From the NCBI GenBank assembly GCA_003313425.1, contig NHZP01000099.1, positions 1-64,000 of the forward strand: a DNA stretch of 64,000 bases, in the 5' to 3' direction. The notes below the pieces were generated by a model that was given only the letters and a program-made list of their open reading frames with translations, searched no databases and was not told the DNA's origin. Shown in pieces: positions 1 through 64,000 of the stretch. The DNA is from Pseudopyrenochaeta lycopersici. Lineage: Eukaryota; Ascomycota; Dothideomycetes; Pleosporales; Pseudopyrenochaetaceae. The position numbers and the translations under genes were made by a program. Within the stretch, counting starts at the first letter, position 1, and every line of letters begins with the position of its first letter.

Positions 1-78
1 CCTAACCCTAACCCTAACCCTAACCCTAACCCTAACCCCTAACCCTAACCCTAACCCTAACCCTAACCCTAACCCTAA
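1..78. repeat. Telomeric repeat tract
   Basis: About thirteen CCCTAA units with one irregular unit (extra C near 36-39). The C-rich strand reads 5' to 3' from the left edge, as expected for a left chromosome end with TTAGGG-type telomeres. The last unit runs into TCATATATAGG, which is the centre of the inverted repeat that separates modules elsewhere. Two A residues at the joint could belong to either side. Confidence 0.97.
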
Positions 79-170
79 TCATATATAGGCTGCGCCACAC
101 TAGAAAAGTTGAGTTCTGGCCTGTGCGCGACCCGCACCGCCACCACGAAAATGGACATAGCCATTTTTCA
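79..170. repeat. Module 1 left end: half inverted repeat and GG-ACATAG-CC hairpin
   Basis: Begins inside the core (TCATATATA), then GGCTGCGCC, then the right arm CACTAGAAAAGTTG. The left arm is missing, replaced by telomere. A hairpin with stem AAAATGG/CCATTTT lies at 148-167, about 15 bases before the stop codon region of the rep copy. Confidence 0.9.
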
Positions 171-180
171 TTCTATCTAT

Positions 181-1360
181 CTACGCTAGATCGTCATCTA
201 CATACAGTAGATCCGCCAACTCAACCACAACACAAGGCGCATGCTTCAGATACGCCGCAATGTCAGGAACTTTCCGAGGGTCATTATCTGCATTGCACGT
301 TACAATGACTGGAAATCCCCAACTCAAATTCCGTGTTTTCGTATACCGATCGTGCGCATCAATACAAGCCTGCCCACCAAGTATTTCTCGCCAATACCGG
401 TACTTACCAGACCCAAAATTGCTGAAATCGATGTCGTTTAACACGAGATGCGACGCATCCTGGTCATAATTACCAAGGTTCCACTGATTGGACATGGCCA
501 TGGGCTTGGGCCCTGCACGCAAAGCCCATTCTGTCTTTCCTAGCCTCGATGGACCAACAAGAATGAGGGGGACAGGTCTACCCTTATATGACCCCCCAAT
601 GTAACTTTTCCGCCAATCCTCCATGGCGACCGGGACACGCCATTGCTTCAGGGGTTCCCCAGAGTCTACCCACCCTCGTCCAGGCGTGCCTTTCTTCTCG
701 TTAGCCAGATAGGACGAGTACGCGTTATAAAACTTGATAAATCCCATAGGATCCAGTTCCATCAACATCCGTTTCGCTTTAATGTAATCAGGTTCCACCA
801 GCACCTCAGCGAACTTGCGCTTCCGAGACTCAGAACTACTGAGTGACTCGATCCTCGTCCCAAAAAACACCGAATCATCATACTTAAAACAGTAATTCTG
901 TGTGTTTTCCAAAAAATCAGACTCCCCGCTGATACGGGCGAGGCACCGAGAACCGAATAGCCTCTGTATCCACTGTGCCATCAGACAGATAAATTCGAAA
1001 ATGTTGGTGTGCATCCACCCAATTCGTCCGACGCGTGAACCGAAACACTGCGTGATAATGAGGCTTCCCATCCTCATGGCGCTCTTGACAACCGTAAATC
1101 TCCGTACCAGGAGGCATCCGCTCCTGAAGAAGATTGTAAAATTCGGACGCGTCCTCCAGACGACTCTGTGACCACGTTACAAGAACAACGTTGACCCTCA
1201 ACGCGAAAGCTTCCCTTTCCCCACACCCATCCGGGAGGTCATCGACTACGCTCGACGCACTTCCTTGCGTACTACACGAAAACAAAGACGCAAAAGATGT
1301 CCGCCTGGACGACGGTCCCACCGTAGAAATATCGCACGTCTCTACTGTAGGCTCCGCCAT
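181..1360 (-). pseudogene. rep: Rep gene copy, frameshifted (module 1)
   Basis: Second copy of the Rep gene found intact at 50713-51891. It has one extra C in the run at 924-927 (four C here, three in the intact copy at 51456-51458). The shift falls after the HUH motif and before the YxxK tyrosine, so the reading frame from the ATG at 1360 gives only 147 residues: motif I and the HxH motif but no catalytic tyrosine and no helicase. The downstream part stays open in the other frame. I saw no other difference by eye. The break is in a homopolymer, so a sequencing error is possible. Otherwise this telomere-proximal copy is dead or expresses a truncated protein. Confidence 0.85.
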
Positions 1361-1399
1361 AATATCGCTCCACGATAGCGCGCTACATATCGGCCAGAG

Positions 1400-1820
1400 C
1401 GCGCATATAAATACTACCTACCTCAAGCTCCGCCAAGATACACTACTCCGTAGAAAGAGACATACTGCCCACTCCATGTGTTCCCGCCTCCACGTGACAA
1501 AAAGGCTAGCGCTTACAGGGGGCAGAGGCCCTAAACCCCAGGTGGTTTAACGCTTCGCTTCTCGTTCCACTCGAGGCCCTGCTTAGATGTAAAGCCGTCG
1601 TGGTCCCGAGCACAAGGCTCCTGACCACTTGACAACTTTCTAGTGAAAGGAATCATATATAGGCGGAACGCCACACTAGAAAGTTGTCGTGGCTGGGGAG
1701 TGACCTCCCCGCACACCAAGGAATGCCTGAACGGCATGTACCTCCAGAACCGCGCTAAACTGCGCACAGGGCAACTGACAACTTTTTTTTGCGCCACACC
1801 CTGGAGCACTTCGTGATTTT
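1400..1820. repeat. Module 1|2 junction
   Basis: TATA (rep) near 1404-1411, CTACTCCGTAG hairpin, no CCAAT palindrome, S1 AAACCCCAGGTGGTTT, left arm at 1633, loop stem GGCGGAACGCC, right arm ending 1686. The module 2 side is the type-B 3' region with a collapsed second repeat at 1777-1799. From 1820 to 2233 there is A/T-rich sequence in which I recognise nothing. Confidence 0.85.
1468..1520 (-). promoter_or_regulatory. Rep/capsid-class upstream element (copy 1)
   Basis: Block running from CCCACTCCATGTG through a CACGTG box to GGCTAGCGCTTACAGGG. It occurs upstream of both rep copies, the capsid-like gene and module 35, and replaces the CCAAT palindrome used by most other modules. CACGTG is a classic E-box/G-box type site. 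The binding factor is unknown. Confidence 0.6.
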
Positions 1821-2233
1821 TTTTTGGTTTTTTTTCCAAAATACTGCACGCAAATAGTAACTACTACCAACCACGCTTCCCTCTGTGCACGCACCCTAAC
1901 CTGAAGAACAATACTATACTACACACATCAGCTTCACTAACAATAAAATCTAAACCCTACGTACCGGCTATCTCCAGACATTCGCGCACGTCTACGAGGG
2001 GCGGAAGCATGACGAGTAGAGCGTTCTCATCGCAGTCTACCATACAACCACATACGTACGACAAACCATGTTCTACTAATAGTAAGCGACCCTAACTCTC
2101 ACACAAATGCATCGTTCTCCTACCAGCGAATAACAATACCGTGCGCTCCCTACCCCCACACGCTCCGCAGTGAATAGTGCACGCTAAAAAACAGCAGGAA
2201 AATGCTATACACTCTGTAGGAACAGGTGGATGG

Positions 2234-2506
2234 CTAACACGAGCTTGCCACCAGCCACAGCACTACAACGCCATAGAATACAAGAACAACACTTGTATAC
2301 GCACGTCGCCTCCGCCCAAAAGACGTGACAGGATAGCTGAGCACAAGCAGGATCCAGAGTAGTCCCCATACCTGATAGACCACCGCCAACCATGCTAAAA
2401 GCGCCCCGAGGCCACCTAACCGGGCGCTACAGCTCCACATAAGACCAACTTGGTCAAACACAGCAAGAAGAACGAACGCGCTGCTTACCACCACCACCGT
2501 GACCAC
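2234..2506 (-). CDS. Small hydrophobic protein, second reading frame of module 2
   Basis: Open frame of 90 codons beginning at a GTG, so its own start is doubtful. It is almost entirely hydrophobic, with about three membrane-length segments broken by a short basic loop (GRRRR), so a multi-pass membrane protein. It overlaps the upstream frame by 53 bases. A strong donor (GTAAGC at 2488-2483) lies in the overlap. Acceptors ending at 2449 (40-nt intron) or 2416 (73-nt intron) would both join the two frames, so this is probably the second exon of one membrane protein. I recognise no family. Confidence 0.45.
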   Translation of the reverse strand: MVTVVVVSSAFVLLAVFDQVGLMWSCSARLGGLGALLAWLAVVYQVWGLLWILLVLSYPVTSFGRRRRAYTSVVLVFYGVVVLWLVASSC

Positions 2507-2714
2507 GCTCCACGTGACTGCAAGCCGAACACGGGCAAGACCCTAACCTGTCGTCAGCGGACTCACACGCCGGGTACAAAGCTCCACTGTAACAAACCAG
2601 CCGCCTCCGTCGAAGCCTGCGATAGACACGGCCCGCTGTCCACAGCAGCCACACTAAAAGGCCTCCTTGGGCATAAGCAAGGGCTGCAACCCATAGCAAC
2701 ACCGCATCGTCCAT
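2454..2714 (-). CDS. Small membrane protein, first reading frame of module 2
   Basis: The first ATG in frame is at 2714. The frame has an N-terminal membrane segment of about 22 hydrophobic residues followed by a very basic stretch (RRLRRRRL), then a Cys-rich, Gly-rich tail. Such an order suggests a single-pass anchor with a cytoplasmic basic side. The TATA box is at 2928-2938, leaving a leader of about 190 nt. The tail overlaps the donor described for the next frame, so the natural C-terminus is likely the hydrophobic second exon. This is the only clearly membrane-directed module in the window. Confidence 0.45.
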   Translation of the reverse strand: MDDAVLLWVAALAYAQGGLLVWLLWTAGRVYRRLRRRRLVCYSGALYPACESADDRLGSCPCSACSHVERGHGGGGKQRVRSSCCV

Positions 2715-2920
2715 ACCGTACTTAACCAAGTACCTAGAGCGTCACCAACGCACGTCGAAATCCGACAATACTTCGCCCAACGGCTCCTTCGTAACTGGCA
2801 CACTGCCAGCTAAGTAGTGGAACACTCCACAACAACAGGCCCACTAGCCAGGCTGATCCTCAGCAGGGTACCAACCTGTTCTAATGAACATCACACTCCG
2901 TGAGCGGGGGGAGGGCCTTC

Positions 2921-3380
2921 CCCCCCTTATATATATACCTATCCAGCCCTTGCGCGACGCCAAGACCACCTAGTCCCTAGATGGCAGAGTCCTGCACACT
3001 CCCTGCTGTCCATATTCATAGACCAATTAGATCAAAGATCAAAGAAATCAGGCTCAGCAACGTCATCTGACAACATATCCATGTCATGCTGCGCTTACTA
3101 AGTGCATTGCCCCTAAACTACGAGTAGTTTAACGTTCCACTGCCCACTCCGTAGGCGGCCAAAGCTTACAGGTAAAGCCGTCGTGGTCCCGAGCGCAAGG
3201 CTCTCGACCACTTGACAACTTTCTAGTGAAAGGAATCATATATAGCACTCGAAAGTTGAGAGAATGGGCCCGTGCGCGCAAAAATAGCGCCACAGCATCC
3301 CAACGTGACTCTCCCGAGCCACAGCATCCTGACTCAGCCTGTCTTCCAGCCACACAGGAATTGGACTTAGCAATTTTTTT
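2921..3380. repeat. Module 2|3 junction
   Basis: TATA 2928-2938, CTAGTCCCTAG, palindrome with CCAAT, S1 AAACTACGAGTAGTTT, an unusual S3 with GCCTAC/GTGGGC stem, left arm 3216, short right arm (CTCGAAAGTTG) ending 3258. The GG-ACTTAG hairpin of module 3 is at about 3356-3376. From 3380 to 3654 nothing is recognised. Confidence 0.85.
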
Positions 3381-3654
3381 TTAACACAAAACTGACGTTT
3401 AGCGTACAAATACTCCAACAATGCCACACATGCCTCATACGACCAATGTCATCAATAAACGCTAACGCCCTCATGTTAGCCAACATGCGCAAAACACTTG
3501 CCAAAAACGTACCTTAGTTAGGGAAACACCAATATCCCCATAAAATACTCCATACCACACAACTCCGTGTACCCAACATAAAAGCCGTACACCTTGAAGT
3601 GATGTAACAACAAGGTCACCATATCGCCACAACACAAAGTTCTTGACCAGACTT

Positions 3655-4287
3655 CTAACCGGTCCGTAGGCAAACGGGAACGCAATACTCCATAATCGGC
3701 TCAAAATCCGGACGTACAACATACGGCCTAAGGGCAGCTGGGTCTGAGATCGTTCCATCCAAAAGTTCGGCATACCCGAACAGCGTTAACTGACGACAAA
3801 CAGCAAACGACTCCGTATCGAGCTCCAAGCCGGTTCTGTCAAACCCAATGCCGAAACATCCCAACGACACCTGGTCCTCACAAGCGTCGCTCCACTGGCA
3901 AAGTATCGACACCGCAAATACGCACATATTGCGACTTTGTGCTGCCTTGACAACAACGGCCGCCTTCCAGACACGCGGCGCAAAGGTAAACCTACGCGAA
4001 CAAGACCCTACCCGGATCTGCGCAGGAAAGACGACGAGTACATCAAACACGTCGAATAAATCGCCATCCGCGGCCTCGCTTCGACTAGACAAAACAGGCC
4101 TTGCTATCCACGCATCGGCACTACGTTGACCACTCATCGTGGGGTTCATCAAGTAGCGATGAAAGGCTTTGCTGAAGTCCTCCACACTTAACATCTTCCC
4201 TCCGGGAACAAGCGTATAGCGTATTACCGCAGACCGAAGTCGAACTTCGCACCGCCTCCGCGCAGAATACTCCTTTCCAGTTGGCAT
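3655..4287 (-). CDS. Unrecognised protein, possible degenerate Rep-endonuclease fold (module 3)
   Basis: 210 aa from the ATG at 4287, about 90 bases from the TATA box at 4377-4384; the open frame extends three codons further to a GTG. There is no WWxTKESG motif and no visible intron. The order of short segments is reminiscent of a CRESS Rep N-terminus: a hydrophobic strand (VIRYTL), a strand where an HUH motif would be but without histidines (VFDVLVVF), then FGYAEL near residue 180 where a YxxK motif could sit. Module 6 shows a similar order. This resemblance is weak and made by eye, so the function is unknown. Confidence 0.6.
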   Translation of the reverse strand: MPTGKEYSARRRCEVRLRSAVIRYTLVPGGKMLSVEDFSKAFHRYLMNPTMSGQRSADAWIARPVLSSRSEAADGDLFDVFDVLVVFPAQIRVGSCSRRFTFAPRVWKAAVVVKAAQSRNMCVFAVSILCQWSDACEDQVSLGCFGIGFDRTGLELDTESFAVCRQLTLFGYAELLDGTISDPAALRPYVVRPDFEPIMEYCVPVCLRTG

Positions 4288-4374
4288 CGCAACCACGCTG
4301 ATAACAAGGAAAAAAATAAGAAGGGTTAAATAGCATTAAAAGGCAGTCACTGCACCCCGACACTACGGGGACCC

Positions 4375-4980
4375 CATTTATATACACCCTTCTGAGGAAT
4401 TAACCGACGCAGCCAAACCCGACTGCGTCAACGTACGCAATTCGTGCTTCACACCAACCTATCCAGGATGAGAAAACCAATCTCCGAAACGCCGCACTAC
4501 ATACGACATATCCAATCACCGTCCAGTGATAACCAATGCCAAGCAGGACTATTCCATAGTCGGCCATATCCTGCCCACTCCCCGTGTCTATGAACATAGA
4601 CCAATTAGATCAAAGATCTTGTGAGGCACAGCAATAGTCATCTGACCCGCACCGTCCGTGCTCTGCTCTGCTTACTAAGTGCAGCGCCCCTAGCCTACAA
4701 GTAGTCTACCGCTTCGCTACTCGTTCCACTCGCCGGCCCTGCTTACATGTAAAGTGACAAGGGTAAGGAGCGCAAGGCTCCTGACCACTTGACAACTTTC
4801 TAGTGAAAGGAATCATATATAGGCTGCGCCACACTAGAAAAGTTGTCAGGGAGGCCCGTGCCCCCCCATGTGCCACATCTCCATGTGACTCTGCATGGCC
4901 CTCCAGCCACAGGGAAATTGGACTTAGCCAAAATTTCTTGAGAGATTTGATGTTCCATCCCAAGGGCGCCCACACCCTTA
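4375..4980. repeat. Module 3|4 junction
   Basis: TATA 4377-4384. A second CCAAT and a CTATTCCATAG hairpin occur before the TCTATG..CATAGA palindrome. S1 AGCCTACAAGTAGTCT, S2 CGCTTCGCT, S4 GGAGC/GCTCC, left arm 4793, long right arm with GGCTGCGCC ending 4845, AAGGG/CCCTT hairpin 4962-4979. Confidence 0.87.
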
Positions 4981-5234
4981 ACAATGAAGCTCCGCACCAC
5001 GATTTCTTCGTTTCCAGAAGAGCCCTACCATTACTAAATCAGTCCTATTTTCTAATACGAAAAAAAAGTAAAATACAATAAACATACCTATTCTCCTACA
5101 CAAATAGGCTATACTATACCATAGAGCTTTATGATACTAACGTATTATAAAAAGCACAAAGTCAGCATGTACTCTGTCTCAAAGACTATAGCATTACCAA
5201 TGCCATTCCATAAGGCAAACAAACTACATCGTGG

Positions 5235-6021
5235 TTACGACCATCCACGACAGGAGAGCCAGTCCTCTCCTGACGGTTGTACTATTCCTACTGCATCGCT
5301 GAGTCCACCAAACCAACATGTCCTTGACGACCGCCATAAACGGTAGAATCGGTCTAGACGAACAAACCTTGGTGATGTATGGGATAAAAACCCACAAGGC
5401 TCACACCTACTTTTAACAGTACACGCGCAGTCGACCCGCGTACTATACCACCCTTCCTCTAAAACGTAGAACAATCTACGTACCGTAACAGAAGAAGCAT
5501 CCGCAGCTTGCCCACTAGGCAATGCAAGAAGAGGGATAACGCGCTCCACCAGCACATCCAGTGCCTCTAACGAGAGCTGCGCAAACGCAACATAGCTCCA
5601 CACCACGCCCCTAACCAACGTATCCACCTTGAAGACCAGGAGAGACTGCCGGGTGGTACCCTGTGCACAGAGTTCTTTATAGTCCTCCAGACAAAACCGG
5701 TGCTTCTGAGAAATACACTGTCGAGGGAGCTGCCCGCTCTCCTTGGTCAACCACGCGGATTGTCTCCCCGACACATCGAGATAGAGAGTAAGAGAAACGC
5801 AGTGTCCCACCAGCTCTGTGACGATATCAGTTGGGAGGGGATACCCAACCTGAGAAAAGAAGTACATACTTACGTTGAACGTGCCTCCGCACCCATTGAA
5901 GATTGTTGGCTGTCCCAGGAAAGGGCTCCCCCTTCTCGCCAGGCAAGAGCGTATCTACTGCTAACAAGCGACTATCATCCATAGCCTCTATGGGAGCACC
6001 CTGTCCCTGTAGCGACTCCAT
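5235..6021 (-). CDS. WWxTKESG-family accessory protein, two exons (module 4)
   Basis: Family description is given here. Exon 1 is 6021-5874 (ATG after GCG, the usual start context). The 58-nt intron 5873-5816 has donor GTAAGT, branch CTGAT and acceptor CACAG, and falls after the first base of a codon, as in the other spliced members. The product is 242 aa. Exon 1 ends in a PFPGT...VRRHV segment. Exon 2 has the TKESG motif (here SAWLTKESG), a strand-like LLVFKVD...FAQLS stretch, CxCTx5CxPC (possible zinc site), WFGGLSDAVG and DWLSC. No signal peptide or membrane segment is seen. I do not recognise the family; its wide diversification among same-size modules suggests an adaptive role toward host or virus. 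Confidence 0.78.
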
Positions 6022-6074
6022 CGCAAAGCAAAAAGAATGAAAAAAAGACACTCCGTACAAACAGCTCCCCTGTT

Positions 6075-6540
6075 ATTATTATATACCTCTGTCTCTTGCA
6101 CCCTGCAAAGACCAACTACTACATAGTAAGCAGCGGAGTGCCCATTCCATGTTGTCTACATTCATAGACCAATCAAATGACTGATTGAAAAAAAGAGTGG
6201 CAAAGAAGAGTCAGATGACCCGCACCGTCCGTGCTCTGCTCTGCTTACTAAGTGCATTGCCTCTAAACTAATTCTAGTTTAACACTCCGTTGCGATCTCC
6301 AATCGCAGGCAAAGCTTACGTGTAAAGTGGCAAGGGTAAGGAGCGCAAGGCTCCTGACCACTTGACAACTTTCTAGTGAAAGGAATCATATATAGGCTGC
6401 GCCACACTAGAAAAGTTGAGTCGTGGCTGAAAAATTTTTCAGCACCCCGGTAAAACGTGACCTCCAGCCACAGCAAAAATGGACTTACGCATTTTTCGAG
6501 AGGTTTGATGTTCCATCTGAAGGGCTCCCACCCTTACTGA
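6075..6540. repeat. Module 4|5 junction
   Basis: TATA 6078-6086, CTACTACATAG hairpin, S1 AAACTAATTCTAGTTT, S2 CACTCCGTTG, S3 stem GCGAT/ATCGC, S4 GGAGC/GCTCC, left arm 6366, GGCTGCGCC, right arm ending 6418. The module 5 hairpin has stem AAAATG/CATTTT with loop GACTTACG. AAGGG/CCCTT 6520-6535. Confidence 0.87.
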
Positions 6541-6806
6541 CCGAGCTCCGCACTACAATTTCTTCATTGTTCTTACTACTATGCAGAATCTGTACAACAT
6601 AATTAATTTGTGTTACAATATATACGGATTTTTTTTTTTTTTTAAAAAAAGAAACAGGAAATAAAATACCTATACCATGAGACAGGTACTTACCATTCCA
6701 AGCTATACAACTTCGTATACATCGACTCAACACCTATATCTATAGGTATAAAGGACCACCCCTCTTTAATTACAATAGAGTACTGCCACTCCATGAGCCA
6801 CATAAA

Positions 6807-7600
6807 CTACATCCTACTTGGACAAGTCAGCCAGTCAACACCATGCGGCTGTACTACTCCAACTGCATTGGTAACACCGCTCCACCAGTTACACCCTGTA
6901 CATAAGAATAGATTATCAAATCTACTGATCCAAAGGAACCTCCGCGAAGTATGGCTTACAAACCCACAAGGCTCACACCTTCTCTGCAGCGTACAGGCGC
7001 AGTCCACGCACGTACTGTACCACCCATGGTTCAACATAATGAACAATCTGTTCTCAAATAGGGCATTTGCCAACTGCCCCTCCGGCAATGCAAGAAGAGG
7101 GATAACGCGCTCCACCAGCACATCCAGTGCCACTACTGAGAGCTGAGCAAAAACAACGAAACTCCATACACGCCCATGGGCCGGTGCATCCACCTTAAGA
7201 ACCAGGAGCGACTGCTGTGCGGCTCCCGAAACACAACCTTCCTTGTGACCTTCTAGACACTCCATGTGGTGTTGTTCCACACACTCGGCAGGAAAGCGTC
7301 CACTCTCTTTGGTAATCCACCAAGATCGCCTACGCGAAAGACCTACGTAGACAGTAAGGGACATCCCATACTCCACAAACTCTGTGATGATGTTAGTCGG
7401 GGCCCTCCCCCAACTTCTTCCGTGTCTAGGGAAAAGGCAAGACACTGACTGGGCACGTGATCTCTCACGCCTTCAAACTCCATGGGCGTCTCTACAGACA
7501 ATGTACAGGAACTTCCTTCCTGTATCCTATCTATTGCAGATAGAAAGGTGGATGTGCTAGTGGTCCCCACATCAGCACCCTGCCCGACACGCGACTCCAT
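6807..7600 (-). CDS. WWxTKESG-family accessory protein, two exons (module 5)
   Basis: Exon 1 7600-7450, intron 7449-7382 (68 nt, donor GTCAGTG, branch CTAAC, acceptor CACAG), exon 2 7381-6807, 241 aa. Exon 1 is of the second subtype (EEGSS-like region, then VRDHVPS). Exon 2 keeps SWWITKESGRFP, the FAQLS strand, CACTx5CEPC and DWLTC. The third motif reads WWSGVTNAVG, with Asn in place of the usual Asp. The closest relatives by eye are modules 4 and 27. Confidence 0.78.
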
Positions 7601-7674
7601 CGCAATATAGCAGTAGAACAAAAGAAAACACTACATAATGTAGGACACATCCGTGAAAACAGATCCTCTGTTGT

Positions 7675-8140
7675 TCTTATATAGACATGTCCATGCTATC
7701 TCTGCCAAGACACACTAGTCCCTAGCAGGCAGAGGGCAGCCCATTCCATGACTCTATATTCATAGTCCAATCAGAAGCCTGATTAAATAAAATGTGGGTA
7801 ACCTGAGATCAGATGACCCGCACAGTCCGTGCTTCGTGTTACTTACCAGGGCTCTTGCCTCTAGCCTCTAAAGAGCCTAACCCTTCGGTACTCCCTCCAG
7901 TCGCGGGCAAAGCTTAGAGTAAAGCCGTCGTGGTCCCGAGCGCAAGGCTCTCGACCACTTGACAACTTTCTAGTGAAAGGAATCATATATACACAAGAAA
8001 GTTGAGGGCAGGGTCTGTGCGCTCTCCGCGCCACACCCCCCAACGTGGCTCGCCGTGCCCTCCAGCCACAACAAAAATGGACTTACGCATTTTTTCTTCA
8101 GATTTGATGTTCCATCTACAAGGGCTCCCACCCTCGAGCA
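7675..8140. repeat. Module 5|6 junction
   Basis: TATA 7676-7685, S1 AGCCTCTAAAGAGCCT, S2 CCCTTCGGT, S4 GAGC/GCTC, left arm 7963, short right arm (ACAAGAAAGTTG) ending 8004. The AAGGG hairpin at 8120-8135 is imperfect. The stretch 8140-8503 is an A/T-rich tail with nothing recognised. Confidence 0.86.
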
Positions 8141-8503
8141 CTTAGTCAATTTTCTGCTCCGCTTACCATCAATCCTGCCCACACTGCTCCCACAGGCATA
8201 TATGCCCGGGAAAAAAATTGTGCGCACACAACACACACATCCTAGTCAATTCAAGTCAACACTACTCCTCATAGCAATGGAATAGACACTGACCAATACT
8301 ACAGAGGACGCATCCTGCCTGCCGTGTCCCACTATTGAGACCCTATGCATCCAATGAACATGCTCTGAACACAACGCAAAATTAACAGAGCACAACCTCA
8401 TAGCGTACGAAATCTATACCACATGGTATAACAAAGACAACTGACATATACCTTAAGCACAGTACCTATACCCAAACGCCTTCATTATGCGCAAATAAGA
8501 CTA

Positions 8504-9067
8504 TTACCGTAACTCCTCCTCCTCCGCGTCCAATAAAAGAGGAGTGCCACACCGCCAGAACTCCAATGGCGCCGAAAACATAGACAACTCTTGGTCAAAC
8601 GCGTAACCAAAGGGCGCACCTCCTGTAGTACCCCAACGCTCTGCATTGGCATCACCGTACCCTCCAGAACACGCCTTCACGCAAGGCCTCCGTCCCCAAA
8701 GCGTAACATGTTTTCCCAGATCAAGCGCTTCGCGACTACTGCATCCACCAAAATCAATGAACACGTCTACCCAGACGAATTGGCAGTAGGGCGCACGGCA
8801 TGCTGGCCCCCGGATACCACCATACAACACACTGCACACAGGATCACCAACAGGCGAGGCATCCGCGTCAAGTGCACCAGCACCAAGGCAAGCTGCATGC
8901 CAACGTGTCCCTACCGGCAAAGACTTGCGAAGAATCGAAGATACCTCCGCTCCGCTCGGGGAAAACACCTGTTTAAACCGCAGCTTCACAAAGCGAACCC
9001 CTCCTGGGCATCCCGTAACCGGAACTCCTGAATGTATGCGCCAACGATCCCACCGAGGCACAATCAT
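8504..9067 (-). CDS. Unrecognised protein, possible degenerate Rep-endonuclease fold (module 6)
   Basis: 187 aa from the ATG at 9067; TATA box near 9227-9235. It ends in an acidic tail (DAEEEELR) and has no WWxTKESG motif. Segment order can be laid against the Rep at 50713-51891: a strand (VKLRFKQ), an LPVGTRW stretch where Rep has MPPGTEI, a strand WVDVFIDF where Rep has HYHAVFRF, and GYAFDQ where Rep has YCFKYDD. If this holds, both metal-binding histidines and the lysine after the tyrosine are gone. It may be a paralogue of module 3. The alignment is by eye only. Confidence 0.6.
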   Translation of the reverse strand: MIVPRWDRWRIHSGVPVTGCPGGVRFVKLRFKQVFSPSGAEVSSILRKSLPVGTRWHAACLGAGALDADASPVGDPVCSVLYGGIRGPACRAPYCQFVWVDVFIDFGGCSSREALDLGKHVTLWGRRPCVKACSGGYGDANAERWGTTGGAPFGYAFDQELSMFSAPLEFWRCGTPLLLDAEEEELR

Positions 9068-9224
9068 AACACAACGCTACGCATAGAGTCAGCCAAAGTT
9101 ACTACCAGTACACAGATCCTCTGCACGCATACCACGCGAGATCTATACAATGCAGTCGCAATGTAAAAAGAGACGAAACTACACATAATAGAGAACACTC
9201 CGTGAGCGGGGAGAGAGCCTTCCC

Positions 9225-9735
9225 CCTCTTATATCTCTCGATATCTGTCTTGCGCTACGCCAAGAGAACCTAATCCCTAGTTAGCAGAGCGCTGCTCACT
9301 CCCTGTGTCTATCGCCATAGCCCAATCAGAAAGCTGATTGAGAGGGTGGTGGGGCCAGGTGTGTCTCCCACGTGCAAACCAAGGTCAAGTGACCCGCACA
9401 GTCCGTGCTCTGCTTTGCTTACAGGGTGCAGCGGCCCTACACTCTAAAGAGTTTAACGCTCCGCTACTCGTTCCACTCGTCGGCCCTGCTTAGATGTAAA
9501 GTGTCGAGGGTCTCCAGCGCAAGGCTGGTGACCACTTGACAACTTTCTAGTGAAAGGAATCATATATAGCACTCGAAAGTTGAGAGAATGGGCCCGTGCC
9601 CATCACAACCCATGTCTGCGCTCCCCGCGCCACAGCTAACGTGACCCTGCGTGACTGTCAGCCACAAGGAAAATGAACTTAGCCATTTTTTTCTGGATGT
9701 TGGTGTTCCATCCCAGGGCGTCCACACCCTTACTA
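9225..9735. repeat. Module 6|7 junction
   Basis: TATA 9227-9235, CTAATCCCTAG hairpin, S1 ACTCTAAAGAGT, S2 CGCTCCGCT, S4 CCAGC/GCTGG, left arm 9540, short right arm (CTCGAAAGTTG) ending 9582. Module 7 has AAAATGAACTTAGCCATTTT with a loop change. CAGGG/CCCTT 9714-9730. A tail of about 300 nt to 10038 holds nothing recognised. Confidence 0.86.
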
Positions 9736-10038
9736 ACCAAGCTCCGCACCACATCCTCTTCATTATTCTCACAATAATGTAACCCCTGTACATTATGGTC
9801 AGTAACTATACCTATACACTGCTTTTGTTCTAAAATAAAAACACCAAAAAAAAAGAAGTAAAAGGAAATGCGAAATTAAACATCCTCTTACTACGGTGAA
9901 ATCCTCTATCTAATATAACACAACGTGTATATCTATACATCAATACTATCCCTCTTTTACCAAAGACACTACCGCCTTCCTGAAAACGAATTAGACTACA
10001 TCGGCCGCATCCACTACACAGACGACCCTCCGTACGTA

Positions 10039-10675
10039 CTACACTTGCATAGGCCCGAAACCATCCGGTAGATACCGAGGAAGCCAACAGAAACGCTGCC
10101 ACGCCCTAGACACTTTCTTCAATGCTTCCTGTGAAGACTTATTCTGCCAAATCGTATGGAAACCATTCCCAAGAATTTCTGCGACGTCAGAAGAGTACAC
10201 CAGCTTTCCATATTGCTGATCAAAGCAAGGCAACACCTCTCGCACCAGCGCACACAGCGCCTCTACGGAAAGCTTCGCAAACGCAATCTTGCGACAATGA
10301 CTACCGTCAGACAATATGTCATGAATCTCCAGCAAAAGCAGCGGACACGGCCCACCGTCTTCTGCTCTAATCAGACGATCACGACGTTCCTGGTCGTCTT
10401 TACTAATCTTCAAAGGATCGCTAACCCACCATGACTGCCTGCCATCCGGCGTGAGTGAACAAGTCATCGACATTCGTCGCGATACGAAATCTGCTACTCC
10501 GTTAGTTGGGCATCGGCCAACCTATACGAGAACACACAAAGGGGACAAGTATCCACTCACTGTCCATATACCAACATAACGCTTCCAGCTTCTCCTCTGT
10601 TACTACGAACCGCTCCCCCCGGACGCCTTGCACCAGCACGTCTATACAGACTTCACGCTGTTCCTCGACTCCCAT
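10039..10675 (-). CDS. Shortened WWxTKESG-family protein (module 7)
   Basis: Exon 1 10675-10561, intron 10560-10491 (70 nt, donor GTGAGT, branch CTAAC, acceptor GCAG, internal GTTGGCC/GGCCAAC-like fold), exon 2 10490-10039, 188 aa. The N-terminal half is family-like (SMTCSL...QSWWV), but TKESG is replaced, and the Cys cluster, the SDAVG motif and WLxC are absent. The FAKLSVEALCALVREVLP strand-helix stretch is well kept. It is a short, divergent member; the retained splice signals and open frame argue that it is still expressed. Confidence 0.68.
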
Positions 10676-10812
10676 CTCGATGCGTACCCACTAACAAAAC
10701 ACTCAAAGTGTTAGCAACGTCTACTCGACCGCCCTTCCCAGGAAGCGACGTTATCGCAATGTAAAAAACAAATGATGTTGGACATCTACACTCCGTGCCC
10801 GGGGAAGCCCTC

Positions 10813-11315
10813 CCCTCTTATACATCTATTGTCCTCCAGACCTTGCGCGATGCCAAGGAATGCTAGTCCCCAGGGAGCACAAGTGTGCCCCGTCCCTGCG
10901 TCTACGTTCATAGACCAATTAAATCATAGATTTAGCTGGAGTGGGGGCAGGGGTGCCTCCCACGTGCCCACAACAGTCAGATGACCCGCACTGTCCGTGC
11001 TTTTGTAGGCTTACAAGGGTCTTTGCCTCTAGCCTCTAAAGAGACTAACACTTCGCTACTCCCTCCAGTCGTGGGCAAACCTTAAGGTAAAGTGTCAGGG
11101 GTCAAGGAGCGCAAGGCTCCTGACCACTTGACAACTTTCTAGTGAAAGGAATCATATATAGGCTGCGCCTCACTAGAAATGTTGACTGTGGCTGGAGTGT
11201 GACCTCCCGCCCACCCACTTCTGGGTGAGCACCATGTACCCCAAAACGACGCTAAATCGCGCACAGGGCAATTGACAACTTTTTTTTGCGCCACACTGTG
11301 TCGGACTTAGCCAAA
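10813..11315. repeat. Module 7|8 junction (type B)
   Basis: TATA 10815-10823, S1 AGCCTCTAAAGAGACT, S2 CACTTCGCT, S4 GGAGC/GCTCC, left arm 11132. The right arm is the mismatched form (CACTAGAAATGTTG) ending 11184. The type-B 3' region follows, with a collapsed second repeat at 11274-11297. Confidence 0.86.
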
Positions 11316-11474
11316 TTTATTCGAAAATTTTATGAACCGCATAACGTACCAATGTCGCCGCAGTACATATATTACCAAAGAAATATAAGACTACCAAAAT
11401 ACTTGCCTTGTCTACGTCAAAAACAGCCCGCACTTCACCATCACAGCTATACGCTGAAGGTGTCGCATCATACA

Positions 11475-12298
11475 TTAACACCATAACGCACCATGGACAT
11501 ACCTGCACGATAACCAATCTACCCGCGATGGAAACACCAACCCAACAGCATCGCTAAATCCATTAAACCATCTATGCGATGGGAGCGGAAATGCACCGCC
11601 AAATACATCAAGACGTGCAAACCCACGCTGCCACCGACCTAGCAACAGACACGAAGTGCAACACTTTCCAACTGTGCATCCACAAAGGGCACCACTAGAG
11701 AAATGCCCATTCTCTACAGCGCGGAACACCGCCTCCACTTCATCCGCCCTAGCAGCATCAGCTGCAATCATAGTAACGAGTGGCAGTACCTGCCGCACAA
11801 ACACATTGAGCATATCGACAGACAGCTCCGCAAACGCAACGAAGCTCCGCAGTTGATCGTATTCTCCCACAACATCGACCTTCCAGACGAGACGCGCCCG
11901 AGACGCACCATCCAAATCGCCAGAACCCTCATAGCGATCTAAGCAGCTACAGTCTTTAAGCCTACCACAAGACATGGGAGGCTGCCCGCTCTCCTTGGTG
12001 AACCACCAGACCCGTTCCCCGTTCGCCTGCACGTGACACGTAAGAGAAATATCGTGTTCTACCAACACTACATCAACATCAGTTACTCTGAGTTTCAACC
12101 AACTCCACGGAGAAACACAACAGGGTACCCACTGTGAGAGTATTCTTCAATAATCCCTAACTCGTCTTCAGTCCCTGCAAACGGGTCCCCCTTGCAACCC
12201 TCTTCGAGGGCGTCCATAACAAAAGACGTATACTCCGCTACACTTGGCCGGTCCACAGGCCTCCTAACGATATAAAACTCTCCGGGATGCAACTCCAT
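11475..12298 (-). CDS. WWxTKESG-family accessory protein (module 8; same gene in 38 and 40)
   Basis: Exon 1 12298-12133, intron 12132-12068 (65 nt, donor GTGGGT, branch CTGAT, acceptor GTAG), exon 2 12067-11475, 252 aa. Exon 1 has DPFAGT, matching the PFxGT subtype. Exon 2 has VWWFTKESGQPPMSC, FAELS, CGCTx4CCTSC, WFNGFSDAVG and DWLSC, followed by a short Cys-ending tail. This module is present three times with no difference in the translated products, the highest copy number in the window, which suggests recent amplification. Confidence 0.8.
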
Positions 12299-12382
12299 CG
12301 CCCTGAACAACGCGTTCAAAAGAGAAAAGAGACGAAACTACACATAATAGAGAACACTCCGTGAGCGGGGAGAGAGCCTTCC

Positions 12383-12890
12383 CCTCTTATATGTCGATGT
12401 CCATGCTGTCTCTGCCAAGAGCACCTAGTCCCTAGCAGGCAATGTGGTGCCCCGTCCCTGCGTCTACGTTCATAGACCAATCAGATAAGAACTCTGATAG
12501 AGTGTGGGGCCAAGGGTGTCTCCCACGTGCAACCCAGCGTCATCTGACTCACACGGTCCGTGCTGCGTGTTGCTTACAGGGGGCAGCGCCTCTAGCCTAC
12601 AAGTAGTCTAACCCTTCGGTACTCGTTCCACTCGCGGGCCCTGCTTAGGGTAAAGCCGTCGTGGTCCCGAGCGCAAGGCTCTCGACCACTTGACAACTTT
12701 CTAGTGAAAGGAATCATATATACACTCGAAAGTTGACGGAATGGGCCCGTGCCCATCACAACCCGTCTGTGCGCAAAACGCGCCACAGCAACCCAGCGTG
12801 ACTCTGCATGACCGTCAGCCACACGGAAAATGGACTTACGCATTTTTTTTTGAAGGTTCGACGTTCCATCTGAAGGGCTCCCACCCTTAA
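12383..12890. repeat. Module 8|9 junction
   Basis: TATA 12385-12393, S1 AGCCTACAAGTAGTCT, S2 CCCTTCGGT, S4 GAGC/GCTC, left arm 12694, short right arm (CTCGAAAGTTG) ending 12735, hairpin AAAATGGACTTACGCATTTT, AAGGG/CCCTT 12873-12888. Confidence 0.87.
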
Positions 12891-12980
12891 CAATGAAGCT
12901 GCGCAATAATAACTTCTCATTGTTCCAATGTTCCCACTCTTACAAAATTAGTACTGCTGCCCCATAATAACAGCTGTCAG

Positions 12981-13804
12981 TCAACTTAACGACAACCAGT
13001 TGATGCTATTGCGAATATCTCCCACAGCATCCGTAACGCCGCTCCACCAGTGTCCTTCGCCGAGAGGAAACAATCCACAAAACCTCCACTGCTCTACAAA
13101 CAGCCCTGCCTGGTTGCAATTCGTTATGCAACTATCGCATACTCCACAAATCGTACAACTACACAAACAACCACTGGAAAAGGCACCAGCCTCCAGCAAC
13201 GCAAAAACATTCTGTGCAAGACGCACCCACAGCGTCACTGCATATCTCCCAAGCGGTGCCTCTACACCGCACGCCTGCTCTCCAAAAAGTCCAACAAGCA
13301 TGGGGACAACCCGATGCTCAATCACCCAAAGCGAATGACCACTAAGTTCGCTAACAAGCACTTCACTCCATTGCACAGTCTCCGCCCAGAAACGTGTACT
13401 AAGCTTCACGACAGCATACGCAGTCCGTACCATAACACGAGGGTGACGAGGGTGTTCAACTCCAACACCACTGGAGATGTAAGGAACCCGTCCGGTCTCC
13501 TCTGTAAGCCTCCAGGATACTTTGCCATCCAGCAAGACACACGTGACTGAAATGTGCTGCTCCACCAGCACTACAAGGGTATTAGCCAGAGTCCCTCCCT
13601 ACAAGAAGGAAATGGAGAGCGCACACCATGCACATGCTCCCATAAAAACCGCAAGTCAGCAGTCTCCACAGCGGCAACGTGGCCTATCGAGCCACACACA
13701 TAATGCCGAAGCCACGACAGTAACGCCCTGTCCGCCTCCAGAACAGAACAGCCGATCTGCTCACACAGGGCAACCAGCTCTCCAAGCTGCCTTGAAAAGG
13801 ACAT
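12981..13804 (-). CDS. Divergent WWxTKESG-family protein (module 9)
   Basis: Exon 1 13804-13627, intron 13626-13571 (56 nt, donor GTGTGC, branch CTAAT, acceptor GTAG), exon 2 13570-12981, 255 aa. The signature reads SWRLTEETG. The Cys cluster (CLCSCTx4CDSC) and WWSGVTDAVG are kept; the end is WLSLS, lacking the final Cys. The leader from TATA (13990) to ATG is about 185 nt, longer than usual. It is related to modules 17, 30 and 32 in having GVTDA rather than GxSDA. Confidence 0.75.
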
Positions 13805-13987
13805 ACCTGTTTAACCAAAGGAACGCAGCTCCCTGCTATTCAATGATCTATTGTTTCGTTTTTAGGGACGAAACCAGTTCCCAAACCCTAATGGCATACA
13901 CCATAAACTAACACAAGCGATACAATCGTAATGTACCGTTGTTACTACATAGTAGAGAACACTCCGTGAGCGGGGGAAGGCCTCCCC

Positions 13988-14432
13988 CTCTTATATTTTG
14001 ATGTCCATGCTGTCCTTGCCAAGACACACTAGTCCCTAGGGAGCAACAGAGTGCCCCTTCCATGTTGTCTACATTCATAGACCAATCAAAGCATCGATTG
14101 AATAAAATGTGGGTAACCTGAGATCAGATGACCTGCACAGTCCGTGCTTCGTGTTACTTACCGGGGTCTCTTGCCCTAAACTAATTCTAGTTTACCGCTT
14201 CGCTGTTCCCTCCAGTCACGGCCAGAGCTTACAGGTAAAGTGTCCAGGGTAACCAGCGCAAGGCTGGTGACCACTTGACAACTTTCTAGTGAAAGGAATC
14301 ATATATAGGCAAAACGCCACACTAGAAAGTTGAGTCGGGGTCTGTGCGCACCCCGCACCGCCACACGAAATTGGACATAGCCAATTTTTCGTGAGATTTG
14401 ATGTTCCATCCTAAGGGCGTCCACACCCTTCA
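13988..14432. repeat. Module 9|10 junction
   Basis: TATA 13990-13996, S1 AAACTAATTCTAGTTT, S2 CGCTTCGCT, S4 CCAGC/GCTGG, left arm 14279, GGCAAAACGCC, right arm ending 14332, hairpin GAAATTGG-ACATAG-CCAATTTTTC, AAGGG/CCCTT 14413-14430. An A/T-rich tail to 14713 holds nothing recognised. Confidence 0.87.
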
Positions 14433-14713
14433 TGACGACAGCTCCGCACAACAACTTCTTCGTTCTTTTTTCTTGGCTTCTGTACAGAACCTACATACCA
14501 TAATTAGTGAATAGTAGAAAACAATAAAAATCTACTAAAAAAAAATGTGCCTACTATCGTACCTAACAAATATCCACAAACATGTGATACAGTACCACAA
14601 TCAGCTCAATGCAAAACAACGTACACAGTCCTATCAAAATTAGATACTGATACTATTACTCTACTGTACTCCATACCTATGCTTACAGGTTAACAAAACT
14701 TAAGACTTTCGTC

Positions 14714-15518
14714 TCAAAACGCTGGACAATCGCAACTCAGCCAGTTCTCTCCGGATGATTGTACTCTACCAACAGCGTCACTGATCCCAGCAAACCACAC
14801 AGACTTTCCAAACGGCCATACACCTTGGAATCCATCCAGCTGAAGAAACCTCGGAACCCTCGTCGACGTACATAGTACTGATACGCAAGGCTCACAGATC
14901 CCCTCTAGCGTGCATCCGCAATCCACGGAAGTACCAAAGTACCCAACGTCTAGCAAGTACAGCAACATCTCCATGCCTACAGCATCTACAACTTGCCGAT
15001 CTGCCAGTGTAATAAGCGGCAAGACCCGCCATGCAAGTACATCGAATGTCTCTACCGAGAGCCGAGCAAAAGTAACATGGCTCCGCACCACCCCATCCTG
15101 ATGGAGCGCCTCCACCTTGAGGACCAGGAGCGACTGCCGGGTCCCACCCTCTGCACACAGTTCCTTATAGTCTTCCAGACATGATATATGTCGTTGCTCC
15201 GCGCACTGCCGAGGAGGCTGCCCGCTCTCTTTGGTTACCCACCAGGAACACCTCCCCGACGCATTCATGCTGAGCGTAAGAGACACACCGCGCTCCACCA
15301 AAGCTGTCCGTCTATCAGTTGGGGAGCCCAACTTCTTCTGTGTTTAGAAAACAAAGACACTGACTGTGCACGTGATCCCTCACAGTCTGATGTTCCATCA
15401 GCGTCTCTACAGACACTACGGAAGAACTCCCTTCCTCTAACGCTTCTAAAAGAGATAAGAAGCTTATAGTAGCATTGGCTCCCGCCATAGCACTGCCCTG
15501 CCCAGGCTGCGACCCCAT
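14714..15518 (-). CDS. WWxTKESG-family accessory protein (module 10)
   Basis: Exon 1 15518-15365, intron 15364-15304 (61 nt, donor GTCAGTG, branch CTGAT, acceptor ACAG; GTTGGG/CCCAAC hairpin just before the branch), exon 2 15303-14714, 247 aa. This is a typical member: EEGSSSVVSVET and VRDHVHS in exon 1; SWWVTKESGQPPRQC, CGCTLEGICEPC, WFAGISDAVG and NWLSC in exon 2. The stretch HQDGVVRSHVTFARL resembles the Rep stretch around its HUH motif (HEDGKPHYHAVFRF), which is part of the case for a shared fold. Confidence 0.82.
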
Positions 15519-15582
15519 CGCACTGTAGTAGAAAACAACTACATAATTGACAACACTCCGTGTGTTGGGAGGAAACCCCTTC

Positions 15583-16015
15583 TCCTATATACATATCTGA
15601 CTTGTGCACCGCCAAGAGCACCTAGTCCCTAGGGAGCGAGAAAACGCATACTCCCTGTGTCTACAGCCATAGACCAATTAGATCAAAGATCTTGTGAGGC
15701 ACAGCAATCGTCAGATGACTCACGCTCCACGTGATGCCGTGCTTACTAGTGCTTATGCCTACACTCTAAAGAGTTTAACACTCCGTTGCGATCTCCAATC
15801 GCAGGCAAAGCTTACAGGTAAAGTGTCGAGGGTCTCCAGCGCAAGGCTGGTGACCACTTGACAACTTTCTAGTGAAAGGAATCATATATAGGCAAAACGC
15901 CACACTAGAAAGTTGAGTCGGGGTCTGTGCGCACCCCGCACCGCCACACGAAATTGGACATAGCCAATTTTTCGTGAGATTTGATGTTCCATCCTAAGGG
16001 CGTCCACACCCTTCA
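15583..16015. repeat. Module 10|11 junction
   Basis: TATA 15585-15594, CTAGTCCCTAG, S1 ACTCTAAAGAGT, S3 stem GCGAT/ATCGC, S4 CCAGC/GCTGG, left arm 15862, GGCAAAACGCC, right arm ending 15915, AAGGG/CCCTT near 15996-16013. Confidence 0.87.
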
Positions 16016-16296
16016 TGACGACAGCTCCGCACAACAACTTCTTCGTTCTTTTTTCTTGGCTTCTGTACAGAACCTACATACCATAATTAGTGAATAGTAG
16101 AAAACAATAAAAATCTACTAAAAAAAAATGTGCCTACTATCGTACCTAACAAATATCCACAAACATGTGATACAGTACCACAATCAGCTCAATGCAAAAC
16201 AACGTACACAGTCCTATCAAAATTAGATACTGATACTATTACTCTACTGTACTCCATACCTATGCTTACAGGTTAACAAAACTTAAGACTTTCGTC

Positions 16297-17101
16297 TCAA
16301 AACGCTGGACAATCGCAACTCAGCCAGTTCTCTCCGGATGATTGTACTCTACCAACAGCGTCACTGATCCCAGCAAACCACACAGACTTTCCAAACGGCC
16401 ATACACCTTGGAATCCATCCAGCTGAAGAAACCTCGGAACCCTCGTCGACGTACATAGTACTGATACGCAAGGCTCACAGATCCCCTCTAGCGTGCATCC
16501 GCAATCCACGGAAGTACCAAAGTACCCAACGTCTAGCAAGTACAGCAACATCTCCATGCCTACAGCATCTACAACTTGCCGATCTGCCAGTGTAATAAGC
16601 GGCAAGACCCGCCATGCAAGTACATCGAATGTCTCTACCGAGAGCCGAGCAAAAGTAACATGGCTCCGCACCACCCCATCCTGATGGAGCGCCTCCACCT
16701 TGAGGACCAGGAGCGACTGCCGGGTCCCACCCTCTGCACACAGTTCCTTATAGTCTTCCAGACATGATATATGTCGTTGCTCCGCGCACTGCCGAGGAGG
16801 CTGCCCGCTCTCTTTGGTTACCCACCAGGAACACCTCCCCGACGCATTCATGCTGAGCGTAAGAGACACACCGCGCTCCACCAAAGCTGTCCGTCTATCA
16901 GTTGGGGAGCCCAACTTCTTCTGTGTTTAGAAAACAAAGACACTGACTGTGCACGTGATCCCTCACAGTCTGATGTTCCATCAGCGTCTCTACAGACACT
17001 ACGGAAGAACTCCCTTCCTCTAACGCTTCTAAAAGAGATAAGAAGCTTATAGTAGCATTGGCTCCCGCCATAGCACTGCCCTGCCCAGGCTGCGACCCCA
17101 T
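16297..17101 (-). CDS. WWxTKESG-family accessory protein (module 11, copy of module 10)
   Basis: Identical translated product to the gene at 14714-15518; intron 16947-16887. Its upstream junction (module 11|12) continues into a different neighbour after the core. See the module 10 entry for motifs. Confidence 0.82.
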
Positions 17102-17165
17102 CGCACTGTAGTAGAAAACAACTACATAATTGACAACACTCCGTGTGTTGGGAGGAAACCCCTTC

Positions 17166-17660
17166 TCCTATATACATATCTGACTTGTGCACCGCCAAGA
17201 GCACCTAGTCCCTAGGGAGCGAGAAAACGCATACTCCCTGTGTCTACAGCCATAGACCAATTAGATCAAAGATCTTGTGAGGCACAGCAATCGTCAGATG
17301 ACTCACGCTCCACGTGATGCCGTGCTTACTAGTGCTTATGCCTACACTCTAAAGAGTTTAACACTCCGTTGCGATCTCCAATCGCAGGCAAAGCTTACAG
17401 GTAAAGTGTCGAGGGTCTCCAGCGCAAGGCTGGTGACCACTTGACAACTTTCTAGTGAAAGGAATCATATATAGCACTCGAAAGTTGTCGGAGAGGCCTG
17501 TGCGCACAATCTGCGCCACAGCAACCCATGTCTGCGCTCTCTCGAGCCACACCCCCAGGTGACTCAGCCTGTCTTCCAGCCACAACAAAATTGGACTTAG
17601 CCAATTTTTATTTTTTTTTTGGAGAGATGGTGTTCCATCCTGAGGGCTCCCACCCTTACT
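17166..17660. repeat. Module 11|12 junction
   Basis: TATA 17168-17177. S1 to S4 are as in 10|11, left arm 17445, but the right arm is the short form (CTCGAAAGTTG) ending 17487, so partners changed within the core. Hairpin AAATTGGACTTAGCCAATTT, GAGGG/CCCTT 17642-17657. Confidence 0.87.
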
Positions 17661-17897
17661 GACCGAGCTCCGCACCACGATTTCTTCGTTCTTTTTTTTT
17701 TTGGCTTCTGTACAGAACCTACATATCTTAGTTAGTCTAGCTTATACTATGTAGGGTACGTATTTAAGTACATTTGTCTTTGGGAATGCGTGCCTCCTAC
17801 GTTATAACTCACCCGATCTAGGCTACCGCTCTATCCATATACTAATGCCGTTCCATAAGGTAAACAGGCTACCTCCTCTCTTAACGATACACCCGCT

Positions 17898-18675
17898 CTA
17901 CGAACAACTCAGCCAGTCTGCGTCCTGCGGTTTTCGTATTCCAATAGCGTCGCTGAGTCCAGTAAACCAATCTCCCTCTCCAAACGGCCATACACCGTAA
18001 AATCGATCTAGTCGATGAAATCGTGGCGGGGAATCGTCTACCGATACACAAGGCTTACACATCTTATCCTGTGTGCACCCACAGTCCACGCTGGTGCTGT
18101 ACCACCCATTATCCAACAGGTGCAGCACTTCGTCAACAACAAAAGCATCCACTAACTGGCCTTCCGGCGTTGTGATAAGAGGTAGAATGCGCCGTATAAG
18201 CACATCAAGGGCCTCTACTGAGAGCTCCGCAAATACAACTAGACTCCGCACTGCCCCATACCTGAGGATGTCCACCTTAAGGACCAGGAGCGACTGCCGG
18301 GTCCCACCCTCTGCAATAAACTGCTCATACTCATCTAGACACGTCCTGTGCTGTTCCTCTACACACTGCCAATGAGGCTGCCCGCTCTCCTTGGTTACCC
18401 ACCAGGAACACCTTCCCGACGCATTCATGCTGAGCGTAAGAGACACACCGCGTTCCACTAAACCTGTTACTCCGTGAGTTGGCCTGACCAACTTCTCCCG
18501 TGTTTAGAAGACAAAGACACTGACTGTGCACGTGATCCCTCACCAGCTGCTGTTCCATGGGTGTCCCTACGGACAATGCGGAAGAACTTCCTTCCTGCAA
18601 CCCATCTATAAGAGATGGGGACAAACTCATGCTAGAGGCAGCCGCCTGTCTATCGTCCATAGTACACGACTCCAT
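17898..18675 (-). CDS. WWxTKESG-family accessory protein (module 12)
   Basis: Exon 1 18675-18525, intron 18524-18464 (61 nt, donor GTCAGTG, acceptor AACAG, with a GTTGGTC/GGCCAAC fold), exon 2 18463-17898, 238 aa. CSWWVTKESGQPHWQC, FAELS, CGCTx5CKPC, WFTGLSDAIG, DWLSC. The first 30 residues after the intron are nearly the same as in modules 10/11 while the rest differs, a sign of mosaic exchange inside genes as well as between modules. Confidence 0.8.
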
Positions 18676-18744
18676 CGGAAAGCAAAACAAGGAAAAAGTT
18701 TCCTTAAGGAATGTAGAACCACTCCATGCCAACAGATCCTCTGT

Positions 18745-19212
18745 TGTAATTATATAGATATCTACCATGGTCTCCGCCAAGGAATACTAGTCCCTAGTGG
18801 GCGAAGAAACGCACACTCCCTATGTCTACATTCATAGACCAATCAGACAACTGATTGAAAAAAAAAGTGGGCAAGCAGCGATCCGATGATCAGCACGCGC
18901 CCGTGCTCTGCTATGCTTAGTAAGTGCATTGCCTCTAAACTAATTCTAGTTTAACCCTTCGGTACTCGTTCCACTCGTTGGCAAAGCTTACATGTAAAGT
19001 GACAAGGGTAAGGAGCGCAAGGCTCCTGACCACTTGACAACTTTCTAGTGAAAGGAATCATATATAGGCGGTTCGCCACACTAGAAAGTTGAGTCGGGGT
19101 CTGTGCGCACGATCTGCGCCACAGCCAACGTGACTCTGCATGGCCTCCAGCCACTGTGAAATTGGACTTAGCCAATTTTTTTGAAGGTTCGATGTTCCAT
19201 TAACCACCCTAC
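18745..19212. repeat. Module 12|13 junction
   Basis: TATA 18747-18756, AATCAG/CTGATT hairpin after CCAAT, S1 AAACTAATTCTAGTTT, S2 CCCTTCGGT, S4 GGAGC/GCTCC, left arm 19038, GGCGGTTCGCC, right arm ending 19091, hairpin AAATTGG-ACTTAG-CCAATTT. There is no AAGGG hairpin in module 13. Confidence 0.86.
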
Positions 19213-19353
19213 GCTAATGTCAGCCTTCGCTTCCCAGAATATTGCACAGTACTATGCCGTACCACAGCCATGCATACCTTAACAACAGAATTCTACTACC
19301 GCACGTACTAATGCTACAAATCAACCATTCTTCCATGGTCTATCCAACAAAAC

Positions 19354-20249
19354 TCAATCATTCCTAAATATAGTCATCCATAGTAACTCATCTACAGAAC
19401 AATTACTAAGTGCACCGTCAATAGACAAAGTAGACGATAACGCAATATGCGGACATGTGAGCCAGTCAAGCGCCAACGGTTGTACAATTCCAACCGCATC
19501 ACTGTACCCAGGAAACCAGCCGTCTGGACCACATGGGAATGGCCCACTGAACATGTCCCATCTCGTGAAACGTTGCCGATTAAAACGCAACGACAAACAG
19601 GACAGACAATGCTCTCGCAATGTGCACCCGCACCCCACGCTACTGGAAAATCCGCCTACGTCTAGCAAACCAAACAGCGTATCCACGTCCTCCGCCTGCA
19701 CAAGATCCCTATCACGTGTATACACACAAGGCAGCACGCTTTTGATGAATACATCAAATGTATCGGAACAGAGCTTCGCGAACACAACCATGCTCCGCAC
19801 TTGATTGTATTCTCCTACAACATCTGCTCTCCAGACAAGAAATGCAGTCAGGGCATTGTCGGCAGACGCACAATTTCCAAAATAGCACCCACACACATTG
19901 GGCGCAGAACACTGGCGAGGAGCCTGCCCGCTCTCCCGAGTGAGCCATACGTCTAAGGCGCCATCCGGCTTTAGATGAAACGTAAAAGAGATGCCTTGCT
20001 CCACCAACTCTGCTACTCCGTTAGTTGGGGGACCTCCGCCCAACTACTAAAACATCTACAAAAAGAGAACATACTGTCTATGTGCGCCCGCACACAATGT
20101 AAGCTAGATGCACTCGCTGCAATAGCTTCCCCTCGAATTCCTTCTACAAGGCAGTCGATCCCCGACAAAACACGCTCCAGCTGTACGCTAGAAACACTTC
20201 CATCATGCTCCGTAGAGATGTGCACTCTGGGTGACGACGCCATCGTCAT
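19354..20249 (-). CDS. WWxTKESG-family protein with C-terminal extension (module 13)
   Basis: Exon 1 20249-20075, intron 20074-20010 (65 nt, donor GTATGT, branch CTAAC, acceptor GCAG), exon 2 20009-19354, 276 aa. The signature is DVWLTRESGQAPRQC; CGCTx5CLSC, WFPGYSDAVG and DWLTC are present. About 33 residues extend past the usual end, the longest tail in the family. The start is taken as the first in-frame ATG about 50 bases inside the TATA box (20300-20309); a second ATG follows two codons later. The same gene is at 22492-23387. Confidence 0.8.
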
Positions 20250-20299
20250 TTGGAGTAAACCAAAAACATCACTTCCATGGGCGGGGGAGGCCCTCCCCT

Positions 20300-20775
20300 G
20301 CTTATATACCGTGATATCCACGCTGTCTTCGCCAAGAGTTACTAGTCCCTAGTTAGCAGAGGGCTGCCCATTCCATGTTGTCTACATTCATAGACCAATC
20401 AGACAACTGATTGAAAAAAAAAGTGGGCAAGCAGCGATCCGATGATCAGCACGCGCCCGTGCTCTGCTATGCTTAGTAAGTGCATTGCCTCTAGTCTTAT
20501 TCAAGACTAACACTTCGTTGTTCCCTCCAGTCACAGGCTCTGCTTACAGGTAAAGTGTCCAGGGTAGGCAGCGCGAGGCTGCCGACCACTTGACAACTTT
20601 CTAGTGAAAGGAATCATATATAGGCAGAACGCCACACTAGAAAGTTGAGGATGGGCCCGTGCCCTCTTCGCGCCACACCTCCATGTGACCCAACATGGCC
20701 TCCAGCCACACGGAAATTGGACTTAGCCAAATTTTTTTGATCTTCGCTATTCCATCCTAGAGCCTCACTCCCTGG
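20300..20775. repeat. Module 13|14 junction
   Basis: TATA 20300-20309, S1 AGTCTTATTCAAGACT, S2 CACTTCGTTG, S4 GGCAGC/GCTGCC with loop GCGAG, left arm 20594, GGCAGAACGCC, right arm ending 20647, hairpin AAATTGG-ACTTAG-CCAAATTT. From 20775 to 21070 nothing is recognised; a short antisense-looking open frame there is not supported. Confidence 0.86.
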
Positions 20776-21070
20776 CCATTTTAAAAAATTCTGCGCATTC
20801 TAAGACTGCATCCCTACAACTACCGTAAGCAAAATGTCTAAAGAGTAGGACATTACCAATACTTCCTGTGTGCAAACCTTTGAACAGGTAAAATAATAAA
20901 CCCATTACTACCAATAACTTGGTTACAAGCATATACCACCGTACAAATAAGCGTCCCATACAACTAACTTTAAACACAACCCATGTAAAAACTTATCCCA
21001 TTGCATTATGGAACATACTCCTACATAATAGCCAAATATGTATCTAACCTACAAGGATGGACGTAAGGGC

Positions 21071-21727
21071 CTACAACTTAACGCTCGACGCAGAACTCGA
21101 CGACGCGGCAGACCCTGCATACACAGCACCTAGTGATGCTCGAGTATAAAGAAACACGGAAGCGCATTCGCGAAACATACCCACAGTACAAACAAACCAC
21201 CGCGTACCCGGTTTAGAGACTAAAGGACAAGCAGATACATTGACATACCGCTTCTCTTCTAGAGTAATAGGGACCGTCCGTCCGACAGAAGACGATGATA
21301 CTGGCGCGACCAAAAGGCTACTTTCCGAGATATCCGCCCTGGTGAATGGCCTGACAAAATCCATCTGTTCCTTATCCAAGTCACCGAAAAGGACATTGCA
21401 TGTATCGACCTCTCCCGTGACAACTCGCTCTGCAAGGGCAGCGTCCGCGGCAAACGCAATCACATGCACCATACCTGCCGCCAGGTGAGCATCCGACGCT
21501 CCGCTTACAGCCACATACATGTCCGTAACTAGCAGAAGTTTATCAACATCAGAAGGGATACCGCGAGCGGGAGTAAACTCCGTCACAATCATCCCAGTCG
21601 ACACCTCCGGTAGCTCCCCAATCCGCCATGTCTTCTCAGAAAACCCACGAGACAGTTCCACCACGTGACCACGCAACCGAGCCGTTGCTAGTAAAGGACC
21701 CAACTCCGCCGGGGTAGGGCACTCCAT
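21071..21727 (-). CDS. Unrecognised protein (module 14)
   Basis: 218 aa from the ATG at 21727. The open frame extends 37 codons upstream to a GTG, but the TATA box at 21886-21894 and the usual leader length favour 21727. There is no WWxTKESG motif and no obvious intron. The middle has a strand-like VHVIAFAADAALAERV stretch; the C-terminal third is Ser/Ala rich and ends in a serine run. I cannot place it in a family. It occupies the position that accessory genes hold in other modules and keeps full unit length (1582 bp). Confidence 0.65.
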   Translation of the reverse strand: MECPTPAELGPLLATARLRGHVVELSRGFSEKTWRIGELPEVSTGMIVTEFTPARGIPSDVDKLLLVTDMYVAVSGASDAHLAAGMVHVIAFAADAALAERVVTGEVDTCNVLFGDLDKEQMDFVRPFTRADISESSLLVAPVSSSSVGRTVPITLEEKRYVNVSACPLVSKPGTRWFVCTVGMFRECASVFLYTRASLGAVYAGSAASSSSASSVKL

Positions 21728-21883
21728 AGTAGTTTCCCAAAGAAACAAAAGACAATTGTTATGAACACGCAACAATAGTATACACACCGCGCCACTCCGT
21801 GAGCATAAAAAAGAATAATGTTCAGTCCCTACGAACACAAACTACTTGGCATAACCCATCTCCATGGACGGGGAGAGGGCTCC

Positions 21884-22350
21884 CCTCTTATATGTTGATG
21901 TCCATGCTGCCTTTGCCAAGAGACACTAATCCCTAGAAGGCAGGGGCTGCCCATTCCATGTTGTCTATGTCCATAGCCCAATCAGAATTTTATTCTGAAA
22001 AAGAGTGGGCAACCTGAGGTCATCTGACCCGCGACGTCCGTGCTTCGCGTTGCTTACAGGGGGCAATGGCCCTAAACCCCAGGTGGTTTAACGCTTCGCT
22101 GTTCCCTCCAGTCACGGCCAAAGCCTACAATGTAAAGTGGCAAGGGTAACCAGCGCAAGGCTGGTGACCACTTGACAACTTTCTAGTGAAAGGAATCATA
22201 TATAGGCGGTTCGCCACACTAGAAAGTTGAGTCGGGGTCTGTGCGCACGATCTGCGCCACAGCCAACGTGACTCTGCATGGCCTCCAGCCACTGTGAAAT
22301 TGGACTTAGCCAATTTTTTTGAAGGTTCGATGTTCCATTAACCACCCTAC
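21884..22350. repeat. Module 14|15 junction
   Basis: TATA 21886-21894, CTAATCCCTAG, TCAGAAT/ATTCTGA hairpin after CCAAT, S1 AAACCCCAGGTGGTTT, S4 CCAGC/GCTGG, left arm 22176, GGCGGTTCGCC, right arm ending 22229. The right side is the same as module 13. Confidence 0.87.
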
Positions 22351-22491
22351 GCTAATGTCAGCCTTCGCTTCCCAGAATATTGCACAGTACTATGCCGTAC
22401 CACAGCCATGCATACCTTAACAACAGAATTCTACTACCGCACGTACTAATGCTACAAATCAACCATTCTTCCATGGTCTATCCAACAAAAC

Positions 22492-23387
22492 TCAATCATT
22501 CCTAAATATAGTCATCCATAGTAACTCATCTACAGAACAATTACTAAGTGCACCGTCAATAGACAAAGTAGACGATAACGCAATATGCGGACATGTGAGC
22601 CAGTCAAGCGCCAACGGTTGTACAATTCCAACCGCATCACTGTACCCAGGAAACCAGCCGTCTGGACCACATGGGAATGGCCCACTGAACATGTCCCATC
22701 TCGTGAAACGTTGCCGATTAAAACGCAACGACAAACAGGACAGACAATGCTCTCGCAATGTGCACCCGCACCCCACGCTACTGGAAAATCCGCCTACGTC
22801 TAGCAAACCAAACAGCGTATCCACGTCCTCCGCCTGCACAAGATCCCTATCACGTGTATACACACAAGGCAGCACGCTTTTGATGAATACATCAAATGTA
22901 TCGGAACAGAGCTTCGCGAACACAACCATGCTCCGCACTTGATTGTATTCTCCTACAACATCTGCTCTCCAGACAAGAAATGCAGTCAGGGCATTGTCGG
23001 CAGACGCACAATTTCCAAAATAGCACCCACACACATTGGGCGCAGAACACTGGCGAGGAGCCTGCCCGCTCTCCCGAGTGAGCCATACGTCTAAGGCGCC
23101 ATCCGGCTTTAGATGAAACGTAAAAGAGATGCCTTGCTCCACCAACTCTGCTACTCCGTTAGTTGGGGGACCTCCGCCCAACTACTAAAACATCTACAAA
23201 AAGAGAACATACTGTCTATGTGCGCCCGCACACAATGTAAGCTAGATGCACTCGCTGCAATAGCTTCCCCTCGAATTCCTTCTACAAGGCAGTCGATCCC
23301 CGACAAAACACGCTCCAGCTGTACGCTAGAAACACTTCCATCATGCTCCGTAGAGATGTGCACTCTGGGTGACGACGCCATCGTCAT
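22492..23387 (-). CDS. WWxTKESG-family protein with C-terminal extension (module 15, copy of 13)
   Basis: Same translated product as 19354-20249; intron 23212-23148. Modules 13 and 15 have the same length (1556 bp, the shortest in the window) and are separated by the unrelated module 14, so this is not a simple tandem duplication. Confidence 0.8.
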
Positions 23388-23435
23388 TTGGAGTAAACCA
23401 AAAACATCACTTCCATGGGCGGGGGAGGCCCTCCC

Positions 23436-23925
23436 CTGCTTATATACCGTGATATCCACGCTGTCTTCGCCAAGAGTTACTAGTCCCTAGTTAGCAGAGG
23501 GCTGCCCATTCCATGTTGTCTACATTCATAGACCAATCAGACAACTGATTGAAAAAAAAAGTGGGCAAGCAGCGATCCGATGATCAGCACGCGCCCGTGC
23601 TCTGCTATGCTTAGTAAGTGCATTGCCTCTAGTCTTATTCAAGACTAACACTTCGTTGTTCCCTCCAGTCACAGGCTCTGCTTACAGGTAAAGTGTCCAG
23701 GGTAGGCAGCGCGAGGCTGCCGACCACTTGACAACTTTCTAGTGAAAGGAATCATATATAGGCGGAACGCCACACTAGAAAGTTGACGTGGCTGGAGAGT
23801 GACCTCCCGCCCACCCACTACTGGGTGAGGACCATGTACCTCCAGAACCGCGCTAAATCGCGCACAGGGCAATTGACAACTTTTTTTTTGCGCCACACTG
23901 TGTCGTACTTAGCCAATTTTTTTTT
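23436..23925. repeat. Module 15|16 junction (type B)
   Basis: TATA 23438-23447. S1 to S4 are as in 13|14, left arm 23732, but the loop stem is GGCGGAACGCC and the right arm ends 23785. The type-B region has a collapsed second repeat at about 23874-23899. The tail to 24131 is unremarkable. Confidence 0.86.
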
Positions 23926-24131
23926 TGAAAAAATACTCTCTGCAGATACTTACAAGTAAATCCTGCAAACAATGAACAAGCAGCCACCACTGCACAAAAA
24001 ACCAAAGGCTGCTAAGGTAAAAACGGTCCCCCACACATATTCCATCGTAAATAGAACCATCTACCAATAATACTCACAAATATATATGAGACAACACATA
24101 TACTGTGCCATACAAGATCTTTGCCTCCGCA

Positions 24132-24927
24132 TCAACAATGCGTACACAACCCTAAGGGCGACGCCCAAACATCTAAACAGGTTAACCAGTCAAGCCTCGA
24201 CGGATGCACCATACCGACAGCATCACTGCACCCAGAAAACCATCCATGGGGCCCATCAGGACACACTCCGCTAAACTTGTCCCAACGTGTAAACCGCTGA
24301 TGCGTAATGGGCAAGCTGCAACAGGGCTGACAAGACGCCTGCAAAGTGCACCCACACGAAAATGATCCAGAAAAGCCTCCGCAATCCAACACGGAGAATA
24401 ATCCATCAATAGTAAAGGCATCCGCCAAGGCCCCTTCCGATACCCAAACACTGGGCAATACGCGATGCCAAAACATCCGCAAGGTGATCAAGGAGAGTTG
24501 CGCAAACGCGACAACGCTCCGCATCTGCATAGCGCTAACAGCAATATCGACCTTCCAGACGAGTAGCGCTTTAGGGGAAACACAACCAAAACATGAGGTA
24601 GAGAAGGTAGCCGAGCATCCGCACACTACCTTCGAACCACACGTTGGGGGGAGCTGCCCACTCTCCTTGGTGAGCCACCAACAGTACTCGCCCTGCGACT
24701 TGACATGACACGTCACCGACACTTGCTGTTCCACAAGGTATACAACCATGTTAGTTGTTCCCCCAACCAACCCAATGGACACGTGACTTACAGCAAACGT
24801 TACACATTAGCCACTCAATGGCTGCAGCGTCCCCTACAAAGGGAGGGCCATACATGCCCTTACTAAGCCTATCAGCCGTCAAGAGGAGCGCGTTCTCTGT
24901 GCGCTCTGCTACGCGTGGCAACTCCAT
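24132..24927 (-). CDS. WWxTKESG-family protein lacking the aligned splice acceptor (module 16)
   Basis: Exon 1 24927-24792 ends at a good donor (GTAAGT) in the usual phase. Exon 2 carries WWLTKESGQLPPTC, SCGCTx5CQPC, WFSGCSDAVG and DWLTC. At the place where relatives have ACAG or GTAG before LVEQ, this gene reads TAT (24742-24740), with no AG between the branch-like CTAAC and LVEQ. The next AG lies inside LVEQ and would shift the frame. Either a non-AG acceptor is used, or translation starts at an ATG just before exon 2, or the gene is a null. The same state is in the module 36 copy. Confidence 0.65.
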
Positions 24928-25019
24928 AGCCTACACAAAACCATGCGGGTCAGAAAACTACCCGATCTGACTGTCCGTTGAGGGAGTGCACCACCTCCGT
25001 GACAACAGAGGAACTGTTG

Positions 25020-25460
25020 TGGTTATATACGTCCCTTCCTTGTGCGCCGCCAAGAGCACCTAGTCCCTAAGAGGCAGAACCATGCCAATTCCATGCGTCC
25101 ATATTCATAGACCAATCAGACTAAAGCTCTGAAGTAGAGTGGGCAACCCATGGTCAGATGACCCGCACTGTCCGTGCTTCGTGTTGCTTACTAAGTGCAT
25201 GGCCCCTAAACTACTCGTAGTTTAACGCTCCGCTGCCTAGTCCCTAGGCGTGCCCTGCTTAATTGTAAAGTGGCAAGGGTAACCAGCGCAAGGCTGGTGA
25301 CCACTTGACAACTTTCTAGTGAAAGGAATCATATATAGGCGGTTCGCCACACTAGAAAGTTGAGGATGGGCCCGTGCCCTCCCCGCACCGCCACGCGAAA
25401 TTGGACATAGCCAATTTTTGAGAGATGGTGTTCCATCCTGAGGGCTCCCACCCTTACTGA
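25020..25460. repeat. Module 16|17 junction
   Basis: TATA 25023-25030, S1 AAACTACTCGTAGTTT, S2 CGCTCCGCTG, S3 perfect stem GCCTAGTCCCTAGGC, S4 CCAGC/GCTGG, left arm 25309, GGCGGTTCGCC, right arm ending 25362, hairpin AAATTGG-ACATAG-CCAATTT, GAGGG/CCCTT 25440-25456. Confidence 0.87.
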
Positions 25461-25652
25461 CTGACCTCCGCCATACAAATTCTTCGTTGTTTTTTTTTGG
25501 GATTCTATACCAAACCTATACAATGTAATTAGTATAACAATTTGTACTTAAACAATAAACTGTATAAACCAAAATCCTTACTTACTGTAATCAAACATAC
25601 TACATACTGGGACGCCGTCAATGTACTAAGCACATATAACTACCTAGACAAC

Positions 25653-26495
25653 CTAGGTACACATGCAGCGACAAGGCCAGGGAGACAGCGTACAACACGC
25701 GACATTCGCAGCCTCCGTTACGCCAGTCCACCAGTGCTCTTGGCCGAGAGGAAAAACACCCTCAAAACAATCTTGCCACACGAAGCGTCGCTCTCCCATA
25801 CAACGCCCTTCGCACCGCTTACAGGCTCCACCGTAAAAACTGCAACTGCAGCCATCACTACGTGAGAACAGTCCCTGTCCTAGAGCAGAGAAGAGTTGAA
25901 CACACTCAGCCGCCAACTCATCCCTTGCGCCACTACACAGCCGTTGTAGATGTTCAAGCACCCGCTCCTCGACAACCACGAACGCATCCCGCGATAATAA
26001 AGCAAATGCAACTGCGCAATACGCACCAGTTACACACATCCTAAGTACAATATAGGCCTGTGGAAATACTCGCGCAAACTCCGTAGGCAAACAAACAGTA
26101 CACTGTCCGTCTATTCCAGACGAAGACCTACGTCCACTCTCTCGTACAAGAGACCACTTCACCGTACCATCACCATGAACGGAACACGTGACAGACACAT
26201 CGCACCGTGCGAAAACTGTGACCTATTAGCGACGCTTGTTTAACAACAACGCCTGTGTCTACGCCATGCACTTACCAGCGCAATTCTGTCGCACAAAAGA
26301 GACCTCCGCGGCCTTCTCAGGCCAATCGTTAACAAACTCACCAGGCAGTAGCATGGAGAGTTTACTACGAAGAAGCCATTGCACCCACTCCGCATCATGT
26401 TCCACACAGACAGTCCAAAGCTCCGCAAGACCCTGGAGAACAGGGCGCATACGCCGGATACTGCGACGTCCGCCCGGCAAGGACTCAATATCCAT
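25653..26495 (-). CDS. Divergent WWxTKESG-family protein (module 17)
   Basis: Exon 1 26495-26276, intron 26275-26216 (60 nt, donor GTAAGT, branch CTAAT, acceptor CACAG), exon 2 26215-25653, 260 aa. The open frame runs further upstream, but those ATGs overlap the TATA-like sequence (26590-26597), so the ATG at 26495 is chosen. The signature is reduced to KWSLVRESG; CxCx6CKRCEG and WWTGVTEAAN are recognisable; the terminal WLxC is not. Exon 1 is longer than average and Leu/Trp rich. Confidence 0.72.
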
Positions 26496-26584
26496 AGGAA
26501 CAGCAGCCGCTGCCTCTTGAAACTGTGCGAAGATGAGTTGATTCTCCAAAAAACAACTCCTATCTACATGAGCGGCATCCGCCC

Positions 26585-27085
26585 TCCTCTCTTTATCCAT
26601 CCAGGTCATGGCACCGCCAAGAGAAACTACTACATAGTAGGCAGAGGCGTGCCCATTCCATGACTCTATGTTCATAGACCAATCAAATCACAGATTTAAC
26701 AGGTGTGGCAACCCAGAGACCAGATGATCTCGCGCTACGTCCGTGCTTCGGCTTGCTTACTAAGTGCAGAGGCCCTAAACTAATTCTAGTTTAACACTCC
26801 GTTGTTCCCTCCACTCACAGGCTCTGCTTACAGGTAAAGTTGCAAGGGCTGGCAGCGCAAGGCTGCCGACCACTTGCTCAACTTTCTAGTGAAAGGAATC
26901 ATATATAGCACTCGAAAGTTGAGAGAATGGGCCCGTGCCCATCACAACCCGTCTGTGCGCAGAACGCGCCACAGCCCCCATCTGACTCAGCCTGTCTTCC
27001 AGCCACACACAATTGGACTTCGCCATTTTTTTGAGAAGAATGGATGTTCGATATTCCATCCTAAGGGTGGGAGCCCTTACTAACC
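26585..27085. repeat. Module 17|18 junction
   Basis: Weak TATA (TTTATCC on +), CTACTACATAG hairpin, S1 AAACTAATTCTAGTTT. S4 is GGCAGC/GCTGCC with the outer stem changed on both sides (AAGTTGCAAG pairing CTTGCTCAACTT instead of AAGTGG/CCACTT). Left arm 26879, short right arm ending 26921, AAGGG/CCCTT 27063-27079. The tail 27085-27432 holds nothing recognised. Confidence 0.86.
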
Positions 27086-27432
27086 AAGCTCTGCCATACA
27101 AATTCTTTATTCTTCGCAATAACCCTACCTTTACTACAGTAGTACTTATTTCCAGGAAAATTAAACGTACAACTATAATTATGTATAGATATGTACATCC
27201 TATAAAGCAACCTAGTAACATGGTTAAAGCATACTTAATACTAACTACATACCTAGCAGAAGGAATGTTATTACTTACCTTACTCTCGATAGAACGTTAC
27301 ATACGTACCTTAAACAAATGTACGTGTTCCTACAATAGATACTAACACATAGCATAAAACACATACCATGCCTCACCCAGATCGTAACGCAGTCCGCGAC
27401 CACCATAGCAAATAACAAGATCTACAAAAGAT

Positions 27433-28031
27433 CTAATGTGTAGTACTATAATCATTCTCTACCTCTTCGAGATCGTGCACACGAGAATTACGCCCTTGCG
27501 GACTAACAGCGTTTCTTTGCCTTGCCAATACAGCATCTAGGGATAACTCTCCGAGTGGTAAACGCCGACTTCCGTCCTGCACGAGAGAATCCAACTGGTC
27601 TCTCCAAGAAACCGTATACTGCGCATACAGACTACTGCTGCCTACCAACTCTGCAACTCGATCCCTAAAGCCGTTAACACGAGCATGCAACCATCTTCTC
27701 TCATGATCCTCCAGATATGCACCACATATCGATAAATGCGACAACAAGAGACGAATCCGTCCTCTGAAAAAAACTGTTGTATAAGCACACGCTCCACTGG
27801 CAGGACACTACGTGATACATACCGCCACACACCTAGTCGTGTTGTGTCGAGCACAGACGTGGACGAGTTGCTACCACTAACTGGATATACAGCCTGTATA
27901 GTTTGCAGCAAGAAACACTCCGTTGTTGTTAATCTTCGATGTGCTTCGCCAAACCGTCGCCACGCTCTCGCCCCCGAACTTGCCCGGGGTAAACGTAGGC
28001 ATTCCACGCTGGTGCTGTGCCGTCCAGCCAT
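27433..28031 (-). CDS. Unrecognised two-exon protein (module 18)
   Basis: Two overlapping frames are joined by a clear intron at 27822-27764: donor GTATGT, branch CTTAT, pyrimidine run TTTTTTT and acceptor CAG, 59 nt. Exon 1 28031-27823, exon 2 27763-27433, 179 aa. Splicing joins the frames exactly. Unlike the family introns it is phase 2. The product is basic and Arg rich in its first half and acidic at its end. No WWxTKESG, Cys cluster or SDAVG is present. The start is the first ATG after the TATA box at 28142-28149; a further 5' exon cannot be excluded. Confidence 0.6.
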
Positions 28032-28139
28032 CCGCCCCTCTGCGTACTACAAATGCTGTTTTCAAAGTAAAACAACCTTCAACAACTGTCTCCGAAACAC
28101 GCACTCCCTGCGTCTCAGTACTCTGTGAGCGGGCTCCCC

Positions 28140-28672
28140 TCCTATATAGATCTCTGTCTTGCGCAACGCCAAGAGCACCTAGTCCCTAGGGAGCAGCGGA
28201 GTGCCCATTCCATGAATCTATGTCCATAGACCAATCAGAACTTCAGTCTGACCGTGTTGTGGGGGCAGGGGTGCCTCCCACGGGTAACCCTGCAGTCATC
28301 TGACTCACACGGTCCGTGCTGCGTGTTACTTAAGCGTGCAGCGCCTCTAAACTAATTCTAGTTTAACACTCCGTTGTTCCCTCCACTCACAGGCTCTGCT
28401 TACAGGTAAAGTGTCGAGGGTCTCCAGCGCAAGGCTGGTGACCACTTGACAACTTTCTAGTGAAAGGAATCATATATAGGCGGTTCGCCACACTAGAAAG
28501 TTGAGGGAGGGTCTGTGCGCGAAATCCGCGCCACACCCAACCCATGTGTGCTCTCCCGAGCCACACTGACTCTGCGTGTCTTCCAGCCACACACAATTGG
28601 ACTTAGCCAAAAAAATTTCAATGTTTTTTTTTTGGACTTACCGTTTTTTTGATTTTTGTTGTTCCACAACTC
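28140..28672. repeat. Module 18|19 junction
   Basis: TATA 28142-28149, S1 AAACTAATTCTAGTTT, S2 CACTCCGTTG, S4 CCAGC/GCTGG, left arm 28450, GGCGGTTCGCC, right arm ending 28503. Module 19 has two GGACTTA motifs in a row within A/T runs (28608-28660) instead of the clean hairpin. Confidence 0.86.
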
Positions 28673-28774
28673 GATATACTGAATCTGTTTACACACTCTA
28701 TACAACCATTCCATCAATCAGGCATTCGCCCACTAAATAAACAAAACCTCTGTCCCTTACAATAAAATAAGGCA

Positions 28775-29662
28775 CTACGTACTACAACCAGTTCCTTCCG
28801 CACATGCACACTGCAACCACGGCGTACAGTCCTCTGTAATACAACCCCTGGCGTCTGTCACGCCATGAAACCATGACTGTGGTTCAACCTCTTCCAATGC
28901 ATCATGATGACCCCAGTACGGTGGCAACACACCAAACAACCGGAGCCGTTTTGGGACCGCCTCGCACTCACCACACGGTAAAAGATAACCTTCCAGGCCA
29001 CACGCGCAGTCACGCCTGCTACTAAAGAAACCACGCTCCAACAGGTTCCAATACCCCATATCTCCCAAGTAACGCGCATAACGATGATAGGACGCCCCGG
29101 GAATTATCCGATGCCGTAACACATACAATGTATCCACAGTTAACATCGCAATCCATGAGGAAATACGTAAACAGCGAGGAGAGACGCTCGGGGGGAGCGC
29201 GCGTTCATCAACAACTACCAAGTAGGATGACACAGAAGAAGCATCCGCTTGCTCAATACACTCGCACGGGGTAAGTCCACTCTCCCTGGTAAGCCACCAT
29301 GTTCGTCGCCTACTCATCCTAACGTGAAGTGTCACTGAAACACCTTGCTCCACAAGAACTGTCCCAGTTAGTAGGGAGTCTCTCAACTTATATAGAGAGA
29401 AAAGAAAGCACTCGCCGTGCACGTGATCCATCACCATATCCAATTCTATATCGGTGCCTGAAAAGGGCTCCAGGCATACTCCCTCGGGCTGCATCCGCAC
29501 CCACAGTCTAAAGAAACATTCTTTAAAAAAGTCCATCCGGTACAGGCTGGCCACCAGCTCTGAGAACGTCGACCCCGCGACGAGTGACTCCATCACCATC
29601 AACCAAATATCGCCTGGAAGCCTCCTTCGGCGATCACCTGTAACAAATGTGAAGAACCGCAT
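28775..29662 (-). CDS. WWxTKESG-family protein with GC donor (module 19)
   Basis: Exon 1 29662-29416, intron 29415-29359 (57 nt), exon 2 29358-28775, 276 aa. The donor is GCGAGTG, a GC-AG intron; branch CTAAC and acceptor ACAG are normal. Because 57 is divisible by three and has no stop, the unspliced message is also open. The open frame extends upstream past the TATA-like position, so the ATG at 29662 is preferred; 29593 is the alternative matching the usual exon 1 length. Motifs: TWWLTRESGLTPCEC, CACGx5LPC, WFHGVTDARG, PWLQCAC. Confidence 0.75.
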   Translation of the reverse strand: MRFFTFVTGDRRRRLPGDIWLMVMESLVAGSTFSELVASLYRMDFFKECFFRLWVRMQPEGVCLEPFSGTDIELDMVMDHVHGECFLFSLYKLRDSLLTGTVLVEQGVSVTLHVRMSRRRTWWLTRESGLTPCECIEQADASSVSSYLVVVDERALPPSVSPRCLRISSWIAMLTVDTLYVLRHRIIPGASYHRYARYLGDMGYWNLLERGFFSSRRDCACGLEGYLLPCGECEAVPKRLRLFGVLPPYWGHHDALEEVEPQSWFHGVTDARGCITEDCTPWLQCACAEGTGCST

Positions 29663-29724
29663 CCTGCTACTATTGCTACACAAAGACACCACCTCCGTGG
29701 TAGAGAGAAGAGGCAGAGGGCACA

Positions 29725-30250
29725 CCCCTCTCTTAACTACTCGTCGTCCCAAAGACATGGCAACGCCAAGAAGCGTTAGTCCCTAGCGAGCAAAGACGTG
29801 CCCATTCCATGAGGTTATCGCCATAGCCCAATCAGACGAAGAATCTGATAGAGTGTGGGGCCAAGGGTGCCACCCACGTGTAACCCAGCGTCATCTGACT
29901 CACACAGTCCGTGCTGCGTGTTACTTACAGGGGGCAATGGCCCCAAACTACAAGTAGCTTGACGCGTCCGCTTCTCGTTCCACTCGAGGCCACAGCTTAG
30001 ATGTAAAGTGTCCAGGGTCTCCAGCACGAGGCTGGTGACCACTTGACAACTTTCTAGTGAAAGGAATCATATATAGGCTGCGCCTCACTAGAAATGTTGA
30101 CTGTGGCTGGAGTGTGACCTCCCGCCCACCCACTTCTGGGTGAGCACCATGTACCCCCAAATGACGCTAAATCGCGCACAGGGCAATTGACAACTTTTTT
30201 TTTGCGCCACACTGTGTCGTACTTAGTCAAATTTTTTTGACTACAACACT
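29725..30250. repeat. Module 19|20 junction (type B)
   Basis: Weak TATA (TCTTAACTAC), S1 AAACTACAAGTAGCTT, S4 CCAGC/GCTGG with loop ACGAG, left arm 30047, mismatched right arm ending 30099, collapsed second repeat 30188-30213. The stretch 30250-30636 is A/T-rich with nothing recognised. Confidence 0.85.
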
Positions 30251-30636
30251 TGGACACACCAAGTCCAATGTACGCACATACAACACCAACTCCGTGACGA
30301 ACAACTTACCTAGCATAAAGCCATACTCGCCAAAAAAACACACTGTGTTTAGCAATACGGACGTCCAACGCATAACCAAAATCTAATCGTTATACATTGG
30401 GAACACTGTCTCTGTTAGTAACAGTTCCATGTCTACTCAAATGATCAGAAAAAGTAGAAGCCTCACAAAGTCACTCCGACATTCAAAAAATGTAAAATCC
30501 GCATAGGAAACTACAAAAACCCTATGGAACCTAGGACTCCGAAATTACAGTATCCGTACGTTCCCCCTACTTGAGCTCCTTAGGTATGCCACTCTACATA
30601 CCATAGCGTAGTTAGCAAGCTACAGTCCCCGTTCCT

Positions 30637-31105
30637 CTACCACCAATCCATTAACACTGCGAACGTGTTCTCGTCGACTGTGCAATACAAAAGGCCCACC
30701 TCTGCAAGCTCCTGCATTGCTGTAGCTACACAGTGTACACACATACTACACAAGCCTCGCTCCACCACGTTAATAGCGCAAAGTCCTTGCTCCTCTTGCT
30801 CCTCTTCAGACCCACAATGCTTAAGGGCTTCCGAGTGTACATTCCATAGAACGGTATACACCTTACACAACGGTGAACTAAGCTACCGCTCCACAGATCA
30901 GTAAACCCAGAAGGGCACTCGCCCCTGTCATGAGCATCCGCTGTAGAATACCACTTACGTTATCTAGAATAGACTGAACGGCTGGTGGCCATGGCGATTC
31001 CACACCAACAGCTACGCCATACGCCGGCAACTCCATACAAACTCGATGCTCCGCACAGCAGACTGCCTCTTTATGCCCCGCTGCTGCCTCCACAGCCAAT
31101 GTCAT
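30637..31105 (-). CDS. Unrecognised small two-exon protein (module 20)
   Basis: Exon 1 31105-30959, predicted intron 30958-30883 (76 nt, donor GTAAGT, branch CTGAT, acceptor GTAG), exon 2 30882-30637, 130 aa. The intron joins two abutting frames in phase 0. If it is not removed, the first frame ends in a membrane-like hydrophobic segment instead. Exon 2 has a Cys-rich centre (GLCSMCVHC) after a Glu/Gln run. The alternative splice outcome (soluble or membrane-ended) would be worth testing. TATA 31329-31337; leader about 220 nt. No family recognised. Confidence 0.55.
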
Positions 31106-31326
31106 TGCGAACAATAACCCTTACCAAGCGTATACACGATAACGAGATCCCCTCCGTAGGCGGCCACCTACTAAATAAAGTTAGCCGTCGCTGCTACCTG
31201 CAGCAAAATCGCTTTTGTTGATGACAATAAAGCGATAACTAGTGCACCGCACCCTATCCAGATTTTACGCTGTAAAAGAAACACTCTGTGTCTCGTGTAA
31301 AGAGGAGGACGGGGGAGAGGGCTCCC

Positions 31327-31795
31327 CTCTTATACATCTCTGTCTTGCGCAATGCCAAGACCACCTAGTCCCTAGCAGGCAATGAGCTGCCCACTCCATG
31401 CTGTCTACGTTCATAGACCAATCAGAAACCTGATCGATAAAAAGAGTGGCAAAACATGAGTCACCTGACAACATATCCATGTTCTGCTTTGCTTACAGGG
31501 GCTTATGCCTCTAGCCTCTAAAGAGCCTAACCCTTCGGTACTCCCTCCAGTCGTGGCAACGCATACGTGTAAAGTGGCAAGGGTAACCAGCGCAAGGCTG
31601 GTGACCACTTGACAACTTTCTAGTGAAAGGAATCATATATAGGCTTTTCGCCACACTAGAAAGTTGAGGGAGGGTCTGTGCGCACAATCCGCGCCACACC
31701 CAGGTGACTCTGCATGGCCTCCAGCCACTGTGAAATCGGACTTAGCCAATTTTTTTTTGAAATGGTGTTCCATTTTAAGGGTTCACGCCCTTACT
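31327..31795. repeat. Module 20|21 junction
   Basis: TATA 31329-31337, S1 AGCCTCTAAAGAGCCT, S2 CCCTTCGGT, S4 CCAGC/GCTGG, left arm 31613, GGCTTTTCGCC, right arm ending 31666, AAGGG/CCCTT 31777-31792. The tail to 32060 is A/T rich. Confidence 0.87.
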
Positions 31796-32060
31796 AACCA
31801 AGCTCCGCAACAACGAGAAGTCATTGTTTTAATGGCCCTACCATGACCAAATCAGCAACATTTTCTAATACCAAAAATCCTCCGCACAAAATAAACTACG
31901 CATACTTACAATACCACATGAAAACTACGTATCAAACTACTCTCGCATGCAACCATTAGCATAGAATCTAAAATACAAAGTATTTCATCCTAACGCACCA
32001 ATACTATGATCACTCCTTCCGATGTACACTCCACGTACCACAGCGACGGACTACATTGAC

Positions 32061-32864
32061 CTACTCGGGGCATGGCTCACAAGTCAACCAGTTCCTTCCC
32101 GATGGTTGTACTACACCAACAGCGTCACTGACCCCAGTGAACCACTCAAGCTTTCCAAACGGCCATACACCCGAAAATCTATTCAGCCAAAGAAAACCTT
32201 GCCACGAATGCGATCCTAACGCACAAGGCCTACAAATTCCATCTAGCATGCAGCCGCAGCCAGCACCTTTAGGAAAAACCCCTAAAGAGAATGCATCAAA
32301 CCATCCCTCGACAGCTAACGCATCTGCAGTCTGACCATCTGACAGCACAAAAAGAGGTAAAATGCGCTGCACAACCACCTCCAGTGCCTTCGAAGACAGC
32401 TGAGCAAACAGAACGTAGCTCCGCACCCCGCCATCGTGAACTCCATCCACCTTGAGGACCAAGAGTGCCTCCTGGGTCCAACCATGGCAATCCAACTTCT
32501 CATAGTCTCCCAGACAACCTAAATGGACCTCCGTCTCACACTGCCGCGGAGGCTGCCCGCTTTCTTTGGTCACCCACCAAGATTGTCTCCCCGACAATGG
32601 CACATGGACAGTTAGCGACACTCCACGCTCTACAAGCTCTATGACGCTGTCAGTTGGGCATCGGCCAACCTGCCTTCTAAGAGAGGCAGAAAGAAGACGT
32701 ATTCACTGACTGTGCACGTGATCCCTCACCACTTGCCGCTCCGCCTCTGTCCCTACAGACACTGGACAGGGCCTCCCTTCCTGTAGCACATCTACAATAG
32801 ACGGGAGGCTGTTCTTGGTATCGGCCTCCACCATAATAACCTCTTGCCCAGTACGCGACTCCAT
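32061..32864 (-). CDS. WWxTKESG-family accessory protein (module 21)
   Basis: Exon 1 32864-32711, intron 32710-32639 (72 nt, donor GTCAGTG, branch CTGAC, acceptor ATAG, GTTGGCC fold), exon 2 32638-32061, 243 aa. SWWVTKESGQPPRQC, VHDGGVRSYVLFAQLS, CGCMx5CRPC, WFTGVSDAVG, NWLTC. This is a canonical member, useful as a reference for comparing divergent ones. Confidence 0.82.
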
Positions 32865-32913
32865 CGCACTATGCTTTAAAAAATTCACTCCGTAAAAACA
32901 GCTCCACTGTTCT

Positions 32914-33390
32914 TGTTATATACCTCTCTGTCTTGCGCGCCGCCAAGAGAACCTAGTCCCTAGCAGGCAATGTGGTGCCCCGTCCCTGCGTCTACGTTCA
33001 TAGACCAATTAGATCAAAGATCTTGTGAGGCACAGCAACGTCAGATGACTCACGCTCCACGTGATGCCGTGCTTACCAGGGCTTTTACCTCTAAACTACA
33101 AGTAGTTTAACCCTTCGGTATTCGTTCCACTCATAGGCAAAGCTTAGCGTAAAGTGTCAGGGGTCAAGGAGCGCAAGGCTCCTGACCACTTGACAACTTT
33201 CTAGTGAAAGGAATCATATATAGCACAAGAAAGTTGTCGGAGAGGCCTGTGCGCACAATCTGCGCCACATGTGTGCTCTCTCGAGCCACAGCATCCTGAC
33301 TCAGCATGGCCGTCAGCCACAGCAAAAATGGACTTACGCTTTTTTTCTTCAGAAGACGGTGTTCCATCTGAAGGGCTCACACCCTTACTA
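32914..33390. repeat. Module 21|22 junction
   Basis: TATA 32916-32923, S1 AAACTACAAGTAGTTT, S2 CCCTTCGGT, S4 GGAGC/GCTCC, left arm 33194, short right arm (ACAAGAAAGTTG) ending 33236, AAGGG/CCCTT 33371-33387. The longest empty tail follows: 33390-33884, A/T-rich, nothing recognised. Confidence 0.86.
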
Positions 33391-33884
33391 AAACAACAAC
33401 CTCCAACGCCATCAAAGATTACGATGCCACGAAATATCAACAAGTTAAAAGCTACACACTATAAAATGTTTACTTTAAAAAACATAAAAAGACACTTCTA
33501 GCATATAAGCAACACTTATAAGAATGATATACACAATACTAAGAGTACAAAAAAAACATACATCATGTTCATACCGAGTCCCTACACTGGTCAACAACTT
33601 GAGCGTTCGATTACGATAATAACGCTCTTCTACGTCGATTCAAGATAAAAGCAGCTTATTCAGGGTTCTACCACTTACTTGAGTAAGGTCGTACACGTAC
33701 AGCTGGACCTCCATACTACCGAGAGCAGTGTACTGTTGCGTAGGTACACTGGCAATACGATAGTATTAACTAAAGTCCTTCTTCAATAAACACAACCTGT
33801 TAAGACGCCGTCCCAATGCCTCCAGCATAGCTCTACTGCAACAAAGATAGTATCTCAATAGATACCAAACAATACTACACAACA

Positions 33885-34425
33885 TTAACCATGTCCAGCC
33901 GATATCCAGCCGTCAGAATTCTCAGACATCGTTAGGGAAGCCCTAATCAAGGTACCCTTGTGTTTCTCCGAAAACATACGCTCCAACTCAAGAAGAAGAT
34001 GTTCCACTGCTTCCCTACGACTACCCCCGTAGCGTGACAACACAATCTCATACCTTCCAGAAGGAGATGTACAACACACACCGCCATCCGCGGATACAAG
34101 CAGCGGGGTTCGAGCGTTTCCTCGAACCATAGATGCAAACACTGTGTCCCCTACTAGAGACCACACCGTGGAAAACAGCCCACCCGGACTGGCACCAAAC
34201 AGCAGCATACCCATTGCTGCAACAGAAAGTCAGCCCTGACAAATACAGTGCACATGCACGCAACAAATACATACCATTTGCCTGCTCCGCAAGCAGGGCT
34301 ACATCAGCCACGCCCGAGCACTTATCATTGAACCCCCACTCCATGGGAATCAGAGGCGGATCGCTGCCCGCCAAAAGAGGCTCACGCAGTTGATGAAAAG
34401 ATACTACCGTACAATTGTGCTCCAC
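33885..34425 (-). CDS. Two-exon protein with GTG at the expected start (module 22)
   Basis: The intron 34274-34217 (58 nt) is textbook: donor GTATGT, branch CTGAC, pyrimidine tract, acceptor GCAG, phase 1 like the main family. Exon 1 counted back to 34425 is 151 nt, the usual family length, but the codon there is GTG followed by GAG where relatives have ATG GAG. No upstream ATG is in frame (a TGA precedes). The 160-aa product lacks the family motifs, although a YEIVLSRYGG stretch sits where family members have the FAxLS strand. No clear TATA box is seen. It may be a silenced or atypically initiated relative. Confidence 0.5.
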
Positions 34426-34494
34426 ACAAAGTCACCATACATAACATGCTCCACATGTACCCGCAGTATACACACGGAAAGAAAAGGGCATAGA

Positions 34495-34972
34495 GACACT
34501 ACCCTTTGCCTACGCCAAGACTATTATTCCATAATGCGCCCACTCCGTTGTGTCCATAGCTATGAACATCTAGTAGATGTGAGGGCAGGGGTGCTCCTCA
34601 CGTGCCAACCCAGCGTCATCTGACTCACACAGTCCGTGCGTCTGTTGGCTTACAGGGGGCAATGGCCCCAAACTACAAGTAGCTTGACGCGTCCGCTTCT
34701 CGTTCCACTCGAGGCCACAGCTTAGATGTAAAGTGTCCAGGGTCTCCAGCACGAGGCTGGTGACCACTTGACAACTTTCTAGTGAAAGGAATCATATATA
34801 CACAAGAAAGTTGAGGGAAGGGGCCCGTGCCCAACACAACCCATGTCTGCGCTCCCCGCGCCACAGCCCCCATGTGACCCAGCATCGCCTCCAGCCACAC
34901 AGGAATCGGACTTAGCCAATTTTGAGACAGAATTGATGGAACATCAACAGGGTCGACACCCCCCACAATATA
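34495..34972. repeat. Module 22|23 junction
   Basis: The promoter is degenerate: GCCAAG and CTATTATTCCATAA are present but TATA and CCAAT are not convincing. S1 AAACTACAAGTAGCTT, S4 CCAGC/GCTGG with loop ACGAG, left arm 34772, short right arm ending 34813, hairpin with loop ACTTAG near 34908-34923. The tail to 35215 is unremarkable. Confidence 0.84.
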
Positions 34973-35215
34973 GCTTCGGTATAAATAATAATGCATTGTT
35001 CGCACAATCCAATAACACCTACATAATACAGTCAGCACTCATTCCTGCGTACAACTTTTGTCTTAGAAAAAGAAGTTAAGAAAACAAAAAGAGCGACAAA
35101 ATAAAAACATTGCGCACAATCCTCCACATGCTACCGCCCTCCTTGTATATCCATAACTAAAGAACATCCTCTCTACTACTCACAAATATTACCACTGTTC
35201 GTTACAACAGCCAGA

Positions 35216-35916
35216 CTACATCCGTCGTGTTAATGATACAGTATGGTTGGGGAGCGGAGGCGACAATTCCGCGGCCAAAGCTACCTCAAAAGCTCGCGCA
35301 ACGCTCTCTACACAGCGATCACACGCCGTAAACCCACGGGCACCAAGGAAAATGGACTTAGCCATTTTTTTGAGAGATGGTGGTTCCTCCGATATCTGCG
35401 GAGACCCTAGACCTGCCAAGCGTGTCTCAAAAAACTCCATCACCTTGACTGAGTTCCCAAGCAGGGCCCCATCCTGCTGCACAAGACGCGGCAAAACACC
35501 CGTTACAACCGCATCCAGCGCCTCCACCGAAAGATCCCCAAACGCAACCATGCGACGTGGGGTGCCATCCGGTTTTACGGTCTCCACCTGCAACAAAAGC
35601 CGTGAGAACGGCCCACAGATGCGCCCCCGCCTGAGACAATCACAGCTCTCCAAGCCCTCAGAACTGACGCTGGGTGGGACGGTAAGCCACCAAACCTGTT
35701 CACCATCCCGCTTCACATGGCAAGTCACAGAAGTCTTCTGTTCCACAAGATCTACACAACTGTTAGTTGGGGGACCCCAACTCGGGAAGAGAACATCCAC
35801 ATACGTTGAATGTGCATCCGCACCCCTTGAATTTGGCTTTCTGTCCCTACAAAAGGCTCCGCCTTACTACCAGACACCAACGGGTCTATACACTCTGCAC
35901 ACCCTTCGAGAACCAT
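35216..35916 (-). CDS. Chimeric WWxTKESG-family protein with captured hairpin (module 23)
   Basis: Exon 1 35916-35805, intron 35803/35804-35752 (52 nt, donor GTATGT, branch CTAAC, acceptor GTAG), exon 2 35751-35216, 215 aa. The N-terminal part is family-like (VTCHV...VWWLT) but KESG is replaced. After the LGSPQ region the frame runs through a second copy of the 3' common-region hairpin (stem AAAATGG/CCATTTT, loop ACTTAG, 35349-35368) and then an unrelated basic tail. The Cys cluster, SDAVG and WLxC are gone. This looks like recombination that placed a non-coding junction element into the gene while keeping it open. Confidence 0.68.
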
Positions 35917-36056
35917 CTCTCTCTTGGGAACTCACACGTGACGTTACGTGTTCGACCTACCAACGATGGTATCCTTCCCAGGAAGTACGGCTACCGCAAC
36001 GTAAAAAAAAAAACTACATTGTGTAGAACACTCCGTTACAACAGCTCCACTGTTCA

Positions 36057-36525
36057 TGTTATATACATCTCTGCCTTGCGCAATGCCAAGACCACCTAGT
36101 CCCTAGCAGGCAATGGGCTGCCCCGTCCCTGCGTCTATGTCCATAGCCCAATCAGAAGCCTGATTGAAAGAAAATGCGGCACAGCAGCGTCATCTGACAC
36201 GCCACGTCCGTGCTCTGCTCTGCTTACAGGGGCTTATGCCTCTAAACTAATTCTAGTTTAACCCTTCGGTACTCCCTCCAGTCGTGGCAACGCATACGTG
36301 TAAAGTGTCAGGGGTCAAGGAGCGCAAGGCTCCTGACCACTTGACAACTTTCTAGTGAAAGGAATCATATATAGGCTTTTCGCCACACTAGAAAGTTGAG
36401 TCGGGGCCTGTGCGCTCCCCGCGCCACAGCAAACGTGACCCAGCATGGCCCTCCAGCCACAGCAAAATCGGACTTAGCCAAAAAAACTTGGGATTTTTTT
36501 TTGACTTACCGTTTTTTTTTGGGTT
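36057..36525. repeat. Module 23|24 junction
   Basis: TATA 36059-36067, S1 AAACTAATTCTAGTTT, S2 CCCTTCGGT, S4 GGAGC/GCTCC, left arm 36345, GGCTTTTCGCC, right arm ending 36399. Module 24 has a GGACTTAGCC motif followed by a second GACTTACCG within A/T runs. Confidence 0.86.
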
Positions 36526-36741
36526 GTCCTACAACAACACTCCGTTACAACACCCCGTAATGTAAATTCAATACCTGCCGGCCATAACAGGTCCACACCT
36601 GCATTACCACTATGCTCGCTAATTGCTCTCCACACATATACCTATCGTTTCCTCTGCATCCTTTACAATAAAATCGTTAATAAAACTCTACTATGTCTAC
36701 CTCAATGCAGCTCCTCCAGGCCAGACAAAATACATCGTGCT

Positions 36742-37519
36742 CTACAGAACACGGCTATGGGAACAACTCAACCAGTTTTTTCCCGACGGGTACACAGTCC
36801 CTGCTGCATCGCTGATTCCATCAAACCACCTCCCCAAGCCAAACGGATAAACAGAGGTAAATCTGTGGAGCACGATAAACCTAGCACGCTCTATCCTCAC
36901 CGGCGCGCACTTCATACAAATATCAGAACGCGTGCATCCGCACCCTACCGTCGTAGAGTAACACCCGACGTTTAACGAGTGGAACAAATCGTCCACAATA
37001 TAGGTATCCACCGAATTCTCTTCAAGCGAGTAGACACGAGGTAAAACATCCTGCAGGAACACCTCCAGTGTCTCTAAAGAGAGTTGCGCAAACGCAACAT
37101 TGCTCTGCAATTCATCTCCTACCAAGATGTCCACCTTGAACACAAGGAGCGCCCGTCTCCTGTCGCCGCCCGCGCCAATCACTTCGTAATCATTAAGACA
37201 CGGACTGTGCTGTTCCTCTACACATTCGCGAGAGAGCTTCCCACTCTCCTTCGTTGACCACCAACACCGTGCCCCCCACGGGTTTACATGACATGTAAGA
37301 GAAACACCTTGTTCCACAAACTCTGTCCCAGTGTCAGTTAAAGGATACTAACTTCCCGAGGAGAAAGAAGTACCTACCGGGAATGTGACTCCGCACCCAT
37401 TCCATCTGCTCTTCACTCCCTGCAAACGCTTCGCTCGACGTACCCGCCGGCATCTTGTTACTACACAATATACTACGTTCTCTGAAAACGCCAACTCCGT
37501 GCAACGACTCCATCGCCAT
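36742..37519 (-). CDS. WWxTKESG-family accessory protein (module 24)
   Basis: Exon 1 37519-37378, intron 37377-37323 (55 nt, donor GTAGGT, branch CTGAC, acceptor ACAG), exon 2 37322-36742, 240 aa. A second ATG lies two codons in (MAMES). PFxGT subtype exon 1 (AFAGSEEQMEWVRSH). CWWSTKESGKLSREC, FAQLS, CGCTx5CMKC, WFDGISDAAG, NWLSC. Copied as module 26 (39899-40676). Confidence 0.8.
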
Positions 37520-37624
37520 AGCTACCGCTACTACTTACGTACAATACGTTCACTATGTAGTGACTACAACTGAACCGAACAAAGCACACCTCCGTTGATA
37601 TTAGAGATAGGAGGGCGCTCCCCT

Positions 37625-38145
37625 CTCTTATATATCTCAATCTGTCTCCCAGACCCTTGGCCCCGCCAAGATGTGTTAGTCCCTAGTTAGCAGGGTCCTG
37701 CACACTCCCTGCCTCCATATCCATAGACCAATCAGATAAAAAATCTGAAGAATGTGGCAACCCACAGATCAGATGATCTCGCGCTACGTCCGTGCGCTGT
37801 GTTGCTTACTAAGTGCAGAGGCCCTAGTCTTATTCAAGACTACCGCTTCGCTACTCGTTCCACTCGCCGGCCCTGCTTAATTGTAAAGTGGCAAGGGTAA
37901 GGAGCGCAAGGCTCCTGACCACTTGACAACTTTCTAGTGAAAGGAATCATATATAGCACAAGAAAGTTGTCGGAGAGGCCTGTGCGCACAATCTGCGCCA
38001 CAGCAACCCATGTCTGCGCTCTCCCGAGCCACACCCCCAGGTGACTCAGCATGGCCTCCAGCCACAACAAAATCGGACTTAGCCAATTTTTTATTTTTTT
38101 TTGAGAGGTTTGATGTTCCATCCCAAGGGCGCCCACACCCTTACT
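37625..38145. repeat. Module 24|25 junction
   Basis: TATA 37627-37636, CAGAT/ATCTG hairpin after CCAAT, S1 AGTCTTATTCAAGACT, S2 CGCTTCGCT, S4 GGAGC/GCTCC, left arm 37927, short right arm (ACAAGAAAGTTG) ending 37969, AAGGG/CCCTT 38125-38142. Confidence 0.87.
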
Positions 38146-38309
38146 AATGAAGCTCCACACAATAAACAACTACAATGGAATAACGTTCCTTACAAAATAA
38201 ACAGTTCAACCAAACCTGTACACAATGTAAACATATTGACTACACCAATAAAAATCCCAATACTACACAATACTACACAAACATACCTGTATATATCCAC
38301 CTATCTACG

Positions 38310-39134
38310 CTACACGTATTGAACAAAATAAGGGTCTCCAAGATAACCAAAACCATCATCTAAGCATTTCAGCCAGTTCTTTCCTGATGGCTGTATTTCT
38401 CCTACCGCATCGCTGAGTCCAGTAAACCAGTCTCGCTTTCCAGGCGGGCATACACAAGAAAAATAATTTTGCCAAATAAACCTTGGTAACTCACGGCTTA
38501 CCACCAATGCGCAGGGCTCACACCTTATGTACAAGGTACACACACAGTCGACCCGCGTACTATAGTGCCCGAAGCGCAGTCGATAGAACAACGCCTCCAC
38601 AACTTCGATATCCGGCCTCTGCCCCGACGGCGTTGCGATAAGAGGTAGAATGCGCCATATAAGCACATCAAAGGCCTCTACCGAAAGCTCCGCAAACACA
38701 ACAGAACTCCGCACTTGATCCCTAACCAACGTATCCACCTTGAGCACAAGGACCGACTGTGCTCTACCGCCTCGTTCACAGAACTCCTTGTAGTCTTCCA
38801 GACACTCTGTATGGTCCCAAGAAACGCATTCGCTAGGAGGCTGCCCGCTCTCCTTAGTATACCACCAACGTTGTCTGCCATCCGGCTTTAGATGGCAGGT
38901 GAGAGAAGTCAATCGCTCCACCAGCCCTGTAACTCCGTAAGTTGGGGAGAACCCAACCAGACGAGGGAGAAAACAATACTTACTAGGAATGTGCCTCCGC
39001 AGGTATTCAATGTTTGCAACTGTCCCAGGGAAGGGCTCCCCCCTTTGACCCGACACAAGCGTGTCCAGTGACACTACATGACTATGATCCATAGTAGAGG
39101 CTACGGTACTGCACTGTCCCAGGAGCGACCCCAT
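38310..39134 (-). CDS. WWxTKESG-family accessory protein (module 25)
   Basis: Exon 1 39134-38984, intron 38983-38927 (57 nt, donor GTAAGT, branch CTTAC, acceptor ACAG, GTTGGG/CCCCAAC hairpin), exon 2 38926-38310, 255 aa. The intron is a multiple of three without stops, so the unspliced frame is also open (274 codons). PFPGT exon 1; RWWYTKESGQPPSEC, FAELS, CVCTx5CEPC, WFTGLSDAVG, NWLKC, then a 19-residue tail. Confidence 0.8.
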   Translation of the reverse strand: MGSLLGQCSTVASTMDHSHVVSLDTLVSGQRGEPFPGTVANIEYLRRHIPSKYCFLPRLVGFSPTYGVTGLVERLTSLTCHLKPDGRQRWWYTKESGQPPSECVSWDHTECLEDYKEFCERGGRAQSVLVLKVDTLVRDQVRSSVVFAELSVEAFDVLIWRILPLIATPSGQRPDIEVVEALFYRLRFGHYSTRVDCVCTLYIRCEPCALVVSRELPRFIWQNYFSCVCPPGKRDWFTGLSDAVGEIQPSGKNWLKCLDDGFGYLGDPYFVQYV

Positions 39135-39214
39135 CGCACTGTAAAATAAGGGAATAAAAGAGAATGTTCAGTCCCCACAAACATTCACACTCCATGAGCG
39201 GAGAGGGAGCTCCC

Positions 39215-39682
39215 CTCTTATACATCTCTGTCTCTTGCATCCTGCCAAGACACACTAGTCCCTAGATAGCAGAGCGCTGCTCCCTCCATGTCTCTATGTA
39301 CATAGACCAATCAGATAAGAAATCTGAAAAGAGTGGCAAAGAAGAGTCAGATGACCCGCACTGTCCGTGCTCTGCTTTGCTTACCGGGGTCTCTTGCCCT
39401 AAACTACAAGTAGTTTACCGCTTCGCTGTTCGCTCCACTCACGGCCAGAGCTTACAGTAAAGTGTCAGGGGTCAAGGAGCGCAAGGCTCCTGACCACTTG
39501 ACAACTTTCTAGTGAAAGGAATCATATATAGGCTTTTCGCCACACTAGAAAGTTGAGTCGGGGCCTGTGCGCTCCCCGCGCCACAGCAAACGTGACCCAG
39601 CATGGCCCTCCAGCCACAGCAAAATCGGACTTAGCCAAAAAAACTTGGGATTTTTTTTTGACTTACCGTTTTTTTTTGGGTT
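39215..39682. repeat. Module 25|26 junction
   Basis: TATA 39217-39225, palindrome TCTATGTACATAGA, S1 AAACTACAAGTAGTTT, S2 CGCTTCGCT, S4 GGAGC/GCTCC, left arm 39502, GGCTTTTCGCC, right arm ending 39555; the right side is the same as module 24. Confidence 0.87.
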
Positions 39683-39898
39683 GTCCTACAACAACACTCC
39701 GTTACAACACCCCGTAATGTAAATTCAATACCTGCCGGCCATAACAGGTCCACACCTGCATTACCACTATGCTCGCTAATTGCTCTCCACACATATACCT
39801 ATCGTTTCCTCTGCATCCTTTACAATAAAATCGTTAATAAAACTCTACTATGTCTACCTCAATGCAGCTCCTCCAGGCCAGACAAAATACATCGTGCT

Positions 39899-40676
39899 CT
39901 ACAGAACACGGCTATGGGAACAACTCAACCAGTTTTTTCCCGACGGGTACACAGTCCCTGCTGCATCGCTGATTCCATCAAACCACCTCCCCAAGCCAAA
40001 CGGATAAACAGAGGTAAATCTGTGGAGCACGATAAACCTAGCACGCTCTATCCTCACCGGCGCGCACTTCATACAAATATCAGAACGCGTGCATCCGCAC
40101 CCTACCGTCGTAGAGTAACACCCGACGTTTAACGAGTGGAACAAATCGTCCACAATATAGGTATCCACCGAATTCTCTTCAAGCGAGTAGACACGAGGTA
40201 AAACATCCTGCAGGAACACCTCCAGTGTCTCTAAAGAGAGTTGCGCAAACGCAACATTGCTCTGCAATTCATCTCCTACCAAGATGTCCACCTTGAACAC
40301 AAGGAGCGCCCGTCTCCTGTCGCCGCCCGCGCCAATCACTTCGTAATCATTAAGACACGGACTGTGCTGTTCCTCTACACATTCGCGAGAGAGCTTCCCA
40401 CTCTCCTTCGTTGACCACCAACACCGTGCCCCCCACGGGTTTACATGACATGTAAGAGAAACACCTTGTTCCACAAACTCTGTCCCAGTGTCAGTTAAAG
40501 GATACTAACTTCCCGAGGAGAAAGAAGTACCTACCGGGAATGTGACTCCGCACCCATTCCATCTGCTCTTCACTCCCTGCAAACGCTTCGCTCGACGTAC
40601 CCGCCGGCATCTTGTTACTACACAATATACTACGTTCTCTGAAAACGCCAACTCCGTGCAACGACTCCATCGCCAT
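39899..40676 (-). CDS. WWxTKESG-family accessory protein (module 26, copy of 24)
   Basis: Same translated product as 36742-37519; intron 40534-40480. Modules 24 and 26 are 1582 bp each and flank the different module 25, the same A-B-A pattern as modules 13-15. Confidence 0.8.
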
Positions 40677-40781
40677 AGCTACCGCTACTACTTACGTACA
40701 ATACGTTCACTATGTAGTGACTACAACTGAACCGAACAAAGCACACCTCCGTTGATATTAGAGATAGGAGGGCGCTCCCCT

Positions 40782-41275
40782 CTCTTATATATCTCAATCT
40801 GTCTCCCAGACCCTTGGCCCCGCCAAGATGTGTTAGTCCCTAGTTAGCAGGGTCCTGCACACTCCCTGCCTCCATATCCATAGACCAATCAGATAAAAAA
40901 TCTGAAGAATGTGGCAACCCACAGATCAGATGATCTCGCGCTACGTCCGTGCGCTGTGTTGCTTACTAAGTGCAGAGGCCCTAGTCTTATTCAAGACTAC
41001 CGCTTCGCTACTCGTTCCACTCGCCGGCCCTGCTTAATTGTAAAGTGGCAAGGGTAAGGAGCGCAAGGCTCCTGACCACTTGACAACTTTCTAGTGAAAG
41101 GAATCATATATAGGCAAAACGCCACACTAGAAAGTTGAGTCGGGGCCCGTGCCCCCCCATGTGCCACATCTCCTGCTGACTCGGCGTGCCCTCCAGCCAC
41201 ACGGAAAATGGACTTACGCATTTTTTTTTTCTTTGGAGATGGTGCTCCATCCCAAGGGCGCCCACACCCTTACTA
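40782..41275. repeat. Module 26|27 junction
   Basis: TATA 40784-40793. Left side as 24|25, left arm 41084, but continues with GGCAAAACGCC and a right arm ending 41137. Hairpin AAAATGGACTTACGCATTTT, AAGGG/CCCTT 41254-41271. Confidence 0.87.
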
Positions 41276-41486
41276 ATGAAGCTCCGCACTACCATTGTTC
41301 ATTTTTTTGTTCTCATCACCCTACCATTACCATGTTAGCAACTATATGTAAAAAAGTAAATACACTTACCATAATATACTTTACTATAACATACCATATG
41401 GACTTGATACTTTTTGTATCCTACTGAGATATATTATTACCATTACATGGACACAGGGACTACGTACTCTTACCATCACGATATTC

Positions 41487-42269
41487 TTACCAAAAACGAG
41501 TGCAACTCAACCAGTTCCTTCCCGATGGTAGTACTGCTCCCACAGCGTCACTGATCCCAGTAAACCAATACGACTCTCTACATGGCCGTACCCCGGAAAA
41601 TTCATCTACTCGAACAAACCTAGCCTTAAAAAATTGTACATACGCACAAGGCTCACACTTTCTACGCGCCGTACATGCGCAATCGACACACGTACTGTAC
41701 CACCCATTGTCCAACGAGTACAACAATATAGAAGACGTCATAAAAGTATCCGCCCTCTGCCCTTCTGGTAGGATGAGAAGGGGTACTATGCGTTCCACGA
41801 CCACATCGAGTGCCTCTACCGAGAGCTGCGCAAAAGCAACCTGGCTCTCGACCACCCCATCCGGGTGGAGTGCATCCACCTTGAGGACCAGGAGCGACTG
41901 CCGGGTCCCACCTTCGGCACTAAGTTCCTTATAATCTTTTAGACAAAATATATGCTGTTGCTCCACACACTGTTGAGAGAGTCGTCCACTTTCTTTAGTT
42001 ACCCACCAAGATTGTCTCCCCGACAAATCCAAGAAGATTGTGAGAGACATCCCGCGTTCCACTAGCGCTGCTACTCCGTCAGTTTTAGAAGACGAGTGGG
42101 AAAAAAGACACTGACTATGCACGTGACCTCTCACGCATTGCCGCTCCGCACCTGTCTCTACAGACAATAGGAAAAAACTTCCTTCCTCCAACGCTTCTAG
42201 AAGAGACAAGAAGCTTATAGCAGAAACAGCCTCCGCATTGCCAGTGCCCTGCCCGGCTTGCGACTCCAT
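41487..42269 (-). CDS. WWxTKESG-family accessory protein (module 27)
   Basis: Exon 1 42269-42116, intron 42115-42068 (48 nt, donor GTCAGTG, branch CTGAC, acceptor GCAG), exon 2 42067-41487, 244 aa. The intron is short, divisible by three and open, so the whole locus reads as one frame that even extends upstream of the ATG. The GTTGGG fold is missing from this intron. SWWVTKESGRLSQQC, LHPDGVVESQVAFAQLS, CACTx5CEPC, WFTGISDAVG, NWLSC. Confidence 0.8.
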   Translation of the reverse strand: MESQAGQGTGNAEAVSAISFLSLLEALEEGSFFLLSVETGAERQCVRGHVHSQCLFSHSSSKTDGVAALVERGMSLTIFLDLSGRQSWWVTKESGRLSQQCVEQQHIFCLKDYKELSAEGGTRQSLLVLKVDALHPDGVVESQVAFAQLSVEALDVVVERIVPLLILPEGQRADTFMTSSILLYSLDNGWYSTCVDCACTARRKCEPCAYVQFFKARFVRVDEFSGVRPCRESYWFTGISDAVGAVLPSGRNWLSCTRFW

Positions 42270-42333
42270 CGCGCGGTAATACAAGAAGAAAACAAACCCT
42301 TGAGGAAGTGAAGCACATCCGTGAACACAGATT

Positions 42334-42825
42334 CTCTGTTCGTGTGATATATTCATGTCCATGCTGTCTTCGCCAAGAAATGCTAGTCCCTAGTGAGCAA
42401 CCAAATGCACATTCCATGCGTCTATAGCTATAGACCAATCAGACAACTGATTGAGGACGGAGTGGGGGCAGGAGTGCCACCCACGGGTAACCCAGCGTCA
42501 TCTGACTCACACAGTCCGTGCTTCGTGTTACTTAAGCGTGCATGGCCCCTAGGCTTTAAAAAGCCTACCGCTTCGCTGTTCCCTCCAGTCACAGGCCCTG
42601 CTTAGGTGTAAAGTGTCAGGGGTAAGGAGCGCAAGGCTCCTGACCACTTGACAACTTTCTAGTGAAAGGAATCATATATAGGCGGTTCGCCACACTAGAA
42701 AGTTGAGTCGGGGCCCGTGCCCCCCCCATGTGCCACACCTCCATGTGACTCTGCATCGCCTCCAGCCACAATTCCTGTGGACTTAGCCAAAAAAATTTGG
42801 GATTTTTTTTTTCGCACTTACCTTA
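42334..42825. repeat. Module 27|28 junction
   Basis: TATA-like 42336-42342, palindrome TCTATAGCTATAGA, AATCAG/CTGATT, S1 AGGCTTTAAAAAGCCT, S2 CGCTTCGCT, S4 GGAGC/GCTCC, left arm 42652, GGCGGTTCGCC, right arm ending 42705. Module 28 has a degenerate GGACTTAGCC region followed by A/T-rich tail. Confidence 0.86.
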
Positions 42826-43076
42826 CTGAGCCCAACTAAATTCATACGACGTCCCCCGTCTACTACCAATACGATACTCTTGCACTACCCTTATTATTAT
42901 AAGGTATATTCCTAAAAAAATCAAAATAAACTTAAAATGTAATCAAATTTAATCATTCTAGAACACTTACTGTATAAGCGCTCACACCCTTATCATGCCA
43001 ATTCTTAACATCATAGCAAAACTTCGTTTATGTACTGCATTTCTGTACTACAGCAAAAAAAAGCAAACACTCCCAG

Positions 43077-43872
43077 TTAACACTGAGATGCATCCGCATA
43101 CCAACAACGCAGCCACTCGGCCCCAAACGGGTACACTGTACCAGGAGCGTCACTGACACCAGCGAACCACGCTGAATCTCTATTCGGACGCATGCAGTGA
43201 AATCTATCCCAACGCTCGAACCGCCGCTGCTTTCTCGTGAGCGCCGCACAGCATGCGCAGTCTTCATACAAGGTACAACTACACAACGCGCTGCTAGAAA
43301 ACCGCCCGTTCTCCAACGCAGCGCACACTGCGAGCAACAACTGCACATCTGCAGCGTGCCCTCCTGGCAACACCACAAGAGGCAACACACGTTGCACAAA
43401 CACATCGAGTGTCTCTTCCGAGAGCCGAGCAAAGAAGACAATGCTCTGCCAGCGACCACTTATCGGGGTCAGGGTATCCACCTTAAAAACAAGCAAGGCC
43501 TGCCGACTATCGCGGAGGGAAATAGAATCAACATAGCCCCTAAGACATCCGTCATGTTGTTCGTCCACGCACTGCTGAGGAGGCTTCCCGCTCTCCTTCG
43601 TGGGCCACCACAATACGCCGCCATCTTCTCTATTATGGCACGTCATCGATATTCCTTGTTCCACAAGCTCTGTCCCAGAAAACAAAATCAAGTTAGTTAG
43701 GCGTCTCTAACTTGTTTACAACGAAAAAGCGCCTACCGTGCAAGTGCTCCCGCACCCACTGTATGTTAACATCAGTCCCTTCAAACGGCTCCCCGCGCAC
43801 ACCTGGTTCCAGTGTGTCTATCGACCACCTCTTGCTTCCACCAAGCGAACTCACTCCGGCTTGCGTCTCCAT
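43077..43872 (-). CDS. WWxTKESG-family accessory protein (module 28)
   Basis: Exon 1 43872-43737, intron 43736-43670 (67 nt, donor GTAGGC, branch CTAAC, acceptor ACAG), exon 2 43669-43077, 242 aa. PFEGT exon 1. LWWPTKESGKPPQQC, FARLSEETLDVFV, CSCTx5CACC, WFAGVSDAPG, EWLRC. The intron starts GTTAGA/TCTAAC rather than the usual GTTGGG fold, but pairing potential is kept. Confidence 0.8.
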
Positions 43873-43933
43873 CGCAGTCAACGAGGAGTTGATCAAGGAA
43901 AGACACCACCTCCGTGGGTGGGAAGCCCTCCCC

Positions 43934-44372
43934 TCTTATATATTCCTCGATACCTTGCGCTACGCCAAGATGTGTTAGTCCCTATCAGGCAGCGGAATGC
44001 CCCGTCCCTGTGTCTATGTTCATAGCCCAATCATATAGATGATTCAAAGAAAAGTGGGCAAAGCAGCGTCATCTGACCCGCACCGTCCGTGCTCTGCTTT
44101 GCTTACTAAGTGCATTGCCTCTAAACTACTCGTAGTTTAACGCTTCGCTTCTCGTTCCACTCGAGGCCCTGCTTAATTGTAAAGTGTCCAGGGTAACCAG
44201 CGCAAGGCTGGTGACCACTTGACAACTTTCTAGTGAAAGGAATCATATATAGGCGGAACGCCACACTAGAAAGTTGATTTCTGGCCTGTGCGCTCTCCGC
44301 GCCACACCCCCAGGTGACCCAACGTGCCCTCCAGCCACACATGAATTGGACTTACGCAATTTTTTTTCCAAA
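43934..44372. repeat. Module 28|29 junction
   Basis: TATA 43936-43944, S1 AAACTACTCGTAGTTT, S2 CGCTTCGCT, S4 CCAGC/GCTGG, left arm 44223, GGCGGAACGCC, right arm ending 44276, hairpin GAATTGG-ACTTACG-CAATTTT upstream of the capsid-like stop. Confidence 0.87.
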
Positions 44373-44476
44373 AATTTAAAATGATTTTCCAACACAATGT
44401 ATATTCTATACCAATCCTAACTCCGTCTATCCCAAAACATAAAAAACTATACTAACTAAGTAAAACACAACCTGAT

Positions 44477-45538
44477 TCAGACACGGTAATACACCTTCGC
44501 AACAACAGCTTCCAATACACCTCCAACCCAGATCTGCCCTTTACCAGTACCATCGTCGTTTACAACAGAAGTAGGTGTTACCATAACCCACAACTGGAAG
44601 TGATTGTTATCAACGGGACGATTATCCTCCTCAATCTCAAACTTTAACGCTTCGTTGAGAGTCCAATGAGCTTTAATCCTCTGGACACAAGATGTCGCAC
44701 CCGTCGAAGAGTGCGCACCGAACGCGGGCTGGGGTACACTGATATTTACAGTCGTACACCCCTTAGACTTAACATACCCAGGTTCACCCCTCTCGCCAAT
44801 ACTGTAGTCCACAGTACCAATAGGCCCACTAGTACCCTTCTTCGTGGAGCACTTAAAAATGGTCCCATCAGGAGAGTTAAGGGAGTGACTAAAGACAACC
44901 TTCCCCTCCATATCCACGCTCTCCCGCTTCGTATTCACTTCGTAGGGGCCGTCCGGGGTATCAAGCCCAGTCTCGTCAAGACGGTAAAGACGTTGTTGGT
45001 CCTGCTCTTTGCAGCCAATGAGAAAGTCACTCGGGACTCTATCCACCCCGGATTCAACACCGGCGAGATGACCTGGGTAACTGCGACACAGCACCGCGCT
45101 GAGCTCGAACCCAAAGGAATATGCGACCTTCAGATTGAGCGTGACACCTGTCACAACCACTTCTCGGCGTTTACGGTACTTGTCCGACAAGTAAGGCGCT
45201 GCCAACATTGGGCCTTGCGGTGGGATCCCCATAGACACTGGCACCGCAAAATAACGCTGCTGATACTGCTCAGTGCTCGTCGGTGCGACGTAAAAAGGCC
45301 GCGCAGGGTACCCCGTCAGAACAACCGTCTGCTTCTGCCCTTGCTCCATTTCTTGGAGCTTCCGCTCCATACGAGCAAGCCGCGCTGTGCTAACGCCAGA
45401 CCTCCGCACCTTCGGTCGAAAGGCCTTACTGTACTTCCTCGTACTCCGTCCCGAAGAACCAGGCTTCGCTTTGGCCGAATAGCCTGAATAGCGCCCCTTC
45501 CGGCCATACCCATACTTACGTGATGTAGTGTAACCCAT
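44477..45538 (-). CDS. cp: Putative CRESS-type capsid protein (module 29)
   Basis: 353 aa from the ATG at 45538, about 55 bases inside a strong TATA box (TATATAA at 45591-45600). The open frame runs 61 codons further, but across the promoter, so that start is rejected. The first 50 or so residues are rich in Arg, Lys, Gly, Tyr and Ser (GYGRKGRYSGY, RSTRKYSK), as in DNA-binding and nuclear-targeting arms of circular ssDNA virus capsids. A short helix-forming stretch (ARMERKLQEMEQ) follows. The rest is strand-rich without membrane segments and ends in VYYRV. Family membership is inferred from this layout, length and its partnership with Rep; no sequence motif proves it. Its module is the longest (1607 bp). 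Confidence 0.65.
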   Translation of the reverse strand: MGYTTSRKYGYGRKGRYSGYSAKAKPGSSGRSTRKYSKAFRPKVRRSGVSTARLARMERKLQEMEQGQKQTVVLTGYPARPFYVAPTSTEQYQQRYFAVPVSMGIPPQGPMLAAPYLSDKYRKRREVVVTGVTLNLKVAYSFGFELSAVLCRSYPGHLAGVESGVDRVPSDFLIGCKEQDQQRLYRLDETGLDTPDGPYEVNTKRESVDMEGKVVFSHSLNSPDGTIFKCSTKKGTSGPIGTVDYSIGERGEPGYVKSKGCTTVNISVPQPAFGAHSSTGATSCVQRIKAHWTLNEALKFEIEEDNRPVDNNHFQLWVMVTPTSVVNDDGTGKGQIWVGGVLEAVVAKVYYRV

Positions 45539-45589
45539 ATTGCTCCACAAGCTGTCTGTCCAGACAGAAGAGGCGGGGGGAAGGACCCC

Positions 45590-46030
45590 TTTATATATCC
45601 ACCCATGTAGGACACAGAGTAATCTTTGCCAAGATACACTACTCCGTAGAAAGAGGCACACTGCCCACTCCATGTGTTCCCGCCTCCACGTGACAAAAAG
45701 GCTAGCGCTTACAGGGGGCAATGGCCCTAAACCCCAGGTGGTTTAACACTTCGTTGTTCGCTCCACTCACAGGCCCTGCTTACGTGTAAAGTGGCAAGGG
45801 TAACCAGCGCAAGGCTGGTGACCACTTGACAACTTTCTAGTGAAAGGAATCATATATAGGCAAAACGCCACACTAGAAAGTTGAGTCGGGGCCTGTGCGC
45901 ACGATCTGCGCCACAGCCAACGTGACTCTGCATGGCCTCCAGCCACTGTGAAATTGGACTTAGCCAAAAAAACTTGGGATTTTTTTTTTGAAGATTTGAT
46001 GTTCCATCCCAAGGGCGCCCACACCCTTCA
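45590..46030. repeat. Module 29|30 junction
   Basis: TATA 45591-45600, CTACTCCGTAG, rep/capsid-class element instead of CCAAT, S1 AAACCCCAGGTGGTTT, S2 CACTTCGTTG, S4 CCAGC/GCTGG, left arm 45830, GGCAAAACGCC, right arm ending 45883, AAGGG/CCCTT 46011-46028. Confidence 0.87.
45664..45716 (-). promoter_or_regulatory. Rep/capsid-class upstream element (capsid copy)
   Basis: Same block as upstream of the rep genes, from CCCACTCCATGTG through CACGTG to GCTAGCGCTTACAGGG, placed about 65-125 bases beyond the capsid TATA box. Sharing this block only with rep and module 35 suggests common timing of the core genes. Confidence 0.6.
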
Positions 46031-46251
46031 TGACGAAGGCTCCGCAAAATTACAAAGTAATATTATACAAACAAGACATACTTACTATGTAAAATAGGTA
46101 AAACAGCAAAGCATGTAGTACGAAAAAAGATAAACACGACATGAAATAAGCAAACTACTTATACATGTACGTCGCACAATAAACATATAGACCTACCAGT
46201 CGCACATACATTACCATAAAAAACTTTTACCATAAAGAAGACAAAAAGATA

Positions 46252-47068
46252 TCATTCTGAGGAACACCTCAACCATAGACTCCGCGAAGAGTTTACTTCT
46301 CCCACAGCATCCGTAACACCGCTCCACCAGTGTTGTACCCCAAACGGCCAAACGCCTTCAAAGGATGATGCCAATACAAAGCCTTCTGCGACTATATGGA
46401 CATCGTCAATGCTTATCTCCGTGCTCAGTGGCAACGCACCACGGGAACGCCCACGCTGACGCAACATCTTCAACCGAACGTACCCTAAATGCCTCCCGCA
46501 TATAGACCAGAAAACCTCTCGTGCCCTCCAGACAGCATCCTGGGAAAGCCTCGATACAAGCACATCGCATGACTCAGGCAACAAAGTGTTCTTACCAAAC
46601 ACCTTCAACACCATGTATCCACCAGAAGGGGAAGCACTCCATGACCTAACCCCCTGACAATCACATCCTTTACGTACGCCGCATCCGCGAGGCAGTCGAC
46701 CACTTTCCTTCGTGAGCCACCAGCTACTCTTATACCCTGGAAACGCTTCGCAAGTAACAGACACATTGTGCTCAGCAAGTACTGTTACCCATTAGCGATC
46801 CGAGAGAGCATCCATGCCTCTCTCCACATGCTTCTACAAAAGACGTTACTCCATACGTACTCGGCGCATACCTCGTAACAAACAAAATGTTCTCCCCAAC
46901 AGGTCGAAACGCCAGCGCGACGCCAGTAGGCTGAGATGGAAGAGCGCGTTGTAGTGACAGACCAACGCATACTCCGTTGCGCGCGCTCTCCAAAAGCTCT
47001 TGAATCAACAACCCTCCAGGACCAGCACTGCCAGTGCTTCTAGGCAACAACCTACTCCGTGTACGCAT
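46252..47068 (-). CDS. Divergent WWxTKESG-family protein without Cys cluster (module 30)
   Basis: Exon 1 47068-46828, intron 46827-46782 (46 nt, weak donor GTGGAG, branch CTAAT, acceptor ACAG), exon 2 46781-46252, 256 aa. The donor is chosen because it gives the family's phase 1 and joins the frames. SWWLTKESGRLPRGC and WWSGVTDAVG are strong, and LWLRC ends the conserved part. The CxC...CxxC cluster is replaced by a basic segment (LRQRGRSRG). Exon 1 is long. The promoter has TATA at 47181-47189. Confidence 0.72.
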
Positions 47069-47179
47069 CAGATCCCCTGATGGCGATATCCGCCAATGCG
47101 TGATGGTTGTGCACGCTCCGCTCAACGCACACTGAAAAAAATGCTACGCAAAACCAGCCATCCGCAGGCGGGAAGAAGC

Positions 47180-47615
47180 CTTATATATCTATCCAGACCT
47201 TAGCAAATGCCAAGCCACGCTATTCCATAGAAAAAACGAGAGTGGCAAAACATGAGTCACCCGACAACATATCCATGTTCTGCTTTGCTTACAGGGGCTT
47301 ATGCCTCTAAACTCTAAAGAGTTTAACCCTTCGGTATTCGTTCCACTCATAGGCAACGCATACGTGTAAAGTGTCCAGGGTCTCCAGCGCAAGGCTGGTG
47401 ACCACTTGACAACTTTCTAGTGAAAGGAATCATATATAGGCAAAACGCCACACTAGAAAGTTGAGGGAGGGTCTGTGCGCGAAATCCGCGCCACACCCCC
47501 AGCGCGTGCTCTCTCGAGCAACCGTGACTCAGCATCGCCTCCAGCCACACACAATCGGACATAGCCAAAAAAATTTGCGATTTTTTTCTTGGACTTACCG
47601 TTTTTTGTTTTTGGT
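47180..47615. repeat. Module 30|31 junction
   Basis: TATA 47181-47189, CTATTCCATAG hairpin, no CCAAT palindrome, S1 AAACTCTAAAGAGTTT, S2 CCCTTCGGT, S4 CCAGC/GCTGG, left arm 47410, GGCAAAACGCC, right arm ending 47463. A degenerate GGACATAGCC/GGACTTACC pair follows. The tail to 47903 holds nothing recognised. Confidence 0.86.
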
Positions 47616-47903
47616 TGTTCCACATCTCAATCTACTGACTCTGTTTACACACCCCGCTCCCTGAGCTCCTACAGCCGCAACATACTGCAACACAAATATC
47701 ATGTGTGCTACAACAACTATTCCTAGTTCCCTCTCTACAGACACGAGAGAAAATCATCATCTTTACTGCTAATTCTTAGCAACAACCTATACTCGCTTCA
47801 CGTATACAGAGTACAAAACCTGTCACTCACAGCCCAACGTACAGTATACAACATACACACTTCGTGCAAAATAATTGTCCTACATACGAACAATCCCTTC
47901 CAT

Positions 47904-48589
47904 CTAAGTCTCCAGCGCCGCCTGATCAGACAAACAACGAGTAGGTCTCAAGACACATTCGCATGTTATATCCATGACACCAAACCCCTCTAATAGTACC
48001 ACTAATACGCTAAACCTGGAACCTTCGACGACTTTATAGACGTTCGGTAGCACACTCTGTACCAGAAAATCAAACGCTGCGTCCGTCAACGGCACACACA
48101 TACTAATCTCCCTCATCCCTAACCCAGTCCGTCCACGCCCGTGGCCTGCATACGTGATGACAAGGTGCGACCCCTTCGCACAGGGTCGGCCCTTACTAAC
48201 AACCTCAAAGTGCCTATAACGTTGCAAAAACTCTGGCGAAATCTCTTTCTCGTCTTCGTCGGATACACCGCGGCCAGGAACCTGTTGATCCTTTACAAGG
48301 TTCCACTTGACAGTACCAGAAGGCTCCGCCTCGCACCAGACTGATGTGCCTTGCTTCACAAACTCTGTCCCAGAGAACAAGACCAAATTAGTTGGGGATC
48401 TCCCAACTTATATAGAGAGATAAGAGAGCACTCACCGTGCAACTGCGCCTTCAACGTATACACCTCCTCGCTATCCAGCTTCAACGCAGTCCCTGGGTCT
48501 ATCTTCATAGACCAATCAGATAAGAAATCTGAATCCGACTTAGGCGTGCTACCCTTTGTCCAGGACCATGATCCGGCTTGCATCTCCAT
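47904..48589 (-). CDS. Truncated WWxTKESG-family protein with captured promoter segment (module 31)
   Basis: Exon 1 48589-48436, intron 48435-48365 (71 nt, donor GTGAGT, branch CTAAT, acceptor ACAG), exon 2 48364-47904, 204 aa. Exon 1 contains, in frame, a copy of the junction palindrome with CCAAT and its CAGAT/ATCTG hairpin (about 48497-48532), giving the DWSMKIDPG residues. Exon 2 starts like the family (FVKQGTSVWC) but has lost WWxTKESG, and it stops just after a CxCx6C remnant, before SDAVG. A separate normal promoter lies upstream (TATA 48703-48710). Confidence 0.68.
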
Positions 48590-48699
48590 CGCAATCAACT
48601 ACCCGTTGAAATTAAGGAAAGGATATGAAAAATACTACAGAGAAACTGTAGATTTAGATACGCTCACTACCCGTGAGAAGAGATGGAGGGCACTCGCCT

Positions 48700-49182
48700 C
48701 TCTTATACATCTCTGTCTTCTCAGACCCTTGCCAATGCCAAGCTAAACTATTCCATACTTGGCAGGGTTCTGCCCACTCCATGCTGTCTATGTTCATAGA
48801 CCAATCAGACTAAAGATCTGAAAAAGAGAGTGGCAACCCAGCGTCATCTGACTCACACGGTCCGTGCTGCGTGTTGCTTACAGGGGGCAGCGCCTCTAGC
48901 CTACAAGTAGTCTAACACTTCGTTACTCGCTCCACTCGCAGGCTCTGCTTAATTGTAAAGTGGCAAGGGTAACCAGCGCAAGGCTGGTGACCACTTGACA
49001 ACTTTCTAGTGAAAGGAATCATATATAGGCTGCGCCACACTAGAAAAGTTGAGGAGTGGCTGAAAAATTTTTCAGCACCCCGGTAAAACGTGACTCTGCG
49101 TGCCCCTCCAGCCACAAGGAAAATGGACTTACGCATTTTTCGAGAGGATTGACGTTCCATCTGAAGGGCTCGCACCCTTAAC
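48700..49182. repeat. Module 31|32 junction
   Basis: TATA 48703-48710; the GCCAAG..CTTGGC pairing around CTATTCCATA is unusually long here. S1 AGCCTACAAGTAGTCT, S2 CACTTCGTT, S4 CCAGC/GCTGG, left arm 48999, GGCTGCGCC, right arm ending 49051, AAAATG/CATTTT hairpin, AAGGG/CCCTT 49164-49179. Confidence 0.87.
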
Positions 49183-49335
49183 AAATTCAGCTTACGCTAA
49201 AAATAAACTCAACCTACGCATAGCTCTACTATAAAATAATAGTAACCAAAAAAAGAACAAACATAGTTCTTACAAGACAACAGAAAATACAAGACATACC
49301 TTACTCTCTGTGCCGATAACACAACTAAAGTAGGA

Positions 49336-50219
49336 TCACAAGCTCTGCCACCCAGAAGCACAACTCAGCCATGGGAACCCACTGAACAACAACAACTGTG
49401 TAGAGTCTGTAACACCAGCAAACCAATGCTGCCGGCCCCGTGGAAACACGCCCTGAAACTGTGGTATACGTAAAAACCGACGCCGACCCTCCGTTACTGC
49501 ATCACATGCAGTACACAGTCCTACTAGATAACACTTACATCGATTACCATCTGTAGAATATGCACCGTTATTCAAACGATCAACATAGGTCGTAACTTCC
49601 GTTAACGCCCACCGCTGCCGACAGCCATACGTTCCTTCGCCCTGCGCCCGCAACTCTATGAAACGGGGCAACACAGTTGACACCACCATGTCCAACGCAT
49701 CTCGCGTAAGGAGAGCACACACTGCCTCTGCAAACCAGACAGACTCGTTCCACCACCATCCACTGGCCTCCACCACGAGGTAGGAACGACGCAAATCCTC
49801 TCCAGTTGCTTTACACGCAAAACAAGAAGATCCATCCACCCGACTACATTGTGCGGGAAGGGCGCCACTCTCTCGCGTTAAACGCCAGGACACGCTCTCC
49901 GCGGTGATCAACCAACTTACTGAAACACTGTGTTCCACCAGTACTGAAGCTACTCATTAGCTTCAGAAAAACAGTCCACCAAAAAAAAAGGACTGTGCTA
50001 ACCATCAAGGTGATTCCTCACCACCTGCAACTCCTCCGTCGTTCCTTCTGACTGTACCAAACATTGCCCTTCCGGCACCTCCGCAATCCGCGCAGAAAGC
50101 AAGGGTGCACAAGTCAACCCGTTCGGGACCACCACTGCTGTTAGCTCCGCAAACCATGACTGAAACTCAGTGTTGCCATACAACATAGGAGAGGGCATCT
50201 CTGACACGGCCTCCGCCAT
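49336..50219 (-). CDS. Divergent WWxTKESG-family protein (module 32)
   Basis: Exon 1 50219-50003, intron 50002-49944 (59 nt, donor GTTAGC, branch CTAAT, acceptor TCAG), exon 2 49943-49336, 274 aa. Inside the intron an ACAGTCC/GGACTGT stem replaces the usual GTTGGG fold. SWRLTRESGALPAQC, CKCx5CTAC, WFAGVTDST, PWLSC. Exon 1 is longer than average and starts MAEAV, close to the rep start MAEPT in look but not obviously related. Confidence 0.75.
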
Positions 50220-50300
50220 GCCTATTACAACTTCGCTGTCCCTCTACGTAGAACAGCAATGTACCCAAACACACTCCGTGAGCGGGGGGACGGCCTCCCC

Positions 50301-50705
50301 TCTTATATGTCTTTCCCGACCTCGCGCGATGCCAAGAGAACCTAGTCCCTAGTTGGCAGGGGCCTGCTCATTCCATGTAGTTATATCCATAAGCCAATCA
50401 AATGATTGATTGAGAGAAAAGTGGGCAAGCAGTGATCATCTGACCCGCGACGTCCGTGCTTCGGCTTGCTTACAGGGGGCAATGGCCCTAGGCTTTAAAA
50501 AGCCTACCGCTTCGCTACTCGTTCCACTCGCCGGCCCTGCTTAATTGTAAAGTGGCAAGGGTAAGGAGCGCAAGGCTCCTGACCACTTGACAACTTTCTA
50601 GTGAAAGGAATCATATATAGGCTGCGCCACACTAGAAAAGTTGAGTTCTGGCCTGTGCGCGACCCGCACCGCCACCACGAAAATGGACATAGCCATTTTT
50701 CATTC
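50301..50705. repeat. Module 32|33 junction
   Basis: TATA 50303-50310, GCCAA..TTGGC pairing around CTAGTCCCTAG, S1 AGGCTTTAAAAAGCCT, S2 CGCTTCGCT, S4 GGAGC/GCTCC, left arm 50591, GGCTGCGCC, right arm ending 50643, AAAATGG-ACATAG-CCATTTT hairpin. From the core rightward it matches the telomere-joined module 1. Confidence 0.88.
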
Positions 50706-50712
50706 TATCTAT

Positions 50713-51891
50713 CTACGCTAGATCGTCATCTACATACAGTAGATCCGCCAACTCAACCACAACACAAGGCGCATGCTTCAGATACGCCGCAATGTCAGGA
50801 ACTTTCCGAGGGTCATTATCTGCATTGCACGTTACAATGACTGGAAATCCCCAACTCAAATTCCGTGTTTTCGTATACCGATCGTGCGCATCAATACAAG
50901 CCTGCCCACCAAGTATTTCTCGCCAATACCGGTACTTACCAGACCCAAAATTGCTGAAATCGATGTCGTTTAACACGAGATGCGACGCATCCTGGTCATA
51001 ATTACCAAGGTTCCACTGATTGGACATGGCCATGGGCTTGGGCCCTGCACGCAAAGCCCATTCTGTCTTTCCTAGCCTCGATGGACCAACAAGAATGAGG
51101 GGGACAGGTCTACCCTTATATGACCCCCCAATGTAACTTTTCCGCCAATCCTCCATGGCGACCGGGACACGCCATTGCTTCAGGGGTTCCCCAGAGTCTA
51201 CCCACCCTCGTCCAGGCGTGCCTTTCTTCTCGTTAGCCAGATAGGACGAGTACGCGTTATAAAACTTGATAAATCCCATAGGATCCAGTTCCATCAACAT
51301 CCGTTTCGCTTTAATGTAATCAGGTTCCACCAGCACCTCAGCGAACTTGCGCTTCCGAGACTCAGAACTACTGAGTGACTCGATCCTCGTCCCAAAAAAC
51401 ACCGAATCATCATACTTAAAACAGTAATTCTGTGTGTTTTCCAAAAAATCAGACTCCCGCTGATACGGGCGAGGCACCGAGAACCGAATAGCCTCTGTAT
51501 CCACTGTGCCATCAGACAGATAAATTCGAAAATGTTGGTGTGCATCCACCCAATTCGTCCGACGCGTGAACCGAAACACTGCGTGATAATGAGGCTTCCC
51601 ATCCTCATGGCGCTCTTGACAACCGTAAATCTCCGTACCAGGAGGCATCCGCTCCTGAAGAAGATTGTAAAATTCGGACGCGTCCTCCAGACGACTCTGT
51701 GACCACGTTACAAGAACAACGTTGACCCTCAACGCGAAAGCTTCCCTTTCCCCACACCCATCCGGGAGGTCATCGACTACGCTCGACGCACTTCCTTGCG
51801 TACTACACGAAAACAAAGACGCAAAAGATGTCCGCCTGGACGACGGTCCCACCGTAGAAATATCGCACGTCTCTACTGTAGGCTCCGCCAT
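50713..51891 (-). CDS. rep: Replication initiator Rep, HUH endonuclease and SF3 helicase (module 33)
   Basis: 392 aa, intact, ATG at 51891 about 40 bases from a TATA box at 51932-51941. Motif I VLVTWSQ (residues 59-65); HUH motif PHYHAVF (100-106); catalytic YCFK with Tyr156 and Lys159; Walker A GPSRLGKT (269-276); Walker B VLNDIDF (306-312); motif C VIVTCN (351-356). This order defines CRESS-DNA virus Reps; GPSRxGKT and the overall length are closest to geminivirus and genomovirus types. Rep nicks the origin loop, stays bound through the tyrosine and later rejoins the ends; the helicase part unwinds DNA. In this array it is the obvious candidate for making and rejoining the modules. The N-terminal 50 residues are a Ser-rich extension. 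No intron is needed. Confidence 0.96.
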   Translation of the reverse strand: MAEPTVETCDISTVGPSSRRTSFASLFSCSTQGSASSVVDDLPDGCGEREAFALRVNVVLVTWSQSRLEDASEFYNLLQERMPPGTEIYGCQERHEDGKPHYHAVFRFTRRTNWVDAHQHFRIYLSDGTVDTEAIRFSVPRPYQRESDFLENTQNYCFKYDDSVFFGTRIESLSSSESRKRKFAEVLVEPDYIKAKRMLMELDPMGFIKFYNAYSSYLANEKKGTPGRGWVDSGEPLKQWRVPVAMEDWRKSYIGGSYKGRPVPLILVGPSRLGKTEWALRAGPKPMAMSNQWNLGNYDQDASHLVLNDIDFSNFGSGKYRYWREILGGQACIDAHDRYTKTRNLSWGFPVIVTCNADNDPRKVPDIAAYLKHAPCVVVELADLLYVDDDLA

Positions 51892-51929
51892 AATATCGCT
51901 CCACGATAGCGCGCTACATATCGGCCAGA

Positions 51930-52312
51930 GCGCGCATATAAATACTACCTACCTCAAGCTCCGCCAAGATACACTACTCCGTAGAAAGAGACATACTGCC
52001 CACTCCATGTGTTCCCGCCTCCACGTGACAAAAAGGCTAGCGCTTACAGGGGGCAGAGGCCCTAAACCCCAGGTGGTTTAACGCTTCGCTTCTCGTTCCA
52101 CTCGAGGCCCTGCTTAGATGTAAAGCCGTCGTGGTCCCGAGCACAAGGCTCCTGACCACTTGACAACTTTCTAGTGAAAGGAATCATATATAGGCTGCGC
52201 CACACTAGAAAAGTTGAGGACGGGTCTGTGCGCGTCAAATCCGCGCCACAGCTAACGTGACTCAGCGTGTCTTCCAGCCACACATAATTGGACTTAGCCA
52301 ATTTTTGAGACA
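51930..52312. repeat. Module 33|34 junction
   Basis: TATA 51932-51941, CTACTCCGTAG, rep/capsid-class element, S1 AAACCCCAGGTGGTTT, S4 GAGC/GCTC with loop ACAAG, left arm 52164, GGCTGCGCC, right arm ending 52216, hairpin AATTGG-ACTTAG-CCAATT. The stretch 52312-52669 is an A/T-rich tail with nothing recognised. Confidence 0.87.
51999..52051 (-). promoter_or_regulatory. Rep/capsid-class upstream element (intact rep)
   Basis: Same block as at 1468-1520, at the same distance from the rep start; contains CACGTG followed by an A run and GGCTAGCGC. No CCAAT palindrome is present in this module's junction. Confidence 0.6.
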
Positions 52313-52669
52313 CAAAACTATTGTTCCTCCAAACGTAGTGTACCCACTAACAATATAGCCTACGCTACCATAAGATAATAGCTTCCGCCATTACCAATAC
52401 ATCAATTCCTAAAACGATACAAAAATATAGTACCTTAATACAAATATGACTGCATGACCAGTAGCATACAAAAAATTGCATACCGGGCTTGAAAAAGCAT
52501 ACAACGCATACTACCGTAACACATTACGCATAACATGACAAAGCAATAAACCTCTGCGAGCACGCCATAACAAAGGATAAAGCAGAGCTTGAACAACATC
52601 AAAGTACTGATATGGTCAGTACTACCCTATAGAATATTGTTAGCAACCGCCAAAATACAACTCCGTTTG

Positions 52670-53263
52670 CTACACACCTGATGTATGTACAGCAGACTCG
52701 TCTTGCCTAACGACCAAAGGATCGCGAACGAGCCCCACAAGACCACGCCACCGCTCGATGCGCCTCTGCCACATTGCAACTGAGGCTAACGCTTCACGAT
52801 GCCACTGTACGTTCGATCCACGAGTGCCTGGCCGGCCACAAAGTCCTGCAATTATCCCCGAAGACTCCGCAACACGGAAGGGACTCTCATGCAGCCAAAC
52901 CACTGTCCGCACTGACACAGGGCCAAAGTCCACCAAGGCATACACACAGCGTAACCACCTCCGGTCATGCAGTTCCACACGCAGACTCGCATAAAACTCA
53001 GCCTCCGCAGGTAAAACATTGGACAACTCCTGTTCCACATTGTTGACGCCCCACGGGCCTGTCCAAGGCGCATAGTGGACGAGAAAGAACCTATCACGGG
53101 GCATAAAGACACCCTCAATGCCCCATAACTCGAACCTGGACCGAAAACGACGCGGTTCATGCACACTCTGTAAACCCGATCCGGGTGGCATGGAAACAGG
53201 TTGACCTGATGTGCCTCCAACACGACGGCTCCTACAAGAACGCTGCCTACGCGAGCGGGACAT
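52670..53263 (-). CDS. Rep-endonuclease-like protein without catalytic residues (module 34)
   Basis: 197 aa from ATG 53263. It begins with a strongly basic Arg/Ser segment (nuclear or nucleic-acid binding). Residues 58-128 can be laid against the Rep N-terminus: FFLVHYAPW at motif I, AEAEFYASLRVELHD near the second strand, then RCVYALVDF where Rep has HYHAVFRF, and a following FRV where Rep has HFRI. Both metal histidines are absent and no YxxK is seen; there is no helicase part. I infer an inactive Rep paralogue, perhaps an origin-binding regulator. The promoter is atypical: a TATTTATG about 365 bases upstream is the best TATA, so an upstream exon is possible. Confidence 0.6.
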   Translation of the reverse strand: MSRSRRQRSCRSRRVGGTSGQPVSMPPGSGLQSVHEPRRFRSRFELWGIEGVFMPRDRFFLVHYAPWTGPWGVNNVEQELSNVLPAEAEFYASLRVELHDRRWLRCVYALVDFGPVSVRTVVWLHESPFRVAESSGIIAGLCGRPGTRGSNVQWHREALASVAMWQRRIERWRGLVGLVRDPLVVRQDESAVHTSGV

Positions 53264-53583
53264 AGGGACGAGCTACCCGCAAGCCTCCACTATAAACCTG
53301 ATATGCGATCTTCGCAACCCCACTGACCGTGGTGGAGTTGGTAAGGATAGAACCAACGATCCCGCAGCCTGCTCTTTTTCATTGGAAAAGACGTCGAATC
53401 CCCTGAAGCACTTCCGTGCCAAACAGTCCTGCGTGGTGCCCAGCCCCGCAGACAAGATAAAAGATCAACTACGTTAAGAATGCCTTCGCAGGCAACGAAA
53501 ACCAGCCGGTACCTCACCTCCGTTCACAGTAACCCCGCATCCACGTGACGAGAGCACGGCAGCGCCCTTGCCTGCAATGACTC

Positions 53584-53615
53584 AACCATGCTCCACAAGG
53601 ACCGTATCCACGTCA
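53584..53615 (-). pseudogene. Possible relic of a WWxTKESG-family exon 2 start
   Basis: On the minus strand the sequence reads DVDTVLVEHG and then a stop. This matches the start of exon 2 in module 8 (DVDVVLVEHD) and the LVExG opening shared by the family. No further family sequence follows. It suggests module 34 arose by replacing most of a family gene. Confidence 0.35.
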
Positions 53616-53900
53616 TGCATTGCATAAATAGTGCATTGCCTCTAAACTAATTCTAGTTTAACACTTCGTTGTTCCCTCCAGTCACAGGCAAAGCTTACAG
53701 TAAAGTTACATGGGTCAGGCAGCACAAGGCTGCCGACCACATTGACAACTTTCTAGTGAAAGGAATCATATATAGGCTGCGCCACACTAGAAAAGTTGAT
53801 TTCTGCCCCGTGCGCACAATCTGCGCCACACCCCCAGGTGACCCAACATGGCCCTCCAGCCACAACAAAATGGACTTAGCCAATTTTCGACGATTGATTT
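53615..53900. repeat. Module 34|35 junction
   Basis: The usual promoter half is missing. S1 AAACTAATTCTAGTTT, S2 CACTTCGTTG, S4 GGCAGC/GCTGCC with loop ACAAG, left arm 53746 preceded by CATTGA instead of CTTGA, GGCTGCGCC, right arm ending 53798, then hairpin AAAATGG-ACTTAG-CCAATTTT. The tail 53900-54184 holds nothing recognised. Confidence 0.84.
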
Positions 53901-54184
53901 TTCAAAACATCGTCCATCCAACAAAAACATTCCATAGTTACCACGACCATAACATACAGACAACAGCTGAAAAAAACGAGCTTTCCGATTACTTGTAAAA
54001 TACGCAGACTGCTCTGCATCACAAACACTTAAAATAAGTATCATTAATACTACACTCTGATATTACATAGGAAGACATTCTACATACGTACAAAATTAAC
54101 ACAATAGTAAATTGCATGCCGCCCATACTCATGTCGACACTGTCATAGTGTAAACCTACACAACATAGTGAACACCCTAAACTC

Positions 54185-54930
54185 CTATGGTACTCCATAC
54201 ACAGACCCTGTAGATGTAGTAAAACAACAACTAAGCCACGGGAACTTAGTAATATCTCTCACCTTCGGGATATCGAGCGCATCTGTAACCCCAGTAAACC
54301 ACCTCCGCTCTGGACACGGATATACACCTGTAAATCCATTCCGCCACACCCACATCGCTCCGCTTCCTACGTTACTTCGGCAAGCCTGACAAACAGCGGC
54401 TAATGGACTACAGTCACACTCTGTAGACACCCCGTATCCACCTCTTGACAAGAACGACGACATAAGCTGCGCCGCGTCCGCTGACGAAGCCACAACATCC
54501 CATTGGGGCAATACTCGCCCAAGTAGATTACACACGCTATACGTAGAAAGCTCCGCAAGACAAACCTCCGGTTGTTGGCTGTCAATGACAAAAACAACAG
54601 CAAGATACGCTGTTGGATAAGGCTGTCGAGCTTCATCCCATACACAACTCGAACATTCTGTCTCCCGACAACGCTGGGGCAGCTGCCCGCTCTCCTTGTT
54701 GAGCCACCACTGTACAGACTCTGCACGAGCTACGCAGGTCACAGACACAGACCGTACCACAAAGTCTGTGACTCCATTAGCGACTGGCCAGCCGGCGCAC
54801 TACGATACAAACCGTTGAGATACACCTCTAACAACTTCAGCGTATCCACTGTGGAAAGCGGCCCTACCGGCACACCTGAAGTAATAGATGCCACGCTCCC
54901 GCTGCCACAACACTCCGTAGAGCGATCCAT
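54185..54930 (-). CDS. WWxTKESG-family protein with shortest intron (module 35)
   Basis: Exon 1 54930-54804, intron 54803-54766 (38 nt, donor GTAGTG, branch CTAAT, acceptor CACAG, GGCTGGCC palindrome), exon 2 54765-54185, 235 aa. QWWLNKESGQLPQRC, LAELS, CDCx6CQAC, WFTGVTDALD, PWLSC. It is the only family member whose upstream region has the rep/capsid-class element (55149-55200) rather than CCAAT. Confidence 0.75.
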
Positions 54931-55071
54931 CGCACCTAAGCTATGTACAACATGTACTGTCGTATGACGCTTATCTAAGCTTCATCATATTAACTCCATA
55001 CCCTTCGCTCCCGAAGAAAAAAAGGACATACCTTAACGCACTCCTTGCGTGATTGCACAGTGGCGCAAACC

Positions 55072-55508
55072 ACTTTTATATTGAAAAGCGTCTATCCAGC
55101 AATTGGACTACGCCAAGAGAAGATCATTCCATAACAAGCGATGAACCGCCCACTCCATGTGTTCCCGCCTCCACGTGACAAAAAGGCTAGCGCTTACAGG
55201 GGGCAGCGCCTCTAGGCTTTAAAAAGCCTAACCCTCCGGTGCTATCTCCAATAGCAGGCCCTGCTTAACGGTAAAGTGGCAAGGGTAACCAGCACGAGGC
55301 TGGTGACCACTTGACAACTTTCTAGTGAAAGGAATCATATATAGGCGGAACGCCACACTAGAAAGTTGACGTGGCTGGAGAGTGACCTCCCGCCCACCCA
55401 CTACTGGGTGAGGACCATGTACCTCCAGAACCGCGCTAAATCGCGCACAGGGCAATTGACAACTTTTTTTTTGCGCCACACTGTGTCGTACTTAGCCAAT
55501 TTTTTTTT
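55072..55508. repeat. Module 35|36 junction (type B)
   Basis: TATA 55074-55082, rep/capsid-class element, S1 AGGCTTTAAAAAGCCT, S2 CCCTCCGGTG, S3 perfect stem GCTATCTCCAATAGC, S4 CCAGC/GCTGG with loop ACGAG, left arm 55315, GGCGGAACGCC, right arm ending 55369; then as module 16 with collapsed second repeat near 55457-55482. Confidence 0.87.
55149..55200 (-). promoter_or_regulatory. Rep/capsid-class upstream element (module 35)
   Basis: Copy of the CCCACTCCATGTG ... CACGTG ... GCTAGCGCTTACAGG block upstream of the module 35 family gene. This is the one case outside the rep and capsid modules. Confidence 0.6.
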
Positions 55509-55714
55509 TGAAAAAATACTCTCTGCAGATACTTACAAGTAAATCCTGCAAACAATGAACAAGCAGCCACCACTGCACAAAAAACCAAAGGCTGCTAAGG
55601 TAAAAACGGTCCCCCACACATATTCCATCGTAAATAGAACCATCTACCAATAATACTCACAAATATATATGAGACAACACATATACTGTGCCATACAAGA
55701 TCTTTGCCTCCGCA

Positions 55715-56510
55715 TCAACAATGCGTACACAACCCTAAGGGCGACGCCCAAACATCTAAACAGGTTAACCAGTCAAGCCTCGACGGATGCACCATACCGA
55801 CAGCATCACTGCACCCAGAAAACCATCCATGGGGCCCATCAGGACACACTCCGCTAAACTTGTCCCAACGTGTAAACCGCTGATGCGTAATGGGCAAGCT
55901 GCAACAGGGCTGACAAGACGCCTGCAAAGTGCACCCACACGAAAATGATCCAGAAAAGCCTCCGCAATCCAACACGGAGAATAATCCATCAATAGTAAAG
56001 GCATCCGCCAAGGCCCCTTCCGATACCCAAACACTGGGCAATACGCGATGCCAAAACATCCGCAAGGTGATCAAGGAGAGTTGCGCAAACGCGACAACGC
56101 TCCGCATCTGCATAGCGCTAACAGCAATATCGACCTTCCAGACGAGTAGCGCTTTAGGGGAAACACAACCAAAACATGAGGTAGAGAAGGTAGCCGAGCA
56201 TCCGCACACTACCTTCGAACCACACGTTGGGGGGAGCTGCCCACTCTCCTTGGTGAGCCACCAACAGTACTCGCCCTGCGACTTGACATGACACGTCACC
56301 GACACTTGCTGTTCCACAAGGTATACAACCATGTTAGTTGTTCCCCCAACCAACCCAATGGACACGTGACTTACAGCAAACGTTACACATTAGCCACTCA
56401 ATGGCTGCAGCGTCCCCTACAAAGGGAGGGCCATACATGCCCTTACTAAGCCTATCAGCCGTCAAGAGGAGCGCGTTCTCTGTGCGCTCTGCTACGCGTG
56501 GCAACTCCAT
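55715..56510 (-). CDS. WWxTKESG-family protein lacking aligned acceptor (module 36, copy of 16)
   Basis: Same translated exons as 24132-24927, including the TAT in place of the acceptor AG. Exon 1 56510-56375. Modules 16 and 36 are 31.6 kb apart and both 1577 bp. Conservation of the defect in both copies means it arose before duplication and is not an assembly slip at one site. Confidence 0.65.
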
Positions 56511-56602
56511 AGCCTACACAAAACCATGCGGGTCAGAAAACTACCCGATCTGACTGTCCGTTGAGGGAGTGCACCACCTCCGTGACAACAGAGGAACTGT
56601 TG

Positions 56603-57083
56603 TGGTTATATACGTCCCTTCCTTGTGCGCCGCCAAGAGCACCTAGTCCCTAAGAGGCAGAACCATGCCAATTCCATGCGTCCATATTCATAGACCAATC
56701 AGACTAAAGCTCTGAAGTAGAGTGGGCAACCCATGGTCAGATGACCCGCACTGTCCGTGCTTCGTGTTGCTTACTAAGTGCATGGCCCCTAAACTACTCG
56801 TAGTTTAACGCTCCGCTGCCTAGTCCCTAGGCGTGCCCTGCTTAATTGTAAAGTGGCAAGGGTAACCAGCGCAAGGCTGGTGACCACTTGACAACTTTCT
56901 AGTGAAAGGAATCATATATACACAAGAAAGTTGACAGAATGGGCCCGTGCCCATCACAACCCGTCTGTGCGCAGAACCCGCCACAGCTAACGTGACCCTG
57001 CGTGACTGTCAGCCACAGGGAAATTGGACTTAGCCAATTTTTTGAAGACTCGATGTTCCATCCTGAGGGCTCCCACCCTTACT
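56603..57083. repeat. Module 36|37 junction
   Basis: TATA 56606-56613. S1 to S4 as 16|17, left arm 56892, then the short right arm (ACAAGAAAGTTG) ending 56933 instead of the long one, so divergence starts right after the core. Hairpin AAATTGG-ACTTAG-CCAATTT, GAGGG/CCCTT 57065-57080. Confidence 0.87.
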
Positions 57084-57336
57084 AACCAAGCTCCGCCATA
57101 CAAATTCTTTGTTACTCTTCCTACTGCCGTATAACCCCTACATTATAACGTTAGTATATATTAGACTAAATAGTAACTCAATTTTCAAGGAAAATAAATA
57201 AAATAAAAGACATATACAACACATACTTGCTATTCAAAAATCTACACCCATAACCATAGCTTTAAAGGCGCCACCGGTCCCTTACTAAGACATGACACTG
57301 ACTGAATACGTCCTCCTATAACAACCTGCCTATTCT

Positions 57337-58121
57337 TCATAGCCGGCACGTTAACCACTGCTCTCCTTCCGGCTGCATTATCCCTACTGCATCACTGATC
57401 CTAATAAACCAATAAAGCTTTGACACCGGCCTTACAGAAGAAAATCCTTCTGAACGATTAAACCGCCGTTTTTCATAAGACACTGACTCGCACTCTTTGC
57501 AACGCTTATCGAGCTTGCACCCGCAGTCCACGGAAGTTCCATAACACCCAAGGTCTAACCCGTAAAACACTGTAGTAACAACAGAGACATCCGCCGTCTT
57601 GCCGGAGGGCAATACGAGAAGAGGTAGGACGCGCTGCACAACCACCTCCAGTACCTCTACCGAGAGCTTCGCAAAAGTAACATGGCTCCGCACCACCCTA
57701 TCCTGATGGAGCGCCTCCACCTTGAGGACCAGGAGCGACTGCCGGGTAACCCCCTCTGCACACAGTTCCTTGTGGTACTGTAAACACTCCGTGTGCTTCT
57801 GAGAAACGCATTCGCGAGGAAGCCGTCCACTCTCTTTGGTCACCCACCAAGATTGTCTCCCCGACAAATCCAAGGAGAGAGTGAGAGAAATACCGCGTTT
57901 CATGAATACTGCACTCATGTCAGATAGGCTCCCCTACTGCCATCGCCAACGACACAAAGAGATCACCTACCCGGCACGTGACCCCTCACTACGTTAAACT
58001 CTGCCTCTGTCTCTACCGACACCGCGCAAGAAGATCCTTCTTGCAGCCCATCTATCGTCGATGGGAGGATAGGGGTGCCAGCGAAACCCGCCTCAGCCTC
58101 TTGCCCAGTGTGCGATGCCAT
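57337..58121 (-). CDS. WWxTKESG-family accessory protein (module 37)
   Basis: Exon 1 58121-57971 (found by reading back from the donor; EEGSS-type with VRGHV at its end), intron 57970-57909 (62 nt, donor GTAGGT, branch CTGAC, acceptor GCAG), exon 2 57908-57337, 240 aa. SWWVTKESGRLPREC, LHQDRVVRSHVTFAKLS, CGCKx5CKEC, QWLTC. The third motif is altered to WFIRISDAVG. It is close to module 10 in the middle of exon 2. Confidence 0.78.
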
Positions 58122-58185
58122 CGCAGTGTAGAAAAGATGAAACTACACAAAGTAGAACACTCCGTGCGCGGGGAGGGGGCTCCCC

Positions 58186-58662
58186 TCTTTTATATGTCGA
58201 TGTCTATGCTGTCTTTGCCAAGAGACACTAGTCCCTAGCAGGCAATAATGTGCCCCTTCCATGCTGTCTACGTTCATAGACCAATCACAGTACTGATTGA
58301 GAGAAAAGTGGGCAAGCAGTGATCATCTGACCCGCGACGTCCGTGCTCTGCTTTGCTTACAGGGGCTTTTGCCTCTAGCCTCTAAAGAGCCTAACCCTTC
58401 GGTACTCCCTCCAGTCGTGGCAACGCATACAATGTAAAGTGTCAGGGGTCAAGGAGCGCAAGGCTCCTGACCACTTGACAACTTTCTAGTGAAAGGAATC
58501 ATATATAGGCTGCGCCTCACTAGAAATGTTGACTGTGGCTGGAGTGTGACCTCCCGCCCACCCACTTCTGGGTGAGCACCATGTACCCCAAAACGACGCT
58601 AAATCGCGCACAGGGCAATTGACAACTTTTTTTTGCGCCACACTGTGTCGGACTTAGCCAAA
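58186..58662. repeat. Module 37|38 junction (type B)
   Basis: TATA 58188-58196, AATCA/TGATT hairpin, S1 AGCCTCTAAAGAGCCT, S2 CCCTTCGGT, S4 GGAGC/GCTCC, left arm 58479, mismatched right arm ending 58531; then as module 8 with collapsed repeat near 58621-58644. Confidence 0.87.
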
Positions 58663-58821
58663 TTTATTCGAAAATTTTATGAACCGCATAACGTACCAAT
58701 GTCGCCGCAGTACATATATTACCAAAGAAATATAAGACTACCAAAATACTTGCCTTGTCTACGTCAAAAACAGCCCGCACTTCACCATCACAGCTATACG
58801 CTGAAGGTGTCGCATCATACA

Positions 58822-59645
58822 TTAACACCATAACGCACCATGGACATACCTGCACGATAACCAATCTACCCGCGATGGAAACACCAACCCAACAGCATCG
58901 CTAAATCCATTAAACCATCTATGCGATGGGAGCGGAAATGCACCGCCAAATACATCAAGACGTGCAAACCCACGCTGCCACCGACCTAGCAACAGACACG
59001 AAGTGCAACACTTTCCAACTGTGCATCCACAAAGGGCACCACTAGAGAAATGCCCATTCTCTACAGCGCGGAACACCGCCTCCACTTCATCCGCCCTAGC
59101 AGCATCAGCTGCAATCATAGTAACGAGTGGCAGTACCTGCCGCACAAACACATTGAGCATATCGACAGACAGCTCCGCAAACGCAACGAAGCTCCGCAGT
59201 TGATCGTATTCTCCCACAACATCGACCTTCCAGACGAGACGCGCCCGAGACGCACCATCCAAATCGCCAGAACCCTCATAGCGATCTAAGCAGCTACAGT
59301 CTTTAAGCCTACCACAAGACATGGGAGGCTGCCCGCTCTCCTTGGTGAACCACCAGACCCGTTCCCCGTTCGCCTGCACGTGACACGTAAGAGAAATATC
59401 GTGTTCTACCAACACTACATCAACATCAGTTACTCTGAGTTTCAACCAACTCCACGGAGAAACACAACAGGGTACCCACTGTGAGAGTATTCTTCAATAA
59501 TCCCTAACTCGTCTTCAGTCCCTGCAAACGGGTCCCCCTTGCAACCCTCTTCGAGGGCGTCCATAACAAAAGACGTATACTCCGCTACACTTGGCCGGTC
59601 CACAGGCCTCCTAACGATATAAAACTCTCCGGGATGCAACTCCAT
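58822..59645 (-). CDS. WWxTKESG-family accessory protein (module 38, copy of 8)
   Basis: Same translated product as 11475-12298; intron 59479-59415. Left and right neighbours both differ from those of module 8. Confidence 0.8.
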
Positions 59646-59729
59646 CGCCCTGAACAACGCGTTCAAAAGAGAAAAGAGACGAAACTACACATAATAGAGA
59701 ACACTCCGTGAGCGGGGAGAGAGCCTTCC

Positions 59730-60222
59730 CCTCTTATATGTCGATGTCCATGCTGTCTCTGCCAAGAGCACCTAGTCCCTAGCAGGCAATGTGGTGCCCC
59801 GTCCCTGCGTCTACGTTCATAGACCAATCAGATAAGAACTCTGATAGAGTGTGGGGCCAAGGGTGTCTCCCACGTGCAACCCAGCGTCATCTGACTCACA
59901 CGGTCCGTGCTGCGTGTTGCTTACAGGGGGCAGCGCCTCTAGCCTACAAGTAGTCTAACCCTTCGGTACTCGTTCCACTCGCGGGCCCTGCTTAGGGTAA
60001 AGCCGTCGTGGTCCCGAGCGCAAGGCTCTCGACCACTTGACAACTTTCTAGTGAAAGGAATCATATATAGGCTGCGCCACACTAGAAAAGTTGAGTTCTG
60101 GCCTGTGCGCTCTCCGCGCCACACCCCCAGGTGACTCTGCATGGCCCTCCAGCCACAACAAAATTGGACTTAGCCAATTTTTATTTTTTTTGATGTTCCA
60201 TTTTAAGGGCTCACACCCTTAC
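59730..60222. repeat. Module 38|39 junction
   Basis: TATA 59732-59740. S1 to S4 as 8|9, left arm 60041, then GGCTGCGCC and long right arm ending 60093 (module 9 has the short form at this point). Hairpin AAATTGG-ACTTAG-CCAATTT, AAGGG/CCCTT 60205-60220. Confidence 0.87.
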
Positions 60223-60363
60223 CAACCAGCCTCCGCCATATTATATAATATTATAATATACTGCAAAACACATCCTATACAAAAAAGATCCCTTAGTTAG
60301 CGTCTACACCCCAAATGAAAATTGCAGTCCCTGCACAAAACAAAATCAATAACATACCGTAAA

Positions 60364-61217
60364 CTATCCACTGTCTCTATCTCCAACGGACTCCCTACTA
60401 CATATGTTATGGCAAGGACAACGCATCCACGATCCAAAACCGTCTCCAAGATCGCCAACCGCATCCGAAACACCAGACCAATACGGCGGGAGGTTGCAAG
60501 TGTCAAACTCAGGACACGGGGCATAGCGCCAACTGCGATACCGCACTGCATTCTCATCCTCGCCAGGTCGCAGGGCGCGCGACGACATACAAGGTAACCA
60601 GTGACAAATATGAACAACTGCCTGCCAGTTCCCCTCACGTACATGCTTGAGCAACACAGGCAAAATTTGATCCTCAAACCACTGGACGCTTACTAACGTC
60701 AGAGGGGCCACAAGAACCTGACATTGTCCAGGTCGGCCTAAGACTTTTACAACAAAAACTGCACTCCGTGCCCTTAACTCAAGCGCCCCACTCACTTGAC
60801 CAAGAAGCCTAACGAATCCCTCACAAAGGAGAGGCAAGCAACCGCTCTCCTTGGTCAGCCACCATTGAATGCCCGGTTCCGGAGAGACCTCACAGGTCAC
60901 AGACACCTCAGCGCACCTAAACACTGTACTCCGTCAGCGACGTCCGCATGACAGACTCTAAACGAGCAGAGAAATAACACACAATCTACGAACCGTTTTA
61001 CAAACGAGACTGCCCGATCCCCTGCGCGGAACACAACTGGTTGCGCAGGAAACAGAGAAGCTACCCATAGCTGAACAAGCTCCTGTCCCCAGATTGCAAA
61101 GCCCTCCGCGTTATCGCTGTCCGTTACCAAACTTGCAAGAACTACGTCAGGTGGGCGTCCACCCCACCGAAAAGACGGAGCCGCACCGGCTGCTGCACGC
61201 TTCGCGACTGCGCCCAA
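60364..61217 (-). CDS. Divergent WWxTKESG-family protein, start uncertain (module 39)
   Basis: Intron 60982-60924 (59 nt, donor GTGTGT, branch CTGAC, acceptor ACAG) joins the frames in phase 1. Exon 2 60923-60364 has QWWLTKESGCLPLLC, a VLVAPL strand, YWSGVSDAVG and SWMRCPC, but not the CxC...CxxC cluster. Exon 1 is open to a TTG at 61217 with no in-frame ATG, so the true start or a further exon is unknown. There is no convincing TATA box; the CCAAT and CAGAT/ATCTG hairpin remain near 61421-61446. It may be decaying. Confidence 0.6.
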
Positions 61218-61399
61218 CGACGGCGCACGGGGAGAAGACGTTGCTAAATAAACTCAGCAATCTGCTCCGCAAACAATCCCTATACAGGGCTCACGACCTA
61301 CCGGACATCCGTGTATCCGGACGTAATGTACCATTCATTGCGGGATGCAATGAGAGGAAAGAGGAGGGACAGAAAGGCCTGCCAGGCCCCTCGATGCCC

Positions 61400-61827
61400 G
61401 CTCGCCAAGCACAAGTCCGTGCACCCAATCAGATGAAAAATCTGACAGCATGTGAGGGCAGGGGTGCTCCTCACGTGCAAAGCAGCGTCATCTGACCCGC
61501 ACCGTCCGTGCTCTGCTTTGCTTACAGGGGCTCTTGCCTCTAGCCTACAAGTAGTCTACCGCTTCGCTACTCCCTCCAGTCGTGGGCAACGCATACAGGT
61601 AAAGTTGCAAGGGCTGGCAGCACGAGGCTGCCGACCACTTGCTCAACTTTCTAGTGAAAGGAATCATATATAGGCTGCGCCTCACTAGAAATGTTGACTG
61701 TGGCTGGAGTGTGACCTCCCGCCCACCCACTTCTGGGTGAGCACCATGTACCCCAAAACGACGCTAAATCGCGCACAGGGCAATTGACAACTTTTTTTTG
61801 CGCCACACTGTGTCGGACTTAGCCAAA
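61400..61827. repeat. Module 39|40 junction (type B)
   Basis: Promoter half reduced, S1 AGCCTACAAGTAGTCT, S2 CGCTTCGCT, S4 GGCAGC/GCTGCC with loop ACGAG and the AAGTTGCAAG/CTTGCTCAACTT outer stem as in 17|18, left arm 61644, mismatched right arm ending 61695, then as module 8. Confidence 0.86.
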
Positions 61828-61986
61828 TTTATTCGAAAATTTTATGAACCGCATAACGTACCAATGTCGCCGCAGTACATATATTACCAAAGAAATATAA
61901 GACTACCAAAATACTTGCCTTGTCTACGTCAAAAACAGCCCGCACTTCACCATCACAGCTATACGCTGAAGGTGTCGCATCATACA

Positions 61987-62810
61987 TTAACACCATAACG
62001 CACCATGGACATACCTGCACGATAACCAATCTACCCGCGATGGAAACACCAACCCAACAGCATCGCTAAATCCATTAAACCATCTATGCGATGGGAGCGG
62101 AAATGCACCGCCAAATACATCAAGACGTGCAAACCCACGCTGCCACCGACCTAGCAACAGACACGAAGTGCAACACTTTCCAACTGTGCATCCACAAAGG
62201 GCACCACTAGAGAAATGCCCATTCTCTACAGCGCGGAACACCGCCTCCACTTCATCCGCCCTAGCAGCATCAGCTGCAATCATAGTAACGAGTGGCAGTA
62301 CCTGCCGCACAAACACATTGAGCATATCGACAGACAGCTCCGCAAACGCAACGAAGCTCCGCAGTTGATCGTATTCTCCCACAACATCGACCTTCCAGAC
62401 GAGACGCGCCCGAGACGCACCATCCAAATCGCCAGAACCCTCATAGCGATCTAAGCAGCTACAGTCTTTAAGCCTACCACAAGACATGGGAGGCTGCCCG
62501 CTCTCCTTGGTGAACCACCAGACCCGTTCCCCGTTCGCCTGCACGTGACACGTAAGAGAAATATCGTGTTCTACCAACACTACATCAACATCAGTTACTC
62601 TGAGTTTCAACCAACTCCACGGAGAAACACAACAGGGTACCCACTGTGAGAGTATTCTTCAATAATCCCTAACTCGTCTTCAGTCCCTGCAAACGGGTCC
62701 CCCTTGCAACCCTCTTCGAGGGCGTCCATAACAAAAGACGTATACTCCGCTACACTTGGCCGGTCCACAGGCCTCCTAACGATATAAAACTCTCCGGGAT
62801 GCAACTCCAT
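61987..62810 (-). CDS. WWxTKESG-family accessory protein (module 40, copy of 8)
   Basis: Same translated product as 11475-12298; intron 62644-62580. Third copy; separated from module 38 by the single module 39. Confidence 0.8.
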
Positions 62811-62894
62811 CGCCCTGAACAACGCGTTCAAAAGAGAAAAGAGACGAAACTACACATAATAGAGAACACTCCGTGAGCGGGGAGAGAGCCTTCC

Positions 62895-63408
62895 CCTCTT
62901 ATATGTCGATGTCCATGCTGTCTCTGCCAAGAGCACCTAGTCCCTAGCAGGCAATGTGGTGCCCCGTCCCTGCGTCTACGTTCATAGACCAATCAGATAA
63001 GAACTCTGATAGAGTGTGGGGCCAAGGGTGTCTCCCACGTGCAACCCAGCGTCATCTGACTCACACGGTCCGTGCTGCGTGTTGCTTACAGGGGGCAGCG
63101 CCTCTAGCCTACAAGTAGTCTAACCCTTCGGTACTCGTTCCACTCGCGGGCCCTGCTTAGGGTAAAGCCGTCGTGGTCCCGAGCGCAAGGCTCTCGACCA
63201 CTTGACAACTTTCTAGTGAAAGGAATCATATATACACAAGAAAGTTGAGGGAAGGGGCCCGTGCCCAACACAACCCATGTCTGCGCTCCCCGCGCCACAG
63301 CCCCCATGTGACCCAGCATCGCCTCCAGCCACACAGGAATCGGACTTAGCCAATTTTGAGACAGAATTGATGGAACATCAACAGGGTCGACACCCCCCAC
63401 AATATAGC
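62895..63408. repeat. Module 40|41 junction
   Basis: TATA 62897-62905. S1 to S4 as 8|9, left arm 63206, short right arm (ACAAGAAAGTTG) ending 63247; from there it equals module 23. Confidence 0.87.
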
Positions 63409-63649
63409 TTCGGTATAAATAATAATGCATTGTTCGCACAATCCAATAACACCTACATAATACAGTCAGCACTCATTCCTGCGTACAACTTTTGTCTTAG
63501 AAAAAGAAGTTAAGAAAACAAAAAGAGCGACAAAATAAAAACATTGCGCACAATCCTCCACATGCTACCGCCCTCCTTGTATATCCATAACTAAAGAACA
63601 TCCTCTCTACTACTCACAAATATTACCACTGTTCGTTACAACAGCCAGA

Positions 63650-64000
63650 CTACATCCGTCGTGTTAATGATACAGTATGGTTGGGGAGCGGAGGCGACAA
63701 TTCCGCGGCCAAAGCTACCTCAAAAGCTCGCGCAACGCTCTCTACACAGCGATCACACGCCGTAAACCCACGGGCACCAAGGAAAATGGACTTAGCCATT
63801 TTTTTGAGAGATGGTGGTTCCTCCGATATCTGCGGAGACCCTAGACCTGCCAAGCGTGTCTCAAAAAACTCCATCACCTTGACTGAGTTCCCAAGCAGGG
63901 CCCCATCCTGCTGCACAAGACGCGGCAAAACACCCGTTACAACCGCATCCAGCGCCTCCACCGAAAGATCCCCAAACGCAACCATGCGACGTGGGGTGCC
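63650..64000 (-). CDS. Chimeric WWxTKESG-family protein, 3' part only (module 41, copy of 23)
   Basis: Equals the C-terminal part of the gene at 35216-35916, including the captured hairpin (about 63783-63802). The gene continues beyond the window. Presence of a second copy shows that the hairpin capture is a fixed, replicated state. Confidence 0.7.
   Translation of the reverse strand, partial: GTPRRMVAFGDLSVEALDAVVTGVLPRLVQQDGALLGNSVKVMEFFETRLAGLGSPQISEEPPSLKKMAKSIFLGARGFTACDRCVESVARAFEVALAAELSPPLPNHTVSLTRRM

Follow-up and report, generated by a model that had tools for sequence, protein, structure and literature searches.

Telomeric arrays of unit-length modules in Pseudopyrenochaeta lycopersici as candidate components of a multipartite ssDNA virus

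A telomeric array of unit-length modules

The stretch that we analysed, termed the window below, comprises 64,000 nucleotides from Pseudopyrenochaeta lycopersici (GCA_003313425.1, contig NHZP01000099.1, positions 1-64000, forward strand). It opens with telomere repeats, followed by 40 complete modules delimited by 40 origin motifs (77 to 63223) and a partial module that runs to 64000, all in the same orientation:

1-78, no strand: terminal telomere repeats, CCCTAA on the plus strand, TTAGGG on the gene strand
77-1650, minus: module U39, Rep module with one indel (frameshift) relative to intact U01
1651-3233, minus: module U07
3234-4810, minus: module U17 (ORF 3655-4296)
4811-6383, minus: module U38, paralogous family (ORF 5235-5867)
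6384-7980, minus: module U37, paralogous family (ORF 6807-7445)
7981-9557, minus: module U36 (ORF 8504-9067)
9558-11149, minus: module U35, paralogous family
11150-12711, minus: module U03, paralogous family; identical copies at 58497 and 61662
12712-14296, minus: module U16, paralogous family
14297-15879, minus: module U15, paralogous family
15880-17462, minus: module U15, adjacent identical copy
17463-19055, minus: module U34, paralogous family
19056-20611, minus: module U06, paralogous family
20612-22193, minus: module U33 (ORF 21071-21838)
22194-23749, minus: module U06, identical copy
23750-25326, minus: module U08, paralogous family
25327-26896, minus: module U32, paralogous family
26897-28467, minus: module U14
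28468-30064, minus: module U05, longest paralogous-family member (ORF 28775-29758, 327 aa)
30065-31630, minus: module U31
31631-33211, minus: module U13, paralogous family; parent of the reciprocal chimeras on C61
33212-34789, minus: module U12
34790-36362, minus: module U11, paralogous family
36363-37944, minus: module U10, paralogous family
37945-39519, minus: module U30, paralogous family (ORF 38310-39134, 274 aa)
39520-41101, minus: module U10, identical copy
41102-42669, minus: module U09, paralogous family (ORF 41487-42362, 291 aa; the member folded)
42670-44240, minus: module U29, paralogous family
44241-45847, minus: module U02, capsid-like ORF 44477-45721; 8 identical copies genome-wide
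45848-47427, minus: module U28, paralogous family
47428-49016, minus: module U27, paralogous family
49017-50608, minus: module U26, paralogous family
50609-52181, minus: module U01, intact Rep module; 9 identical copies genome-wide
50713-51891, minus: Rep ORF, 392 aa
52182-53763, minus: module U25 (ORF 52670-53263)
53764-55332, minus: module U24, paralogous family
55333-56909, minus: module U08, identical copy
56910-58496, minus: module U04, paralogous family
58497-60058, minus: module U03, identical copy
60059-61661, minus: module U23, paralogous family
61662-63223, minus: module U03, identical copy
63224-64000, minus: innermost module, truncated by the window end and equal to U11 so far; host telomere-repeat joint at 64786

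An earlier note on this DNA had described modules of 1556-1607 bp, at least 33 of them different, sharing one orientation and one boundary. All of this was recovered: the 39 motif-to-motif spacings cover exactly that range; the gene strand of the window has 40 occurrences of the module start CCTTTCACTAG, every one directly 3' of TATATGATT, and the other strand has none; and the modules comprise 34 exact sequences, or 33 after merging variants at least 99% alike. The array itself extends past the window to 64786, where host DNA is reached via telomere repeats. That it lies at a chromosome end was correct as to its telomeric position, but not as to its confinement to one end, since the comparison with other telomeres that the note had proposed located arrays at 18 or more contig ends in the 62.7-Mb genome, with 18 array bases on 18 contigs and about 900 units.

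Across the genome the near-constant length also held, with a range of 1536-1609 bp and a mean of 1579 bp (sd 13 bp, n=111 units). We read 68 distinct unit sequences and estimate a total of roughly 90-115. The 24-base origin motif, when as many as 2 mismatches are allowed, has 891 matches (526 + 365) and its reversed pattern has 0, which excludes chance. The gene strand has G > C and T > A in all 68 unit types, and four-fold sites in 31 modules have the frequencies G 0.34, T 0.29, A 0.20 and C 0.17 on that strand. In the 5' common region the bias is less marked, with a GC skew of 0.10 and T > A in no more than 43 of the 68 types, and single host windows reach an absolute GC skew of 0.27.

Rep, the capsid-like protein and a paralogous family

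The Rep module proposed earlier is real, with an intact ORF at 50713-51891 and a frameshifted second copy in the terminal module. To this ORF we assigned what we take to be the HUH, YxxK, Walker A and Walker B motifs. The window protein (P0002) alone falls below the Pfam cut-offs; among 14 Rep homologues, 7 match Gemini_AL1_M and 5 match Gemini_AL1, and a profile of the 14 matches six solved Rep chains with E-values of 5.8e-6 to 4.7e-5. These matches place Rep in the CRESS type, with geminivirus-type HUH endonuclease and helicase domains. The 14 hits, which come from a word search that misses distant relatives, include no genomovirus Rep; in Pyrenophora tritici-repentis a relative of Rep lies on a contig of 1600 bp. 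Nine identical copies of the intact Rep are present genome-wide, and the copy in U39 differs from it by a single indel, which, as an indel-only change, is possibly an assembly error; indel-only variants show that polishing was imperfect.

The capsid-like module of the earlier note stands as an ORF (44477-45721) present in 8 identical copies genome-wide and as a protein whose label is based only on a basic N-terminal stretch; a search for homologues of this protein returned none, and its structure model was unusable. The notion that the module genes are all different and unrelated has to be abandoned, because a single paralogous protein family occurs in 23 of the 34 window sequences and in 46 of the 68 unit sequences genome-wide, with all 48 matches to it on the gene strand. 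The family is absent from the other 22 unit types, and many lack a long ORF.

Joints within the arrays and at telomeres

Origin hairpins with a 15-bp stem number 40 in the window (stability z -6.9), for example:

1635-1688, minus: origin hairpin at a module boundary, with a 15-bp stem and the joint GATT/CC at 1650/1651 in its loop

The units possess a stem-loop origin with a fixed putative cleavage point, GATT/CC. In the fetched array loci CCTTTCACTAG occurs 141 times: directly after the origin half TATATGATT in 121 cases, after TATATGATT and 1-5 AGGGTT repeats in 14, and after host DNA and telomere repeats in 6, with no other sequence preceding it in any of the 141; this count treats the C23 base, reassigned by eye from internal, as an array base, and the C4 base has one extra G. 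Thus, 121 of 135 module-to-module joints are free of telomere repeats. Before CC, the identity between identical copies is lost within 46 bases for 100 of 103 pairs; after GATT, it is lost within 65 bases for 99 of 104. These pairs are dominated by the 9 Rep and 8 capsid-like copies and are not independent; the reach of the identity past the joints is about the same as the likeness between different modules there.

The joint with telomere repeats, absent from the earlier reading, is the strongest feature of the arrays. A genome-wide search allowing 0-10 free bases at the joint recovered telomere-to-module joints at 33 separate places, distributed over 21 contigs. All 33 have the phase GGTT|CC, and the reversed pattern gave none. 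The reverse joint, from module to telomere, lies at GATT|AGG in 19 of 20 cases and at GA|GGG in the remaining one (C131); the window contains one of these:

77-88, minus: module-to-telomere joint within the origin loop, gene strand TATATATGATT|AGGGTTAGGG

At the 18 array bases the first module is preceded by three telomere repeats in 14 cases, by two in 3 and by one in C5; eight of these bases (C4, C5, C10, C18, C23, C50, C54 and C65) were fetched without the telomere pattern. The array-free telomeres C177 and C179 have flanks 99.9-100% identical to those of the occupied C83 and C92, and the C177 flank is 99.7% identical to that of the occupied C10. Further, C4, C101, C120 and C124 have flanks 98-100% alike and different first modules. 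As assembled, the arrays are shown to sit on former telomeres and to terminate in telomeres. Modules are preceded by 1-5 repeats, versus 12-20 at array-free or capped ends, which implies that joining did not take place at the natural telomere tip. Of 12 telomere caps observed, four interrupt a module at a site other than the origin (C5, C54, C65 and C89), and one internal tract on C65 begins a few bases short of it; these cases indicate that ordinary end healing also occurs.

Shuffled neighbours and reciprocal chimeras

Pairs of identical modules with known neighbours share the distal one in only 2 of 41 cases and the proximal one in 2 of 39. On C61 the adjacent modules U63 and U64 combine U03 and U13 sequence as reciprocal chimeras, and their order is the one predicted for the integration of a circle; the pair looks like the footprint of a circular form. 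Beyond the segment exchanged, U64 differs from its parents by 17 further changes. In addition, a three-module block is common to C54 and C61. These chimeras and this block indicate that homologous recombination also shapes the arrays.

Interpretation and alternative explanations

A single Rep and about 60 further unit types have one hairpin in common, and a single point of this hairpin adjoins telomere repeats on both sides of the units. We therefore consider it probable (about 0.7), judging from sequence features, that the modules are parts of a multipartite ssDNA virus, or of an element descended from one, and that Rep joins them at GATT/CC, both with one another and with the 3' ends of telomeres. 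The units would be circles that replicate by the rolling-circle mechanism. Rep would nick the common hairpin at GATT/CC, remain covalently on the 5' end (CC...) and pass it to a 3' end finishing in TT, which may be the GATT end of the unit itself or a telomere that stops at GGGTT. Telomerase would then cap the resulting GATT end, or the next unit would be joined to it. As the owner of each TT base is ambiguous, the nick is located only to within two bases. Tandem origins would permit release of units by Rep in trans, making the arrays an archive. The pool may be either one virus genome, or a Rep with a swarm of dependent units. The head-to-tail storage at telomeres of a pool of many unit types, as the earlier note had it, is supported; its many-component CRESS virus survives in the CRESS-type Rep, the hairpin, the length and the footprint of at least one circular form, but nanoviruses, which it named for comparison, are not the closest match. 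More tentatively, and at rather below even odds, the genome would consist of about 100 unit-length circles, with one Rep landing on telomeric 3' ends and nearly every chromosome tip a growing, releasable archive, whose units may rescue telomeres worn to few repeats. If this is true, the known parts of a multipartite DNA replicon rise from about ten to about 100, and a chromosomal store could supply every part, which bears on how multipartite genomes stay together. It would also mean site-specific viral entry into telomeres by nick-and-join chemistry, the product being capped by telomerase, and would connect rolling-circle replication with the ends of chromosomes.

An unlikely alternative is that host homologous recombination did all the joining: circles with telomere repeats would be copied onto short telomeres by roll-and-spread and the arrays would then exchange, with Rep only making circles. 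In Kluyveromyces lactis telomerase mutants, a telomeric-repeat circle is amplified onto chromosome ends as tandem arrays on many telomeres (PMC3486848), and the telomere repeats in 14 internal joints, the C61 chimeras and the C54/C61 block would fit such a process. However, that system spreads one telomeric-repeat circle by homology, whereas here many unit types are joined at the origin; 121 of the 135 joints have no telomere repeat; and the joints are fixed at one point despite long similar regions on either side. Rolling copies of one circle predict uniform arrays, a pattern that we rejected on the distal neighbours given above (2 of 41). Breakage of the hairpin by host enzymes, with attachment through telomerase healing or TT microhomology instead of Rep, could draw on the strength of the hairpin, on the TT common to GATTCC and GGGTTAG and on the caps elsewhere in modules; but hairpin cutting is expected at the base or tip, in scattered positions, whereas joints at one point in 33 of 33 and 19 of 20 cases require a precise nick, and we regard this route as improbable.

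Presence on at least 18 contig ends, together with the 22 of 68 types that lack the family and the many without a long ORF, would suit a domesticated telomere satellite, that is, decayed viral units serving as subtelomeric filler after the loss of circle replication. Against this are 9 identical intact Rep and 8 identical capsid-like copies, the placement of 48 of 48 family matches on the gene strand, a unit length kept at 1579 +/- 13 bp and two telomeres that are still empty, so that such a satellite has a low probability. It is very improbable that an assembler chained the free concatemers of an infecting virus onto chromosome ends: the indel-only variants do reveal base errors, and the order of modules within long arrays may be partly wrong, but one joint phase recurs on 21 contigs, 18 of them with host flanks, telomere caps lie outside the arrays and there are matching empty telomeres.

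Comparison with known systems

Nanoviridae are plant viruses with about six to eight components, circles of about 1 kb that each contain one gene and a common region. The units resemble them in having one gene and a common region each and similar sizes, but do not fit such a component set, with 34 sequences of 1.54-1.61 kb in the window alone and a telomeric location. Telomere-integrating herpesviruses such as HHV-6 have telomeric repeats in their genomes and integrate at chromosome ends as one large dsDNA genome; in common with them we find virus-type DNA adjoining telomere repeats at chromosome ends and a possible release, whereas here 121 of the 135 joints lack telomeric repeats and the joint coincides with a putative nick point of Rep. 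HUH enzymes also attach a 5' end to a chromosomal target in AAV Rep-directed integration and in Helitrons, as we predict for the present Rep, but these systems are not known to target telomeres or to form a library of unit-length components. Searches of the open-access literature returned no telomeric precedent for such arrays. New here are the phase of the telomere-unit joints, the reverse joints, the array-free twin flanks, the shuffled neighbours and the reciprocal chimera pair.

The closest match among the systems compared is with multisegmented ssDNA mycoviruses, rather than nanoviruses: the segment plan fits multisegmented Genomoviridae, with a capsid-like protein that lacks a homologue. 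Botrytis cinerea ssDNA virus 1 (BcssDV1) has four circles of 1.67-1.71 kb, its Rep, CP and hypothetical proteins being encoded by different segments, as well as common regions between segments, a stem-loop cleavage motif TACTCTT^CA, a geminivirus-type Rep, and Rep and CP in opposite senses (PMC10731770); Fusarium graminearum gemytripvirus 1 has three segments. The units share with these viruses a unit length, one gene per unit, with Rep and the capsid-like gene apart from each other, common regions, a putative cleavage motif in a stem-loop, here TATGATT/CC, and a geminivirus-type Rep. Unlike such viruses with 3-4 segments, they amount to 68 unit sequences, with about 90-115 estimated, encode mostly one protein family, are stored on telomeres and are known from sequence alone; unlike BcssDV1, they have one gene orientation.

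Extent of the arrays and their units

The window covers positions 1-64000 of contig C99 (80984 bases in total), one of the 188 contigs of a 62.7-Mb genome. A gamma-tubulin exon points to a likely pleosporalean host, with 92% identity to an Alternaria-named cluster and 90% to Periconia macrospinosa (Pleosporales in both cases) and 94% to metagenome proteins. Its positions 1-78 are telomere, whence forty complete modules run in a single orientation to 63223; a partial module follows, and the array meets host DNA at C99 64786. The motif of the origin, the hairpin common to all modules, has 891 matches genome-wide and none when the pattern is read backwards; among the matches listed (the first ~100) it lies on the + strand near left contig ends and on the - strand near right ones. 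By arithmetic (~900 units of 1579 bp), array DNA totals ~1.4 Mb. Sequence was read across 18 array bases, each on a different contig, and three further probable bases (C23 right, C118 and C174) were called solely from a match to the joint pattern. The multisegmented ssDNA mycoviruses, with three or four segments, share the plan of these units (PMC10731770). Searches of the open-access (PMC) literature listed nothing on units like these at telomeres; a search on genomoviruses and fungal telomeres gave a single paper, which concerns RNA viruses and retroplasmids of Botrytis.

In the stretches read, the 111 complete modules average 1579.4 bp (sd 13.1, range 1536-1609 bp) and comprise 68 different sequences, or 62 types at the 99% level. 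Several near-identical variants, including the Rep copy adjoining the window telomere, differ by indels only, which suggests sequencing errors. Chao1 puts richness at ~92 types for the 40 modules of the window and at 114 for a set of 99 modules from stretches picked by place (109 and 120 on exact sequences, with slightly fewer modules in each set), figures that are rough because arrays are not random samples.

The intact Rep, a geminivirus-type replication protein, is present in 9 identical copies, besides broken pieces, and has 14 relatives among 5.8 billion proteins searched, including:

Relatives of the Rep protein
Pyrenophora tritici-repentis, 52%, on a 1600-bp contig
P. seminiperda, 57%, on a 242-kb contig
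Colletotrichum sojae, 40%, on a 1422-bp contig

A second Rep-like ORF (C92:44965 onward, L035:2-544; also on C119 and C131; 3 copies) matches Rep at 46% over Rep residues 50-171; its nuclease part keeps HYH and YCAK, after which it diverges and lacks the helicase. The capsid-like ORF has 8 identical copies genome-wide, and homology searches with its protein returned no relative. A cysteine-containing protein family is encoded, always on the gene strand, by 66 of the 111 module copies, which represent 46 of the 68 sequences; the other modules carry unrelated ORFs or no long ORF. Many types have a TATA-like box at about position 297.

The joint and a possible mechanism

The module start CCTTTCACTAG occurs 141 times in the stretches read: directly after the origin half (121), after the origin and 1-5 telomere repeats (14) or after host DNA and telomere repeats (6), and in no other context. 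A genome-wide search tolerating 0-10 free bases recovered 33 telomere-to-module joints on 21 contigs, every one reading GGTT|CC. Twelve are internal tracts preceded by the origin half, 20 stand at the base, or probable base, of an array, and at the last (C65:246653) the upstream origin ends a few bases short. Module-to-telomere joints read GATT|AGG in 19 of 20 cases. Within the 15-bp hairpin, the joint falls in the loop. TT is common to the telomere and module partners, which leaves a two-base uncertainty in the position of the predicted nick; we write it GATT/CC by analogy with the BcssDV1 cleavage motif TACTCTT^CA (PMC10731770).

What the DNA itself shows is the joint with its phase, the former telomeres and the caps. 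We propose that Rep would keep hold of the 5' end CC and pass it to a 3' end finishing in TT, and that GATT ends would receive a telomerase cap. On the gene strand C is scarce and T abundant, silent sites included, as prolonged single-stranded exposure of that strand would produce; the bias is weaker in the common region.

One to five telomere repeats, most often three, stand ahead of a module, and free ends are longer; either joining to worn telomeres or a cut within the tract would account for so few. Exactly three precede the module at 14 of 18 bases, independent of host flank, and internal tracts hold 1-5. At the right ends of C65 (L050) and C89 (L049) the outermost module is the same truncated capsid variant, cut at the identical base GCGAAGCCTGG and then capped by telomere repeats; its inner neighbour differs between the two.

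Filling of chromosome ends from a common pool

Plain telomeres of ~20 and ~12 repeats close contigs C177 and C179, respectively, and over 700 bp the flanks of both match those of two filled ends, C83 and C92, at 99.9-100% identity (C177 also 99.7% to C10). The matching filled ends keep three repeats and then read GGGTT|CC. The first module of C83 is unlike those of C92 and C10, which agree over the 122 bases seen; C4, C101, C120 and C124 have a common flank (98-100%) and different first modules. At least two repeat-rich subtelomere families recur among chromosome ends, in the host flanks of C4, C10, C83, C92, C99, C101, C120, C124, C177 and C179.

Identical modules have the same neighbour in just 2 of 41 pairs on one side and 2 of 39 on the other, and copies cease to be identical a few dozen bases at most from the joint; so it was a common pool, and not duplication, that filled the ends, by single joints successively. 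This pool was probably circular, since at C61:1086-4230 (L029) the neighbouring modules U64 and U63 are reciprocal chimeras of U03 and U13 (U03 head with U13 body beside U13 head with U03 body, crossover at ~231-289), the order expected from a U13 circle entering a U03 unit. The two products of a crossover between linear arrays would land on separate molecules. The modules U49 (C18:1073713) and U35 (window 9558-11149) are 97% alike over their first 257 bases with little similarity beyond, the mark of an earlier exchange within the common region.
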